Origin: Gracilaria domingensis
Taxonomy: Eukaryota > Rhodophyta > Florideophyceae > Gracilariales > Gracilariaceae
Length of the DNA stretch: 64,000 nt
Assembly: GCA_022539475.1 (NCBI GenBank)
Contig: VCMS01000045.1
Coordinates: 1 to 64,000 of the forward strand
Direction: 5' to 3'
Shown here one piece after another: positions 1 through 64,000 of the stretch. The notes under the pieces are model-generated. The model saw only the letters and a program-made list of their open reading frames with translations, made no database searches and had not been told where the DNA came from. Made by a program: the position numbers and the translations under genes. Each line of letters begins with the position of its first letter. Position 1 is the stretch's first letter.

Positions 1-3000
1 CGGGTTCCAACTGTGTCTCTATGCGATGTGGTTACTAGCCGAAGAAGCTTTCGAGTATACGCCGCCGGCTTTGATGCTCTTACCTCCGGCGAAGGGGTCG
101 TCAGCAGCGCTGCGGGCGGTGCCGTAACTTCTTCAATCACACGGTCCTGTGAGTCTCGACTCGACGGCCTTCGGCGGTGAACGTGCCGCGTCTGTTGAGG
201 TGTTCAGCGTTCCGGCGTTTTACCGGGCTTCTTCAAGACAGCTTCGATCGCCGTTTGGGCAGGTCCGCGAACGGCCTAATGTTGCACGGGTAGGTTCGCC
301 GTCTTGACGTTGCAAGGCGCCGGACGCGAGAGGGGATTTGTTCAGCCCAGCAGGCCAGCGTGCGGTTCACGTGAGGACGACGCGACGGTTCGCCAGGTGG
401 TGGCAACTGGGGCCACGAGCTGTGATTGGTGCCCAGGCTGTGGTGGCGCTGACGGCTGCGTGACGACCAAAGATTGGGTGACAACAGACGCGCTCCTAGC
501 AGCTGCCAAGGGTGTTGCGTTTTTCCCCGTAAATCAGGGGCTGTAATCCTATCTCCAGACGAGCGGTGTCGGCCGTCATGACTTTATCGAGACGTGCTAT
601 GACGTGGCCGACTTGCGGACGTGCGGTTCTCTCACACGGATAGAGCGGTATGCAACGGTTGGCGCGGATTAGCGCAGGCTTAACGCGAACCGGGGTGGTG
701 GTAGATCGTTAGTTTTTGCTCAGCGAGTGTCCGTCGTCTCGTCGGCCGTTCTGGCGCTGAGCGCGCAGTGTGATACTGTAAGAGCTGTTCGGTCAGTGGG
801 GGAAGTGGGGTACGACGTGTATGTGTTTCACTTCGTAGAGTCTGGAGATCCACGTTGACTTCGCTCTTCAGGACGCGAAGCGCAATTGGCTACCGATAGG
901 AGGCGGTATGAGATGCATATGGCGCTACGGGACCCAGCGGAGATGTTGTACGTGCCGCGCCGGAGTCTCGGTAAGCGTACCGACGGAATACTCTGTGATA
1001 TCAGTTATGCCAGCTTTGCTGTTAGGCTTCACTCTTGGCCGAGTAAGTTCGAGTGTCTTGATCATACTTTCGCTGCCTTCGCCGTGGTAACGTCGCGAAC
1101 GAGAGCATTGCTCCGCTGCCCTGCGCCGACGAGGCCGAATGGACGTGTCCGGCGACAATTCCCCAAGCGGGTGAGCGAATACAGTATCCTGGGACAACGC
1201 TCGATTCCGTTCGTTTGCGTGCGGTATCCTTCCGGAAAGGTCGCGATCCTTCGTAGAAGGTTGTGCATCCTCTGGCCGGAGTTCTTGCCTGCGCGAACTC
1301 ATGCGAGCCGAGCTGCAGGCGCGTCCTTTGTGTGCTGGCGGCCTCAACATCTGCGATAGGCGGGCTGATCGCTTCCTACTGACCATGTGGTGTCCGTCAG
1401 CAACGTACGGTCTTTCGACGGGGGTCCTGAGGCGGCGACGTCCGCTCGTCCTCTTTCATTATCTTCCCGTGAATCACTGGTGCTAGCGACGGTAGCGTAC
1501 ACCCGTGTACAGTCAACATCATCGCCGCGACGAGCGTGAATTCCCTCCTCTCCCCTCCTTAGGTGGAGCGTTAGACGAGGGAGCAGTCTCGACACGATCC
1601 TGTACTTGACGATTGTTAGTAGACCGCTGTGTAACGCGATTCACCAGCGTGTATGTTCGCGATATCTCGGGCTTGCGGACGATTTATAATCGGCTCACAC
1701 CTCGTCTGCGAAGGACCCTTTGTGCCAGGTTTTGGCGAAGTGCCCACAGTAGGTTTTTTAGTGATTTCTGGCGACGACGAGAGTTTCCTGGTTCTGTGTC
1801 TGTCCAGCTTCTTTGCTGTGAATCCGAAACTACTTCCGTGTGCGAGCGGTTGGGGCCCTGCACACACGCGATCGCGGGAGAAACCGCTCATGGAGCGTCG
1901 CCCAAACTTCCCAGTACGCTGTGTCCGGTGATGGTCCACCGCTAATCAATCGCGTATGGGGACCATCAGCGACTCGATTGCTGAAAGCTTGTAGGCGCTC
2001 TCCTTTTTCAAGGGCTTGTAGTACTGCCTTCCTGCAAAGCGTACGAGATTGTACCGCACTTTCAGTTTGCGGTGAGTTGGGTTCCGTACCACGGGCAGTG
2101 CAAAGTTCCGCTTGTATAGCGTGTTGTGCTTTCGGGCCATTGACGACTGGCGACAGGTACCGATGCGGAATACCACTGCTTCCATTGCAAGTAGTCGATC
2201 CCGTATTGACGGGTGACGTATCCAGGCTTTGCTGGATGGTTCAAACCAGCCAACTGGCGGTGGTGTCTTGTGAGAAGCACGGCTCAAAGGGCGATAAACG
2301 CAGTTACTCTGTGAACTTTGCGGGTATTATAAGGTCGCATACGTCACGGTATCCGTGTATGAGAATTCCAAGTTTTCGGGTGTTCAGACTAGTAGTCAGC
2401 CCGCAACACGGAGAGCCATTGTCGCGGTTAAAACGCAGTTCGAGCTTGCCCATTGGCATTAGAATGATACGTCGTCGTGAAGAGAATTTCTTCACTGGTC
2501 GAGTATCCGAGCGGCATCTGGAAGAAACGCGCAGTTAAACTGACGGGACCATTATCCGAAAGGAGATTGACCGGGGGACCGTAGACCATAACCAATGGGC
2601 GAACGAATGCGCATACCGGCAGACACACTGCGTGCTGTAATATCGACTTCGAACGCGGAACTGTCCGACTAGTTAGCTGAATCTATTCGTTAATAAGCGA
2701 GTTTTAAGAACTGATTTCGCTCCGTGAAGTAAACGCAAGAACTCACCAGAATATCGATGGAAATAAACACGAACTGGCGGCCTTGCGGGTGAAAAGCTTT
2801 AAGTTTTTCTTCGCATGGCCACGCTGTTTTAACTCGCTCTCGGAGCACATATGTGTGCAACAGCCTTCACGTTGTGTAGCGGAGGTCCAACGCTAGCGGC
2901 GGGCCAGTAGAATATCCCGACTGTGTCAGTGTCGTGTACAAACCTTAGGCACGCTCGGATGGGAAGCCATCCGCGAGTGATGCCGAGAGATGCAGATACC

Positions 3001-4269
3001 CTTGGTTTGTAAGGAGTGGAGGAACCACATTCTGTTGGGGTAGAAACCGAAACCACCTCTGACGAGTAACCTTGTGTGTGACTCCCCGCGGCCTGTGCGC
3101 TGTGCTACGTGGGCGTAGAAAACGGGATGTTAGCACCGAACCATTAATTTTGGGCGCGTATCCTGCGTAGACAGAACGGGTCAGATTGCTGGTTATCCCG
3201 GGTGTCCTGCACTCAGCTGCTTCATGGAGTAATGGGGACTAATGTACCGGATTCCGGTTCTTCACCGTGCTGCGAGGAGCAAATCATGGCACAAGATGTT
3301 CGTCCGACACGATGTCGTAGTTTTATCACCGGACTCCTCCATGAGGAAACAGGGGATATCTTCATCCTCGTCATCGACGGGTAAAGCTTCACCTTTCGTT
3401 CCTAAACGTGAAAGAGCATCCGCTTGCGCGTTCAAACAACCCTTCTTATAGTGACCTCGTAGTCAAACTCGGCAAGCCGAAGACGCCAGCGCATTAGCGC
3501 GTCCGGAAGGCTCCGTGACTGATATTAACGAACGCAAGGCGGAATGATCCGTATTGACGGTAAAGTGGACACCCATGAGATATGGTCGTAGAGTCTACAA
3601 AGCCCATACCATCGCGAGACACTCCTCTCGGATACCGAGTAATTGCGCTCGTGGACGTTGAGTGTACGAGACCAATAGCCAATTGGTTTGCGTTCCCCTT
3701 CGGGTGTAGTCTGAAAGAGAGCACAGCCAATCTGGTAATCGCTCGAATCCGTATCCACGGTGTACGGCAAACCGTTCTTCGGTAACGCTAACACGGGTGC
3801 CGTAGTAACAGCCTCTTAAGACATTTGAAAGCCTCCACTGGCGTGGGGGTAAGTGGTCCCAATTTGGGCGGTTGTCCCTTCTTCAGGAGTTCGTTGAGCG
3901 GTCCCGCGATCTTCGCGAAGCGGGAAATGAACCGTCTATAAACGTTGCATAGCCCCAGAAAGGAGCGTAGCTCTGTCTGTGTAGTGGGGTGCTTCGCCTC
4001 TTTGAGGGACTTCACGCGAGCTTCCTCGATCAGTAACCGTCATGGACGTATTACATGGCCCAGATACTTCACTGAGTCAGTGAAAAACTCACACTTCCTC
4101 AATTTGAGAGTAATTCCAGCATCCCACAAAGCGGTCGTTATCTCCCGAACATGATCGAGGTGATCGTCCAAACTGTTGGAAAACACGATGATGTCATCGA
4201 GGTATACCAAGCAACTTCGCCATTTGGAGCGAGCTAACAAAATGTCCAGAGGACGATGAAACGTAGCGG
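1..4269 (-). pseudogene. pol: Element 1, left half: decayed 3' part of a Ty3/gypsy chromovirus pol
   Basis: This stretch aligns base for base with element 2 from its chromodomain (position 1 matches about 8825) up to the reverse transcriptase (4269 matches about 13027). Recognisable pieces on the minus strand are an integrase core with LLSDNG (2428-2628), RNase H with a VDTDSSDYQIG motif (3525-3794) and the RT palm with YLDDIIVFS plus thumb (4040-4260). No long frame survives. From 1 to about 3.8 kb small insertions occur every 10 to 20 bases relative to element 2, and they thin out towards 4.2 kb. Alignment stops abruptly at 4269, at the same codon where the copy at 40517 begins, so the two appear to be halves of one element. 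The chromodomain side and 3' LTR lie left of the window. Confidence 0.85.
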
Positions 4270-4292
4270 CGTCTGTGTTCTGCAAAGTGGAA
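4270..4292 (+). repeat. Left terminal inverted repeat of the large DNA transposon
   Basis: It starts CGTCTGTGTTCTGCAAAGTGG immediately after the last base that aligns to reverse transcriptase. It pairs with 40495-40516 reversed: the first seven bases are identical, then one mismatch, then a TTGCA/CTGCA-type match and a shared TGGAA. Confidence 0.6.
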
Positions 4293-4736
4293 TATAGTCT
4301 GTTCGCTTTGGAAACTAAGCTAGTTTTGGGGCTATTTGGGGCGCGCGAGGGGGTAGCAGAGGCTGGCACTCAAAAAATTAAGAAATTTTGGAATATTAAA
4401 TTCCATCTCGCCGCAGTTTAGTTCTTGGGTCCCCTAGTTTTTGCAGAGGTTCTACTTCGCCGCACCACCCCATTCACTCTTTTCCGCGACCCTCTCTCAA
4501 AACTGCACTCGTGCTAGTTTGCCTTTCCATTTTCTCCCATGTTGCAATGCCAATCGCAACTCATCCCACCTCAATCATCCCATCACTTCTTCCCAGTCCA
4601 CACCACCCCCGCTATTTACCCATTTCTCGCCCATCACGCGTTCGCATCCTCTCTCTCCGTCTCCGCAAACGTCATTTTGTAGAAGTAAGGTGGACAACCT
4701 CCCCCTACTCGTATACCCGCCTCGCCCAAAACGGCT

Positions 4737-5517
4737 TCACATCCCTCCCATACTTCTCTCCTCCTGTCCCCTCAGAATCCCCTTCGCAGTCCGCGCTACC
4801 TCCGCCGCACTCCTAAACCCAGTCACCACCGGAGCTCCGACTCCCTCCCGCGGCACCTCCTCCACCACCTTCTTCATCTCCTTACGCCTCTTCTTCAGAG
4901 AGCTCTTTTCCATCCCCAATCCCACCACCCTTTGTCTTCGGTGTCACAGGGGACCCCTTCTGCACCGCCACCCTTCCCGCACTTCCGTTCCCCGTCTTTC
5001 CCTGCACATCTCCTTTCACCGTCTCCACCTCCACCAATCTTTTCCTGTTGCCCAGCTCATTCACCTCCTTCTCCAGCACGTCCAACCTCTCGTTCAGAAC
5101 CCTATTCTCCTCCCGCAACTCTCCAACCTCCCTTCCCGCACACTCCACTATCCATACACATGATTCCTCATCTCCACTCCCAATACCGACAACGAATTCC
5201 GCAGGCTCGAAATCGCCTCAACCGAAACACCACCACCACCCCCCACTCAGGACCACACCGCCCATTTCCGTTACAATTTTCCTAATGCCATTGTCCAGTT
5301 GTCCTTCATCACCAACCCCAACATCCCCACCCTCGCCTTCATCTCCCTCACAAACCGCATCTCACTGTCACCCCCTCCGCCCCCACTCTCTATCTGGTCT
5401 CCAAGCTCTAAATGACTCAGATGCACCGCACCCCTTCTCGCCATTGCGACCCCTCCACCTCCAATTCTACACCCTTCTCCACTCATCACCATCCGCTCTC
5501 TTCGCCTCACACTTCTT
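4737..5517 (-). pseudogene. Broken minus-strand coding remnant with a coiled-coil segment
   Basis: The minus strand here is purine-rich and holds consecutive open stretches: 5271-5517 (Gly-rich, then FVREMKARVGMLGLVMKDNW), 4882-5148 (a heptad-like segment ELREENRVLNERLDVLEKEV) and 4737-4928 (Lys/Glu-rich, KKRRKEMKKVVEEVPREG). They lie in different frames, so either frameshifts or introns separate them. The predicted protein would be a charged coiled-coil protein; I recognise no family. Element 2 inserted at 5522/17967, so the upstream part of this gene would continue at 17972 and beyond. The long Pro/Ser/His-rich plus-strand frame over 4441-5163 looks like its antisense shadow. 4293-4736 shows nothing coding. 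Confidence 0.3.
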
Positions 5518-5522
5518 TCCTT

Positions 5523-6317
5523 TGTTGTGCAAAACCCAGCGATGGGGAAAGACACGCAAAAGGCGGTTCAGACCCTCTCTCAAGAGGCGAGCACAGCAGT
5601 AGAGCGCTCCCACAGGTACGACACGGCAATGCCGGGTGTAAGACCGGGGTCGACCCTTCCCAAGTAATGGAGGGAGCGAAGCGGCGAAGAAGAAGCGTCC
5701 AGCGGTAGAGAACACACGACACAAGTCGGCAGTAGCGTCACGTGCGTAGCACGCGGTACCCACGAGTGTGGCGATGACACGCGAGAGCGGGTAATAGCCC
5801 ACGCGAGTGTGTCGAGCCACGAACGGTATGCACCGGTACACCAAGTAGTGCTACCTGTATAACAGGGACAGAAATAAAGAAAACACACACCAAAGTAAAC
5901 ACGCGGAAAGCGGTAGTGGTGTTAATGATGCCGCGAGGCGGATGATGAGCCCTGCACAAGGTGCCGACTCTCCGGGAGGAGGATATCGGTCACCAAGGGT
6001 GAAACATCAGAGCCGAACACTCGGTTGTTCGGTTACTTCCCCGACAATGGGTGCAGCTCAACCTACTAAGTAGTGTTAGAGTGCCACTGTCAAGTGTGCA
6101 ACCGGGCTAACTAAAATAAATAATAAATATCTAGAATATCCAAAGTTGGGCTGGCAACGCAGAGACCATACACGTGTGTGTACATCCTAGGGGAGAGTGA
6201 TGTGCCTCAACGCTCACCAGAGTCCCTTGAACGCTCCGAGGCTATGCAGCTGCAGGGGGCAAGTTGTTTCACACAGAAAGCGCAGCAAATACCGCAATCA
6301 AAGCGGTGGCTTCTACA
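5523..6317 (-). repeat. 3' LTR of element 2
   Basis: It matches the 5' LTR at 17204-17966. The first 580 bases are almost identical. From about 6.1 kb to the end this copy carries many one- to three-base insertions (795 against 763 bp). The conserved palindromic motif CCGGGTGTAAGACCGG is at 5632-5647. Confidence 0.9.
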
Positions 6318-8488
6318 TATCGCCGCTTCTGGTAGGTGGGCGAAGACACTCGGTCTTCATGACGGTTGAAGCACCCGGACAAACGCAAACATACGTTGTG
6401 CATCAACCGCAAGAGCGGGGTATCTGGCGAGCGATCGTAAGAATTTGCGCCATCTTACCCGTTTCTGGGTCATATATGCGGTCGTCCTGTACTCGCCTAT
6501 GAAGTTGCGTCACCGTGCTATGCGACGTGCCAATAACGTTGCCGACATCGTCGTGAAAATGGTTGCAGCACGCCAGATTGGGGTTCACTGCGTTTCCATT
6601 CACGCCCAATAACGGTCCTGGAGCCCGGCGCAATATGCGTTTGGCTTCTCCTAGTGCGGGGTGCGCAACCAACGTCCTTGACGTGCCCTTGCCCGCAGTA
6701 CGGGCGAGCGCGAAGGTGTCCTGCGCAAGCAGCTGCAGCAACGCTCGACACACCCGAACGGGAGCGGTCCTCCTGAACTTCGTTCACTGTCCCGGGGTTC
6801 CGGTGCTATACCTCTCTGAGGCGCCTATTTTCCCTTTCAGGGGCGGTTGCCACACTGTGGAATCGACAAGCGCGATCCAAGGTCACCCAGTACAGTAGCG
6901 ACCTTTTCCTGCCCAATTCCTTCCTCTCCGAGGTCCACCGTCCCGTTATACGGTCGCTCACATCACGCAATCAAGCGGCACGTAGTCTCTAGATGGGTTC
7001 AGAAGTTACGACATTGTCGAATCAACGCTGCCGACGACGTTTCGGAAACTTCACACAAAGAAATTGGGAATTTGACATACCCGAAAAATTGTAGTCGCCA
7101 TAACTTTTGAACCAGCTACGCTCTGAACAAACCCGATACATCGGAGAACTCCTGAGAATCAGAGCTTTCATTTGACATCAAAACTGTTGGATTGAACACC
7201 ACTAAGTGGGAAAGCCCGACCCATTTCAGTTGACAAAAATGCGGTCTAAAAATAGATTGTTGAACCGAAACGGTGCCGTAGCTCCAAAGTTCTTCAAAAA
7301 CAATTGCGTTCGGTTTCCGCCAAAGTGTTTGTATACATCCAGTGACTACTGGTACAAAACCGTTGAAGAAACGAGCCAGTATTCACCGAGTTACGGGTCT
7401 TTTGCAGATGACCCTCGCAAGGTACTGTAGAGGTGATACACCCGACATCGGAGAACCGCGAAAAGACCAGAAACGACTGGTAATCGATACCAACGCCTTG
7501 TGCGGCTGTACCAGAGACCGCAGAAGCGTAAAAGACGGCCTCCACAACGGAGTGAACAGTAGTAGACGTGGTCGAAAGTCGTTGACAGCAGCAATTAAAC
7601 CGGTAATCCGTGAAAACTTTCAACCGGATGACGGCGTACTAGACCTTAATCAAGGTTCAACCTCTACCGAGGGCAGTCACTAGACCTCACAGAGGGTTCG
7701 TGAAACCCAAAATCAAACACACCAGCAAGGCTGAGACAACAAATGACACCATAAAAATGGGTCGCAAAACAACAATGATCCTTCAACAAGATGTGTATCT
7801 TCCGGTCCCGTACCGTGCAGAACTCACGAGAACGTCTCGTAAGCTTTCGAAAACCCGTGCAAACGGTGAGATGGAATGATAGGCCGCAGTGCGGGCGCAA
7901 ACGAAGCTCCAGAGATATCGGTTAACCAGAAACTATCCTCGACCACGAGAGTGACGAACCCTTACAAAGGTGATGATAACCGATGAAGATCGGGGTTCTT
8001 CCGCAATATGCGTGACGGTTTCGAACCTCGGCCGCATGTGGCGTGCAGTGAGAACCGTGAAACGTGCAAAGACCGTCACTGACGAGAACGAACCCTGTTC
8101 AACGTGAAAGCCAAACGAACGAGCGGTGCTCCTCGAAAATGGCAAAAGGTGATCAAACCGGTAGATACACATGATGTACACGGAAATTGTACACCCTTCT
8201 GCTAGGGAAAAACCGTGATTGCGGTCCACTATGGTAGTAGCGAACCCGCAAGCTGGACAAAAACCTAACAGGTAAACAACATCGAAAACGATTGAATAGC
8301 GATTAGACACGACATGAGTCGGATTCCAACCGCAAAATGCGAGCAACCAAGTGACCCCACATGGGTGAGAGTCACATGTGAAACTCCTTCTTCATAACTT
8401 CGCATCTGAATGACAATTCCTCTCCATAGAGTCTTCATTCTTCTTCCGAGTGTACTTCATCCTCTTCAGAGTGCAACTAAACTTCTCC
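6318..8488. other. Element 2 region between 3' LTR and chromodomain, no gene recognised
   Basis: About 2.2 kb with only short frames on both strands and no similarity I can see to the antisense ORF that elements 3 and 4 carry in the same place. No clear polypurine tract abuts the LTR at 6318, unlike elements 3 and 4. The part next to the chromodomain (about 8380-8500) is pyrimidine-rich on the plus strand, as is the matching part of element 4 on its opposite strand. Confidence 0.5.
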
Positions 8489-9379
8489 TCACCTGAGGGC
8501 ATAACTGATCTTGAACTCAACTCTCTTCTTCCTAGAGTGTCTCCTCACCACGCGAGTAGCGGTACAGTACTCCTCTGGAGGTTGTCGCAGTGTTCCTCGA
8601 TTGAGTGTTGTCGTTCGTAGAACCGTTCGTGCGCGGTACGCGATACGCCTCCGTCTCCAACGACGTGTGTTATCCGACCATCGCTTGATGTAGGTTAGCC
8701 GGCAACGCCGTGTTAGTTCGACGATGGTACTGCACGATCTTCGATCGGGTAAGTGCTCCACGGGTTCGTCCGAATCCCGCGACGGCGGATAGCCATACCA
8801 GCGTACCTGGTACTGAACATACCCCTTCGGATTCCAACTGTGTCCCACGATGTGGTCTACGACGAACTCTTTCGAGTATACGCCCCGCTCGAGCTCTTCC
8901 TGCGAAGGGTCGTCAGCGCGCTGCGGCGGTGCCGTAACTTCGTGACCAGCGGTGCTGTGAGTTTCTCCTGACGCCTTCGGCGGTGGATTTGCCCTCTGCT
9001 GAGTGTTCGTTTCCCGTTTCCGGGCTTCTTCAAGCAGCTTCGCCGCTTCGGCGGGTCCGCGAACGGCTAGTTCACGCGATAGTTCCCGTCTTGACGGTGA
9101 AGGCGGACGCGGAGGCGGATTGTTCACCACGGCACGTGCCGGTTCACGTGAAGACACGCGACGGTTCGCGGTGGTGGCACTGCCACGAGCTGTGACTGGC
9201 CCATTGTGTGGGGCGCGCTGCGCGCCCCAAGATTTGTGGTGCGCAAGCGCTCCTGCAGCTGCAGTGTGCGTTTTCCCTAAATCAGGGCTGTAATCCGTAT
9301 CTCCAAAGAGCGGTGCGCCGTCATGACTTAGCGAAACGTCATGACGTGCGACTTGCGACTTCCCCACGGCTGGGTGCAA
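8489..9379 (-). pseudogene. pol: Chromodomain-bearing C-terminal segment of element 2 pol
   Basis: Residues about 170-225 of this 296-residue frame form a chromodomain. YSKEFVVDHIVGHSWNPKGY is followed by QVRWYGYPPSRDSDEPVEHL, which carries the conserved aromatic and acidic positions of the fold. In chromoviruses this C-terminal module of integrase is thought to steer insertion to particular chromatin marks. The preceding residues are Pro/Ser/Arg-rich, a disordered linker. After the chromodomain the frame runs on into about 70 basic residues that have no counterpart in elements 3 and 4, suggesting a frameshift near 8.7 kb. It is cut off from the integrase frame by disruptions and the polypyrimidine tract. 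Confidence 0.75.
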
Positions 9380-9959
9380 CGGTACACTACCATTACCCGA
9401 ACCGGGGTGTGTGATCTTCGCTTCAGCGAGCGTCTCCTCTTCTTCCTGCTCTGCAGTGTCTAAGGTACCGGGATCTGCCGTGACTTCCTTAGTGCGCGCC
9501 CGCGAAGGCGGTATGTGGCGGTCGTCAGCGACGGTTTGCGGCGACTGCGCGTCCGGAATACTCCGTGATACACTATCCAGCTTCGCTGTAGCCTCACTCT
9601 GCCGAGAAGTCGAGTGTTCTTGATCAACTCCGGCCTTGCCGTGGTAACGTCGCGAACGAGAGCATGCTCCGCGTCCTGCGCCGACGAGGCGATGGGCGCG
9701 TGTTCTGGCGACGATTCCCCCAGCGGATGAGCGATACCAGTATCCTGGGACAACCTCGAGTCCGTTCGTTGCGTGCGGTATCCTTCAGAAAGGTCGCGAT
9801 CCTTCGTAGAAGGTTGTGCATCCTCCGCGGAGTTCTGCGCGACAGCGGCCGACTGGAGCGCGTCCTTCGCGGCCTCAACACGCGACAGCGGGTGATCCTT
9901 CCCACTGACAGTGGTGTCCGTAGCAACTACGTCTTCGACGGTGTCCTGAGGCGACCCCG

Positions 9960-10464
9960 CCTCCTCTTCTTATCTCCCCCTTTCCTTCTTTTTTCTTTTC
10001 CCTTTTTCCCTTCTTCCTTCCCCTCTTTTTCCCTTTTCTTTTTCTCTTCTCCTCCTTTTGCCTTTCTTTCTCTTCTCCTTTCTTCCCCCCTCCCCTCCTT
10101 CTTCCTTCTCTTTTCCCCTATTCTTTTCTTCCTCTCTTCTTTTTCCTTCTTTCTCCCCTTTTCTCTCTTTCTTTTCTCTTTATCCCTCCTTCTCCCTTCT
10201 TTTCCCCCTTTCTCCTCCATTATTCTCCTTTTTTATTTTGCTTTTTTTCCTTTTTCCCCCCTCCTTTTCTCCTTCGTTTTTTCCTTCCCCCTTTTTCTCT
10301 TCTCCTTTCTTTCTTTCCTCCTTTTCCCTTCTCTCCTCTCCTACTCCTCTTCCTATTCTCTTTCTCCCCTTTTTCTCTTTCTCTTCTTTTCTTTTTCCTT
10401 TCTTTTTATTTTTCTTCCTCCCCTTGTTTCTGCCCCTCTTTATTTCTTTTCTTCTTTCTTTTCC
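9960..10464. repeat. About 505-bp almost pure polypyrimidine/polypurine tract
   Basis: The plus strand is nearly all C and T with no fixed period and very few purines. Element 1 has only about 25 bases of pyrimidine-rich sequence at the matching place (about 1445-1470), flanked by the same unique sequence (GTCCTGAGGCG before, CCGTGAATCAC after). So the tract is an insertion or expansion inside the pol tail of element 2. The Lys/Glu/Arg-only minus-strand frames and Ser/Phe-only plus-strand frames over it are compositional. Confidence 0.85.
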
Positions 10465-10469
10465 GTGAA

Positions 10470-11462
10470 TCACGTCTGCGACGGTAGCGACACCGGTGAC
10501 TCACTCTCCGCGACGACGCGTGAATCCTCCTCCCCCTCCTTAGGTGGAGCGTTACGGGGAGCAGTCATCACGTCTGTTGACGGTGTAATAGACGCCGTGA
10601 AACGCGATTTCACCAGCGGTGTATGTTCCGATATCTCGGCTTGGGACGATATAATCGGCACCTCTGCGAGACCCCTTGCAGGGTTGCGAAGCCCCACAGT
10701 AGGTGTAGTGTTCTGCGACGAGAATTCTCGGTTCTGTGTCTGTCCAGCTTCCTGCTGTGAATCTGAAACTATTTCCGTGTGCACGGTTGGGCCCTGCACA
10801 ACGCGATCGCGGGAGAAACGCTCATGAGCGTCGCCAACTTCCAGTACGACTGTGTCCGTATTCACGCTAATAACGCGGTATGGACCATCAGCGATGGGTG
10901 AAAGCTTGTGGCGCCGCTCCTTTTCAGGGTTGTAGTACTCCTTTCTGACAAAGGCGAGGTTTCCCACTTTCAGTGGCGGTAGTGGTCTCCGTACCCGGGC
11001 ATCAAAGTTCCGCTTGTAAGCGTGTTGTGCTTTCGCCATTGACGACCTGGCGACAGGTACCATTGCGGATAACCACTGCTTCCATTGCAAGTAGTGATCC
11101 CGTATTGACGGTGACGTATCCAGCTTTGCTGATGGTTCAACCGCAACTGGCGGTGGTGTCCGTGAGAGCACGAGCTCAAAGGGCGATAAACCAGTTACTC
11201 TGTGAACTTGCGTATTATACGCATACGTCACGGTATCCGTGTAGAGATCCCAAGTTTTCGGGTGTTCAACAGTATAAGCCCGCAACGCGGAGAGCATCGT
11301 CCGGTTAAACCGTTCGACTTGCCCATTGCATTGGGGATGATACGTCGTCGTGAAGAGATTCTTCACGTCGAGTATCCGACAGACATCCTGGAAGAAACGT
11401 GCAGTAAACTGCGGACCATTATCTGAGAGGAGATTGACCGGGGGCTGTAGACCATAACCCAA
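10470..11462 (-). pseudogene. pol: Integrase C-terminal half and tail of element 2 pol
   Basis: The frame begins within the integrase catalytic core (LLSDNGPQFTARFFQDVCR carries the second Asp). It continues through the CNGQVERFNRTM segment with the catalytic Glu, the SPFELVLSR motif and the GPYR-type C-terminal domain. It ends in a Ser/Thr/Pro-rich tail. It follows the frame at 11524-14680 with a frame change near 11463-11523, and there are about 20 codons of lost homology between the two. A polypurine motif (10525-10544 read in reverse) lies in the tail and encodes PPKEGEE. Confidence 0.85.
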
Positions 11463-11523
11463 TGGCGAACGAATGCCTCTGCAACACTGCGTGCTGTAAT
11501 CGACTTCAACGGAACTGTCCGGA

Positions 11524-14500
11524 CTAGCTTACTGAATCTATCCGTAATAACGAGTAAGAACCGATTTCCTCGGGAGTACGCAAGAACTCGCCGAGTATAT
11601 CGATGGCAATAAACTCCAACGGCGCCCTTGCGGGGAAAAGTGTTAGTTTCTTCGCATGGCGACGCTGTTTAACTCGCTCTCGAGCACAATGTGTACACGC
11701 CTTCACGGTGGTGTAGCAGTCCAACGCTAACGCGGGCCAGTAGAAATCCCGACGCAGTGTCGTGTATAACCGCTTAGCACCCGGATGGGAAGCCATCCGC
11801 GAGTGATGCGAGAGATGCAATACCCTTGTTTGTAAGGAGTGAGGAACCACAATCTGTGGGGTAGAACGAACCACTCTGACGAGGTAACCTTGTGTGTTGA
11901 CCCCGAACGGGATGTTAGCACCACCATTAATTTGGGAGCGTATCCTCGTACAGAACGGGTCAGATTGCTGTTCCCGCACCAGCTCTTCTGGAGTAATGGG
12001 GACGAATGTACCGGATTCCGGGTCTTCACCGTCTGCGACGAGCAAATCATCACAGATGTCGTCCGACACGATGTCGTAGTCTTCATCACCCTCCTCCATG
12101 AGGAAACAGGGGATATCTTCATCCTCGTCATCGACGGGTAAAGCTTCACCTTCAGTTCCTAGACGTGAAAGAGCATCCGCTTGCGCGTTTAAACAACCCT
12201 TCTTATAGGTGACCTCGTAGTCAAACTCGGCAAGCCGAAGACGCCAACGCATTAAGCGTCCGGAAGGCTCCGTGACTGACATTAACCAACGCAAGGCGGA
12301 ATGGTCCGTATTGACGGTAAAGTGCACACCCATAAGATATGGTCGTAGAGTCTGCAAAGCCCATACCATGGCGAGACACTCCTTCTCGGATACCGAGTAA
12401 TTGCGCTCGTGCACGTTGAGTGTACGAGACCAATAGCCAATTGGTTTGCGTTCCCCTTCGGGTGTAGTCTGAAAGAGAGCGCAGCCAATTTGGTAATCGC
12501 TCGAATCCGTATCCACGGTGTACGGCAACCCGTTCTTCGGTAACGCTAACACGGGTGCCGTGGTAACAGCCTCTTTAAGAGAGTTGAAAGCCTCCACTTG
12601 CGTGGGGGTAAGTGGTCCCAATTTGGGCGGTTGTCCCTTCTTCAGGAGTTCGTTGAGCGGTCCCGCGATCTTCGCGAAGCGAGAAATGAACCGTCTATAA
12701 ACGTTGCATAGCCCCAGAAAGGAGCGTAGCTCTGTCTGTGTAGTGGGGTGCTTCGCCTCTTTGAGGGACTTCACGCGAGCTTCCTCGATCAGTAACCGTC
12801 CTGGACGTATGACATGGCCCAGATACTTCACTGAGTCAGTGAAAAACTCACACTTCCTCAATTTGAGAGTAATTCCAGCATCCCGCAAAGCGGTCATTAT
12901 CTCCCGAACATGTTCGAGGTGATCGTCCAAACTGTTGGAAAACACGATGATGTCATCGAGGTATACCAAGCAACTCCGCCATTTGAAGCGAGCTAACAAA
13001 ATGTCCAGAGCACGCTGAAACGTAGCGGGGGCGTTCGTTAACCCGAACGGCATACGCTTAAAGCGGTATAGTCCTGAATGACAGGTAAACGCGGTCTTGT
13101 CACGGTCTTCCGGTCTAACTGGTACTTGCCAGTAACCCCAGTTTGCATCCAAAGTGGAGAACACAGTAGCATCGCCAAGCGAGTCGATATACTCGTCCAT
13201 ACGAGGTATGGGGTACACGTCTTTGACGGTGACATCGTTCAAGCGACGATAGTCGATACAAAAGCGCCAGGACCCGTCGGGTTTCGGAGCCAGTACAACT
13301 GGAGATGCCCACGGCGACTGAGCCGGTTCTATCACGCCAGCGCGGAGCATTTTGTTGATCTGAAACTCTTCCTCTTCCCGTGCTTTCGGGCCTGCCCTGT
13401 AAGGGTGCTGAGCAATCGGCTTGGTCTCCGGCAGGAGGTCAATCCGGTGTTCCGTAGTTGAAACCTCTCCGAGGGAACCATCCCAAATTGGTGTAAACTC
13501 TCGCAACATGTTGCGCAACTTCTCACGGTGTGAAACCGGTACATGACCGAGATTCAATTCTTCTAACTCCTTGATAGGGTCAATCTTGTCATAACTCGTA
13601 GGAACGGTCCTAGCTTCCGAGTCATTCGTGTGTTCAACCGTCTGGGACGGGTCCGACGCAGACGAGCGCGACGATTCTCCCTCCCCCTCCTTAGGGTGAA
13701 GCAAACCAGTGCGTTCTTCAGCAAGCCCGAGCATCTCGGCGGCAGTCACCTTTGTAGGGATAAGCGCCGTAGGGTGCGGTAAGACAGTACCAATTACTTG
13801 GTTCTTCACCAGATACTGGGGCTTCTTGCCAAAGTTGGCCAACATAACCCGAAAGGGGTGTTCGCTGTTGATTTGAACAACTCCGTTCGCCAACGCGACC
13901 TGATACTTCTCGTATAACGAGTTCAATGGTTGAACAACCCGCAAACCACGCGGTGCGGCAGTAACATCAACCCAAACCTGGGATTCTGGCGGAATAGAAA
14001 TTGCACGCGCTACGCGGAGCTTCGGCGACTCCTTCGGAGGTGAGGAATCCTGTAGAGGAGCGGGTAGTGGTACCAGCTTAGCTGACGCTCGGCGTAATGA
14101 GCGACGAACAATTGGTACAACCGAACCATCTTCCATTTCCACTTCACGCGCACGCGGTCGTATGGCTTCGACATATCTGTCGCAGAAGTCACACCCTAGA
14201 ATGACAGGGGCAGCGAGCGTCTTGCAGACGATGAATTCTACCTGCTCGATGCAGTTACCAATCCTGACAATCAGTGAAACCATTCCAGCCGTTTGTAACG
14301 GGTTATTGTTAGCATCTGCCACGTCCATGACGGGTCCAGAGCGGACTCGACAACGGAGTTCCGGCGGTAGTAATGACTCAACAATGAAGTTGGGGCCAGC
14401 ACCTGTATCCAAGACAGAGAGATGACGCACCATATACTGGGTGGATAGGCCAAGGTCAGCAAATATCTTGTAGTTTCGCTTGGCCATTACCATGACTCGA

Positions 14501-14680
14501 TCCGGGATCCGGTTGTTCCTGAACCGTATCCACGGGCGACGTAACACACCGATGGTGGTAGAGTCCACGTCTAAGACGGTCTGTTTCCTCGAAAGGATTT
14601 TGACCTGGGAGCGAGGCGGTGACGCCTCGGGCGCCGTAGACCTCGACTCGGGCGCCTCTCCATTGGAGACTCCCGTACTC
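11524..14680 (-). pseudogene. pol: Element 2 pol: protease, RT, RNase H and integrase N-terminal half
   Basis: This is one open frame of about 1,050 codons in the -1 frame relative to gag, with no ATG required (the ATG of element 1 is ACG here). In order: aspartic protease with VLDTGAGPNFIVE; RT with a SPWASPVVLAPKPDG motif, FTCHSGLYRFKRMPFGLTNA and the catalytic YLDDIIVFS; RNase H with YTVDTDSSDYQIG; and the integrase HHCC zinc finger (HLSHHSRMASHPGAKRLY, then CTHCARERVK) followed by FIAIDILGEF with the first catalytic Asp. The frame is lost at about 11524, inside the integrase core, and resumes in 10470-11462. A polypurine motif at 13675-13694 encodes the linker PKEGEGE between protease and RT. 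Confidence 0.9.
13675..13694 (-). promoter_or_regulatory. Internal polypurine motif in the pol linker of element 2
   Basis: Read on the element strand it contains CTAAGGAGGGGGAGGGAGAA. It shares CTAAGGAGGGG with the 3' polypurine tract of element 3. The equivalent sites are 35085-35101 (element 3), 41141-41160 (element 1) and 51651-51669 (element 4). A second internal copy lies in the pol tail: 10525-10544, 31847-31864, 1541-1563 and 54840-54858. Role as an additional plus-strand primer is inferred. Confidence 0.45.
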
Positions 14681-16763
14681 AGTTTAACTGAGTTCCATCC
14701 GTTCTAACGGGAACGGCGTCCTGTGCAGCAGGCATCTTCACAGATTCCTGTGGAACAGCGACAGAACTACCCGCAACAGCGGTTGCCGCCACGGCTTGAG
14801 CCGGTGAAACATTGACCTGGGTCGAACCAGAGTGCAGTAACGCAGCCAATTCTGCAGCAGACACCCTACGGGGGTACTCAGCCTTCGCACGCAGATATGC
14901 GGTTACCGGCACTGACGCCTGTTCGGCGGGGGTCAGCGCTTCAAAATTCGCCACAACCGTGGGCATTTCCCTCATCGAGAGGTTGCAGTTCGGAGCTGCA
15001 TGACCGTGGTTGTAACACGTGAAACAGATCAGGGGTGGTCTTCCGGAACTCCGTTGGTCTTGGAACTTCACCGTTCGCGGGTCTACCCAACCAGGTCGCT
15101 GGTAACGACTCCCTGAATAGGGTACTTGAGGACCGCGAACGCGTGGACGGTCTGCGTAAAGCAGCGCATCTTCCGTCTTCGACGAGGCTTCTGAAGTAGA
15201 AGGCAACTCCGTAGTCGGAATAGAATCCAGGTCCACCTGTGCGAGATGTAAGTTATCCACATCGTGGCCAGAAAAGTCCTGCGGTAGCAGTGAAGCTGAT
15301 GACGACCCTCCTTCGAGGTGCAACGCTTTGGTTGAAACCCGGTATCCGATGCGTGCGCGCAAGGCGTCTCCCTCCGCCTTCGCGTACTGCACTAACTCCA
15401 GATAGGTAGTCTTCTTCCGGTCTTCCCGTCGCTGGGCAACCAGAGTGCGAATAGCCGGATTCAATCCGTTGATAAACAGCGTACAGCGCTCGTTTGAGGA
15501 GTAAACATTGCCACAACGGTGGAATGCCTTATTCAGGCGTACCGAGTACTCGGTTTCCGACTCCTTCGGGCGTTGTTTCGTCTCCCGCAACGCGGTGATT
15601 GCTTCCTCGATAGAGGTATTTGTCGCATACGAGCGCAACAAATACTGCACTGCTTCGGGCCAGCAGGTGACCCCTCCTTCAGAGGCGCGAGATGAACCTC
15701 TTACAGAGTTATACTGATCTTCAGCGAGTCCCCGTAGAAAATACGGTAAGGCAACATAAGCTTGCCCCTCACTCATGCCGAGGATGTCAGCTTCCGCTAC
15801 AAAGCGTGAAAGAAAGTCAAGCACCAGAATGGGATCCTCCCCAGTGAACAACTGGTTGCGAAAGGTTAAGGACATGCGTTTGATGCAGTCCTTCACCTTA
15901 CCCGTGCCACGGGGCGTCCGGTTCAGACTTGAATCTTCCAAACGGTAATACCGGTAAGATAACAACCTTTTGAACAAGGGATTCGTCGGCTCCAGTTCCC
16001 TCAAACCTGAGTGCTTTCGCCCCCGTTTCCGGGTACCAACAACACCATAGGTGGACGTAGAACTCCGCGAACGCGTAGAACGAGCGCGACGTTCACCGTC
16101 ACTTGACGAGCTCGATGATAAGGAACCCGCCGAGCGGTTTGAAATACCAGAAGACTGTGACGAATCCGAGTCATACTCGTCGACATTCCTCTTCTTAGAG
16201 CGACTCTTCCCGGACTTCCGGTCACGTGTACCACGAGACACTCCCGCAGAGGCGGCAGCAGGGCCGTCATCCTCACGGATGGTGGCCTCTAACGTCTCAA
16301 GACGGCCAAGGATCCGAATGAACTTCGTGTTAACCTCCTCGGTGAAACTGGGATATCCTTGAAGAACCTCCAAGAGGGCATTAACATCCTTCCGTAAAAT
16401 ACGTAGATCATCTGATACACCTCCGTTGAGGGCTGCGTCAACCTTCAAACGAAGTGTGTCGACCTCGGAAACGAGTGCTTCATGAGAACTCCTCATGACA
16501 GCAGTCTGAGCCTCAAGCACACGAACTTGAGTCTCCAACTCGTTTACGAGCGCATCCTTCGCCGCGACAACGGGTATAAGACCCTCCAAAGGAGCAGATG
16601 AGGGCCCAGCCACTGGGGCGTCAGACGACTTGTCAGGCTGTTTCCGGTTTCCGGGTTTCTTTCCATCACCCTGTAGGGGTTCAGGAACAGACCGCAGACG
16701 TGCGGGCAAGCCAGAGCCAACGGAGCGAGACTTCGTAGGGCTCGAGCGCTTGCCCGACACCAT
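14679..16763 (-). CDS. gag: Element 2 gag polyprotein (694 aa)
   Basis: The open frame extends upstream, but the first ATG is at 16763 and gives 694 residues starting MVSGKRSSPTKSRS. The sister copy in element 1 has the same ATG. The N-terminal third is basic and Ser-rich with a long Ser stretch (residues about 215-235). The middle carries the capsid-like retrotransposon gag region (FRNQLFTGEDPILVLDFLSRF, and later AYVALPYFLRGLAEDQYNSV). One CCHC zinc knuckle CFTCYNHGHAAPNC lies in the C-terminal third. Gag would form the virus-like particle that packages the element RNA. The frame is intact. It ends in AAC-TGA overlapping the pol frame, with a likely -1 shift site there. Confidence 0.9.
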   Translation of the reverse strand: MVSGKRSSPTKSRSVGSGLPARLRSVPEPLQGDGKKPGNRKQPDKSSDAPVAGPSSAPLEGLIPVVAAKDALVNELETQVRVLEAQTAVMRSSHEALVSEVDTLRLKVDAALNGGVSDDLRILRKDVNALLEVLQGYPSFTEEVNTKFIRILGRLETLEATIREDDGPAAASAGVSRGTRDRKSGKSRSKKRNVDEYDSDSSQSSGISNRSAGSLSSSSSSDGERRARSTRSRSSTSTYGVVGTRKRGRKHSGLRELEPTNPLFKRLLSYRYYRLEDSSLNRTPRGTGKVKDCIKRMSLTFRNQLFTGEDPILVLDFLSRFVAEADILGMSEGQAYVALPYFLRGLAEDQYNSVRGSSRASEGGVTCWPEAVQYLLRSYATNTSIEEAITALRETKQRPKESETEYSVRLNKAFHRCGNVYSSNERCTLFINGLNPAIRTLVAQRREDRKKTTYLELVQYAKAEGDALRARIGYRVSTKALHLEGGSSSASLLPQDFSGHDVDNLHLAQVDLDSIPTTELPSTSEASSKTEDALLYADRPRVRGPQVPYSGSRYQRPGWVDPRTVKFQDQRSSGRPPLICFTCYNHGHAAPNCNLSMREMPTVVANFEALTPAEQASVPVTAYLRAKAEYPRRVSAAELAALLHSGSTQVNVSPAQAVAATAVAGSSVAVPQESVKMPAAQDAVPVRTDGTQLN
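14682..14688 (-). promoter_or_regulatory. Probable -1 ribosomal frameshift site at the gag stop of element 2
   Basis: The heptamer G-TTA-AAC lies directly before the gag TGA. Slipping one base back gives GTT-AAA and enters the open pol frame. GUUAAAC is a slippery heptamer known to work in arteriviruses. Elements 3 (36092-36098, GGAAAAC) and 4 (50669-50675, GAAAAAC) have related heptamers at exactly the same place. Confidence 0.55.
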
Positions 16764-17182
16764 CGTCCACGACGAGATACAACCAGAAAACTGGGAACAG
16801 GAAAGCAAAACAACAAATTAACCTCGAATGAGTGTAGCGTCCTCACACGAGTGACGATAACCGACAAATCGGACGAACCGACCGTACCAACGGGAACAGC
16901 CGTATACGGAATTAGGGCTGATTCGACCAGATTGCTGGGAACGGTAGACCACCCAAACGGGGTGACAACAACCGTACCGACGGGAATCACACACTACGGA
17001 AATAGGTAGTGCCACCGGTAGTAAACCGTGTCCAAACAACAACCCAAAATGAGGAAAGCAGTACCAACACGACGTCTGTCGGCAAAGCCTTCCAGTAGAA
17101 ACTGTGTAGTGTATCTCCACGACCAGATACGAACCGGCAAACCGGAAATTGATCAGAAAACCAACTTGCTGGATCAACGCGA

Positions 17183-17201
17183 CTTCTAGGTCGGGAGACC
17201 A
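17183..17201 (-). promoter_or_regulatory. Primer-binding site of element 2
   Basis: Two bases inside the 5' LTR, the element strand reads TGGTCTCCCGACCTAGAAG. The same core follows the 5' LTR of elements 1 (44648-44666), 3 (38366-38384, slightly altered) and 4 (48355-48373). It starts with TGG as expected for a tRNA 3' CCA end; I cannot name the tRNA. Confidence 0.65.
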
Positions 17202-17203
17202 AT

Positions 17204-17966
17204 TGTTGTGCAAAACCCAGCGATGGGGAAAGACACGCAAAGGCGGTTCAGACCCTCTCTCAAGAGGCGAGCACAGCAGTAGAGCGCTCCCACAGGTACG
17301 ACACGGCAATGCCGGGTGTAAGACCGGGGTCGACCCTTCCCAAGTAATGGAGGGAGCGAAGCGGCGAAGAAGAAGCGTCCAGCGGTAGAGAACACACGAC
17401 ACAAGTCGGCAGTAGCGTCACGTGCGTAGCACGCGGTACCCACGAGTGTGGCGATGACACGCGAGAGCGGTAATAGCCCACGCGAGTGTGTCGAGCCACG
17501 AACGGTATGCACCGGTACACCAAGTAGTGCTACCTGTATAACAGGGACAGAAATAAAGAAAACACACACAAAGTAAACACGCGAAAGCGGTAGTGGTGTT
17601 AATGATGCCGCGAGGCGGATGATGAGCCCTGCACAAGGTGCCGACTCTCCGGGAGGAGGATATCGGTCACCAAGGGTGAAACATCAGAGCCGAACACTCG
17701 GTTGTTCGGTTTACTTCCCCGACAATGGGTGCAGCTCAACCTACTAAGTAGTGTAGAGTGCCACTGTCAAGTGTGCAACCGGGCTAACTAAAATAAATAA
17801 TAAATATCTAGAATATCCCAAAGTTGGCTGCCAACCGTCCATACACGTGTGTAGCCATCCAGCAATGATGTGCCAACCTCACCAGAGTCCTTGACCTCCA
17901 CTGCACTGCAGGGGCAGTGATTTCACACCAAAAGCGAGCAAATACCGCATAAAGCGTGGCTCTACA
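17204..17966 (-). repeat. 5' LTR of element 2
   Basis: 763 bp, TGTTGTGC to CTCTACA on the plus strand. The CCGG...CCGG palindrome is at 17312-17327. The leader between this LTR and gag is 16764-17203 and has no ORF. Confidence 0.92.
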
Positions 17967-18060
17967 TCCTTCATCGGCCACTTTTTTCTTCTGCGACATC
18001 CGACCAGCCAACGTAATCAAGTCTTCTTCCCGCCTTAGTAACGGCATTTCGGAAAGGCAA

Positions 18061-18789
18061 TTACAAGTTTATTTCTCCGCCAGCGTCGCAAATCGTGGCG
18101 CGCAAGGAAACATACTTTGTACTGGCGGCGTTAGCGTTAATAGCGACATTTGCATACACAAGACTTTGGAAATGACGTAGTTGTGGCTCCGGATGGTGGA
18201 GCGTGCCAGCTCGCTGAAGCACTTCATCAACAATTATGGATGGCGAACAGCTACTACTAATCACCAAACATACTCGGTTTTATGCGACAGTCTCTCGTTG
18301 CAGTTTATCGTACATTGTATTGCGAGCGCTCACCAATCTGGACTCTCTAACGTTCGGGCGTGCGCGGCCATCTTCGAAAAGTTGGTCTGATTCGACCGAA
18401 ATGTCCGCAGCGGCAAGAGCATCTTCAAAGTCTTGCTGCTAGGTAACGTGGCCAAAGTCAATGGTGGTGATTGACATAAGCTTTAGTTTGATCCATTCTG
18501 GCCAAGTACTCTCCTGCAGTTAAAAGATTTGTGGGAAGAAGATTTGGCTGTCCTGGCGATCTTCCAGATGCTGGATCATCTTCTTGAGAACATTGACTTT
18601 ATCTGAAATGATCATGAAGCTGCTACGGAAGTAAATGTGAGTGTACAGTCTTTGATCTGGTGGCTCAAAGTTTCTGATGTCTGCTTGGACGACGGAAAGA
18701 AGGGTGCTTAAAGAACAATCTTTCTGGAGAGTATCTTCGTGTAGTATGACAAATTTAAACTCGCAATAAACGTATACAATCACCGACAC
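18061..18789 (-). pseudogene. Unidentified broken coding remnant
   Basis: The minus strand carries an 89-residue frame at 18520-18789 (contains FRSSFMIISDKVNVLKKMI). Downstream there is a segment, read in one frame with two stops, that includes FEDALAAADISVESDQLFED, then VISSSCSPSIIVDEVLQRAG, and finally GRRLDYVGWSDVAEEKSGR near 17980. The pieces look like protein-coding sequence of one decayed gene. The family is not recognised. Confidence 0.3.
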
Positions 18790-19807
18790 TCAGTCGGGCT
18801 TGCCGAGCCGCACGTCGCGGCGCACGAAGATGCCACCCATGGATGCCAACCATGCCCAGAAAGCCCTTGCCGACGGGCGAGATCTCGCTCTTTTAGCCCA
18901 CAAAATGCCTCACGTAGCCGCGCCGCTTCAGCAGCTTCTCCAAGTTCTCAAAGCAGTGCGTCACCTCTACGTTGATCACGTGCCCGCGCGTGCGCTCCCA
19001 GTCCATCCGCTGCAGTACGGCCAGCTCGTGCCCCTCCATGTCCAGGCTGAGAAAGTCCACGCGCTCAATGCCCGCGCGCCGCAGCATCGCCTGCAGCGTC
19101 GTGCAACGCAGCAGCATAAAGCCTTTGTCGCTGGCCATGCGGCTGTTGGTGCCAAACTTGTACAAGTCGTCGGCCACGCTGCCGCGCTCGCCGTTCTGCA
19201 CGAACGACATCTGCTCGCCATCCGTCGCCTTCGCGCACGTCAGCACCAGCAGGCAGCTGCGCTCGCAAAACGTGCGCTCGTAGTACATGGGGTTGCCCTC
19301 ACTGCACACGCCCTTCCAGCGAAGGCAGCGGTCGAAGAAGAACGAGTTGGACAGCCTGATCGCGTCGTTGGACGCAACGTCCACGTACACGCTGCGCCGC
19401 TTCATGTGCGTGAAGTGGCGCGTGAACAGGTGCGCGTCCTGCCCAAACTGCGACAACATCCACGCCGAGCCCAGCTTGAACGCATCCCAGTCTGGCTGCC
19501 GGTCGCAGCTGCCGCTGTCGTTGGCGTGCTGGACGCACAGCATGCGCGCGTTGGCCAGCTTGCGAAAGATGGGCACGCACTCCTCCGCGCTCTCACCCGG
19601 CAGCCAGTTGTTGCGCAGCGGCGTGCTGACGCTGCCCAGATGCCTGTCGTGCCACTCGCGCGCCGCGGGCGGGAGCAATAGCGTCGGCGCGTGGCGCACC
19701 AGCAGCACCATCAGCGCGACGGCAGCGGTGGTGAGCACGGCCGCGGCCGGCACGGACGCGCGCGCGGCGCACGGCAGGCGCGGCTGGTGGATGACGGGGG
19801 AGGTCAT
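18790..19807 (-). CDS. FkbM-type methyltransferase-like membrane protein, C-terminus possibly frameshifted
   Basis: The ATG at 19807 opens a 304-residue frame ending at 18893. One N-terminal transmembrane segment (AAAVLTTAAVALMVLLV, about residues 21-37) suggests a type II Golgi or ER protein. The FkbM domain follows: SQFGQDAHLF, the SAM-binding loop YVDVASNDAI, SEGNP, and the characteristic ERVDFLSLDMEGHELAVL. Such enzymes methylate sugar or polyketide hydroxyls by family precedent; the substrate here is unknown. Just after the stop a one-base shift opens a continuous frame of about 35 codons to a TGA at 18790-18792, ending GGIFVRRDVRLGKPD. The true C-terminus may therefore have been lost by a frameshift. 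It lies in a GC-rich block with pseudogenes on the same strand, so it may be a captured copy. Confidence 0.65.
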
Positions 19808-20069
19808 GGGGTGCGTCTTCAGCGCGGCGGACGCGGCACGCGTGGGCGCGTCGTGTCGGGGGGGAGGTGGCGGCGGCGGCGTGCGCGTTATAAGGCGGCA
19901 CGGCAGCGGCTGGCGAGGTGCGGTAAGTCGGCGGCGACGGGGGGCGCGCCGTGCGCGCTGTGTTGCAGGCAGACTTGCGGCGCAAAGTGCGTGCTGCGGC
20001 GGCTCGAAGACAGTTGGTGGTTCGCGACGCGCCGCGAGAGACGGCCCTTAACTGCGGTTGCTGTAGGTT

Positions 20070-20318
20070 TTATTCGCAGGCGTTGACGTAGGCTTGGTCG
20101 TAGTCAACGTTGAGAACGGTGATGTTCTTGGCACGTAGGATGTTTGCATTCGCGATTAGCGTGGTGCTGGTGCCGATGCCGAAGTGCAAGATGTGGCTGT
20201 TTTCCAGGGCGCTCTCTAGTACCAGTCTGTACCACGTCGCCGTGAACGACACAATCGACTCGCCGTGAAGCAGAGAGCGGGCGCGGTTCCACGCCGTCAT
20301 CATTCCGTCCCACAGCAA
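20070..20318 (-). pseudogene. Methyltransferase-like fragment
   Basis: An 82-residue frame contains ILHFGIGTSTTLIANA followed by NITVLNVDYDQAYVNACE. This pattern resembles motif I and the acidic end of strand 2 of class I SAM-dependent methyltransferases. No further motif is visible, and neither a credible start nor the rest of the domain is present. It sits between the kinase-like fragment and the FkbM gene, same strand. The region 19808-20069 has no recognised gene. Confidence 0.35.
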
Positions 20319-20527
20319 GACTGTCGCTTATTGTCACTTCCATCATCATTTCCTGAGTAATCGCTTTCCCTTTCATCGTCGCTTTACACCCTGCACACAA
20401 ACATTAGCCGCGTGTGCATTCGACCACATCTTGGCTCGGTTCCGAGAAAGTGCCGGAAACGTCTTCGTTACATGGCGCAACATATAAACGTACATGGAAC
20501 GCCAGCCCACAATGACGCGTGTGTTTC

Positions 20528-21064
20528 TCAAGCCATCACTTCCTTCAAGTCAACATCATTCTCGCGAGACGATCCTCTTCTCCTGAAAAACATGTTGGCT
20601 GCCTTCGCGTCGCCATGTATCAAAGCTCGCTCTCTATGCTCCTCATGCACTCCGTATCCGTCTACGATCTCTGCGCTTTCCATCGCATATCAAGCAAGCA
20701 TCTTGCCAAAATTCCCCGCACCAATAACGTTTGAAACCGCCGCCACATCATCAAGAGCCCCTGCAAACCGCTGAAGATGCGCTTCCCAGTATTGTGCCAG
20801 TTTCTCGAAGCGGTTGCTTGCCTGACGACTGGGCAACCAATATGTTGCTTGACCCCATACGCTTTTGTTCGCATTGTCGTAGCCAACCATTTCACGCGCG
20901 TTACAAAAGTACGCATGAAAAATTGCCAGCGCATCTATTGGCGCCATGCGTTCATCATAATTAAGTAGCCCACTTTGATACCATCCATATTCCTGTCCAA
21001 AGTCTTCCAACAAGAACAGAAAACGGCTGAACATCGCAGGCACATTTCCGGCGCTGCGTTGGAT
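20528..21064 (-). pseudogene. Aminoglycoside-phosphotransferase/ecdysteroid-kinase-like fragment
   Basis: One frame reads through FLFLLEDFGQEYGW and later HREHRERALIHGDAKAANMF-type sequence, the latter matching the Brenner loop HGDxxxxN of APH/choline-kinase-fold phosphotransferases (catalytic Asp, metal-binding Asn). A TGA at 20690-20692 interrupts the frame between these two blocks and it stops finally at 20528-20530. The ATP-binding N-lobe and the DxD metal-binding motif after the loop are missing, so the piece is a fragment. The 5' edge abuts the 14-bp hairpin at 21070-21104 and the coatomer fragment. Assignment rests on the two motifs only. Confidence 0.45.
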
Positions 21065-21069
21065 TCGAT

Positions 21070-21104
21070 GTAGTATGCGGTCAAAACTTGTGACCGCATA
21101 CTAC
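21070..21104. repeat. Perfect 14-bp hairpin at the junction of two gene fragments
   Basis: GTAGTATGCGGTCA (21070-21083), a seven-base loop, then its exact complement at 21091-21104. Coatomer homology ends to the right and kinase homology begins to the left. Confidence 0.85.
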
Positions 21105-22985
21105 GTCGAACGCCCTTCGAGCTCAACGCGTACGCCGCGCCGCAGTAGCCGTACACTTCGCGCGCCGCGCCGCCGTACAGCGGCGTCATCGACTCACAGT
21201 GCACCACCAGCTCACGCTGCTCGTCGTAGTCCTCCTCATCGCGGTTGCGCCGGTTGCGGTCGCACAGCTGAATCACCTGCCGCGCCTTGCTGGCCAGCGC
21301 CGCCGCCGGCTTCAGCTCCAGCAGCCGTCGCGCAAAGCCGCCCGCCAGCTCCAAATTTTGCGTGTCGAACGCCGTCTTCATCGCCACACGCAGCGCCAGC
21401 TGCACGTGCGCCGGCGCCAGCCCGCACCGCGAGTGCAGCCCCGCAGCCTGCACTTGCCGCGCGCTGTCGCCCACTGCCTTCGCCGCGCGTCCCGCAGCCT
21501 CCAGCTGCAGCCCGATCATGTACTCACGGCACATCGTGAGCGCCGTCTTGGCGTCCTCCGCCTCCTACGCGTTCGAAACCACCACCAGCGGCACCGCGCT
21601 CATCACCCTGGTGACAGTTTCGTCGCCTCGAAACTTACCCTGCAGGAACCGCTGCATTCCGTGTCGGTACGGTTCCAGCAGCAGCGGTAAGCTTAGGTTC
21701 ATTGCCGCCAACTCGCTGTCATCCGGTCGTATGATGTACGCAGTCATCAGTCCCGTGTTGGGCACCCCATCCACGGCCTCACGGCATCCACCTTATACGC
21801 TCATGAACTCCTCCTTCATCCTGCTGAATGATCCAGCTCCAATTTCGTCCTTCATTAGAGTCATAGACTGCTTGAATGCACCCGCTGCCACAAGCTCTCC
21901 CGAAAGCATCCCATTGTTTTTCCACCGCGATACCGCTCTAGTTCTTGCCGTGGGGGCTACATAGTACTCGCTGCCCTTCTTGCCGCCTGGCACATATGCA
22001 AGTTCGTCTTCAAACTCATTCTCCTCTTCGGCACCGCCAAAGTCGTCCCCGCCCAGACCTCAGTCATCGAGATCAAAATATCTTCCCCCACGCTTCATCA
22101 CCATTCGCTGCCGTGTCTTCGGTGGCCAGTCCAACTGCGAACGGATCTACAACAGCGTTAACTGCTTCTTCTTCCTGGTCCCAGACCGCATCTCGTTCGG
22201 ACGCTTCGAATGCAGCCGCGTCCTCGTCGTAGTCACCAGTTGGTTCTTCAAAGTCCCCTTCCGCCCCAGGATCCCTGCTAAAGAGGCCTCGTGCCACAGG
22301 CAGATGCGGTCAAACCTTCTCGTCTCTGCGAACAGGAGTGGAGGGTATAATTAGTTCGCCTTCTGACCATGACGGGTCTACAGTAACTTCCGAATCGTCC
22401 CAGCCACCCAACTCTTCTAGTTCCTCTGCCATGCCATGGCTCTTGGAAGTGAGTATGGCCATCGCCACTTGGCCGCAATCTCTCAACACTGAGATTCTGC
22501 CCTCTACATCACCCAGATACATACAGATTTGGAAGCGAGCCACAAGGTGTCCACCCGCGTCAGCAATCTTTCTCACTTTAGCCAGCTTCTCAAACTTGCT
22601 CGTCAGCACATACAGTAACGCCAGTCTGTCCATGTCCTTCGTTCTCTGCGAACATAACTCAAACACTTCCAATTTGCCCTGTTTCAACGCTGCAGAGGCC
22701 AATCTGTGGAAGGCGTCATTGTCGCCAATAGCTTCAGCAGCTTCCAGAGCCGTTTCAATCGCGCCAGATTCCAATGCCAGAGCAAGCCGAGTCTTCTCGC
22801 CTTTCACAAAATGTAGACCCACCTCTGGAATTCCCTTCTTCTGCAAATATGAGATAATCGACTGCCCCTTCGGTCTACTCTGGGAAATCATCCTTTTCAC
22901 ATCGTTATATCGCTTGCCTAGAGGGAGAAGTTTGAAAGCGTATTCGGTGGAATCAATCAGCAGAATTCCCGAAGTAGCATATTGG
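21105..22985 (-). pseudogene. COPA: 3' part of a coatomer alpha-subunit (COPI) gene, truncated and frameshifted
   Basis: Minus-strand frames follow the C-terminal half of alpha-COP in order. First comes the alpha-solenoid (LLIDSTEYAFKLLPLGKRY, GQSIISYLQKKGIPEVGLHF, ETALEAAEAIGDNDAFHRLA, RFQICMYLGDVEGR). An acidic linker follows at 22073-22297, then GAFKQSMTLMKDEIGAGSF at 21793-21993, MDGVPNTGLMTAYI at 21565-21774, and the C-terminal domain (LALRVAMKTAF, FARRLLELKP) at 21105-21534. Alpha-COP is a subunit of the COPI coat for Golgi-to-ER vesicles. Stops or frame changes fall near 22300, 22000, 21780 and 21540. The WD40 half is absent: homology starts abruptly at about 22985, next to the GT14 fragment. 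It is a non-functional fragment. Confidence 0.85.
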
Positions 22986-24085
22986 CGGGGGGCGGGCGCT
23001 TGAGGCGAATCTCGCTAAGACGCGCTGGCGCAGCGCGGCGCGGCCCTTCAGAACCGATTGAGCGCGGGTCGTCAGCGCGCGCGTGTTGCCACTCGCAGCA
23101 TGTGCGCGGCGCGGCGCGCGCCAGCGCACGACGCGCCTGCGCCGGCGGCGCGTAATTGGTAATTAGCGGGGCGCGCGCGCGGTGACGGCGGGCAGCCGCG
23201 CGGCCACCGCGCCTACGTGCGTTGCAGATAAACTGGTTGCGCGCGGCCAGCAGCGCGACGCGCTGCGGGGGGTACGTCGGGCGCGCCGCCGCGTCGCCGT
23301 CCACCCGGCGCGGGTTCTGCGCGTGGCGGCCGTGCGCCCAAAGCACGGAGCGCAGCGCGTGCGGCGCGACGCGCCGCCGGAGCGCCGGGTGCGCGGTGGC
23401 CCGCGTGTCGAAGGAGTGCTCGGTGGCGTCGGCCGACACGGCGAACGGGGCCAGAAGCCGGCGCGCCAGCGCCGCGGCCGTGAGGACGGCGCATAGCCGG
23501 CACGACGCCACCATCCACGCCTCGCCCGACGCGTACGGCAGCCCGCTCCAGCGCGCGGCCGGGCTCACCGCACCGGGCAGCGCGCGCAGCCGCGCGGCGG
23601 CGGCGGCGGCGTCGAACGACAGCGCGGGGTCGAAGTGCAAGCGCTGCAAACGTGCGGCGCGCGTGCGCGCCCACGACGCGCGCGCGTTCGGCGTGAGGAA
23701 CGACAGCTGGCGCGGGGCGAACGGCGCCAGCGCGCGGCGCATGGGGCGCGGGCGCAGCAGCCGGTAGTCGGCGGCGCTGAGATTGATGAGGAAGCGCCAG
23801 CGGCGGCGGCGCGCCAGCAGCAGCTGCATGGCACCGAGCGTGTTGAGCACCATGGAGATGCGGCGGTACGTCACGGACTGCGCGTGTATGCTCAGCACGT
23901 TGCGCGCCTAGCTCGCGTTGCACGCCAGTAGCGCGGGGTGCGCGCGCCGCCGCGCCGCGCGCGGCACTTCGGCGTCGATGTGCACGGCGTAGACGTTGCG
24001 CGCGTGGTGGATGCGCCACAGCAGCCGCGGCAGCAGCTCCAGATTGGCGTTGCTCACCTGGATGAGGAATGCCAGTTCCGTCTCT
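22986..24085 (-). pseudogene. GT14 (core-2/I-branching, xylosyltransferase-like) glycosyltransferase fragment
   Basis: The frame contains LAFLIQVSNANLELLPRLLW, NVYAVHIDAE, then after an in-frame TAG (23908-23910) SVTYRRISMVLNTLGAMQLL, WRFLINLSAADYRLL and GLPYASGEAWMVASCRLC. These match the branch/xylosyltransferase fold of GT14, where the conserved NLSxxDYPL and the GxxW(M/V)xLSR segment line the donor and acceptor sites. Towards 22986 the sequence becomes Ala/Arg-rich and loses family similarity. The open frame then runs across the junction into out-of-frame coatomer sequence (to 22957). GC content is very high. A signal anchor and start are not seen; 24090-24330 may hold an exon boundary (CAG before GAGAGACGG). 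Confidence 0.65.
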
Positions 24086-24734
24086 CCTGCTGCCGCTGTG
24101 GCTACCGCCGATTATGGTTGACGTGTCAATCTCGGAGTTTCTCTCAAGTACAGCCGCGGTGGCGTTTTGAGATGTCTTTCACACCTGAAAGGAATACTCG
24201 ATGTGCATTGAACCTGAATTGTTCCGCACTGTCTGCAGCGCACTGGAAGAAACTGTGAATTCAGCTCGCGCTATCCCTTCGTCGGGCATGAGATTCGGAT
24301 CGCACGGTTCTGAGAAGTCTGAGGCTGAGTTCCAGCTAAAACGTTATGACCACTGATAACGCAAACCTTTGAAGGTCGGTGTGCAGGCGGCTTAGCTTGC
24401 AGCTCTGCGGGCGGAGGCGGGGTTGGAGATCTCCGGGAGCTGGACCTGGTTCGCTTTCGGGAACGAGGGGTGAGGGAGCGATGCGGGCGGTCTGCGCGGG
24501 CGACGACGCGGATGTTCTCGGTGGGGCGGGGGGTACAGAGGCGGGAGTGGTGTGCGAAACGAGAGGGACGGGAAGCAGCAGCGGGAGGAAATCGGTGGCG
24601 GACGGGGTTTGTGGCGGCGTCACGGTGGGAAGGCGAACGCGTGGAAGGAGGTTCGCTTGCGTCGGGTATTTGCATACGCGCGTCGTCAAACATGTCATAA
24701 TGTCATTCTGTCGTACTGGCAGTGAGCGAGAACA
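24086..24734. other. No gene recognised; Pro/Ser-rich minus-strand frame
   Basis: A 142-codon minus-strand frame at 24336-24764 is rich in Pro, Ser, Thr and Arg, without a known domain. It could be the 5' end of the glycosyltransferase gene or simple GC-rich sequence. Confidence 0.3.
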
Positions 24735-25104
24735 AGTTGTGTTAGGGTCGCTACCGTAACACAACTAGACCACCCTGCCCGCGGGCACGTTACCTTTTGG
24801 GTGGCGTTGCGTGCGGTGTGTGTTTTGGGAGGTGTGTGGTCGTTACCAGAATGAGGCGAAAACGTGCCCGCGGGCGGGGGGGGGGTCGGTTGTGTTAGGG
24901 TAGGTACCCTAACACAACCGGACCCCCCCGACCGCGGGCATAAAAAAGCACATTTTTTAAAAAATCGGCTAAAACGTGCGCGCGGGCGGGGGGTCTGGTT
25001 GTGTTAGGGTAGCCACCCTAACACAACCGACCCCCCTCCCCGCCCGCGGACACGTTCTCGCCACATTTTGGCATCATGCCGAGACCTCCCAAAACACCTT
25101 CATC
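24735..25104. repeat. Cluster of three foldback palindromes sharing GTTGTGTTAGGGT
   Basis: Palindromes are at 24735-24766 (one mismatch), 24888-24919 (15-bp perfect stem, 2-base loop) and 24997-25028 (14-bp stem, 4-base loop). Each has GGTTGTGTTAGGGT-type arms. The second and third are extended outward by G-runs and C-runs, with GTGCCCGCGGGCGG-like flanks. The whole is enclosed by a longer inverted repeat (GTTTTGGGAGGT about 24822, its complement about 25093-25104). A further related arm lies at about 25300-25360. The pattern suggests nested MITE or foldback elements. Confidence 0.75.
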
Positions 25105-26199
25105 GACACTTCCCGCACTCATTACGATGCACCCGCCCACTAACACGTTGGCACCGCTGTCCACGTGGATTGGCGCGGAGGCAAAGGGCTGTAAACAAAT
25201 GAGAATGTGCCTTGAGTATTAGGAGCGCTTCAAAACGCACGACCGGAGAGCGCGATTATTGCTTTCATAAGTCTAAATCTAGTAAGAAACATCTATCGCG
25301 GGCACATTTTCAGGTCATTTTCCAGCATTCCAACACCTCCCAAAACCCACTATGCTCCATTCCTTGCAGTTCTTTTCTTACGAGCTAACTAAACATCCAT
25401 TAGGCAAGCTCCAACTCGTCTCTATCATCCAATTGTTCCTCAACTAGTAACACAATACATAAACTTGTGTTCGCTACAATTTGTGTACTTACTGACACAG
25501 TACACTATTCATACTGCTCAAAGCAGCAAAGAAACGAAATAAAAAGCGCCCCCAGACCCGCACGCACAAAAATGATAATGCACCGAGATTACCTGCAGAA
25601 AACCACAATGACGACAGTAGTTGGCTACTTAAATACTCACCTCCATTGTTTCCGGTGAAGATACAAATTCTACCGATGATGAAGATGAGGTATTATCTTA
25701 TAGCATCAGCGCTCTGGCTCTGGCGTTTCTTGCATATATCTAAATTTAATTGGTTCGTTCAAACATGCTGGCAATCAGCGATGAAAGCCTTCAACGACCA
25801 TAGAATACCAGATTTATAGTGGTAGTGGAGCTCTCTGCGGAACACGAAAAAGAACTAAATAGAGTCCTGATTGGCTACCTACTCTATTATCCTCAGCGCT
25901 ATAGAGAACGGGGGCTGCAACAGCTCGAATATGCTCAATTCATTCAGCATAAAACTCTATGGAAGGAAAAGGTGACGAGAGTCGTAGTTGAAAGCAAAAC
26001 AGATGGTGCTCATGAAAACTGTTCAGCGCGGCTTTTCTCAGCTCGTAGCACATGACAATAGTTCCAATGTTGAAATCGTATCAATTTATCTTCCGTTACC
26101 AAGGCCAGTCATCAACAATACAATAGAAGTCATAAGTCGAACTGTTGTGGAGATGCGGTCACATGCACCCAATGGTGTTAGTTCTTCTCCTGTCAAGAG
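25105..26199. other. AT-richer stretch without a recognised gene
   Basis: Contains the extra foldback arm near 25300-25360 (ACACCTCCCAAAACC). A 78-codon plus-strand frame at 25819-26055 has no ATG start or known motif. It probably includes the decayed 3' end of the transposase gene to its right. Confidence 0.35.
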
Positions 26200-28323
26200 C
26201 CGTGATAGAACTTCAGAGTTCTACTTCTGGAGCTTTGAATTGCAGCCGACGTCTTTGTCGAAGGGCGTTTAAATGCTTCAATCTGCGATCGAAGAGACGG
26301 AATAGAGCTTTGATTACATCATGCGTCACGATTGCATCTTTAAATAGTCCAAGCAGCGTCTGAGTACTGACAGAGAATTGTTCTCATCGGGGCCGTATCC
26401 GGCGCTCCCCATCATATTTTGAAGACTTCCGTCATGAAAGAAAAAACATGTCAAGGTCTTTTTATCCTTTGGCCTCCATCATTCCAAGGAGATCTACTTT
26501 GGTGAAGGTTCCATTCAGTGACCTGCCTCTCTTCGGCGTAGACAAATCTAGATACAATCCTCTGGCAGAAACATTGCATTGCATGGGGGATAGATTTGCG
26601 TTTTTGAAGTTGAGGAGTTGAGTACGTATCCTTCAAAATGGACGTGACGCCGATAATTCTATTGCGGTGCTTAGGGTCTCTGACTACAGGTTCTCGATTT
26701 TGCGGAGTATTAATCAGCTTCAATATGCCGAGATGCAAGTTGCGTAACTGTTCGAAGGGAGCTCTCCTTGTTCCCAACATACTGCATAGAAACAACCTCT
26801 GGATCAATCCTACGGTCAAGGTGGTTGCGATGAACGACAGAATAAGAGATATGTAATCAGAACGCATGAGAGTATCCGCCTGGGATATACTCTCCCTCGT
26901 AGGACATATACTTCTTCCTGCCTTGTCTTTATTGGCATATTCTAGAATAAATGAGTATGTATTTCTAACGCTTTGGTGTGTTTTTGAGAGAGTCCAATGA
27001 ATGAGGTAAGAATATTACTGCATAAAGATGAGGGAGGGTCCTTGAATATATGAAAGGGGCTCCCCGTTTTGGTCCCAAGAAGAATTGACAGAATGTTGTT
27101 AACCTCAAGAAAATCGGCACAAAAACTTGCAGAGGATGGCACACTTTACTTAGTTTGTCTTCGCCAACGAACGGAAAACCTTTCTGCATTAGATTTAGAA
27201 TGGGCTGCAGAATTTAACGAAGAGACTCATAGAGGACTTGCATCCTGGACTCACGTAGAGTCTTGCTAGAAACGAATGGCATTGCGTCTGCTTCAGATGC
27301 GGAAACCTCGATCAGTGTGGTAGGGAAGTATGCCACTACTGTAAGGTCATCACGGATGCACTTACGGCGTAGCTCGTCGAAGAAGTTGAGAAATATGAGG
27401 TGAAGAGGATAGGCGGTAGCCGATGTCTGCTTTAAAGTTGTTGAAGACTTATCGGTGTATACCTGCAGAAGACCTACGAAAGATTCACTGTATCTTATTT
27501 CTTGGGAGTACCACACTATTCTACTATCCAAAGAGCCCATTACCATTTCCCTAAGTTTTGAGGTGGCGTCTGTTGCGAGAGAGCCGGACATGGGGTGAGA
27601 TATTTTCGTGGAATGGGTCTGAGATATAGGGTGGAAGAATGTGTTTTCGTTGTTAGCCAACTGGAGCTGTTTCAGAAGTGTCTGAACGGGGTCTCTCGTG
27701 TAGAGGGTGGCGCTGAACTTACATCCTTCTGGCGAGACAGTTCTTCGATTGAAACCGTCCTTTGAGGCGTATCGTTCGAAAATGGCGTTCTTCAGTTCTG
27801 TACAGCGCTTGGAACTTGTTATGGTCTCGTTGAATCGCTTTTGCGAGAATTGCGGGTCCCGAAGTAGCCCAATTAGCTCGTCTGCCTCACGATGACCAAG
27901 GTTGGAAGCTACTGAAGCCAGACAAACCGTGAGATAATCCATATGCAAGTCACCGAGGGCCTCCTCAGAAGGCACTGGGCGGGAACTGCTTCCTTGTTCT
28001 CGCTCTAATGACGCGGGACCCGGGGAAGGAGAAACACAATGCGAAGTGTCCGGAATAGAAGGGGCGCACGGAGTGGGGTCAACGATGTCCTCGGACACCG
28101 GATGCTCGGGAGGGCGACAAGGGGCAGTGACCGTTTCGGAAGATGCGGGCGCGGGCGCGGAAAGCTTGAGAGGCTTGCTTCTCCGAATGGGCCGGCTATT
28201 GTCGTCTTCCAGCGCTGCTTTCAGACGAAACGGGCAATGGTTGACATGCTGTTGAAGAGATAAGACTCCTCGGCGAGTAACGAAGGGGCACCCACGCTTC
28301 TTATGTGTACAGTAGTAGACCAT
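26200..28323 (-). pseudogene. KDZ/Plavaka-like transposase, decayed
   Basis: The most plausible start is the ATG at 28323 (MVYYCTHKKRGCPFVTRRG), which opens with a Cys/His cluster ending LQQHVNHC, an N-terminal zinc finger. A Pro/Ser-rich linker follows. Then comes the segment FVGLLQVYTDKSSTTLKQTS and CIRDDLTVVAYFPTTL, which resembles the block with the first catalytic Asp and the GYLP-like strand of KDZ (Kyakuja-Dileera-Zisupton) transposases. A stop falls at 27214. Further homologous pieces in other frames are CHPLQVFVPIFL and LLGTKTGSPFHI (26942-27189), HLGILKLINT (26451-26867) and LLGLFKDAIVTHDVIKALFR (about 26215-26370). Several frameshifts make it inactive. The family call is from motif resemblance only. 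Confidence 0.55.
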
Positions 28324-28765
28324 GGGAAGAAGAAATGAACGAGAAACGACGACAAAGACTGCAAGGGAAGGTTGTAAGAAGGGAGAAGGAGGTCGAGCGA
28401 CAGTCAAGATCGACGTCATGCTGAGAACGGAGAATATATTTTGAGTTTAAATCACGTGCTTTCGTTTAAAAAGGAATTTAGGTACACGTTGACCTCAACA
28501 CAAGGGTGTACTTCTCGTATTATCTACCACTGGTTAAAAACCTGTGGTTTCCCAACGTTGTACGCTGTACACTTGTCCAATCTCGCACAGAAAAATAAAT
28601 CTCTTCCCTCCGCCGCCGCCGCCGCCGGTCCGACGTCCGACCTTCTGTTACCGTCGTGATCCGTGCCATCCTCGCGTTCTACTCCGCTCCGTCGTACTTT
28701 TTTCCGCCCTCGCACTCGCTACAAGGTAGCGTGCTGAGAAAGAGAATGAAGTACGCTTCATCTCT
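28324..28765. other. 5' flank of the KDZ-like gene with a short CCG repeat
   Basis: Contains a run of CCG triplets at about 28609-28627 and no convincing ORF. Its right end (28736-28761) is one arm of a 26-bp inverted repeat whose other arm lies beyond element 3, at 39155-39180 (25 of 26 match). Confidence 0.5.
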
Positions 28766-29504
28766 TGTAGTGCAACCCGTGAGCGGGGAAAAGACACCAC
28801 GAAGACGTTCGGGATCTTCCTCTACTGAGGGCAACCCAGAGAACAGAGCCTCTCTGGAATGGCGCAACTAGCCGGGTGTAAGACCGGGGCCAAACCGTCA
28901 CGACGGGGCGTTGAGAGTTGAGCAGAGAAGAGTGACTCGCACGCGAGTGTAGTAGCCTCGAAGAGGGACGAAACCACGGAGTGGGGAAAGGGAAAGATAG
29001 GAGAGAGAGAGGGAAAAGAGAGGTACGGCGTATCGCCGGGGTATTCCCTATACAGGGTCGAACACGACAACAGATGGTTATAACACTCCCAACGTTGGGT
29101 TCTGTGGAGACGCAGGGTGGATAGCCGCACCGTTACAACGGGGAGTCCCTCCGATAAGGAGTTGTGCACCGCCGAAGGCGAGAGTGGCTAGAGCCAAGAT
29201 CCTTGAGGTAGAATCACCCTGGTTGGGGCACTTTACTGGTGCGACGGCGGCGACGCCGTCGCACTAAGTAGTGTCCTCACTAAAATTAATAAATAATATT
29301 AACTAAACTTCCCACTAACTGTGGCAACCGCCCACGTGTAGTGGCCAACCTCCGATCAGCTCCACCGTGCCCCACGTGTCCGAACCATCCCAATGGCAAC
29401 CACTAGTAATTACTAGTCATATACTGGTGTGTACCAGGCAAACCCGTAAGCGGGAAATATGACTAAGTCCAGTCAGAATACTCATAGATGAGCGTTGCAC
29501 TACA
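28766..29504 (-). repeat. 3' LTR of element 3
   Basis: Matches 38388-39124 over its full length. The CCGGGTGTAAGACCGG palindrome is at 28872-28887. Confidence 0.93.
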
Positions 29505-29520
29505 TATTCCCCTCCTTAGG
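29505..29520 (-). promoter_or_regulatory. 3' polypurine tract of element 3
   Basis: Directly inside the 3' LTR the element strand reads CCTAAGGAGGGGAATA, the expected primer site for plus-strand synthesis. The core CCTAAGGAGGGG recurs twice inside pol. Confidence 0.7.
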
Positions 29521-29547
29521 CGGTAATACAACCTCGACGAGGGCAGG

Positions 29548-30266
29548 ATGGCGCCGAGCCAGGAAGATATAAGTGCAGCGCTCCCCGATCCTCCGGTATG
29601 TTCTTCTCCTTCTCCCGTCAACGACGTGCTCCCTGCTTCTGCAGTAGCAGCACCTCCTCAGAGTACCGAACTCTCTCTCGCTCCTGCGATCAACTTTCCT
29701 CCGACACCGGAACTAGACCTCACTATGAGTGGTGTTCCACCGAATCAGCCTCCGAACCGACCACCGTTCCCCCAAGGGGGCCTCACCGGATTCCGCTCCG
29801 TTCCGCTCCCCGGCGCGTGCCAGCCGATCACCCAACTGGGTTTGTGAACTCGGATGAGTATTACCGAGAGTACCTCGGGGGAGATCCAATGGTGGATAAT
29901 CAGCCCGAGGACACGGGAGGCGACGATATCGAGATGATCGAAGAGATCGACGCAACCCCTGCGGGGGAGAGCGCCGGTTCTGCTCCGTTTGTCGGCTCCG
30001 CCTCGGCGGCTGACTTCATCGCTCCCACTCCGGTTCCCATTCCGGTACCCATTCCGGCTCAGCCGGCTCTTCCCGCTGTTGCGGCTGCTGCAGCTCATCC
30101 CCCGCCGGCGGGTGTGAACGAAGGTGCGATTATCGCTCGCTTCCTCCGCGGCGCGGGTTTAAGTGCTAGTGCGGCCTCTGGCGACGTCACCGCTATCGCG
30201 GATGCCTTGGCTCAACGCCTTGGCGGTATGCCTCCTCAGAATGAGGGCGATGGCGACGGCCAGTAA
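29548..30266 (+). pseudogene. Internally deleted remnant of the antisense ORF of element 3
   Basis: The ATG at 29548, 43 bp from the 3' LTR and opposite to gag-pol, opens a Pro-rich frame of 99 codons. A second frame from about 29700 continues to a stop at 30266. The first part contains FPQGGLTGFRSVPLPG, the second PADHPTGFVNSDEYYREYLG and DPMVDN, then a Pro/Ala-rich tail with PPPAGVNEGAIIARFL. These correspond to both ends of the 685-codon antisense ORF of element 4 (GGFQSAPLPQG; GHPVGFVFPEDY; DPMVDN; PPGVNTIARL). About 430 codons of the middle are missing and the frame changes at the deletion. Function unknown. Confidence 0.6.
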
Positions 30267-30656
30267 ACGGGAGCCGAGCTTCCCCATGCGTGGGTAATTA
30301 CCTGTTCACAGTAGTATAGCCTTGAGATAAAAAAGATTCTTTGCTTCATTCACGTCTTCGACGGTGTATTCCTTCCTCACCGGCATAGCCGGCTAATGCA
30401 ATGCGATGCGATGCGCTGCGAAAAACGCACCCTTCTGAGGGGAAAAACCATCCTCATGGTGTGGCACCGAGGCCATTACCAGCGAGCTGGATGAAAAACC
30501 CTCAGGAGTGAGTCTTCTTTCCGAAAATCGGTGTTCGAGCGGCGCGAGCCGGTCGAACCGTCAATGCGACAGGCATTCCACCTAGGTGGTGTGGGCCCAA
30601 TTTCCGTCACATGACGTGTGTTACCAACATGGTATCCTTCCGTTTCCACGGCAACC
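30267..30656. other. Intergenic part of element 3 between antisense ORF and chromodomain
   Basis: No ORF of note. The two convergent coding units of element 3 end here on opposite strands. A short run of GATGC/GATGCG near 30400-30420 is the only repeat seen. Confidence 0.5.
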
Positions 30657-33600
30657 TTATCCCACTTGGGCATCGTCCAGCGTCGCTGGTGTGGCTGTCC
30701 CCGCGGAGCGGTGGTACTGTACGACCTTCGAGCGTGGTAGGTGCTCGATAGGTTCGTATGTATCCCACTCTGGGTCGTAGCCGTACCAACGGACGCGGTA
30801 TAACAAGATGCCTTCCTGGTCCCAGGTATGCCCGACAATTCGGTCGACAATGTACTCCTGAATGTAAACCTGCCGGCCTTGCCGTGTTATTGTTACTTCA
30901 TCGGTTGACAACCCTTGCGGGGGGACGGTTCTCGTGACGGGGGTAACAGCGCGCGCTTGGGTTTGCGTCGCCAGTTCCCTCCGAGGGGAGGTGCTTTCGA
31001 TGTCGCTGCGTACCGCCATTCGGCGTGGGTCCTTCCGCTTCGGCGGCGTCGGCGTAGCTGTGTGCTCGCCTTGTCCGTTTGCGTCGGAGAGTCCCACCTC
31101 GGGTGGCTTCACAACCGTGCGCGCACGTGACTGTATCGACGGTTGACTGTCAAGCTCCCTCGGGAGAACCGCCTCCCTGTTACAGGTGTCCTCCAACGGC
31201 TCCGCCGTTGGCCCTTTTCTTTCTTTGCTCAAGTTCCCGTTCTGAACGGTTACTTCCGGGTTACCGGGGTTATCGACACCGCCGGCGGCTTGCGATCTCG
31301 TGATCTCCGCGCGTGCCTGCGCTTGCGCCGATATTTTACGCCCAATATTTGGTGCCGTACCGTCCATGACGTGAACTCTTCCCGGAGTGTCCGGCATTCC
31401 CACGGCTGTACCGCCGGGTTTTACCGAGTTGCTCGGGATTTCTTTTTCTTCAGCTCGTGCCTGCTCCGGAGGATTTTCCAGGATTCCTGGTCGTTCTGCG
31501 TCGCGTCGCGCGGCGGGCCGCGATGTCGCTGCGCTTTCCCCAGTGGGGCTTCGTTCCGACGGCGTCGGCGTGATGCCGGCGACATCTTTCGACTTCGTTC
31601 GACCCAGCGCGGCTGGTTGGCCACGAGGTTCTGTTGACTTAACCGAATCCGCTTCTGCGTGAGTGTCCTTACCCGGCGACGGTGTAGACTTCCCGGCAAC
31701 GGGGCTGTGTGTGCGGCGTGCGAGCGTGCGTTGCGGACGCGATGCCCGCGCACTGGCCGGAACATCCGGAGAGCTCCGTTTACTCCGTGCTTCACGTTTG
31801 TTCTCACGACGCGACGTCGGCTTATGACTCTCAGCAGAGCTGATAACCTCCTCCCCCTCCTTAGATGGAGCGGCGTGGGGAGTAACAGAATGTCCCGCAT
31901 CGCGGGTAGGTGAACCCAGCGATGGGACAAAAACGGGGGTGCCCTGGTGGCGATCATTGTCCGACACAGTCGGCGGCACCGACTCTATCGGGAGGTCTGT
32001 AAGGCCTCGGTGGGGGTGGGGCAGGACGGAGAGTCTTGTCACCATATTTGTTTCCGGTGGTACCGGTGTTGTTGACTCCGTAGACACGGGCTCTGTATCA
32101 GACGGGGTAACCTCAGACGAGGGTGGAGGGGCCATTACCACGCGGTCGCGGGAGATCCGCTCATGCGCGTCAGCGATCTCGACTACAACAGTGTCTGGTG
32201 CAACCGAGATTACCTTGTACGGTCCATCCGCCACAGGCGAGAGCTTATGACGTTTGCCCTTTTCAGGGTTGTAGTGTTCCTTCCGTACGAAGACATGGTT
32301 TCCCACCGTAAGGGGTTCAGGGGTCCTTCCTCGCAAGCGAGCATCAAAATCACGCTTTTAAGCGGCTTGGGCTTTCGCCATTGACTTCTGGGCAGCCGGT
32401 ACTAACTTCGTTAGCGAGGCTTTCCATTGTTGGCGATAATCACCCACAGATGGGAAACTGCCCAAGGTAGCTTGTGATTCTAACGCCAATGGCGGGGGTG
32501 TCCTTGACAAAACCAGTTCGAATGGGGAAACACCAGTAGTCCTGTGTACCTGCGTGTTATACGCAAAGGTTAACGCGTCGGTGTATAAGTCCCATATTTT
32601 TGGGTGGTCAGCAACGTAGGAACGGAGAGATGCCAACATCTTACGGTTATACCGTTCAACTTGCCCATTACATTGGGGATGGTAAGTGGTCGTGAAGAGG
32701 TTCTTCACGTCCATGATGCGGCAGACATCCTGGAAGAACCGGGATGCGAATTGCTTTCCGTTATCGGATAATAACTCCACAGGAGGACCGTACACGAAGA
32801 TCCAGTGCGTGGCGAATGCCTGCGCGACCGTGAACGCGGTGATCCTCTTTAAAGGTACTGTCCGAACCAGTTTCGAGAACCGATCGGTGATAACGAGAAG
32901 AAATTTGTTACCTCTCCGAGTGGTAAGCAATGGTCCGAGAATATCGATTGCCACAAATTCAAGCGGCACCCTGGCAGGGAATAGTTTCACTTTCTTGGAA
33001 TTCTTTCGCAGCTTCACGCGGTTTTTCGCGCAATCGGCGCAGAAGCGTGCCGTAGCGTAACAATCCACCGCCATGGCGGGCCAGTAGAAATCTCTCCTCA
33101 AAGTGAGGTACAATTTCCGTCCACCTGCGTGGCCACCTAACTTTGCGTAGTGCGAAAGGTGTAGGATCCTCGTCTGTAACGAGTGTGGTACCACGACTTG
33201 TGGGTGTGACTCGACTGTCCTTATGAGATAGCCGATGTCATTAACCTCGAATGGGAGGGTATCGCCACCGTTTAGTCGGGCACGGACCTTGATGCAGAAC
33301 GGGTCTCCATGCTGTTCTCGGATCATTTCTTCCGGTGATACCGGGACAAAATTCCCCGGTAGGGGCTTTATAGCCTCGGTTTTGCTTGCAACAAGCAGTT
33401 CGTCGAAGTCAGCGTCCATATCTTCCCAGTCATCTGGCCAGTCGTCTAGCTGCCACTCCGGGAGTTCCGGCTCGTCATCGCCAACGACGAAGCAAGGAAT
33501 ATCATCGTCCTCGACAGCCAGAGTTTCCCCATTTGTGGGTAAGCGCGACAACGCGTCCGCCTGGGTGTTCAGGGTCCCCTTTTTGTACACGACGTCGAAG

Positions 33601-36088
33601 TCGAATTCCGCTAAGCGGAGCCTCCACCGCATAAGGCGGCCTGATGGATCAGAGATATTCATCAACCACCTCAACGAGGAATGATCCGTGTACACGGTAA
33701 AGTGCACACCTAGCAGGTAGGGGCGGAGGGTGGATAATGCCCATACGACTGCAAGGCACTCCTTCTCCGAAACGGAGTAGTTCCGTTCATGAACGTTGAG
33801 CGAACGTGACCAGTACCCTATGGGTTTTCGTTCTCCTTCGGGAGTGGTTTGGAACAGAGCGCAGCCTACTTGGTAGTCGCTCGAGTCCGTGTCCACGGAG
33901 AACGGCAATCCCGGTTTGGGTAACGATAGTATCGGTGCTGACGTAACAGCCTCCTTTAAGGAGTTGAACGCTTCCGCTTGTGCGGGCGTGAAGGGGTCCA
34001 GTTTTGGTGGCTGGCCCTTCCGCAAGAGAGCGTTAAGGGGAGCCGCTATGTCCGAAAAGTTCGGCACGAACCGTTTGTAGACGTTGACCAGCCCTAAGAA
34101 GGAGCGTAATTCCGTTTGAGTCCGCGGTTCTTTCGCCTTAGCGAGTGACTTGACGCGAGCTTCCTCGATCGTCAGCCGTCTTGGACGGATTATGTGCCCA
34201 AGATACTTGACGGTGTCGGTGAAGAATTCACACTTCCTCAACTTGAGGGTGATTCCTGCGTCACGCAGAGTGGTCATCACGTCCCTGACATGGGTGAGAT
34301 GATTCTCCAGATTACTGGAAAACACGATGATATCGTCAAGGTAGACGAGACAGGTCCGCCACTTGAAGCGGCTCAACAGAATGTCGATGGCACGCTGGAA
34401 CGTAGCGGGCGCGTTGGTTAAGCCGAAAGGCATCCGCTTGAAGCGGTAGGAGCCCGAGTGGCACACGAACGCAGTCTTATCGCGGTCTTCCTCCCTGACG
34501 GGGACTTGCAAATATCCCCAATTGGCATCCAATGCCGTGAACACGGTAGCGTCACCGAGCGAATCGATGCACTCGTCCATACGAGGGATTGGGTAAGCGT
34601 CTCTTACCGTCACGGCGTTAAGTCGGCGATAGTCGACACAGAATCTCCAGGTTCCGTCGGCCTTGAGAGCCAGTACCACTGGGGATGCCCACGGCGATTG
34701 CGCGTGCTCGATGACACCTGCGCGGAGCAACTTGTCCACTTGGAACTGTTCTTCCTCCCGAGCTTTCGGTCCTGCCCTGTAAGGGGGTTGTGACACCGGA
34801 CGCGTGTTCGGTAACACATCGATAAGGTGTTCCGTTGCATTGATCTCTCCAAGAGAGCCATCCCACATTGGGGTAAACTCCCGTAACATGTCTCTTAGAC
34901 GTTCACGGTGCGACTCCGGTACATGACCGAGGTCAAGTTCCTCGAGCGCCTTCAAGGGGTCAACCTTGTCGTAGCTCGTGGGCTTACGCTCTTCTGTCCC
35001 TGACACAGGGTTTGGTTCCGAGTCAGTCGGTTGCTTCTCCGTTGCGACGGTAGTGGTACTCGTGGAAGCGGCAGGAATTGCGACTCCCTCCCCCTCCTTA
35101 GATGAAGCGACGTCCTCTTCGGAGGTAACTAATCCAAGAACATCCGCAGCCGTCATCTTCGTTGGAAGCATCGCGAGTGGGTGTGGTGTCACAGACCCAA
35201 TGACTTGGTTCTTCACCAGATACTGGGGGGTGCTGCCAAGGTTGGCAACGAGTATCCGAAACGGAGTATCCGGTGTGACTTGCACGACGCCATTCGCGAC
35301 AGCGAGTTGGCACTTCTCGTACAACGAGGTAAGCGGTTGAATAACCCGAAGACCGTGTTGACAGGAATTAACCGACACCATCATTTGGGACTCAGGCGGG
35401 ATGCGGATCGACGCGGCGACGCGGAGCTTGGTGGACTCGCGCGACGCCGGTGCCGGGGCCTGCGCAGCAGGGAGTGGAACTTGCTTCCGCGATGACCGCT
35501 TCAGCGGACGACGGACGATCGGTACGGACGAACCGTCGTCGAGTTCTACACGCCTGAGGCGGGGCCTGATTGCATCGACAAACCTGTCGCAGTAATCGCA
35601 ACCCAAAATGACTGGGGCAGCCAATGACCGACAAACGATGAAGTCGACCTTCACCACGGAGGTTCCCAAGCGTACGACTAAGTCGATTGTTCCCACCGTT
35701 GTTAACGGGTTGTTATTCGCATCAGCGACATCAGGAAGCATGCTGCGGCGGATACGTTCCCGCGATTGCGGTGTGAGAAGGGACTCCACGATGAAGTTCG
35801 GACCTGCACCTGTGTCTAGTACAGTCAGGTAACGCACCATAAACTGGGGGCTCAGGCCGAGGTCAGCGTACACCTTATAGTTTCGCTTGGCCATCATCAT
35901 GATTCGGTCCGGGATCCGGTTCTTCCTTACCCGTATCCACGGTCGACGCAAAACACCGAGGTGTTCCGAATCCGCGTCTGCGGCGTCTTTCCTCGAGAGG
36001 ATTTTCACCGGGGAGCGAGGCAACGACGCCTCGGGCGTCAACAGCCTCAACTCTGAGGACGCCTCTCCCGAAAGGGAGACTCCCTCGT
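30657..36088 (-). pseudogene. pol: Element 3 pol: protease, RT, RNase H, integrase, chromodomain, one nonsense codon
   Basis: Apart from a single TAA at 32358-32360 (a Tyr in elements 2 and 4), the frame is open for about 1,800 codons. Order: protease VLDTGAGPNFIVE; RT with FVCHSGSYRFKRMPFGLTNA and YLDDIIVFS; RNase H with FSVDTDSSDYQVG; integrase zinc finger (HLSHYAKLGGHAGG, then CADCAKNRVK); the DDE core (FVAIDILGPL, VELLSDNGKQF, CNGQVERYNRKM); a GPYKVIS-type C-terminal domain; a 300-residue disordered tail; and a chromodomain (YIQEYIVDRIVGHTWDQEG, RVRWYGYDPEWDTYEPIEHL). It ends at TLDDAQVG. It is in the -1 frame to gag. Internal polypurine motifs are at 35085-35101 and 31847-31864. Confidence 0.92.
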
Positions 36089-38288
36089 TCAGTTTTCCTG
36101 AACTTTCGCCTGCGGCGGCTGCTCAGGTTCCTCGGCTACGAGTGCTTGGGCTCGTTGGCCGTGGGGTCCCGCGTTAGCGGTTTGGGGTTCGGCAACATGC
36201 CGAGGGTTTGGATGCACGGGTGGTGCCTGGACATTCCGCTGCGGCGGTGGTGCTGCGACAGCGTGAGAGAAGTCCGTCTTCGCACGCAAGTACGACGTCA
36301 TAGGGACGGTTCTCTTCTCCTCTGGAGTCAAGGCTTCATAGTTCACCGTAAGCATGGACATATCCCTCATCGAGAGGAGGCACTGCGGCGAAATGTGACC
36401 ATGCGTGTAGCAAAGGTGACAGATCGGCATTGCCATCCCGGAACGCGGGTTACTATTCCGAGCATCGGTGAGCCCTACCCTAGGGCGTGTGTCTTTCCAT
36501 CCAGGCCGTTGAAAACGGGTTGCTCCGTTCGCGTACGGGATTTTCGGCCCGTTTACACGGTTTGCATCTGCGTAAAGCAGCGTGCTGTCCCGAGCGGTAT
36601 CGAAGGAGGCATCCGTCGTTGAAGGTAGTTCCGTAGTTGGAATGGAACTCCGGCCTTCCTGGGCCAACTGGACGTTGTCGTACTCCCTTGGGGAGGCCTC
36701 GCTCGTGTGCAGCGACAACGATGGGGATCCAGTCTCCATCATCAACGCCTTGGCGGACTTCGACCTGGTGACAGGACCTCGTGCACGAAGTACATAACCC
36801 TCCGCTCGAGCGTACTGGACTAACTCGAGGTAGGTAATCTTCCGCTTATCCTCGCGGTAGCGGGCGACCAAGGTCTTGATGGCCGGGTCGAGGCCGTCGA
36901 CGAACATCGTACAACGTTCCCCTGCGGGGTAGACATTACCACAACGGTGGAAAGCCTTATTCAGGCGGACCGAGTAATCGGTTTCCGTCTCTCCAGACTT
37001 CTGCCGGGTGTCCCGGAGTGCCAGGATGGCCGTGCCGATTGCGTCGTTGGTGGCGTACGAGCGCAGCAAGTACTAGACCGCTTCCGGCCAGCACGCAACC
37101 CCTCCTTCGGAGGCATGAGATGAGCCTCTTACAGAGTTGAACTGGTCTTTGGCCACCCCCCGTAAGAAATACGGTAACGCAATGTAGGCCTGGCCTTCGT
37201 TCATCCCGAGAACATCGGCCTCCGCCACAAAGAGGGGGAAAATCAAGCACCAGGACTGGGTCGTCTCCAGAAAAGGTCTGGTTACGCAGTGAGAGCTGCA
37301 TACGGCGGATGCAGTCCTTCACTTTACCCGTCCCACGGGGTGTGCGATCCAATGAGGAATCCTCCAAACGGTAATACCGGTATGAGAGTAGCTTCCGATA
37401 CATCGGGTTCGTCGGCTTCAGCTCCTTCAACCCGGAGTGCTTCCGTCTCTTCGACCGGTTACGAACAACACCTTGGGTGGCCGATGACCGCTTAGAGCGT
37501 GATCAGTGCCCTGCACGACCATCTTCGATGGAAGACTCTGACGAGTCAGAACTTTCCGAATCATTCGGGGCGTCAGCTGACGTACTCGAATCCGAGTCGG
37601 AGTACTGGTTTTGCTCCTTGGCCTGCCGCCTGCGGCGTGATTTGTCCCGACCGGTGTTCTTATCGCGATGCGACACTTCAACCGGCTCCGCCGGAGTGGC
37701 GAGTTCCGCGATAGCGGCCTTCTCCAAAGTCTCCAGACGGCTTCGAATCCGATCGAATCGGGTCTCGATTCCTTCCACGAAGGCAGCGGGTCCTCCAATG
37801 CATTCCAGCACGGAGTTGACATCGGACCGTAGAATACGGAGATCCTCTGCAACATCCTTCACAGGAAATGTGCGGACTTCCTCCCGGAACGTCCGGACTT
37901 CTCCCGCGAGGGAATCATGGGCTCCCATAAGGGAATTGTGAGCAGCGCGCGGCATGCGAACCTGCTCTTCCAGGGTTGCACCCTGGAGGTCGTCAATCTT
38001 CTCCCGACGGGCCTGAGACGCCTCGGCGGTCGCCTTTACCTGCCCAGCAGGAGCCAGTGCGGCAGCGGCAGATGCCGGAGCAATCCCATCAGTGGGAGGG
38101 ATCAACGGGGAAAACGGAAGTGTCCGGCGTGCCGGCGGGTTAGACGTCCGCGAGAACGGTCTGTTACCCAATGTAGATCCAGGGCGGACTGGTATCCTCG
38201 AAGGGGGCCGACCATCCGTCGGATTACCACCGTTGGTGGAACGACTGCGAGTGATCGCAGGCTCCGCATCGGAGGGCTTCCGAGACAT
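36089..38288 (-). pseudogene. gag: Element 3 gag, interrupted
   Basis: The ATG at 38288 (MSRKPSDAEPAITRS) opens a frame with the same plan as gag of elements 2 and 4. Breaks are a TGA at 37503-37505, a 2-base loss near 37237 within the VLDFLSRF region, and a TAG at about 37074 replacing a Gln. The CCHC knuckle CHLCYTHGHISPQC is intact near 36400. The frame ends AAC-TGA in the heptamer GGAAAAC, where a -1 shift enters pol. Since the LTRs are nearly identical, the element probably moved in trans or decayed quickly after insertion. Confidence 0.88.
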
Positions 38289-38387
38289 CGGTATCCAACC
38301 AACCGTTACACGGGAACTTCCGAGAGAAAACGAACCTCAAAGAGGGTACACAAGAGTGGGTCAACCTTCTAAGTCGGGAGACGACTT

Positions 38388-39124
38388 TGTAGTGCAACCC
38401 GTGAGCGGGGAAAAGACACCACGAAGACGTTCGGGATCTTCCTCTACTGAGGGCAACCCAGAGAACAGAGCCTCTCGGGAATGGCGCAACTAGCCGGGTG
38501 TAAGACCGGGGCCAAACCGTCACGACGGGGCGTTGAGAGTTGAGCAGAGAAGAGTGACTCGCACGCGAGTGTAGTAGCCTCGAAGAGGGACGAAACCACG
38601 GAGTGGGGAAAGGGAAAGATAGGAGAGAGAGAGGGAAAAGAGAGGTACGGCGTATCGCCGGGGTATTACCTATACAGGGTCGAACACGACAACAGATGGT
38701 TATAACACTCCCAACGTTGGGTTCTGTAGAGACGCAGGGTGGATAGCCGCACCGTTACAACGGGGAGTCTCTCCGATAAGGAGTTGTGCACCGCCGAAGG
38801 CGAGAGTGGCTAGGGCCAAGATCCTTGAGGTAGAATCACCCTGGTTGGGGCACTTTACTGGTGCGACGGCGGCGACGCCGTCGCACTAAGTAGTGTCCTC
38901 ACTAAAATTAATAAATAATATTAACTAAACTTCACTAACTGTGGCAACCGCCCACGTGTAGTGGCCAACCTCCGATCAGCTCCACCGTGCCCCACGTGTC
39001 CGAACCATCCCAATGGCAACCACTAGTAATTACTAGTCATATACTGGTGTGTACCAGGCAAACCCGTAAGCGGGAAATATGACTAAGTCCAGTCAGAATA
39101 CTCATAGATGAGCGTTGCACTACA
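38388..39124 (-). repeat. 5' LTR of element 3
   Basis: 737 bp, pair of 28766-29504. The palindrome CCGGGTGTAAGACCGG is at 38494-38509. The primer site (38366-38384) reads GTCTCCCGACTTAGAAGG on the element strand. Confidence 0.93.
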
Positions 39125-39154
39125 TCTCTGCTTAATTGATTCCATTAAGCGGAC

Positions 39155-39180
39155 ATGAAGCGTACCTCATTCTCTTTCTC
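39155..39180. repeat. Right arm of a palindrome split by element 3
   Basis: ATGAAGCGTACCTCATTCTC and on to 39180 is complementary to 28736-28761 with one mismatch. A smaller hairpin (GCTTAAT/ATTAAGC) lies in the former loop. Confidence 0.75.
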
Positions 39181-39320
39181 CGCCCTCGTCGGACGCCTCC
39201 ATAAAGCGGACAGCATCCGTATCTCACGGATGTATTCCGTGCAGTCTTTCCCTGCAGTCTTTTCGTACGTGCTTCCATATCCTTCTACGTATCTTTGTTC
39301 TAAACTAACCAATCCTCACC

Positions 39321-39597
39321 ATGTCTCTTCGCGCTCTGCGACATGTAAACGGCAGGAAAAAGGCTTTGGGTTACTTTTGCGAGTTACTAGGTCCCTCGAC
39401 TTTTCTTGCGCAACGTTTCTGTTTTGCTCTATCAATGGTACGTTCCATCGCATTTCAAATGTATCCAACGTAGCATTGACTAACTTATGGATACTTTCTG
39501 CTTGCGTATACAGGTAAACGACCAATTTCATTTCGTCTCTCAAGATCGATCTCTGGCTGTTCGGGATAGGCGATTCTGGTATTTGGTTGGGACATAG
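39321..39597 (+). CDS. Small spliced gene (predicted 66 aa)
   Basis: ATG at 39321 (MSLRALRHVNGRKKALGY) runs to an ATG codon at 39435-39437. It is followed by a 76-bp intron 39438-39513 with GTACGT donor, branch point TTGACTAACTTA and a TATACAG acceptor. The second exon 39514-39597 keeps the frame and ends with TAG. The splice signals are good, but the protein matches nothing I know and is short. The exon end plus intron are duplicated downstream. It may be part of a transposon-encoded or captured gene. Confidence 0.35.
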
Positions 39598-39748
39598 GCT
39601 GCTCTCTCGTTTATCGCATCTTGCGGTATGTTTGCTGCATGGGCATTCTTGATGTCCCTGCGTGTGAGTTCTCGCTTCGACACCTTTCGCGCTTTACGAT
39701 GATGGTGGGCTGGTAATCTAACCGATCCCTTTCCTGCTTCTTCTTCCG

Positions 39749-39891
39749 TTTGCGAGTTACTAGGTCCCTCGACTTTTCTTGCGCAACGTTTCTGTTTTGT
39801 TTTATCAATGGTACGTTCCATCGCATTTCAAATGTATCCAACGGATCATTGACTAACTTATGGATACTTTCTGCTCGCGTATACAGGTAAA
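39749..39891 (+). repeat. Second copy of an exon-intron cassette
   Basis: About 143 bp nearly identical to 39376-39519. It keeps the donor at 39811, the branch point and the acceptor at 39886. The downstream reading ends after four codons (GTA AAT GAC TTT TGA). Confidence 0.8.
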
Positions 39892-39941
39892 TGACTTTTG
39901 ATGCGGACGTAGCTCACGAGTTGCAGGTGCAGGTTCCTCCA

Positions 39942-40017
39942 GTAGGGAACCATGCATCTGGGCATGGTTCCCTACATGAGGAACGCAGAGGATGAGGCGC
40001 TTCGCGCCTCATCCTCT
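39942..40017. repeat. Two adjacent perfect 14-bp hairpins
   Basis: GTAGGGAACCATGC (39942-39955) pairs with 39962-39975 across six bases. AGAGGATGAGGCGC (39987-40000) pairs with 40004-40017 across three bases. The rest of 39598-40383 shows no gene. Confidence 0.85.
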
Positions 40018-40383
40018 CGGAGTGCGTATTTGTTCTACCGATACAGCACTATGGTGGAGGTGCAGTCTGCGACATCTGCCGCAGATTGCGCCTACACCCG
40101 CTCCATCATGGGGAAATGGTACATGTAATATAGCGAAGTAGTGGTTAGCAAAAGCGGTCGATAGAAGAATAGATACGAATAAAACGGTATGATTTCATAA
40201 TGGGCATCATCTGTACTAGCACTAGTATTCCATGCGTTGCAGGGTATCATTCCGCAGAAGGTATCGTGTAATGTGCACCTTAATGGAAACTGAACCTAGA
40301 CTTCGCGAAATACCGTTCAGGTAGCCCTCGACTAAATAACTAGCATGAGTGGAAAACCCACCAGTATTTACTGCACAGCGATT

Positions 40384-40483
40384 CTGGACGACCCAAGGAA
40401 TTATCTCCAAATTTTGAAATAATTGATCTCGATATTTTTTCAAAAAATTTACTGGACGACCCTTGCCAATTTCTGGACGACCC
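40384..40483 (+). repeat. Subterminal repeats, three copies of CTGGACGACCC
   Basis: Copies at 40384-40394, 40452-40462 and 40473-40483, just inside the right terminal repeat. Short subterminal repeats commonly serve as transposase-binding sites; none are evident at the left end. Confidence 0.6.
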
Positions 40484-40494
40484 TCGCCAAAAAC

Positions 40495-40516
40495 TTCCAT
40501 CTGCAAGAGACAGACG
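40495..40516 (-). repeat. Right terminal inverted repeat of the large DNA transposon
   Basis: TTCCATCTGCAAGAGACAG and on to 40516; reversed it begins CGTCTGTCTCTTGCA and pairs with 4270-4292. Retroelement homology resumes at 40517. Confidence 0.6.
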
Positions 40517-42144
40517 GGGGGCGTTCATTAACCCAAATGGCATACGGTTAAAGCGGTATAGTCCTGAATGACAGGTAAACGCGGTCTTGTCACGGTCTTC
40601 CGGTCTGAATGGTACTTGCCAGTACCCCCAGTTTGCATCCAAAGTGGAGAAAACAGTAACATCGCCAAGCGAGTGGATATACTCGTCCATACGAGGTATG
40701 GGGTACACGTCTTTGACGGTGACATCGTTCAAGCGCCGATAGTAGATACAAAAGCGCCAGGATCCATCGGGTTTCGGAGCCAGTACAACTGGAGATGCCC
40801 ACGGCGACTGAGCCGGTTCTATCACTCCAGCGCGGAGCATTTTGTTGATCTGAAACTCTTCCTCTTCCCGTGCTTTGGGGCCTGCCTTGTAAGGGTGCTG
40901 AGCAATCGGCTTGGTCTCCGGCAGGAGGTCAATCCGATGTTCCGTAGTTGAAACCTCTCCGAGGGAACCATCCCACATTGGTGTAAACTCTCGCAACATG
41001 TTGCGCAACTTCTCACGGTGTGAAACCGATACATGACCGAGATTCAATTCTTCTAACTCCTTGATAGGGTCAATCTTGTCATAACTCGTAGGAACGGTCC
41101 TAACTTCCGAGTCATTCGTGTGTTCAACCGTCTGCGACGATTCTCCCTCCCCCTCCTTAGAGTGAAGCACATCAGTGCGTTCTTCAGTAATCCCGAGCAT
41201 CTCGGCGGCAGTCACCTTTGTAGGGATAAGCGCCGTAGAGTGCCGTAAGACAGTACCAATTACTTGGTTCTTCACCAGATACTGGGGCTTCTTGCCAAAG
41301 TTGGCCAACATAACCCGAAAGGGGAGTTCGCTGTTGATTTGAACAACTCCGTTCGCCAACGCGACCTGATACTTCTCGTATAACGAGTTCAATGGTTTAA
41401 CAACCCGCAAACCACGCGGTGCGGCAGTAACATCAACTCAAACCTGGGATTCTGGCGGAATAGAAATTGCACGTGCTACGCGGAGCTTCGACGACTCCTT
41501 CGGAGGTGAGGAATCCTGTAGAGGAGCGGGTAGTGGTACCAGCTTAGCTGACGCTCGGCGTAATGAGCGACGAACAATCGGTACAACCGAATCATCTTCC
41601 ATTTCCACTTCACGCGCACGCGGTCGGATGGCTTCGACATATCTGTCGCAAAAGTCAGACCCTAGAATGACAGGGGCAGCGAGCGTCTTTCAGACGATGA
41701 ATTCTACCTGCTCGATGCAGTTACCAATCCTGACAATCAGTGAAACCATTCCAGCCGTTTGTAACGGGTTATTGTTAGCATCTGCCACGTCCATGACGGG
41801 TCCATGGCGGATTCGACAACGGACTTCCAGCGGTAGTAACGACTCAACAATGAAGTTGGGGCCAGCACCTGTATCCAAGACAGAGAGATGACGCACCATA
41901 TACTGCGTGGATGGGCCAAGGTCAGCAAATATCTTGTAGTTTCGCTTGGCCAGCACCATGACTCGATCCGGGATCCGGTTGTTCCTGAACCGTATCCACG
42001 GCCGACGTAACACACCGATGGTGGTAGAGTCCACTTCTAAGACGGTCTGTTTCCTCGAAAAGATTTTGACCTGGGAGCGAGGCGGTGACGCCTCGGGCGC
42101 CGTAGACCTCGGCTCGGGCGCCTCTCCATTGGAGACTCCCATAC
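40517..42144 (-). pseudogene. pol: Element 1, right half: protease and RT N-terminal part of pol
   Basis: The frame opens with ATG at 42142 (MGVSNGEAPEPRST), in -1 to gag, and contains protease (VLDTGAGPNFIVE), the linker with a polypurine motif (41141-41160) and RT up to RMPFGLMNAP. There it stops matching at 40517, exactly where the copy at 1-4269 begins. TGA codons at 41690-41692 (Cys in element 2) and 41438-41440 (Trp in element 2) interrupt it. The protein is about 95 per cent like element 2. Confidence 0.9.
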
Positions 42145-44229
42145 TCAGTTTAACTGAGTTCCATCCGTTCTAACGGGAACGGCGTCCTGTGCACCAGGTA
42201 CCTTCGCAGATTCCTGTGGAACAACGACAGAACTACCCGCGGCAGCGGTTGCCGCCACGGCCGGAGCCGGTGAAACATTGACCTGGGTCGAACCAGAGTG
42301 CAGTAACGCAGCCAATTCTGCAGCAGACACCCTACGGGGGTACTCAGCCTTCGCACGCAGATATGCGGTTACCGGCACTGACGCCTGTTCGGCGGGGGTC
42401 AGCGCTTCATAATTCGCCACAACCGTGGGCATTTCCCTCATCGAGAGGTTACAGTTCGGAGCTGCATGACCGTGGTTGTAACACGTGAAACAGATCAGGG
42501 GTGGTCTTCCGGAACTCCGTGCGTCTTGGAACTTCACCGTTCGCGGGTCTGCCCAACCAGGTCGCTGGTAACGACTCCCTGAATAGGGTACTTGAAGACC
42601 GCGAACGCGTGGACGGTCTGCGTAAAGCAGTGCATCTTCCGTCATTGACGAGGCTTCTGAAGTAGAAGGCAACTCCGTAGTCGGAATAGAATCTAGGTCC
42701 ACCTGTGCGAGATGTACGTTATCCACATCGTGGGCAGAAAAGTCCTGCGGTAGCAGTGAAGCTGATGACGACCCTCCTTCGAGGTGCAAGGCTTTGGTTG
42801 CAACCCGGTATCCGGTGCGGGCGCGCAAGGCGTCTCCCTCCGCCTTCGCGTACTGCAATAACTCCAGATAGGTAGTCTTCTTCCGGTCTTCCCGTCACTG
42901 GGCAACCAGAGTACGAATAGCCGGATTCAATCCGTTGATAAACAGCGTACAGCGCTGGTTTGTGGAGTAAACATTGCCACAACGGTGGAATGACTTATTC
43001 AGGCGTACCGAGTACTCGGTTTCCGACTCCTTCGGGCGTTGTTTCGTCTCCCGCAATGCGGTGATTGCTTCCTCGATAGAGGTATTTGTCGCATACGAGC
43101 GCAACAAATACTGCACTGCTTCGGGCCAGCAGATGACCCCTCCTTCAGAGGCGCGAGATGAACCTCTTACAGAGTTATACTGATCTTCAGCGACTCCACG
43201 TAGAAAATACGGTAAGGCAACATAAGCTTGCCCCTCACTCATGCCGAGGATGTCAGCTTTCGCTACAAAGCGTGAAAGAAAGTCAAGCACCAGAATGGGA
43301 TCCTCCCCAGTGAACAACTGGTTGCGAAAGGTTAATGACATGCGTTTGATGCAGTCCTTCACCTTACCCGTGCCACGGGGCGTCCGATTCAGACTTGAAT
43401 CTTCCAAACGGTAATACCGGTAAGATAATAACCTTTTGAACAAGGGATTCGTCGGCTCCAGTTCCCTCAAACCGAAATGCTTTCGCCCCCGTTTCCGGGT
43501 ACCAACAACACCATAGGTGGACGTAGAACTCCGCGAACGCGTAGAACGAGCGCGACGTTCACCGTGAATTGACGAGCTCGATGATAAGGAACCCGCCGAG
43601 TGGTTTGAAATACCAGAAGACTGTGACGAATCCGAGTCATACTCGTCGACATTCCTCTTCTTAGAGCGACTCTTCCCGGACTTCCGGTCACGTGTACCAC
43701 GAGACACTCCCGCAGAAGCGGCAGCAGGGCCGTCATCCTCACGGATGGTGGCCTCTAACGTCTCAAGACGGCCAAGGATCCGAATGAACTTCGTGTCAAC
43801 CTCCTCGGTGAAACTGGGATATCCTTGAAGAACCTCCAAGAGGGCATTAACATCCTTCCGTAAAATAGGTAGATCATCTGATACACCTCCGTTGAGGGCT
43901 GCGTCAACCTTCAAACGAAGTGTGTCGACCTCGGAAACGAGTGCTTCATGAGAACTTCTCATGACAGCAGTCTGAGCCTCAAGCACACGAACGTGAGTCT
44001 CCAACTCGTTTACGAGCGCATCCTTCCCCGCGACAGCGGGTATAAGGCCCTCCAAAGGAGCAGATGAGGGCCCAGCCACTGGGGCATCAGACGACTTGAC
44101 AGGCTGTTTCCGGTTTCCGGGTTTCTTTCCATCACCCTGTAGAAGTTCAGGAACAGACCGCAGACGCGGGGGCAAGCCAGATCCAACGGAGCGAGACTTC
44201 GTAGGGCTCGAGCGCTTGCCCGACACCAT
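42145..44229 (-). pseudogene. gag: Element 1 gag with one nonsense codon
   Basis: ATG at 44229. It is colinear with element 2 gag throughout, including the Ser tract and the CCHC knuckle CFTCYNHGHAAPNC. A CGA-to-TGA change gives a stop at 42895-42897. It ends with GTTAAAC-TGA, as in element 2. Confidence 0.9.
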
Positions 44230-44668
44230 CGTCCACGACGAGAAACAACCAGAAAACTGGGAACAGGAAAGCAACCAACAAATTAACCTCGAATGAGTGT
44301 AGCGTCCTCACACGAGTGACGATAACCGACAAATCGGACGAACCAACCGTACCAACGGGAACAGCCGTATACGGAATTAGGGCTGACTCGACCAGATTGC
44401 TGGGAACGGTAGACAACCCAAACGGGGTGACAACAACCGTACCGACGGGAATCACACACTACGGAAATAGGTAGTGCCACCGGTAGTAAACCGTGTCCAA
44501 ACAACAACCCAAAATGAGGAAAGCAGTACCAACACGACGTCTGTCGGCAAAGCCTTCCAGTAGAAACTGTGTAGTGTATCTCCACGACCAGATACGAACC
44601 GGCAAACCGGAAATTAATCAGAAAACCAACTTGCTAGATCAACGCGACTTCTAAGTCGGGAGACCAAT

Positions 44669-45484
44669 TGTTGTGCAAACCCCAGCGATGGGGAAAGACA
44701 CGCAAAGACGGTTCAGACCCTCTCTCAAGAGGCGAGCACAGCAGTAGAGCGCTCTCACAGGTACGACACGGCAATGCCGGGTCTAAGACAGGGGTCAACC
44801 CTTCCCAAGTAATGGAGGGAGCGAAGCGGCGAAGAAGAAGCGTTCAGCCGTAGAGAGCACACGACACAAGCCGGCAGTAGCGTCACGTGCATAGCACGCG
44901 GTACCCATGAGTGTGGCGATGACACGCGAGAGCGGTAATAGTTCACGCGAGTGTGTCGAGCCACGAACGGTATGCACCGGTACACCAAGTAGTGCTACCT
45001 GTATAACAGGGACAGAAATAAAAAAAACACACACAAAGTAAACACGCGAAAGCGGTAGTGGTGTTAATGATGCCGCGAGGCGGATGATGAACCCTGCACA
45101 AGGTGTCGACCCTCCGGGAGGAGGATATCGGTCACCAAGGGTGAAACATCAGAGCCGAACACTCGGTTAGTCCGTTTACTTCCCCGAGAATGGGTGCACC
45201 TCAACCTACTAAGTAGTGTAGAGTGCCAACCCACTGTCAAGCGGTGTAGCGAAAATATCTAAAACAAACATCTAAAATACCCCAACTAATGGGTGCAAAC
45301 TTCCCACACGTGTGTCACTCACCGGCTAGGCCGTGCACCTCATAACACTAATTCTAATATTAAGTATACCCAAGAATGGGCTGATCTCACCAGTTACTCA
45401 TACTGTGTGCCACCACCTCCCGGCATCGCCGTGCATGTTATGAATCGCATCAGCGAAGGAATCCCGTAATCGCGTTGCACCACA
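44669..45484 (-). repeat. 5' LTR of element 1
   Basis: Starts TGTTGTGC after the primer site (44648-44666) and ends TTGCACCACA. The left 570 bp match the element 2 LTRs closely; the right 240 bp are divergent, suggesting a recombinant LTR. The matching 3' LTR would be left of the window. Confidence 0.8.
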
Positions 45485-45576
45485 AAGTAAGCACAACTGC
45501 GTCGCGTCCTATTTCCCAAGACCCGGCTATAGATATTGTTCCCTACGTAGGTTCAGTACTCCTCGGGAGGGTAACC
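45485..45576 (+). repeat. Relic similar to an internal part of the element 4 LTR
   Basis: AAGTAAGCACAACTG, GTCGCGTCCT, GGCTATAG, CCTACGTAGGTT and GAGGGTAACC occur in the same order as at 47712-47808. It is about 70 per cent similar and oriented opposite to the LTRs on either side. Confidence 0.5.
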
Positions 45577-46429
45577 TGTGGTGCAATCCCACGAGTGGGC
45601 AAACAAGAGCCGCGTCGCGGAAAGCGCACCGACAGGGTGTTCGGAACCTGCTCTCTATAGGAGTAGATGCAGCAGTACAACCCTCTTATAGGGCCAACGC
45701 GATGCCGGGCGTAAGTCCGGGTGGCCTCGATCTGAGCGTGCAGTCAGAGGTGAAGGGGAAGAATCGGCGTAGGTATCTGGTTGTTCCGGCGAGCCACAGC
45801 GAGTGGAGATATCTAGCCTAACGGTAGAGAGTGATAAGGGATCAGCAAACGAGCTGCACTGCGGAGCACTGACTCGTGGTAAACAGGAATAAGTCCCGAG
45901 GCTAGTGGACAAAAACCTGTATGAAAGGGCAGAGAAACGAGAGCCGTATGACGGAAATAATAACAAGGAAACAACAAAAGATGCCGTAACGACGGTCTAG
46001 AACTCCTCAGTGGTAGAGGTCGGATTACTAGCCCGGAATTGTGGATGCTTGCCGGATTAGGGACGAAGACCGTTCACAAGCGGCAAGAAAGTCAGAGCCA
46101 GAACCCTCCTTGAGGTTTACTTCCCGTACAGTGGCGGCAAGTGCCGCCACTTATATACGGCACTTGAAAATATCAATTGAAATATCTAACTATCCGGCAA
46201 TGCCGGCCAATACACTACAGGTGTGCAACCGTGGCAGGCTTGCCACGGCGCACCCGCTATCGGGCCAACTTGGCACACGTGTGCAGAAATACTAACCTTC
46301 CTAGGCATACCCCAAAATGGGGCCATCACTACAGTAATCTCTCATAACCCGAGGTGTCGAAGCCGGTAACGGATCAACAAACTATGAAGAACACCTCGGT
46401 GTATCCCCGAAAGGGCGTTTTGCTCTACA
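45577..46429 (-). repeat. Solo LTR of a further gypsy family
   Basis: TGTGGTGCAATCCC to TTTTGCTCTACA, 853 bp, with the conserved palindrome as CCGGGCGTAAGTCCGG at 45705-45720. The termini match the other LTRs. No internal region is attached and no target duplication is visible (TAACC versus TTGTC). Confidence 0.7.
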
Positions 46430-46859
46430 TTGTCTGCAGATAGACGGCTACAAAAGTAAATATATTAGCAAATGTTGTTAACAATACCTAGCAGCTAGTT
46501 AACGTTCTCTATAAGAGGGCGTGGGGAGTCTCGAGACCAGCTCTCGTGCTTTTCTCTTCCCACGCTCTGCCTAACGAGAGGCGTGAGTACCTAGCTAGCA
46601 ACTAGAGGGTAGTCAAGTCAAATAAACATGTGTTTTTTGTTGAACTTTTTGTTCTATTTTGTTAAAAGGAAGTATAATTCTAATATGTTCGCTCCAACTA
46701 CAGCCGCCCGCTTCAGTGGCACACGTTGCGATAAAAGGACGGGCCGGCAGTGCGCTGCCTTTCTAGCCGTTTATATCTTTAATACGACTAGACATTGATT
46801 TGTCCTACACTTGCTTTCATTTCTCGCTTACTAACATCAGACTCTGGAACAACTGTCTT
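46430..46859. other. Non-coding flank 3' of the PiggyBac-like gene
   Basis: No gene. It contains several GTTAAC/TTAA tetramers and an imperfect hairpin (AGAGGGCGTGGGGAG, about 46515, against CTCTTCCCACGCTCT, about 46551). The 3' end of a PiggyBac-type element would be expected here, but I cannot fix one. Confidence 0.4.
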
Positions 46860-47363
46860 TTACTGGACCTCCTCCGAATGCCAGGTGTTCTGACAACCAG
46901 AACAAATATCATGTCTACAAATCTGGCACGGTTGATTTTGACGCGAGCGTCCTCTCTTCTTAAACATTTCTCCTCTAAGTTTAAGTGACACAATGTAAGA
47001 ACACAACGCGCAATACGCAGATTTTTCTTCCACAGCAACATGGCCAGAACTCGTAGAAAGTCTACGACATTTGTCATAATGTCGATTGTACTTTTCAATC
47101 ACATTCTTAACGTACAGGTGCTTCACCACTTGTTCCCCTGTTTGATTGATTCTGTTTTCACTGAAAAGTTCCAATGTCTTATAATCTTTTGCCAACAATC
47201 TTGCAAATCCAGCAAAAGTGCCGCAAAGTGAAATTGAATGTCTTATTTGTTGGTAGCTTTCGCCGCAATCTGGCTCTCCATTTTCATCAAGCAAAGACCC
47301 TTTCTGCTTCGCAATGGAGAGCCAATTTATGACAGCTGCATTGCTGATTTTCGCGCATATAAG
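46860..47363 (-). pseudogene. PiggyBac-like transposase, C-terminal part (left of element 4)
   Basis: Read from the element 4 insertion site, the frame continues with ICAKISNAAVINWLSIAKQK, resembling the helix after the third catalytic Asp in PiggyBac transposases (AAVNAW-like). It ends in a Cys/His-rich finger: CALCSYIVSLK, then CQICRHDICSGC, like the cysteine-rich DNA-binding domain of that family. The stop is at 46860-46862. Its upstream part resumes at 59667 on the other side of element 4, in frame once one ATAAG copy is discounted. Confidence 0.6.
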
Positions 47364-48351
47364 TGTGGAGCAACGGCCTTCCGCTATCGGATGCATCACG
47401 GTTCTCATAATGAGATGGTACCGATGGCCGGTGACGTGGCTAAGTTATGAAAACTCCCTTTAATTTTGGGTATTGTTGGGATGGTTTGGTTGGACCCTTA
47501 ATAGGTAGACCCTGCATGGGAAGTGCCTAGTGGGTGTGATAGTAGGCCACGTGGTGGAGCTGGCTAGTTAGATATTTGTGCCACGCCCGTTGGGGAATAC
47601 CCCGCACCCTGACAGTGGGTCGTCCACGTGTATGACCCTCGGGAGGTATGCATTGTAGATACCGTAGTAGTAATAGTATATATGCTCGGGTGATCTCACC
47701 CTGGAGCCGACGAGTAAATGGACAACTGAGTCGCGTCCTGTTCAGGATCGGGCTATAGTAGACAGCTGCCTACGTAGGTTTACCACTCCCCTCGGAGAGT
47801 AACCACGATTGGTTTCGGCACTACTACCCCTCAGGGTCACTTAGGAAGCTTGCATCTTGCCATCTCTGGAATCTTTGTTATATCTACCGTGGTATCGGTC
47901 CATTGTTGTTGTCATTGTATTTTGTTGTTCACTTTCGTGACTGTTGTTGTCACCCGTTCACCTGGTTCAGGTATTGCTTCCGCCCCAGTATTGGGTATAT
48001 TTTTGGCACGCGTTTGTGCGTCGCTCCGCTATCGCACCTGTTCCCGCCGGTTGGCACGGTCCGTAGCTCCGCTCCGGTGGGTTGCACCGTGAGCTTTCCC
48101 CCGTTGGCACGGTTCCCTTTTTCTCCATCTCTCCAGGTTCGGATCACACTCCACCTCTGGATCTACACCGTTCTTTGCATCTCACCGCTGTAGGTATATC
48201 CAGTCACCGTCTCCGGTCTTACACCCGGCTTGTCTCGCGACTCGAGCACGGACAGAGGGTTCTACCGCTGTTTCTATCCCATCCAGGGAGTAGGACTCGG
48301 ACATCCTAGTGGAGATTCCCCATCGCGCCTAGCGCAGGGTTTTGCTCTACA
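47364..48351 (+). repeat. 5' LTR of element 4
   Basis: TGTGGAGC to GCTCTACA. The conserved palindrome CCGGTCTTACACCCGG is at 48213-48228, about 120 bases before the LTR end. Confidence 0.95.
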
Positions 48352-48354
48352 TTT

Positions 48355-48373
48355 TGGTCTCCCGACCTAGAAC
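48355..48373 (+). promoter_or_regulatory. Primer-binding site of element 4
   Basis: TGGTCTCCCGACCTAGAAC, three bases after the 5' LTR. The leader 48374-48566 has no other feature. Confidence 0.65.
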
Positions 48374-48566
48374 GGTGGAGGACCATAACTGGGTTTGTTG
48401 TGTCGCTTGGAATCTGGACACTTGGAATTCCCTTTTTGGGAGATTGAAGGTCGCGGCCACGTTCACCTGGTTGTGATACGAGATCTCTCACCCCTTTTTG
48501 GCTGCAGTTTGGAAGTCTCGCACTTGTTCGCGTAATAGCCCCCGAGTTCGGTTGGCAAGCTGCAGT

Positions 48567-50678
48567 ATGCCACGCCGAGCTACGTCCTCGAAAGGAAGAT
48601 CGGTTACCTCGAATGCCCCTGCGCGGTCAGGCGGTACCCGCTCGAGAATATCGGTCCCTGGATCGGGAAGTAATCGCCACAACTCCGAGAACCGGAATGC
48701 ATCAGTTGATGGACAGGAGATTATGGAACTCCCTTCGCAGGCAGTACCACAACCTGAAGAGGAAGTTCCAGTCGTGGAGACACCCTCTGCCGCACCGCCG
48801 GAAAGACCTGACTCTCAGGAGTACAGTAACCTGGGCACTCGCCTTAGTATTGCTAACGCTGCCCACATATCCCTCATTGAGTCAGTCGAGGAACTCCGTC
48901 GACAGGTTTATAAACTCCTAGATAAGGACGTCTCAGGAGAGGTGCGTATCCTGAGGCAGGAGATGAATTCACTCATGGAGTGCTTCGGCTCCCCAAGGGC
49001 TTATGTGGAGGAAAACCGCCTCGTACGAGAGGATACTCAAGCCGCCGTGGAACGGATCCAAGCACGCTTGGACACCCTCGAGGCCACCATTCGGATGGAC
49101 GAGGAAGCAGAAGCCGCCGGGCGGAATAGTTCGGAGAACGAAAGTTCAGTTCGCCAATCCACTAGGAGAAGCCGTCGTAGGTCCATGAAGGATTCCCGTA
49201 ATTACTCGGATGTGTCTGACTCCGACTCCGGAAGTAGTTCAGACAGTTCGTCCTCGTCGTCGTCCTCCGACTCTTCGGATGATAGCCCACGTCGGCGTCC
49301 ACGTTCATCGAAGTCACGGTCCAAGGCTACTTTTACCTCTCAGGGAGCAATCCGCACCCGGGAGAAGGGGAACAAACACCCTGGCTTGAAGGAGTTGAAG
49401 CCATCTAATCCGCTGTATCGGAAGTTGCTCTCATATCGCTATTATCGACTTAAGGATACCTCCGAAGTTCGGACCTCAAGAGGAACCGGAAAGGTCCGGG
49501 ACTACATCCGAAAACTCGGCGTTACTCTGAATAAGAGAGAGTTTGCAGGAGAGGATCCTATTCTGATCCTTGACTTCCTCGCAAGGTTTGTTCAAGAAGC
49601 CGATATACTCGGAATGAGCGAGGGTCAGGCGTATGTAGCCCTCCCGTATTACCTCAAAGGTTTGGCAGAAGATCAGTTTAATTCCGTCCGCGGATCGTCA
49701 AGAGCCTCGGAAGGGGGAGTTACATGTTGGCCCGAAGCGGTACACTACCTCCTAAGGTCATATGCTACTGGTCATGCCATCCAAAAGGCGACTTCCGCCT
49801 TAAGGGATACGAAGCAACGTCCGGGAGAAACGGAAACAGCTTATTCAACGCGCCTGAATAAGGCTTTCCACCGCTGCGGTAATGTACATTCCTCTGGAGA
49901 GAGATGTTCCCTGTTCGTGGATGGGTTGGATCCCCAAATACGGGCACTTGTCGCCCGACATCGGGAGAATAATAGGAAGATGACCTACCTGGAATTAGTA
50001 CAGTATGCCCAAGCCGAAGGTGACACGCTCCGAGCTAAGCATCCCTCTAGAACGAAACCTCGTAAGGTACTCTTCGCCGAAGAATCGGATTATTCTTCTG
50101 CCCATGTTAACGGGAATGGTTCCAATCTGGATCACGATAACGTTAACCTCGTCGGTAGCAACCCCGACTCTATGGGTACTTGTGACCTCCCATCCACCTC
50201 TGTCCCGTCTTCGGAAACGGATCCCGCATTCTATGCGCAAGGACACCGGGTTCCGGCAGCGCCAATTCCCTATGGAGGTCGTGGCATGAGGTTTACTCGC
50301 CCAGGATGGAGGGATAACACCCCGCAGAGTCGTGTGGATAGAGGTCCACAGGACTATTCAACCCCAGTTATCTGTTATGAATGTTACCAACATGGGCATA
50401 TCTCAACGCAGTGTACGCTCCCTTCGCGGGAAAGGTCGAAAATCATCGCTCAGTTCGAATCTCTCTCCCCAGAGAACCAAGCTCGTGTGCCGAGAACTTC
50501 CTACGAAGGCGCAAAGCACGCAATGGCAGTTCATTTGAGTGGCGGATCTATGGCGAATCAAGCCGCTCCTGTGGTAGGCCAGAAAATGGAGGGAAGAGCT
50601 GAATCCGCGAACGGTGATCAAGTTGGTGCCCAGGACGGGAATCGGCCCCGACAGGCTGGTCCTGCTCCGAAAAACTAG
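48567..50678 (+). CDS. gag: Element 4 gag polyprotein (703 aa)
   Basis: The first ATG in the open frame is at 48567 (MPRRATSSKGRSVTS); the frame itself is open from about 48498. The N-terminal 130 residues are acidic and disordered, followed by a helical segment (SLIESVEELRRQVYKLLDKD). A Ser/Asp-rich low-complexity run comes next, and then the conserved gag region (PILILDFLARFVQEADILGM, AYVALPYYLKGLAEDQFNSV). One CCHC knuckle CYECYQHGHISTQC is near residue 620. The frame is intact and ends AAC-TAG. It should assemble the particle. Residue identity with element 2 gag is limited mostly to the middle and the knuckle. Confidence 0.93.
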   Translation: MPRRATSSKGRSVTSNAPARSGGTRSRISVPGSGSNRHNSENRNASVDGQEIMELPSQAVPQPEEEVPVVETPSAAPPERPDSQEYSNLGTRLSIANAAHISLIESVEELRRQVYKLLDKDVSGEVRILRQEMNSLMECFGSPRAYVEENRLVREDTQAAVERIQARLDTLEATIRMDEEAEAAGRNSSENESSVRQSTRRSRRRSMKDSRNYSDVSDSDSGSSSDSSSSSSSSDSSDDSPRRRPRSSKSRSKATFTSQGAIRTREKGNKHPGLKELKPSNPLYRKLLSYRYYRLKDTSEVRTSRGTGKVRDYIRKLGVTLNKREFAGEDPILILDFLARFVQEADILGMSEGQAYVALPYYLKGLAEDQFNSVRGSSRASEGGVTCWPEAVHYLLRSYATGHAIQKATSALRDTKQRPGETETAYSTRLNKAFHRCGNVHSSGERCSLFVDGLDPQIRALVARHRENNRKMTYLELVQYAQAEGDTLRAKHPSRTKPRKVLFAEESDYSSAHVNGNGSNLDHDNVNLVGSNPDSMGTCDLPSTSVPSSETDPAFYAQGHRVPAAPIPYGGRGMRFTRPGWRDNTPQSRVDRGPQDYSTPVICYECYQHGHISTQCTLPSRERSKIIAQFESLSPENQARVPRTSYEGAKHAMAVHLSGGSMANQAAPVVGQKMEGRAESANGDQVGAQDGNRPRQAGPAPKN
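50669..50675 (+). promoter_or_regulatory. Probable -1 frameshift site at the gag stop of element 4
   Basis: Heptamer G-AAA-AAC followed directly by TAG. One base back gives GAA-AAA and the open pol frame (ending in TTG GGA GTC, the start of the conserved GVS segment). Confidence 0.5.
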
Positions 50679-53600
50679 ACTTGGGAGTCTCCCCAACGGG
50701 AGGGGCGTCTTCTGAGCCGAAGCTGAAGACGCCCGAGGCGCCTCCGCTTTACTCCCCGGCTGTTAGAATCCTAACAAGGAAGATGGCTGCCACTGACGTG
50801 GATTCGAAACACTGTAGTGTTCTTCGTCGCCCGTGGGTACGGTCCCAAAATTCCCGTGCCCCCGATAGAATCCTGGTAATGGCCAAGAGGAACTACAAGG
50901 TGTATGCCGACCTTGGCCTGTCCACCCAATTCATGGTTAGGCAATTAGCTGTCCTGGATACAGGAGCTGCCCCCAACTTGATCAACAAGAAGCTAATCCC
51001 GCCCACTCTTCGGGAGACAATCCGTTTCGGCCCTGCCCTAAATCTCGCCGATGCGAACAATAATCCGTTGAGAACGGCTGGTTATATTACACTCCTTGTA
51101 CGATTAGGAAATTGTTTGGTACAACTTGATTTTGTCGTCTGTGACTCATTGGCTGCACCGATTATTTTCGGTTGTGACTTCTGCGATCGGTTCGTGGAAG
51201 CCATCCGTCCGCGGAAACGCCAAGTGGAAATGGAAGACGGGTCGATACTGCCGATTGTTCGGAAACCGTTGCGAGCCGCTACGCGGAAGCACGTACCGCT
51301 GCCGGCCGCGCAACAAGCCTCGAACGATGGCATGGGGTCGACAAAACTACACGTCACGAAGTCCGTGCAGTTGCCCCCAGAATCCCAGGTATGAGTCGAC
51401 GTCAACACCAAACAATGGGGCCTCCACACGATACAACCGTTACCGGCTTTATATGAACAGCGCCAAATCGCTCTCGCTAATGGAGTGGTCACTATCCAAC
51501 CAGATCAACCCTTCAAGGTCATGGTCGCCAACTTGGGAAAATCCACTCAGTGGCTGGTAAAGAACCAAGTGATTGGTACTGTGCTGCCACACCCGACTGC
51601 GGTCGTTCCGACGAAAATACCCATCGCCAAGGTTCTCGGAGTGTCTGACCCTAAGGAGGGGGAAGAGAGCGCCGAACCGCAAGTTGTTGAAGCCGTGAAT
51701 ACGGAAGAAGCCCAAGAAGACTCGGGTTCAGACAATCCGAGACCTCTAGAGGTTAGTCCTGTGCCACCTGGCAGTGATTTGAAGGATCCTGTTGAGGAAT
51801 TGATGAAGCTTGATTTGGAGCATGTACCGGAATCCCATCGGGAGAAGCTTCGCGAGATGCTGCGGGAATTCACTCCCATGTGGGACGGAACTCTAGGAAC
51901 GATTGGAATAACTGAGCATTGCATTGACTTACTTCCGAACACTCGGCCGATTGCACAACACCCCTATCGGGCCGGACCGAAGGCTCGGGAGGAAGAGAAG
52001 TCTCAAGTTGAGAAGATGTTGCGGGCTGGCGTTATTGAGGCCGCTCAATCCCCTTGGGCGTCACCAGTAGTGCTAGTTCCGAAACCGGATGGATCTTGGA
52101 GATTTTGTATCGATTACCGAAAGTTGAATGCGGTGACAGTGAAAGATGTATATCCGATACCGCGGATGGACGAATATATCGATTCTCTTGGGAGCGCGAA
52201 CGTGTTCACCACCCTTGACGCTAACTGGGGATACTGGCAGGTTCCCATTAGGGAGAAAGACCGGAATAAGACGGCGTTCGTATGCCATCAAGGCCTATAC
52301 CGTTTCCGGAGAATGCCCTTTGGGTTAACTAATGCACCCGCTACATTCCAGCGTGCGGTCGATATCCTACTGGCGCGATTTAAGTGGACCACATGTTTGG
52401 TGTATCTGGACGATATCGTCGTTTTTTCCAACAATCTGGATGATCATCTGACCCATGTGCGGGACGTTATGAGAGTACTGCGTGACGCAGGGATAACATT
52501 GAAACTCAAGAAGTGCGAGTTCTTCACCGAATCGGTCAAGTATCTGGGTCACATAATCCGTCCCGGAAAGCTTTCAGTCGATGAAGTGCGGGTCAAATCC
52601 TTGAAGGAGGCGAAACACCCGAGAACTCAAACAGAGCTGCGATCCTTCTTAGGACTGTGTAACGTATACCGACGTTTCGTTCCGAACTTCGCGGACATTG
52701 CTTCACCGTTGAACAAGCTCCTTACGAAAGGAAAACCTGTTGAATTGCACCCCTTTGGAGGCGAAGAGGCCTCCGCGTTCGCGGCATTGGTTGAAGCCGT
52801 GACGTCTCCGCCAATTCTGGCTCTCCCCAAACCTGGGTTACCCTATGAGGTCGACACTGACGCTAGCGCAAACCAGGTTGGGTGCGCTTTGTTTCAAACC
52901 GACGAGACCGGGGAACGACACCCTATTGGGTACTGGTCGAGATCGCTAAACGTCCATGAGCGGAATTACTCAGTTTCCGAGAAGGAATGTCTTGCCGTAG
53001 TCTGGGCATTGTCGACACTCAGACCATATTTGATGGGGACCCACTTTCGTGTACACACCGACCACAAATGCCTTCGCTGGCTGATGGAAATCACCGAACC
53101 ATCGGGACGCCTGATGCGGTGGAGACTCCGACTGTCGGAATTCGACTTCGAATTAGTGTACAAGAAAGGCTCCCTTAACCTCCAGGCGGACGCCCTATCC
53201 CGTTTGGGCACATCAGCTGAAGCCGAGCCTACAGAGGACGCCGACATCCCATGCTTTATGGTTGGCGACCTCGAGGGGAGTATGGAAATTGTGACGGATG
53301 ACGTTTGTGACGATATACTTGTCACACGATCCACTGAACCGGGTACCGGGTCATTTATACCCATCACGCCCGAGGAGATGGTACGGGAACAGCAGATGGA
53401 TCCCTTCTGTACACAGGTACGAGCCCGTCTGAACGGTGGATACCACGTGCCCTTTCAGGTGAATAATCAAGGCTACTTAATAAGAAAGGTGTCACCGAAC
53501 CCACAAATAGTGGTGCCGCACTCCTTACAGAGTCGGGTTCTTCACCTCTCTCACTATGTGAAGTTGGGAGCCCATCCGGGAGGAAGAAAGTTGTATCTCA

Positions 53601-55165
53601 CATTGAGAAAGGATTTTTACTGGCCTGCAATGGCATTCGACTGCTATGCAGTACGTCGATCCTGTCAGGAATGTGCCAAAAACGACATCAAGCTGAGGAA
53701 GCATTCAAAGAAGTTGAAGTTATTCCCTGCAAGGGCGCCGCTAGAGTCTGTCGCCATTGACATTCTTGGCGAATTGATCAAAACCTTGCAAGGGAATCAA
53801 TACCTCTTGGTGATCACCGATCGCTTCTCAAAGCTGGTACGGACTGTGCCGCTCAAGCGGATAACTGCTGCTGCTGTGGCTCAGGCGTTTGTTACCCACT
53901 GGGTCTTTGTCTATGGACCACCGGTACACGTGCTCTCCGACAACGGCTCCCAGTTCACGTCGAAATTCTTCCAAGACGTTTGTCGCGTCCTCGACATTAG
54001 GAATCTGTTCACAACAACGTATCACCCCCAAACTAATGGTCAGGCAGAGAGATTTAATCGAACCATTCTTGGTGCATTGAGATCCTACGTTGCGGAACAC
54101 CCCAAGACTTGGGATTTGTACACAGACGCCATTACATACGCGTACAACACCCAAGTACATCGGGTAACGTCGTTGTCCCCTTTCGAGTTAGTCCTGTCAA
54201 GGAGACCACCTCCTCTTGCCATTGAGGCACAGCCAACCATGGACGAGTACTCGACACCGAGGCTACACCGCGAAGCGTGGAAGAAATGGTTAACTACGAT
54301 GGTGCCTATTGCTAAGCGCTCTATGGAGAAAGCCCAACTCGCCTACAAGCGCAATTTCGATAGCCGAATCCGTAGGCCGCTACCGCAGCTTCGGGTTGGT
54401 GATTATGTGTTCCTCAGGAAGGAGTACCACAATCCTGAGAAGGAGAAGCGCCATAAGCTCTCTCCAATCGCCAGTGGCCCCTATCGGGTTGTATCCCAAC
54501 AGGAGACTACCGTCGTGCTTGATATCGATAATCAGCACGAGCGGGTATCGCGAGATCGAGTATATCGTGCACCGAGCCCTATACAGGAAGTTATCGCCGC
54601 GCCGGATACCGGAAACGGTCCATCGTCGCATCAAGTTACCGAACAGACGGGTACTGCAGCAAACCGTCCATCAGTTTTGCCCCACCCGCAGCGCGGTCTC
54701 GCCGACTTGCCTGAAACAACAGAGTTGCTCAAGGATAACCCCGGACTCTCACGGGTTACACCTACACCCTCTACTGAGTTACATGAGGTTCACCCCTCGT
54801 CTACGGCATTGGCGCGAAATGCGGAAGCCGAATCGCACCCTAAGGAGGAGGAGGACAGTGTAAATCGCGCTCCAGTTGCTCCGGCATCCGCTGGACCTAC
54901 CCGAGGTGCTGAGTCTCAGAGTGAGATGGAATCCCCCGCTGGGAACGATCGCGCCGGCGCTACGTCGCGTGATTCCGAAACCTCGGCGAGGAACGAAGTC
55001 AGAAGAAGTGAAGAATCCCCTGCTGGGAGTGCTGCTGCTAAGGATGTTAGTGGCCCCGTTGGGATGCAATCCAAGTCGCTGGAACGCGCTGTAACTCGCT
55101 CGCGCGAACGTGCAGTATCCGCTGACCCCTTCGCGGGACGAAGCGGCATGGAAAGTGACGCGTAG
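50676..55165 (+). CDS. pol: Element 4 pol: protease, RT, RNase H, integrase; one internal TGA
   Basis: About 1,490 codons in the -1 frame to gag. In order: protease with VLDTGAAPNLI; RT with SPWASPVVLVPKPDG, FVCHQGLYRFRRMPFGLTNA and the catalytic YLDDIVVFS; RNase H with YEVDTDASANQVG; the integrase zinc finger HLSHYVKLGAHPGG...CQECAKNDIK; the core with VAIDILGEL, VHVLSDNGSQF and TNGQAERFNRTI; then a GPYRVVS C-terminal domain and a 200-residue disordered tail. The single interruption is TGA at 51392-51394, where element 2 has TGG (Trp) and element 1 also has TGA. Either it is a nonsense mutation or it is read through. Polypurine motifs are at 51651-51669 and 54840-54858. Confidence 0.92.
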
Positions 55166-55737
55166 CCCACCTGAGAATGGCCCGCAGTGGGAGAGTTAAG
55201 AAGAAAAGAATCCTTGTGGATTGTGCTGGAAAGCCTTGGTCGGGAAGTGGAGAAGTCCCATGAAGGGCGCTGCTTAGCAGACGGAACGCTATAGTGCGTC
55301 GGACCCGGAATTACGGTAAATGGCACCGCGCGCAGTGCGCATGCGCAGCCCTATGGCGGGAGATTCGAGATTGAATACTGTAATCCCATGCCATTGCTGG
55401 AGAGTGGTGCCCGCCGCTTAGCGACCGCTTGTCGGAAACTGACACTGTAGATACCGTCCACGGGATGTGTGGCACACACGCGCGCGCCACCATCCAATGA
55501 AAATGGAGTGCACAGCCGGATATGCGCCGTGGCCCAGCGTTCCGCCGCCCTGCGCAGGGAGTGCTGTAGGCCACTTCTCCGTCGCAACGGCTCTTCTGCG
55601 ACCAAAGTGAAAGTGGTTCCGCAAAACGGACGCTACCGTTCGTCGGTTGGCCGCCCGTTTGGGAAAGAAAGGAGCTCGCCGGACTCCGGAGACCGAGAGT
55701 TTTCGGTTGAACTCACTTGTGAGGCAATTGGACGCCC
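55166..55737 (+). other. Gap between pol and chromodomain ORF in element 4
   Basis: No sustained plus-strand frame. In element 3 the pol frame runs straight through to the chromodomain, so either frameshifts have occurred here or the chromodomain is expressed separately. Confidence 0.5.
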
Positions 55738-56118
55738 ATGTCGGGAGTTAACGCACTCCGTCAGGACGGCTTGAGAAGACCGAAGTCCACCTGTCCACCG
55801 CCCCGAAGATCGGTTCAACGCCTCCAAGGACCACTAACCCGCGTGGGTACCACTGGACATCATTGCTCAATGTCGGGAGAAGCACCAGGAGATGCCAAGG
55901 ATGGCGTATACCCACAGGAATTCGTGGTAGATCGTATCGTGGAACACGAGAAAAGCCCCGAAGGGAAGCTACTGTATAGAGTCCGTTGGTACGGCTATTC
56001 CCCAGAGGAGGACACTTGGGAGCCAATTGAACACCTCCCTAGGTCCAAGGTGTTGTCGTATCATCGCCGATCTCGGACACCATTGCCTCCAACGTTGGAC
56101 AATGCGATGGTGGGGTAG
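55738..56118 (+). CDS. Chromodomain ORF of element 4 (126 aa)
   Basis: ATG at 55738. Residues 60-115 form a chromodomain: YPQEFVVDRIVEHEKSPEGK, then LYRVRWYGYSPEEDTWEPIE, HLPRSKV, with aromatic-cage-type Trp/Tyr positions. The end, TLDNAMVG, matches the end of element 3 pol (TLDDAQVG). It is in a different frame from pol, so in this copy it is not fused to integrase as read. Chromodomains of chromoviral integrases are known to direct integration. Whether this ORF is translated alone is unknown. Confidence 0.75.
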   Translation: MSGVNALRQDGLRRPKSTCPPPRRSVQRLQGPLTRVGTTGHHCSMSGEAPGDAKDGVYPQEFVVDRIVEHEKSPEGKLLYRVRWYGYSPEEDTWEPIEHLPRSKVLSYHRRSRTPLPPTLDNAMVG

Positions 56119-56551
56119 CCCGTTAACCGGTGCAGTTTACAGTTCTCGTGCCCGCTCTGCGGTTTGAAGAAGAGAAGAGTGACGCTCGAGAAGAGAAGAT
56201 GAAGTTAAGAAGTACGAAGAGATCCTCTGTATAATAGGAGAGAAGTGTTAGTAGTAGTAACCACCGAATTATCGGGACAATGCCGCACAGCGGAAAAGTA
56301 GAAAATGCCTAAAAAAGAGAAAGAAGATATCTACGCCGAGAGGCCATGGAATGGAAGAGAAGAAGGATGCTGAGAATCCTTCGGAAGGAAGAAGGAGAGG
56401 TCCTGAAGAAGGAAGATGAAGAAGGAGATGAAGCAGAAGCTCGTTGCCGAGAAGAATCCCTAAAAAGGGCTAAGAAGAAAGCGCCACTAGCTGGCTTTAC
56501 TCAGTACTACCTCAAGATAATATGGTAGGGAAAGTATGACCTCTATAGGGT
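56119..56551. other. Purine-rich spacer between convergent ORFs of element 4
   Basis: Rich in GAAGA repeats on the plus strand (about 56159-56470), with no gene; a 60-codon Glu/Lys/Arg-rich frame is compositional. Confidence 0.5.
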
Positions 56552-58609
56552 TTAGCCGCTGGTCGGAGGAGCCCCGCTTCCCGCGTTGGGGTTCTGTGAG
56601 AAGTACTCGCTCGCGAGGGCAGCTAGCCTTGCGATGGTGTTCACGCCCGGAGGGATTGGCACGCCATGAGCCTGGAGATCGGCCCGAAGGGAAGCAACGC
56701 TTCCGGCCCAATTTGCCGGTTGTGCGGTGGGAGCTATCAAGGACCATCCCTCAGGGGCAGGAGCGTTCTCCGTCGGGACCGCAGTTGCGTTCGGGTCCGT
56801 GTTCGGAATGCCAGTGAGTTGGCCTGTTCCGGCAACGACGGCGATCTCATCATTATCCACCATTGGATCAGGGACATCCGAGGGCACGGCATAGTCCTCA
56901 GGGAACACAAACCCAACTGGGTGACCTACCGGCATAGCGCGGGGAAGTGCGGCCATCGCGTTCGCTTGCTCTTGAGAGATGAGCTGGCGCTCCCACGGGT
57001 CGTAGTACACCCAGACCCCGGAACGGGTGGAAATTCGCCCCGGTGATCGGTCGCGGAAACGCTGTCGCCTGTCAGGCTGCCAAGCTACCGGAACTCGGTC
57101 CCAATCGACCCTGTCGATTACATCCAATAACTCCCCAACCTCTTCCTGGTTAGCCTCGGAACCCAAAGGGGTAACGAGATCAATCCTTCGAAGGAGCCAC
57201 CTCAAATTTGGAGGAAGATACCACAAGCGGAAGTGATCATAAACATCCCACAGGAGGTGAACCGCGACGCGGGCAGCCCACTCGGCGAGTACCAACGACC
57301 AATAGCCCGAGTCGGGATTGACTATCAACCGCGAGCCGATATAGTAGATGCTCGGCGGGAGTTCAGCAAAACACCCCGCAGGGACCTCTACCCGACTCCA
57401 CCACGATGGAAGGCCCACGTATCGGGACGGTAAGGCATCGAAGCGCAAACGATCCACCTCCAAATTTGGATACGGAATCAGAAGTCCCCGACGGGAGCGC
57501 GCATTCCGCTCAAACCGGACCCGCCTCTCGAAATCATAGAGATCACGGTTGTGACGCCTACTCCGTGACAGGTATCGGAACTCTGCCCTCAGCAAGGGAC
57601 GACTCCACAGGAGGATATCAGGATCCACTTCACCCAAGTGATACCGATGCTGCGCTTTCGGAAACTCCGCCAACGCGTTGCCATATGAAACCTCCTCGTA
57701 GGTACGATAGTGCGACACGTCGAAGTCGAATTCTGCCGTAATCGGATGATCATATCGCAATCTTCCAACCCTGGAGTAAGCCAAACGAGCCATCTCCCCA
57801 CGCGCTTGGTCAAGGGACTCTCCGCGTTCACATCGGAGCAAGTGAGGCTCTACCGCAATGCGGGTTCGCCACTCGCGGGAGCGTACTGCATCTCGGGGGA
57901 TCCCACCTGGGAGCATTCCGTTCACGGCGTAAGAATCGATGAGAGCCTCATCGGCAACCGCTGTCGGGTGGAACCACGGCGCGCGGGAGAAGATAAGGCC
58001 CTCGCGGCGTATATCCCGATTCACGAGGGACTCACGACTAATCCACCCACGGGGGTTCACCGTCAACGGGACAGCCTGCTCGGCATTCCAAGCAATGGCG
58101 TTAGGATCGAAAGCCCGCTGAGAAGGAGCAACTGGAGGAGCCGGAGGCATCGGAAGAGGAGCACCCGGATGGGGATACGCCTCGTAGAAGCTGAAAGGAG
58201 CCACCGCTTGCGGGACCGGAGCTTGTGCTTGAGAAGGGAAGAATCCGAGATGGCTGTACCCCGCGTAGGGTTGGTTGAGCGGACCACCGTACGGATTCCC
58301 TTGAGGGAGAGGAGCTGACTGAAACCCACCAAAGTATTGGGAGGGGCCTTGAGGAGGATGTCCTTGTTGTGACGCACTGCCCGAGGGCACCTCAGACGCC
58401 GCTTGCGGAGCTGACGACGAGTTCCCCGAGAGCGGGTTGGTATGGAACGGGTTCGGATTCATTCCTGCTAAAGGAGTAGAAGAAGCAGTTGAGACTGGCA
58501 GCGGGCGCCGAGGTATCGGAGGAGAAGAAGGAGTTATATCCGAAGTCGGAGGCGAAAGCTGCTTGCGTGGAAGAACCAAGTGGTCGGTAGAACCCTGAGG
58601 GGACGTCAT
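56552..58609 (-). CDS. Antisense ORF of element 4 (685 aa), unknown protein
   Basis: An uninterrupted frame on the strand opposite to gag-pol, starting with ATG at 58609, 70 bp from the 3' LTR, and ending at 56552. Residues 1-190 are Pro/Ser/Gly/Gln-rich and disordered. Residues about 190-520 are folded-looking, Trp- and Arg-rich (GLIFSRAPWFHPTAVADEAL, RYEEVSYGN-like, LPSRYVGLPSWWSRVEVPAG, LLWDVYDHFRLWYLPPNLRW). The end is acidic then Pro/Ala-rich. There is no signal peptide or clear transmembrane helix. No family recognised. Its two ends are shared with the antisense remnant of element 3, in the same position and orientation, which argues for a real gene. Transcription could come from an antisense promoter in the 3' LTR. 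Confidence 0.7.
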   Translation of the reverse strand: MTSPQGSTDHLVLPRKQLSPPTSDITPSSPPIPRRPLPVSTASSTPLAGMNPNPFHTNPLSGNSSSAPQAASEVPSGSASQQGHPPQGPSQYFGGFQSAPLPQGNPYGGPLNQPYAGYSHLGFFPSQAQAPVPQAVAPFSFYEAYPHPGAPLPMPPAPPVAPSQRAFDPNAIAWNAEQAVPLTVNPRGWISRESLVNRDIRREGLIFSRAPWFHPTAVADEALIDSYAVNGMLPGGIPRDAVRSREWRTRIAVEPHLLRCERGESLDQARGEMARLAYSRVGRLRYDHPITAEFDFDVSHYRTYEEVSYGNALAEFPKAQHRYHLGEVDPDILLWSRPLLRAEFRYLSRSRRHNRDLYDFERRVRFERNARSRRGLLIPYPNLEVDRLRFDALPSRYVGLPSWWSRVEVPAGCFAELPPSIYYIGSRLIVNPDSGYWSLVLAEWAARVAVHLLWDVYDHFRLWYLPPNLRWLLRRIDLVTPLGSEANQEEVGELLDVIDRVDWDRVPVAWQPDRRQRFRDRSPGRISTRSGVWVYYDPWERQLISQEQANAMAALPRAMPVGHPVGFVFPEDYAVPSDVPDPMVDNDEIAVVAGTGQLTGIPNTDPNATAVPTENAPAPEGWSLIAPTAQPANWAGSVASLRADLQAHGVPIPPGVNTIARLAALASEYFSQNPNAGSGAPPTSG

Positions 58610-58662
58610 ATTTATACTCCCGATGTCGGTACTTCGACGTCGCGCTCGCGCTCGCGCTCGAA

Positions 58663-58678
58663 CCTAAGAAGGGGGAGA
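58663..58678 (+). promoter_or_regulatory. 3' polypurine tract of element 4
   Basis: CCTAAGAAGGGGGAGA immediately before the 3' LTR. It resembles the two internal motifs of pol. Confidence 0.75.
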
Positions 58679-59666
58679 TGTGGAGCAACGGCTTTCCGCT
58701 ATCGGATGCATCACGGTTCTCATAATGAGATGGTACCGATGGCCGGTGACGTGGCTAAGTTATGAAAACTCCCTTTAATTTTGGGTATTGTTGGGATGGT
58801 TTGGTTGGACCCTTAATAGGTAGACCCTGCATGGGAAGTGCCTAGTGGGTGTGATAGTAGGCCACGTAGTGGAGCTGGCTAGTTAGATATTTGTGCCACG
58901 CCCGTTGGGGAATACCCCGCACCCTGACAGTGGGTCGTCCACGTGTATGACCCTCGGGAGGTATGCATTGTAGATACCGTAGTAGTAATAGTATATATGC
59001 TCGGGTGATCTCACCCTGGAGCCGACGAGTAAATGGACAACTGAGTCGCGTCCTGTTCAGGATCGGGCTATAGTAGACAGCTGCCTACGTAGGTTTACCA
59101 CTCCCCTCGGAGAGTAACCACGATTGGTTTCGGCAATACTACCCCTCAGGGTCACTTAGGAAGCTTGCATCTTGCCATCTCTGGAATCTTTGTTATATCT
59201 ACCGTGGTATCGGTCCATTGTTGTTGTCATTGTATTTTGTTGTTCACTTTCGTGACTGTTGTTGTCACCCGTTCACCTGGTTCAGGTATTGCTTCCGCCC
59301 CAGTATTGGGTATATTTTTGGCACGCGTTTGTGCGTCGCTCCGCTATCGCACCTGTTCCCGCCGGTTGGCACGGTCCGTAGCTCCGCTCCGGTGGGTTGC
59401 ACCGTGAGCTTTCCCCCGTTGGCACGGTTCCCTTTTTCTCCATCTCTCCAGGTTCGGATCACACTCCACCTCTGGATCTGCACCGTTCTTTGCATCTCAC
59501 CTCTGTAGGTATATCCAGTCACCGTCTCCGGTCTTACACCCGGCTTGTCTCGCGACTCGAGCACGGACAGAGGGTTCTACCGCTGTTTCTATCCCATCCA
59601 GGGAGTAGGACTCGGACATCCTAGTGGAGATTCCCCATCGCGCCTAGCGCAGGGTTTTGCTCTACA
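58679..59666 (+). repeat. 3' LTR of element 4
   Basis: 988 bp, about five substitutions from the 5' LTR. The palindrome is at 59528-59543. Followed by ATAAG. Confidence 0.95.
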
Positions 59667-59950
59667 ATAAGTCTACTAGTGACGCTAACGATTTGGTTTT
59701 CAGATGCATTCATAAAGCAAAGGTTGGTTAAAGCTCGGCTAAATTCATCAACTCCACCTTTCAACAGGTTCCAAAACATGAAACAATTCGGTCGAATCAT
59801 TCTGGCCTGCAGCAGGGGTCCATGCTCTAATGCCAGAGTTTTATACGTTTTGCTTACGTTAGAAAAGGATGCAAAGGAGCTAAGATCCGTCGCATGAGAG
59901 TTTTGGAGAAGTTCGTCATACTGTTTCGGTATTTCTGCTGCTGACTTATG
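59667..59950 (-). pseudogene. PiggyBac-like transposase, segment with the third catalytic block
   Basis: An open minus-strand frame from the solo LTR to element 4 contains HKSAAEIPKQYDELLQ and FMFWNLLKGGVDEFSRALTN. The latter resembles the PiggyBac block around the third catalytic Asp (NKTKxGVDxxDQ). It is flanked on both sides by LTR insertions. The frame joins 60884 onward when the solo LTR is discounted, and 47363 downward when element 4 is. Confidence 0.6.
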
Positions 59951-60881
59951 TGGTACAAACCCAGGACGGGTGAAACACGCACAGGATGTCCGAAGTCCTG
60001 CTCCCTAGGGGATGGTAACTCGGTGGACGAGCCTCTGTTGACACTGGGGACCTGGGTGTAAGACCAGTAGTGTACTGAGGATAACCTACGGAGGTGAATG
60101 CAGAAAGTCCAATATCAGGAAGATCACCAGCCAAGGACGGTGTAGAAGCGAGGAATACCCGAAAAGGGGTAAGCCACACACTCCGGAAGGAGGCGTAGCC
60201 CGAGAAACAAAAGAAAAAGAGATACGTCCAAAGAGGAGACGCGGGCCGTGCACACGCAGGCAACAGGCCCGACGTCGGGAAGAAAGAGCAAGAAACAACC
60301 CAATACTGCGGCGGAGATCTGTCCTGCAATCAGTAATTAATAGAAATAGTAGACATCAATACCACACCGTATACACAGATTCCTAAGCCGTCCCAAGGGG
60401 AGTACGCGTACTTATACCTCTTGAAGTGACCCTCTGGGTTGAGTAGTACACCGGCAAGAGCAGTAGCGCCTAGAGCCCACACTGAAGATGAGTCTCAAGT
60501 GCCCTCTGATCCGAGTGGCAGTTCTCGAAGGAGAGGCTTGGTTACTTTACCATCAGGTGGTGTTCAGCCGCCCCTGCACCTCTAAGTACCCCAGGTGCAG
60601 GGCCGGTTGACCGATCACAATAGTACACACCCGTACGGGTGGTATACGCACGCAACCTCACTGTCAGGGTGCAGAAAATAAAGACAAACTAAAATATTCC
60701 CCAAAATGCTCCAGTTGTGCAGTAGCCATTCATCTACACGTGTCCACGCCCGACCAGGGCCCTTGGAACATCCACGCCCCTCTACGGGTGCTAATTAAGA
60801 TTGAATTAACCAACGGTTGAAGACCTCTATAGGGGATGCACCTCATAATGTCAAGTGCCACGTGCACGGGCGCATCGCTCA
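59951..60881 (-). repeat. Solo LTR inside the transposase gene
   Basis: It starts TGGTACAAACCC and ends near CGCATCGCTCA. It keeps a degenerate form of the shared palindrome (CTGGGTGTAAGACCAG, about 60060). The flanks share TATG (59947-59950, 60884-60887), so the duplication is imperfect and the exact ends uncertain by two or three bases. No internal region. Confidence 0.65.
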
Positions 60882-60883
60882 TG

Positions 60884-61893
60884 TATGAAGAGCTTCTTCG
60901 TCAAACACCCTCAGAGTTAGGTTTGCTCCACAGTTTATCAATCCACAAAAAGCTTCCTTCCCATATTGCTGATATCATAAATTCGTAGTCTCCCAGAAAA
61001 CGTTCGTCAAACTTCAATATTGCACAGTATGTAATGCTTCCTATGCCACAAGAGCTTTCTTTGCCGACAACAAACACAACAGTTTTCTTTCCCATCACGG
61101 CAGCGTGATGAACACACTGTATCCTATAGGCGACTGTTGGTAGGAGATCTAGTAATGCTTTGATAGCATATGCGGAACGTCCAATGTTAGTTAATGACAC
61201 CGTTAGACTGTACTGCTTTCGTACCTCATTTGCTGCAGTAATGGTTGCAAGAGATGTCATTTTTTCAATCTCTACAGTGGCCACTTGAGTGGCTGCACTA
61301 GGGTCAGTAAGTGATGCAATTCCATCAAGACTTGTGGCCAAAATTTCCACACGCTTAGAACCCAACACTCCTGTCGTCACAAAGTAATCCAGTTTGTACT
61401 TAAAGCCGTCAGTAGGTCCTAGATCTGTTTTTGGTGTTGAAATGTTTTAATAGGTATACACGGTGTTTTGAAAAGAAGTAAGGCAATGCGCGCAGTATGC
61501 TATTTTCATTCAGGGACCCTTCCCGCATTCTTTCACTCGTGAATATTGGCTTCATAAACCAGGAGCCAAGGGAAGCCACTTTGAACCGCTTTTGGAGCTT
61601 TTCGAAATTCTGCTCCGCTGCTGTCTCACCACTTTGCTCCGCTGGAGCCTGCGTTTGAAGAAAAATGCGGCCTTCTGATATGTCCTTCTGGATTTGAAAC
61701 GCTTTTGCAACTAGCTCATTTTTGCGCATACCTGTCGATTGCCTATGCCCAATCTTGGCAAGCATAGTATGCGTGTCGCTCACTAGCATTGACTGAAATG
61801 CTGACGGTGTGAAGTTCATGAACTGCGTTACGTAATCCTGGGATATGTGCTCATCGGGCATCTCCTTCAACTCAATCCTGAAAGCATCCAATA
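60884..61893 (-). pseudogene. YqaJ-like nuclease segment within the transposase gene
   Basis: Two minus-strand frames joined by a one-base shift near 61410. The first contains GSWFMKPIFTSERMREGSLN followed by ENSILRALPYFF. The second contains VEILATSLDGIASL, then ATVEIEKMTS and YRIQCVHHAAVMGKKTVVFV. The pattern (E)NSILR, S-x-DG, E-x-K, and Q..HHA resembles the PD-(D/E)XK fold of YqaJ/lambda-exonuclease recombination nucleases. The ExK element reads EIEK, so the site may be altered. The frame is lost at 60901 and regained one base over (FDEEALH). An acceptor-like AACAG near 61930 suggests an intron upstream. Confidence 0.5.
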
Positions 61894-62166
61894 CAATTTT
61901 CCACTTCGAGCACAGTGTACCTCTTGCCTGTTATAGGTCCGCAGAGAGACTCTCGGAGCTTCAGGTAATCTTAGAACCATTTAGAATTCACATTTGCGCT
62001 TCCGAGTGCCTCTGAAAGTCAGCAGCGAAAGTACTCAAAAATCCACTTGTTGTCCTAGAAGTAAACTTACACGCGCGGGCAAGAAGCCAACCAGGATCCT
62101 CCCACTGCAGTACAGTTAATTGATTCACGTGATGGCAAACAGCAACTTCATTCTAGATATAAATGT

Positions 62167-63191
62167 CTAGGGTATCCTGCAAGGGTTGTCCCGATTACGC
62201 CTTCTTTCAAACGTGCTGTAGATCTCCTCATATTGCACAGAACCGTTCTTGACCTCTTTTGTGGTATAGCCGCCTTTCGGTATCAGCATGAAACTAGCAG
62301 ACCCGAAGAGAGAGGTGTTATTGTGATACATTGTTGCTATCCTCCCACTATAGCTCTCTCGATAAAGGAAAGCAAAGATCTTCTTCCCATGCCGCTTTTT
62401 GGGCTTCTGTGTAGCTTTGTACAACGCTCGAGATCAGCTTTTACAAACAACCATTCCTTTATGTTTCTTTCGTGTTTGGAGATGGGAATATAGTATTTTT
62501 CCATCTCCAAACACGAAAGGGTAGTCTGAACTTCGTTTGTAAGTCCCAATGCCACTAGCGCCCAACTCCACATTCACAAACTTTAATGTTTTCTTCTGAT
62601 TGTAGCCTCGGTTCGCTGCAAAGATCACCTCTGTCATTGGCTCAATTGCGGGTGGCGTTGCTGCCCTTTGTGTCAACTGCACAAGACGTTCCCAGGTGTG
62701 CTCCGTCTCTTCACGTGGGCGTTAATAATGACTGTCGATGAATTCAGGCGTTAGAGCCGAGCACAGTACGTTGTTTACAGAACCAAAGGCCTTTTGGAGA
62801 CTTTTTATCTGAGAAAAGTTTGTTAATTGTCATACCGTTCGTGAAGGTAGTCGTTAATGATCATCATCCAAGCTGAAAATTGTCCTGGGACGTAAACGTA
62901 CGTGCGATTGATTGCAGCCAGCTGGTATTCGACTTCAGTTATAAGCTGATTGCTTTTTAATGGCTTGTTCATCCAGCCGCTTTCGCCTTCAACTGACTTC
63001 TGTCGCTGTTTCTTCTCTACTGTTTCACTAAACGAGGACCGAATCTCAGCGTATCGATCGTATGTGACTCCTGTTTGAAAGAAGAAATCAAAATTTTCTT
63101 TTGATGTCATAACGGAAACATTTGCATGGTACAACTCTGCCAAGACGTGAGTCAAAATACGCTTTTCAGTTACAGTACGTGTTTTAGACAT
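62167..63191 (-). pseudogene. DDE transposase core segments of the PiggyBac-like gene
   Basis: Three frame pieces. 62823-63191 has TYVYVPGQFSAWMMIINDYL, like the YxPGxxxSIDE block with the first catalytic Asp, here apparently changed. 62434-62682 has TEVIFAANRGYNQKKTLKFV and GIGTYKRSSDYPFVFGDG. 62167-62424 has AFLYRESYSGRIATMYHNNT. They follow the order of protist PiggyBac-type transposases. The pieces are separated by stops, a 19-bp hairpin and possibly introns. The family call is from motif resemblance. Confidence 0.5.
62467..62519. repeat. Perfect 19-bp hairpin within the transposase gene
   Basis: CTTTCGTGTTTGGAGATGG (62467-62485), a 15-base loop, and its exact complement (62501-62519). 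It lies where the transposase frame becomes disrupted. Confidence 0.9.
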
Positions 63192-63199
63192 TGAGCTCT

Positions 63200-63617
63200 T
63201 TATACAAGAAACCGCTTGAAAAAACTCTTCAGTTTCTGAAGTAAACTCTCAGGCAGAAAGAAAGCAAAGCATTTATTTGCGGTAAGGTTGTTTGCATAGA
63301 TAGATCCATTCGAGATTAACCCTACTTCATGCGCAACACTTTTCAGTACTGCATTGGCCTCGCTTACAAACCATTCTTCTAATACTTTGTCTGCATCGTC
63401 TAATACTATTTTCACCTTTTCAAAGCGAGATGCGTATTCCAATTTTTCCAAGTTTTCAGTTCGTTGAGAGCTCCACCTCTCCTCTTGGTCTTCTGTGTTC
63501 TCCAAACATCCCATTTCATGACCGGTCTGGTCTATCTTTTCAAATTCCTGATCATCCCAAATGTTGCCAACGTGGTCATAAAATAACGAGGCCCAAAGTC
63601 GTCAGTTACAACATTGT
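63200..63617 (-). pseudogene. Upstream coding segment of the transposase gene
   Basis: A frame running from a stop near 63617 to 63200 includes FYDHVGNIWDDQEFEKIDQ and FEKVKIVLDDADKVLEEWFV. It is acidic and helical with no recognised domain, and is in position to be the N-terminal part of the PiggyBac-like protein. It ends nine bases before the next piece begins in another frame. Confidence 0.4.
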
Positions 63618-63790
63618 CTGTTTCTTGTGGGGTACGCACCTGGCGAAGTTTTGACGTTAGCAAGCTCTGTTGCAAAATGATAACCTACTCTTCGTTTATG
63701 CGCTCATTTGCTGAGTCCATAAGATTATCTTCTTTATTCGTTTGCATAGTGTCCTGACTCGTGTGAACGTAGAAATCTGAAGGATATTGA

Positions 63791-64000
63791 CTACGTTTTA
63801 TGCTGCATGTCCGGCGCGTTCACTGTTTGGTGTGAATCCCGAAGAGCTAAGATGTCATGGCCACTGTTGACGTTGTCAGTATCGAAGAACCATTTACGAA
63901 TCGTGACAATGTCAGTTGTGCTCGGCGAAGTGTGGACGTTTAACAATGTCTGAAAAAGATCAACGCCGTTGTCGGATCCACATTGTGCGTGTTTGAATGG
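63791..64000 (-). CDS. Partial ORF running off the right edge
   Basis: An open minus-strand frame of about 69 codons from the window end to TAG at 63791-63793, containing GSDNGVDLFQTLLNVHTSPS and TIRKWFFDTDNVNSGHDIL. Its start lies outside. It could be an upstream exon of the transposase gene or a separate gene. 63618-63790 has no clear frame. Confidence 0.3.
   Translation of the reverse strand, partial: PFKHAQCGSDNGVDLFQTLLNVHTSPSTTDIVTIRKWFFDTDNVNSGHDILALRDSHQTVNAPDMQHKT

Follow-up and report, generated by a model that had tools for sequence, protein, structure and literature searches.

A Plavaka-type insertion with a mosaic of host-gene fragments inside a gypsy element of Gracilaria domingensis

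A gypsy element in Gracilaria domingensis is interrupted by about 36 kb of other DNA, which raises the questions of what was inserted, where its interior came from and whether the assembled order is real. The window, the whole stretch of DNA analysed, comprises 64,000 nucleotides of contig VCMS01000045.1. The insertion is very probably a non-autonomous Plavaka transposon with a mosaic of host-gene DNA, which was built by repeated capture and later received two gypsy insertions.

The insertion and its target site

Positions 4270-40516 were confirmed as a single insertion inside one gypsy element. The left half of this element ends at 4269 and was aligned to gypsy element 2 at 10460-13028; the right half starts at 40517, matches element 2 at 13027 and has the same orientation. 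In element 2 the target is empty and uninterrupted (GTAGC-GGGGG-CGTTC). The occupied site reads GTAGC-GG / CGTCTG...CAGACG / GGGGG-CGTTC, which is a GG target-site duplication. The inverted ends, CGTCTGTGTTCTGCA (left) and TGCAAGAGACAGACG (right), form a 15-bp terminal repeat with 3 mismatches. The original prediction of one split gypsy element, with an inverted repeat and a GG surplus at the breaks, was thus borne out. Its claim that the halves cover one element stood as to identity but not as to completeness: the window begins at the contig end and the distal LTR of element 1 is missing. With the right junction (531 bases) as query, the other 39 of the 40 places listed matched the gypsy portion alone, from 40517 or 40518.

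4268..4269, no strand: GG target-site duplication, left copy
4270..4284, + strand: left terminal inverted repeat CGTCTGTGTTCTGCA; boundary identical in 8 of 8 left-end loci examined, one with a single change
40502..40516, + strand: right terminal inverted repeat TGCAAGAGACAGACG; motif present in 29 of 30 right-end loci examined
40517..40518, no strand: GG target-site duplication, right copy

Two younger gypsy elements are nested in the insertion. Their boundaries were corrected to those given below, and the length without them is 13,434 bp, in agreement with the 13.4 kb predicted for the original insertion. Each has its own target duplication, as had been proposed, and uninterrupted homologous sites were found in other copies, at C304 for gypsy 2 (TCCTT) and at C26:355014 for gypsy 3 (TCTCT).

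5518..5522, no strand: TCCTT target duplication of gypsy 2, left copy
5523..17966, - strand: gypsy element 2; LTR matches 5522-6318 and 17203-17967; empty site in L003
28761..28765, no strand: TCTCT target duplication of gypsy 3, left copy
28766..39124, - strand: gypsy element 3; LTRs 99.1% identical; empty site in the C26:355014 copy
39125..39129, no strand: TCTCT target duplication of gypsy 3, right copy

Contig C26 agrees with the window over the left flank, the left end and the beginning of gypsy 2, and then runs from an LTR into gypsy internal sequence. The cargo described below was not found in C26, either in the 9 of 9 candidates scored or among the matches listed in a second search. 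Because of this divergence, the window contig or C26 could be misjoined inside gypsy repeats. An assembly chimera, with left and right parts of the insertion from different copies joined in gypsy 2 or 3, would also fit the numerous short indels that separate the window from C26 at about 2677-3500 and 6000-6750. However, the 5-bp duplications match on both sides of each gypsy insertion and the corresponding sites are empty in other copies; put together, the outer flanks also give back a single gypsy site with a 2-bp duplication. In addition, in the copy at C304, which has a different flank and lacks gypsy 2, this left end is linked to this cargo (17967-23160, 97.7%). We therefore consider a chimera very unlikely, and the order in the window is preferred to that of C26 on account of the matching TCCTT duplication.

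Ends, transposase and classification

The original prediction had proposed searching the assembly with both ends, and comparing the ends and target size with those of known elements. Each end was found at no fewer than 40 places, the window's own included, with 95-100% identity for 4270-5470 and 97-100% for the last 517 bp of the right end. Of 8 left ends, 7 had CGTCTG, and of the 29 right-end loci with the motif, 28 had CAGACG; the remaining two each had one change. The 2-bp duplications match in four of five elements with both ends (GG in the window, CA at C26:355014, AG at C2 and AC at C8). The fifth, at C570, has both ends with unmatched flanks (AA/AT), which counts against our explanation. 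Three fuller copies of the element were examined and were 20-23 kb long.

4270..5522, + strand: Plavaka left end, high copy
17967..18045, + strand: left end continued, with the right TCCTT copy as its first bases; five other copies are homologous up to this point
24788..25180, no strand: direct and inverted repeats common to other copies
26205..28446, - strand: Plavaka transposase relic; a hybrid, with the first 439 residues 92% and later parts 40-64% identical to an open relative
39134..40516, + strand: Plavaka right end, high copy; internal direct repeat of 147-152 bp

The relic in the window matched Pfam Plavaka with E 9.3e-5, below the curated cut-off. Its open relative of 1071 residues matched Plavaka with E 2.6e-19 and no other Pfam family, KDZ included, at E 0.1; CxxC and HxxxH motifs (CHRC, HLLDH) were read by eye in its translation. 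The transposase of the C8 copy gave E 5.5e-19 and C570 contains a 1100-residue transposase frame. A PDB search with the transposase returned nothing credible. Judged by these matches, the relic is a predicted Plavaka transposase (CACTA-like clade).

KDZ and Plavaka were reportedly introduced in one 2014 PNAS paper, and the relic had originally been called KDZ-like. Both groups are described as transposases associated with TET/JBP genes in the accessible part of PMC12730594, and thus one is readily mistaken for the other. A KDZ (Kyakuja/Dileera/Zisupton) transposon was rejected, and we give this reading almost no credence, because the transposase matches Plavaka alone and the duplication is 2 bp, against 7 bp in Kyakuja and 8 bp in Zisupton in the same text (PMC12730594).

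The Plavaka assignment agrees with that source on the agaricomycete PlavakaA and PlavakaB, in which the transposase, the CxxC and HxxxH motifs and the 2-bp duplication are alike; 2 or 3 bp is the Plavaka range. The termini are TGT..ACA in PlavakaA and CATCA..TGATG in PlavakaB, as far as that text describes them (PMC12730594). The ends here, CGTCTG..CAGACG, fit neither, and the element is therefore placed in neither sub-lineage. Compared with both, the window element adds a host-gene mosaic, and the fuller copies add a HAD pair and a DNA methylase-SET gene. In the literature accessible to us, no description was found of the captured-gene interior or of these accessory genes. The suggestion that the type was not obviously catalogued is thus wrong for the family, which is catalogued, and right for the ends and, as far as that literature goes, for the interior and the accessory genes.

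Captured host-gene fragments

From the left end, which runs to 18045, as far as the repeats near 24.8 kb, the interior is a mosaic pieced together from at least five host loci, in line with the host gene pieces originally noticed. The sources are a methyltransferase region, an FkbM methyltransferase that in the element lies within that region, coatomer alpha, a Core-2/I-branching enzyme and a REJ protein.

18045..18711, + strand: cargo A1, first part of a host methyltransferase-gene region; C182 92%, C467 86%
18712..20048, - strand: cargo B, FkbM methyltransferase gene; interrupts A, with TAA (3 bp) duplicated; C305 91%
20047..20988, + strand: cargo A2, second part of A, which adjoins A1 unbroken in C467 and C182
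21112..22978, - strand: cargo C, broken coatomer alpha gene fragment; 94% to C131
22985..24098, - strand: cargo E, Core-2/I-branching enzyme fragment; C93 84-87%
24110..24368, - strand: cargo F, REJ-domain gene fragment; C412 90%

Domain matches were obtained for Methyltransf_25 in the C467 donor locus of A (E 5.7e-9), Methyltransf_21 in B (E 4.4e-13), Branch in E and its host locus (E 6.4e-10 and 1.1e-28), and REJ in the host locus of F (E 9e-19). The donor loci were covered together with short flanks. At E 1e-4 none of the five matched any of five other Plavaka copies, and the cargo was therefore rejected as a normal Plavaka interior. Cargo B as a separate terminal-repeat transposon was not supported, since no inverted repeat was seen by eye at its ends.

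The FkbM frame is still open in the window, and over 314 residues its product shares 86% identity with the protein of the donor locus, as would be expected if the cargo were accessory genes kept for function. On the other hand, the coatomer copy contains stops, the remaining pieces are partial and the joins fall within genes, which makes retention for function highly improbable. We prefer the reading as captured fragments: the element is bounded by terminal inverted repeats, flanked by a target-site duplication, and carries host coding DNA without a working transposase. Parts of the mosaic are common to the copies at C304, C51, C164 and C114, and captured DNA is thus present in more than one copy (C304, C51 and C164, none with both ends in the sequence examined). 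This is Pack-type capture in a Plavaka of fungal type.

The element would have been about 13.4 kb at landing, or slightly different given later change. It probably moved by cut and paste, with formation of the observed 2-bp duplication and with Plavaka transposase presumably supplied by other copies. Its interior was filled with host DNA copied from these loci, probably during break or gap repair in the element with unrelated host templates. We infer this route from three features: the joined pieces have little sequence in common where they meet, a 3-bp TAA duplication accompanies B, and the source region of A is contiguous. One host fragment was copied into the middle of another, so there was more than one capture event. 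The two gypsy elements landed afterwards.

Coatomer alpha gave 65 matches, one of them near-complete without stops (C131, 1335-residue frame). From the sequence comparisons, this gene appears to be captured independently by another Plavaka subfamily (at least 40 places) and probably a third time. Captured copies were compared with the host gene for changes in common. The window and C304, which represent the same capture, had shared changes in 78 of 1520 columns, as against 4/465 for the window and subfamily 3 and 4/467 for subfamilies 2 and 3. For the window and subfamily 2, whose coatomer pieces differ in their ends, the count was 18/1477; given these 18 changes, the subfamily 2 capture may be partly of common descent with that in the window.

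Relation to known systems and the genes of fuller relatives

Plant Pack-CACTA/Pack-TYPE elements are likewise bounded by terminal repeats and non-autonomous, some contain genic DNA of several loci, and they share the CACTA-like relationship. As far as the available part of PMC8903248 goes, the present case differs in its fungal Plavaka type, a fragment nested in a fragment, recapture of the same gene and relatives of 20-23 kb. Pack-type gene capture, much studied in plants, is thus extended to a fungal Plavaka family, and the nested joins and the recapture of one housekeeping gene make the capture mechanism readable.

Outside the window, fuller relatives in this genome contain two HAD-type genes, together with a gene in which a DNA methylase of bacterial type is fused to a SET domain. 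The methylase lies 5.5-6.5 kb from the transposase, in convergent orientation, at 29 of 123 transposase places, compared to 0-1 of 123 in controls. No report of a methylase-SET transposon gene was found in the open-licence literature. The bdelloid rotifer N4CMT also combines a permuted-type PF01555 methylase with a chromatin domain in a eukaryote; it has SPPY, a chromodomain and an allelic host gene pair, whereas here we find DPPF, SET and many transposon copies (PMC8885841, available part). The oomycete HarbingerS and MuDR elements are DNA transposons encoding a SET domain; they are mentioned in PMC12730594 and belong to a different superfamily, and in the present case SET and a bacterial-type DNA methylase share one reading frame.

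Tentatively, and with somewhat more doubt than confidence, we suggest that the bacterial-type permuted DNA amino-methylase-SET protein of full-length giant Plavaka elements is a putative two-mark chromatin writer. It may have been retained by two subfamilies with a transposase identity of only about 44%, and may mark the element's own DNA to escape silencing, with Pack-type copies riding on the system. If true, the linked gene would give a testable case of a eukaryotic transposon equipped with an enzyme that writes both DNA and histone marks.

Pairwise dN/dS as a test for selection, which is affected by decay and one frameshifted tail, was 0.35 to 1.35 for HAD1 (6 copies) and 0.54 to 0.68 for HAD2 (3 copies). 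The nearest NCBIfam entry to HAD1 was Cof/HAD-IIB, below cut-offs, and a PDB search with HAD1 returned one HAD hydrolase (E 0.0019).

Insertion site and ends of the element

The insertion has defined ends, a 2-bp target duplication, a high copy number and a mosaic interior. All results come from one genome assembly of 77.9 Mb, in which the window begins at the end of contig C45. The features of the window are:

1-4269 and 40517-45484, the halves of gypsy element 1
4270-40516, the Plavaka insertion
5523-17966, gypsy 2, TCCTT on both flanks
18045 to near 24.8 kb, pieces of different host loci
26205-28446, minus strand, Plavaka transposase relic
28766-39124, gypsy 3, TCTCT on both flanks

Gypsy element 1 halts at 4269 and restarts at 40517. 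By self-comparison of the window, these breaks map to 13028 and 13027 of the related gypsy 2, two neighbouring positions at which the uninterrupted target is visible; this agrees with the original prediction of one gypsy element split by the insertion. The target has five G in gypsy 2 and two plus five at the filled site, and thus the GG duplication was made by the insertion. The inverted repeat predicted at the breaks together with this GG surplus was also found, as a 15-bp repeat with 12 matches. Sites without gypsy 2 and gypsy 3 were seen in C304 and C26:355014, respectively. Subtraction of these two younger retroelements leaves 13,434 bp, in line with the 13.4 kb first proposed. Another LTR element lies at 47364-59666, in the orientation opposite to element 1, with 988-bp LTRs that are 99.5% identical.

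Two places in C26 (107400-109900, L068; 120321-124522, L002) contain the window's gypsy flank, the Plavaka left end and the start of gypsy 2, followed by an LTR and then gypsy internal sequence again. The cargo was not found at C26, although its left side duplicates that of the window. The arrangement may represent a tandem gypsy, a haplotype difference or a misjoin. Many short indels separate the window (about 2677-3500 and 6000-6750) from the otherwise near-identical C26, as in a poorly polished long-read assembly. Such indels, rather than decay, may have broken the left-side frames of element 1.

Copies across the genome and the transposase

The first 1.2 kb of the insertion was found in at least 40 genome places at 95-100% identity and the last 517 bp in at least 40 at 97-100%, the window included in both. 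The left boundary is the same in all eight left-end loci examined (one with a single change); six of these are independent, the other two being the window and C26:121821, which shares the window's gypsy flank. The right boundary is the same in 29 of 30 right-end loci examined, one with a single change; no end motif was present at the exception, L036. Among five elements with both ends, 2-base duplications agree in four (window, GG; C26:355014, CA; C2, AG; C8, AC), and the flanks of the C570 element, AA and AT, do not match. The C134 element lacks the left tip.

The relic, originally called KDZ-like, is a Plavaka transposase. Its E value of 9.3e-5 in the window is below the Pfam cut-off; the C8 copy gave 5.5e-19 and an open 1071-residue stretch from C60 gave 2.6e-19. 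At least 123 Plavaka matches were found in the genome. The open C60 transposase matches the window relic at 92% identity over 439 residues, beyond which identity falls to 40-64%; for the C2 copy it is 95% over 424 residues and mostly 48-60% thereafter. Because of this drop, the transposase gene of these two copies looks like a hybrid. Kojima 2025 (PMC12730594) assigns Plavaka to the CACTA-like CMCT clade and gives its duplications as 2-3 bp, a range that includes the 2 bp seen here; neither of the two end types described there fits the ends of this family. The element would have moved by cut-and-paste, with transposase supplied by other copies.

Captured host DNA

The insertion is homologous to five other Plavaka copies up to 18045 and again from near 24.8 kb. 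The donor loci of the pieces in between match the same protein families in Pfam; these loci, taken with short flanks, had no match in five other Plavaka copies.

Host-gene pieces in the insertion and their donor loci
A, region of a methyltransferase gene; continuous in C467 and C182, interrupted by B in the window
B, FkbM methyltransferase gene; C305; inside A, with a 3-bp TAA duplication around it
C, coatomer alpha; C131, 94%
E, Core-2/I-branching enzyme; C93
F, REJ-domain gene; C412

At C467, an LTR about 81% identical to that of the 47364-59666 element adjoins the methyltransferase region. Parts of the mosaic, taken as a 6833-base query, are common to C304 (1-5193, 98%), C51 (1-3373, 89%), C164 (two parts) and C114 (5189-6833, 97%), each seen here with at most one element end. 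Within the cargo of the C304 copy, at about 3787 of L062 and at the equivalent of window 23160, another Plavaka left end starts.

In plants, Pack-TYPE elements reportedly acquire DNA through tandem insertion and re-mobilisation (PMC8903248), and the cargo could have been gained in this way. Capture by template switching while a break or gap was being repaired would fit better, because B sits inside A with a 3-bp duplication.

Coatomer alpha was captured independently at least twice. Only one of 65 C-terminal matches is near-complete without stops, in a 1335-residue frame. In a second Plavaka subfamily (at least 40 places at 96-100%, its own included), a coatomer piece of 468 bp lies 386 bp from the left end, and a third piece (subfamily 3), with different ends, is in C114 and by position also in C65 and C73. 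We counted the positions at which two copies show the same difference from the host gene. The window and C304, which hold the same capture, share 78 of 1520 columns; the window and subfamily 3 share 4 of 465, and subfamilies 2 and 3 share 4 of 467. By this test, the capture in the window is thus independent of that in subfamily 3. The subfamily 2 capture is probably independent too (18 of 1477 shared with the window; 65 and 92 private changes).

HAD and methylase-SET genes in fuller relatives

The C8 element, 20.15 kb long and with both ends, contains a 629-residue transposase frame, a HAD-type hydrolase gene, a second copy convergent to it, and DNA methylase-SET remains. The two HAD genes form a tail-to-tail pair in the fuller elements L043, L046 and L050. 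Among the HAD-family matches listed, 54 of 93 contain HAD1 as an open frame of 356 residues (hand count). In at least 12 of the 40 left-end places listed, the HAD1 start is 4.35-4.38 kb away from the left end (hand comparison). HAD2 is 45-48% identical to HAD1; by eye, the first Asp of its DxD motif, the usual nucleophile position, is missing. In the fuller elements, the long open frames L046:7503-9899 (minus, 799 residues) and L049:5831-8137 (minus, 769 residues) had no Pfam match at E 0.1.

A PF01555 methylase fused to SET was found in L047, L049, L050 and L076; it lies about 6 kb from the transposase and is convergent to it. In L076 (C171), PF01555 and SET lie within one frame (E 2.7e-15 and 9.2e-8). 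No match to this protein was found when the window was searched in translation. The best matches to the methylase among solved structures are DpnA and CcrM, which align along the AdoMet portion of the domain; by eye, the catalytic DPPF comes before the AdoMet motif. Of 50,697 records in a phage collection, 74 match the methylase, at less than 60% identity. The bdelloid enzyme N4CMT is said to have no eukaryotic homologs (PMC8885841). The methylase-SET gene might serve as self-marking against silencing. In the open-licence literature accessible to us, we found no report of a Plavaka methylase-SET gene or of a Plavaka host-gene mosaic, which does not prove their absence.

PF01555 has at least 150 genome matches, eight of those listed being in a 1055-residue frame. 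Most transposases listed have no listed methylase nearby. A convergent methylase lies 5.5-6.5 kb downstream of at least 29 of 123 transposase places, as compared to 1, 1 and 0 of 123 at three control positions among the matches listed. By transposase group, sorted by hand, the counts are at least 17 of 77 and at least 12 of 46; ten loci of the second group are about 44% identical to the first. At least 22 of 88 HAD places have a methylase within 12 kb, on the same strand in all 22.
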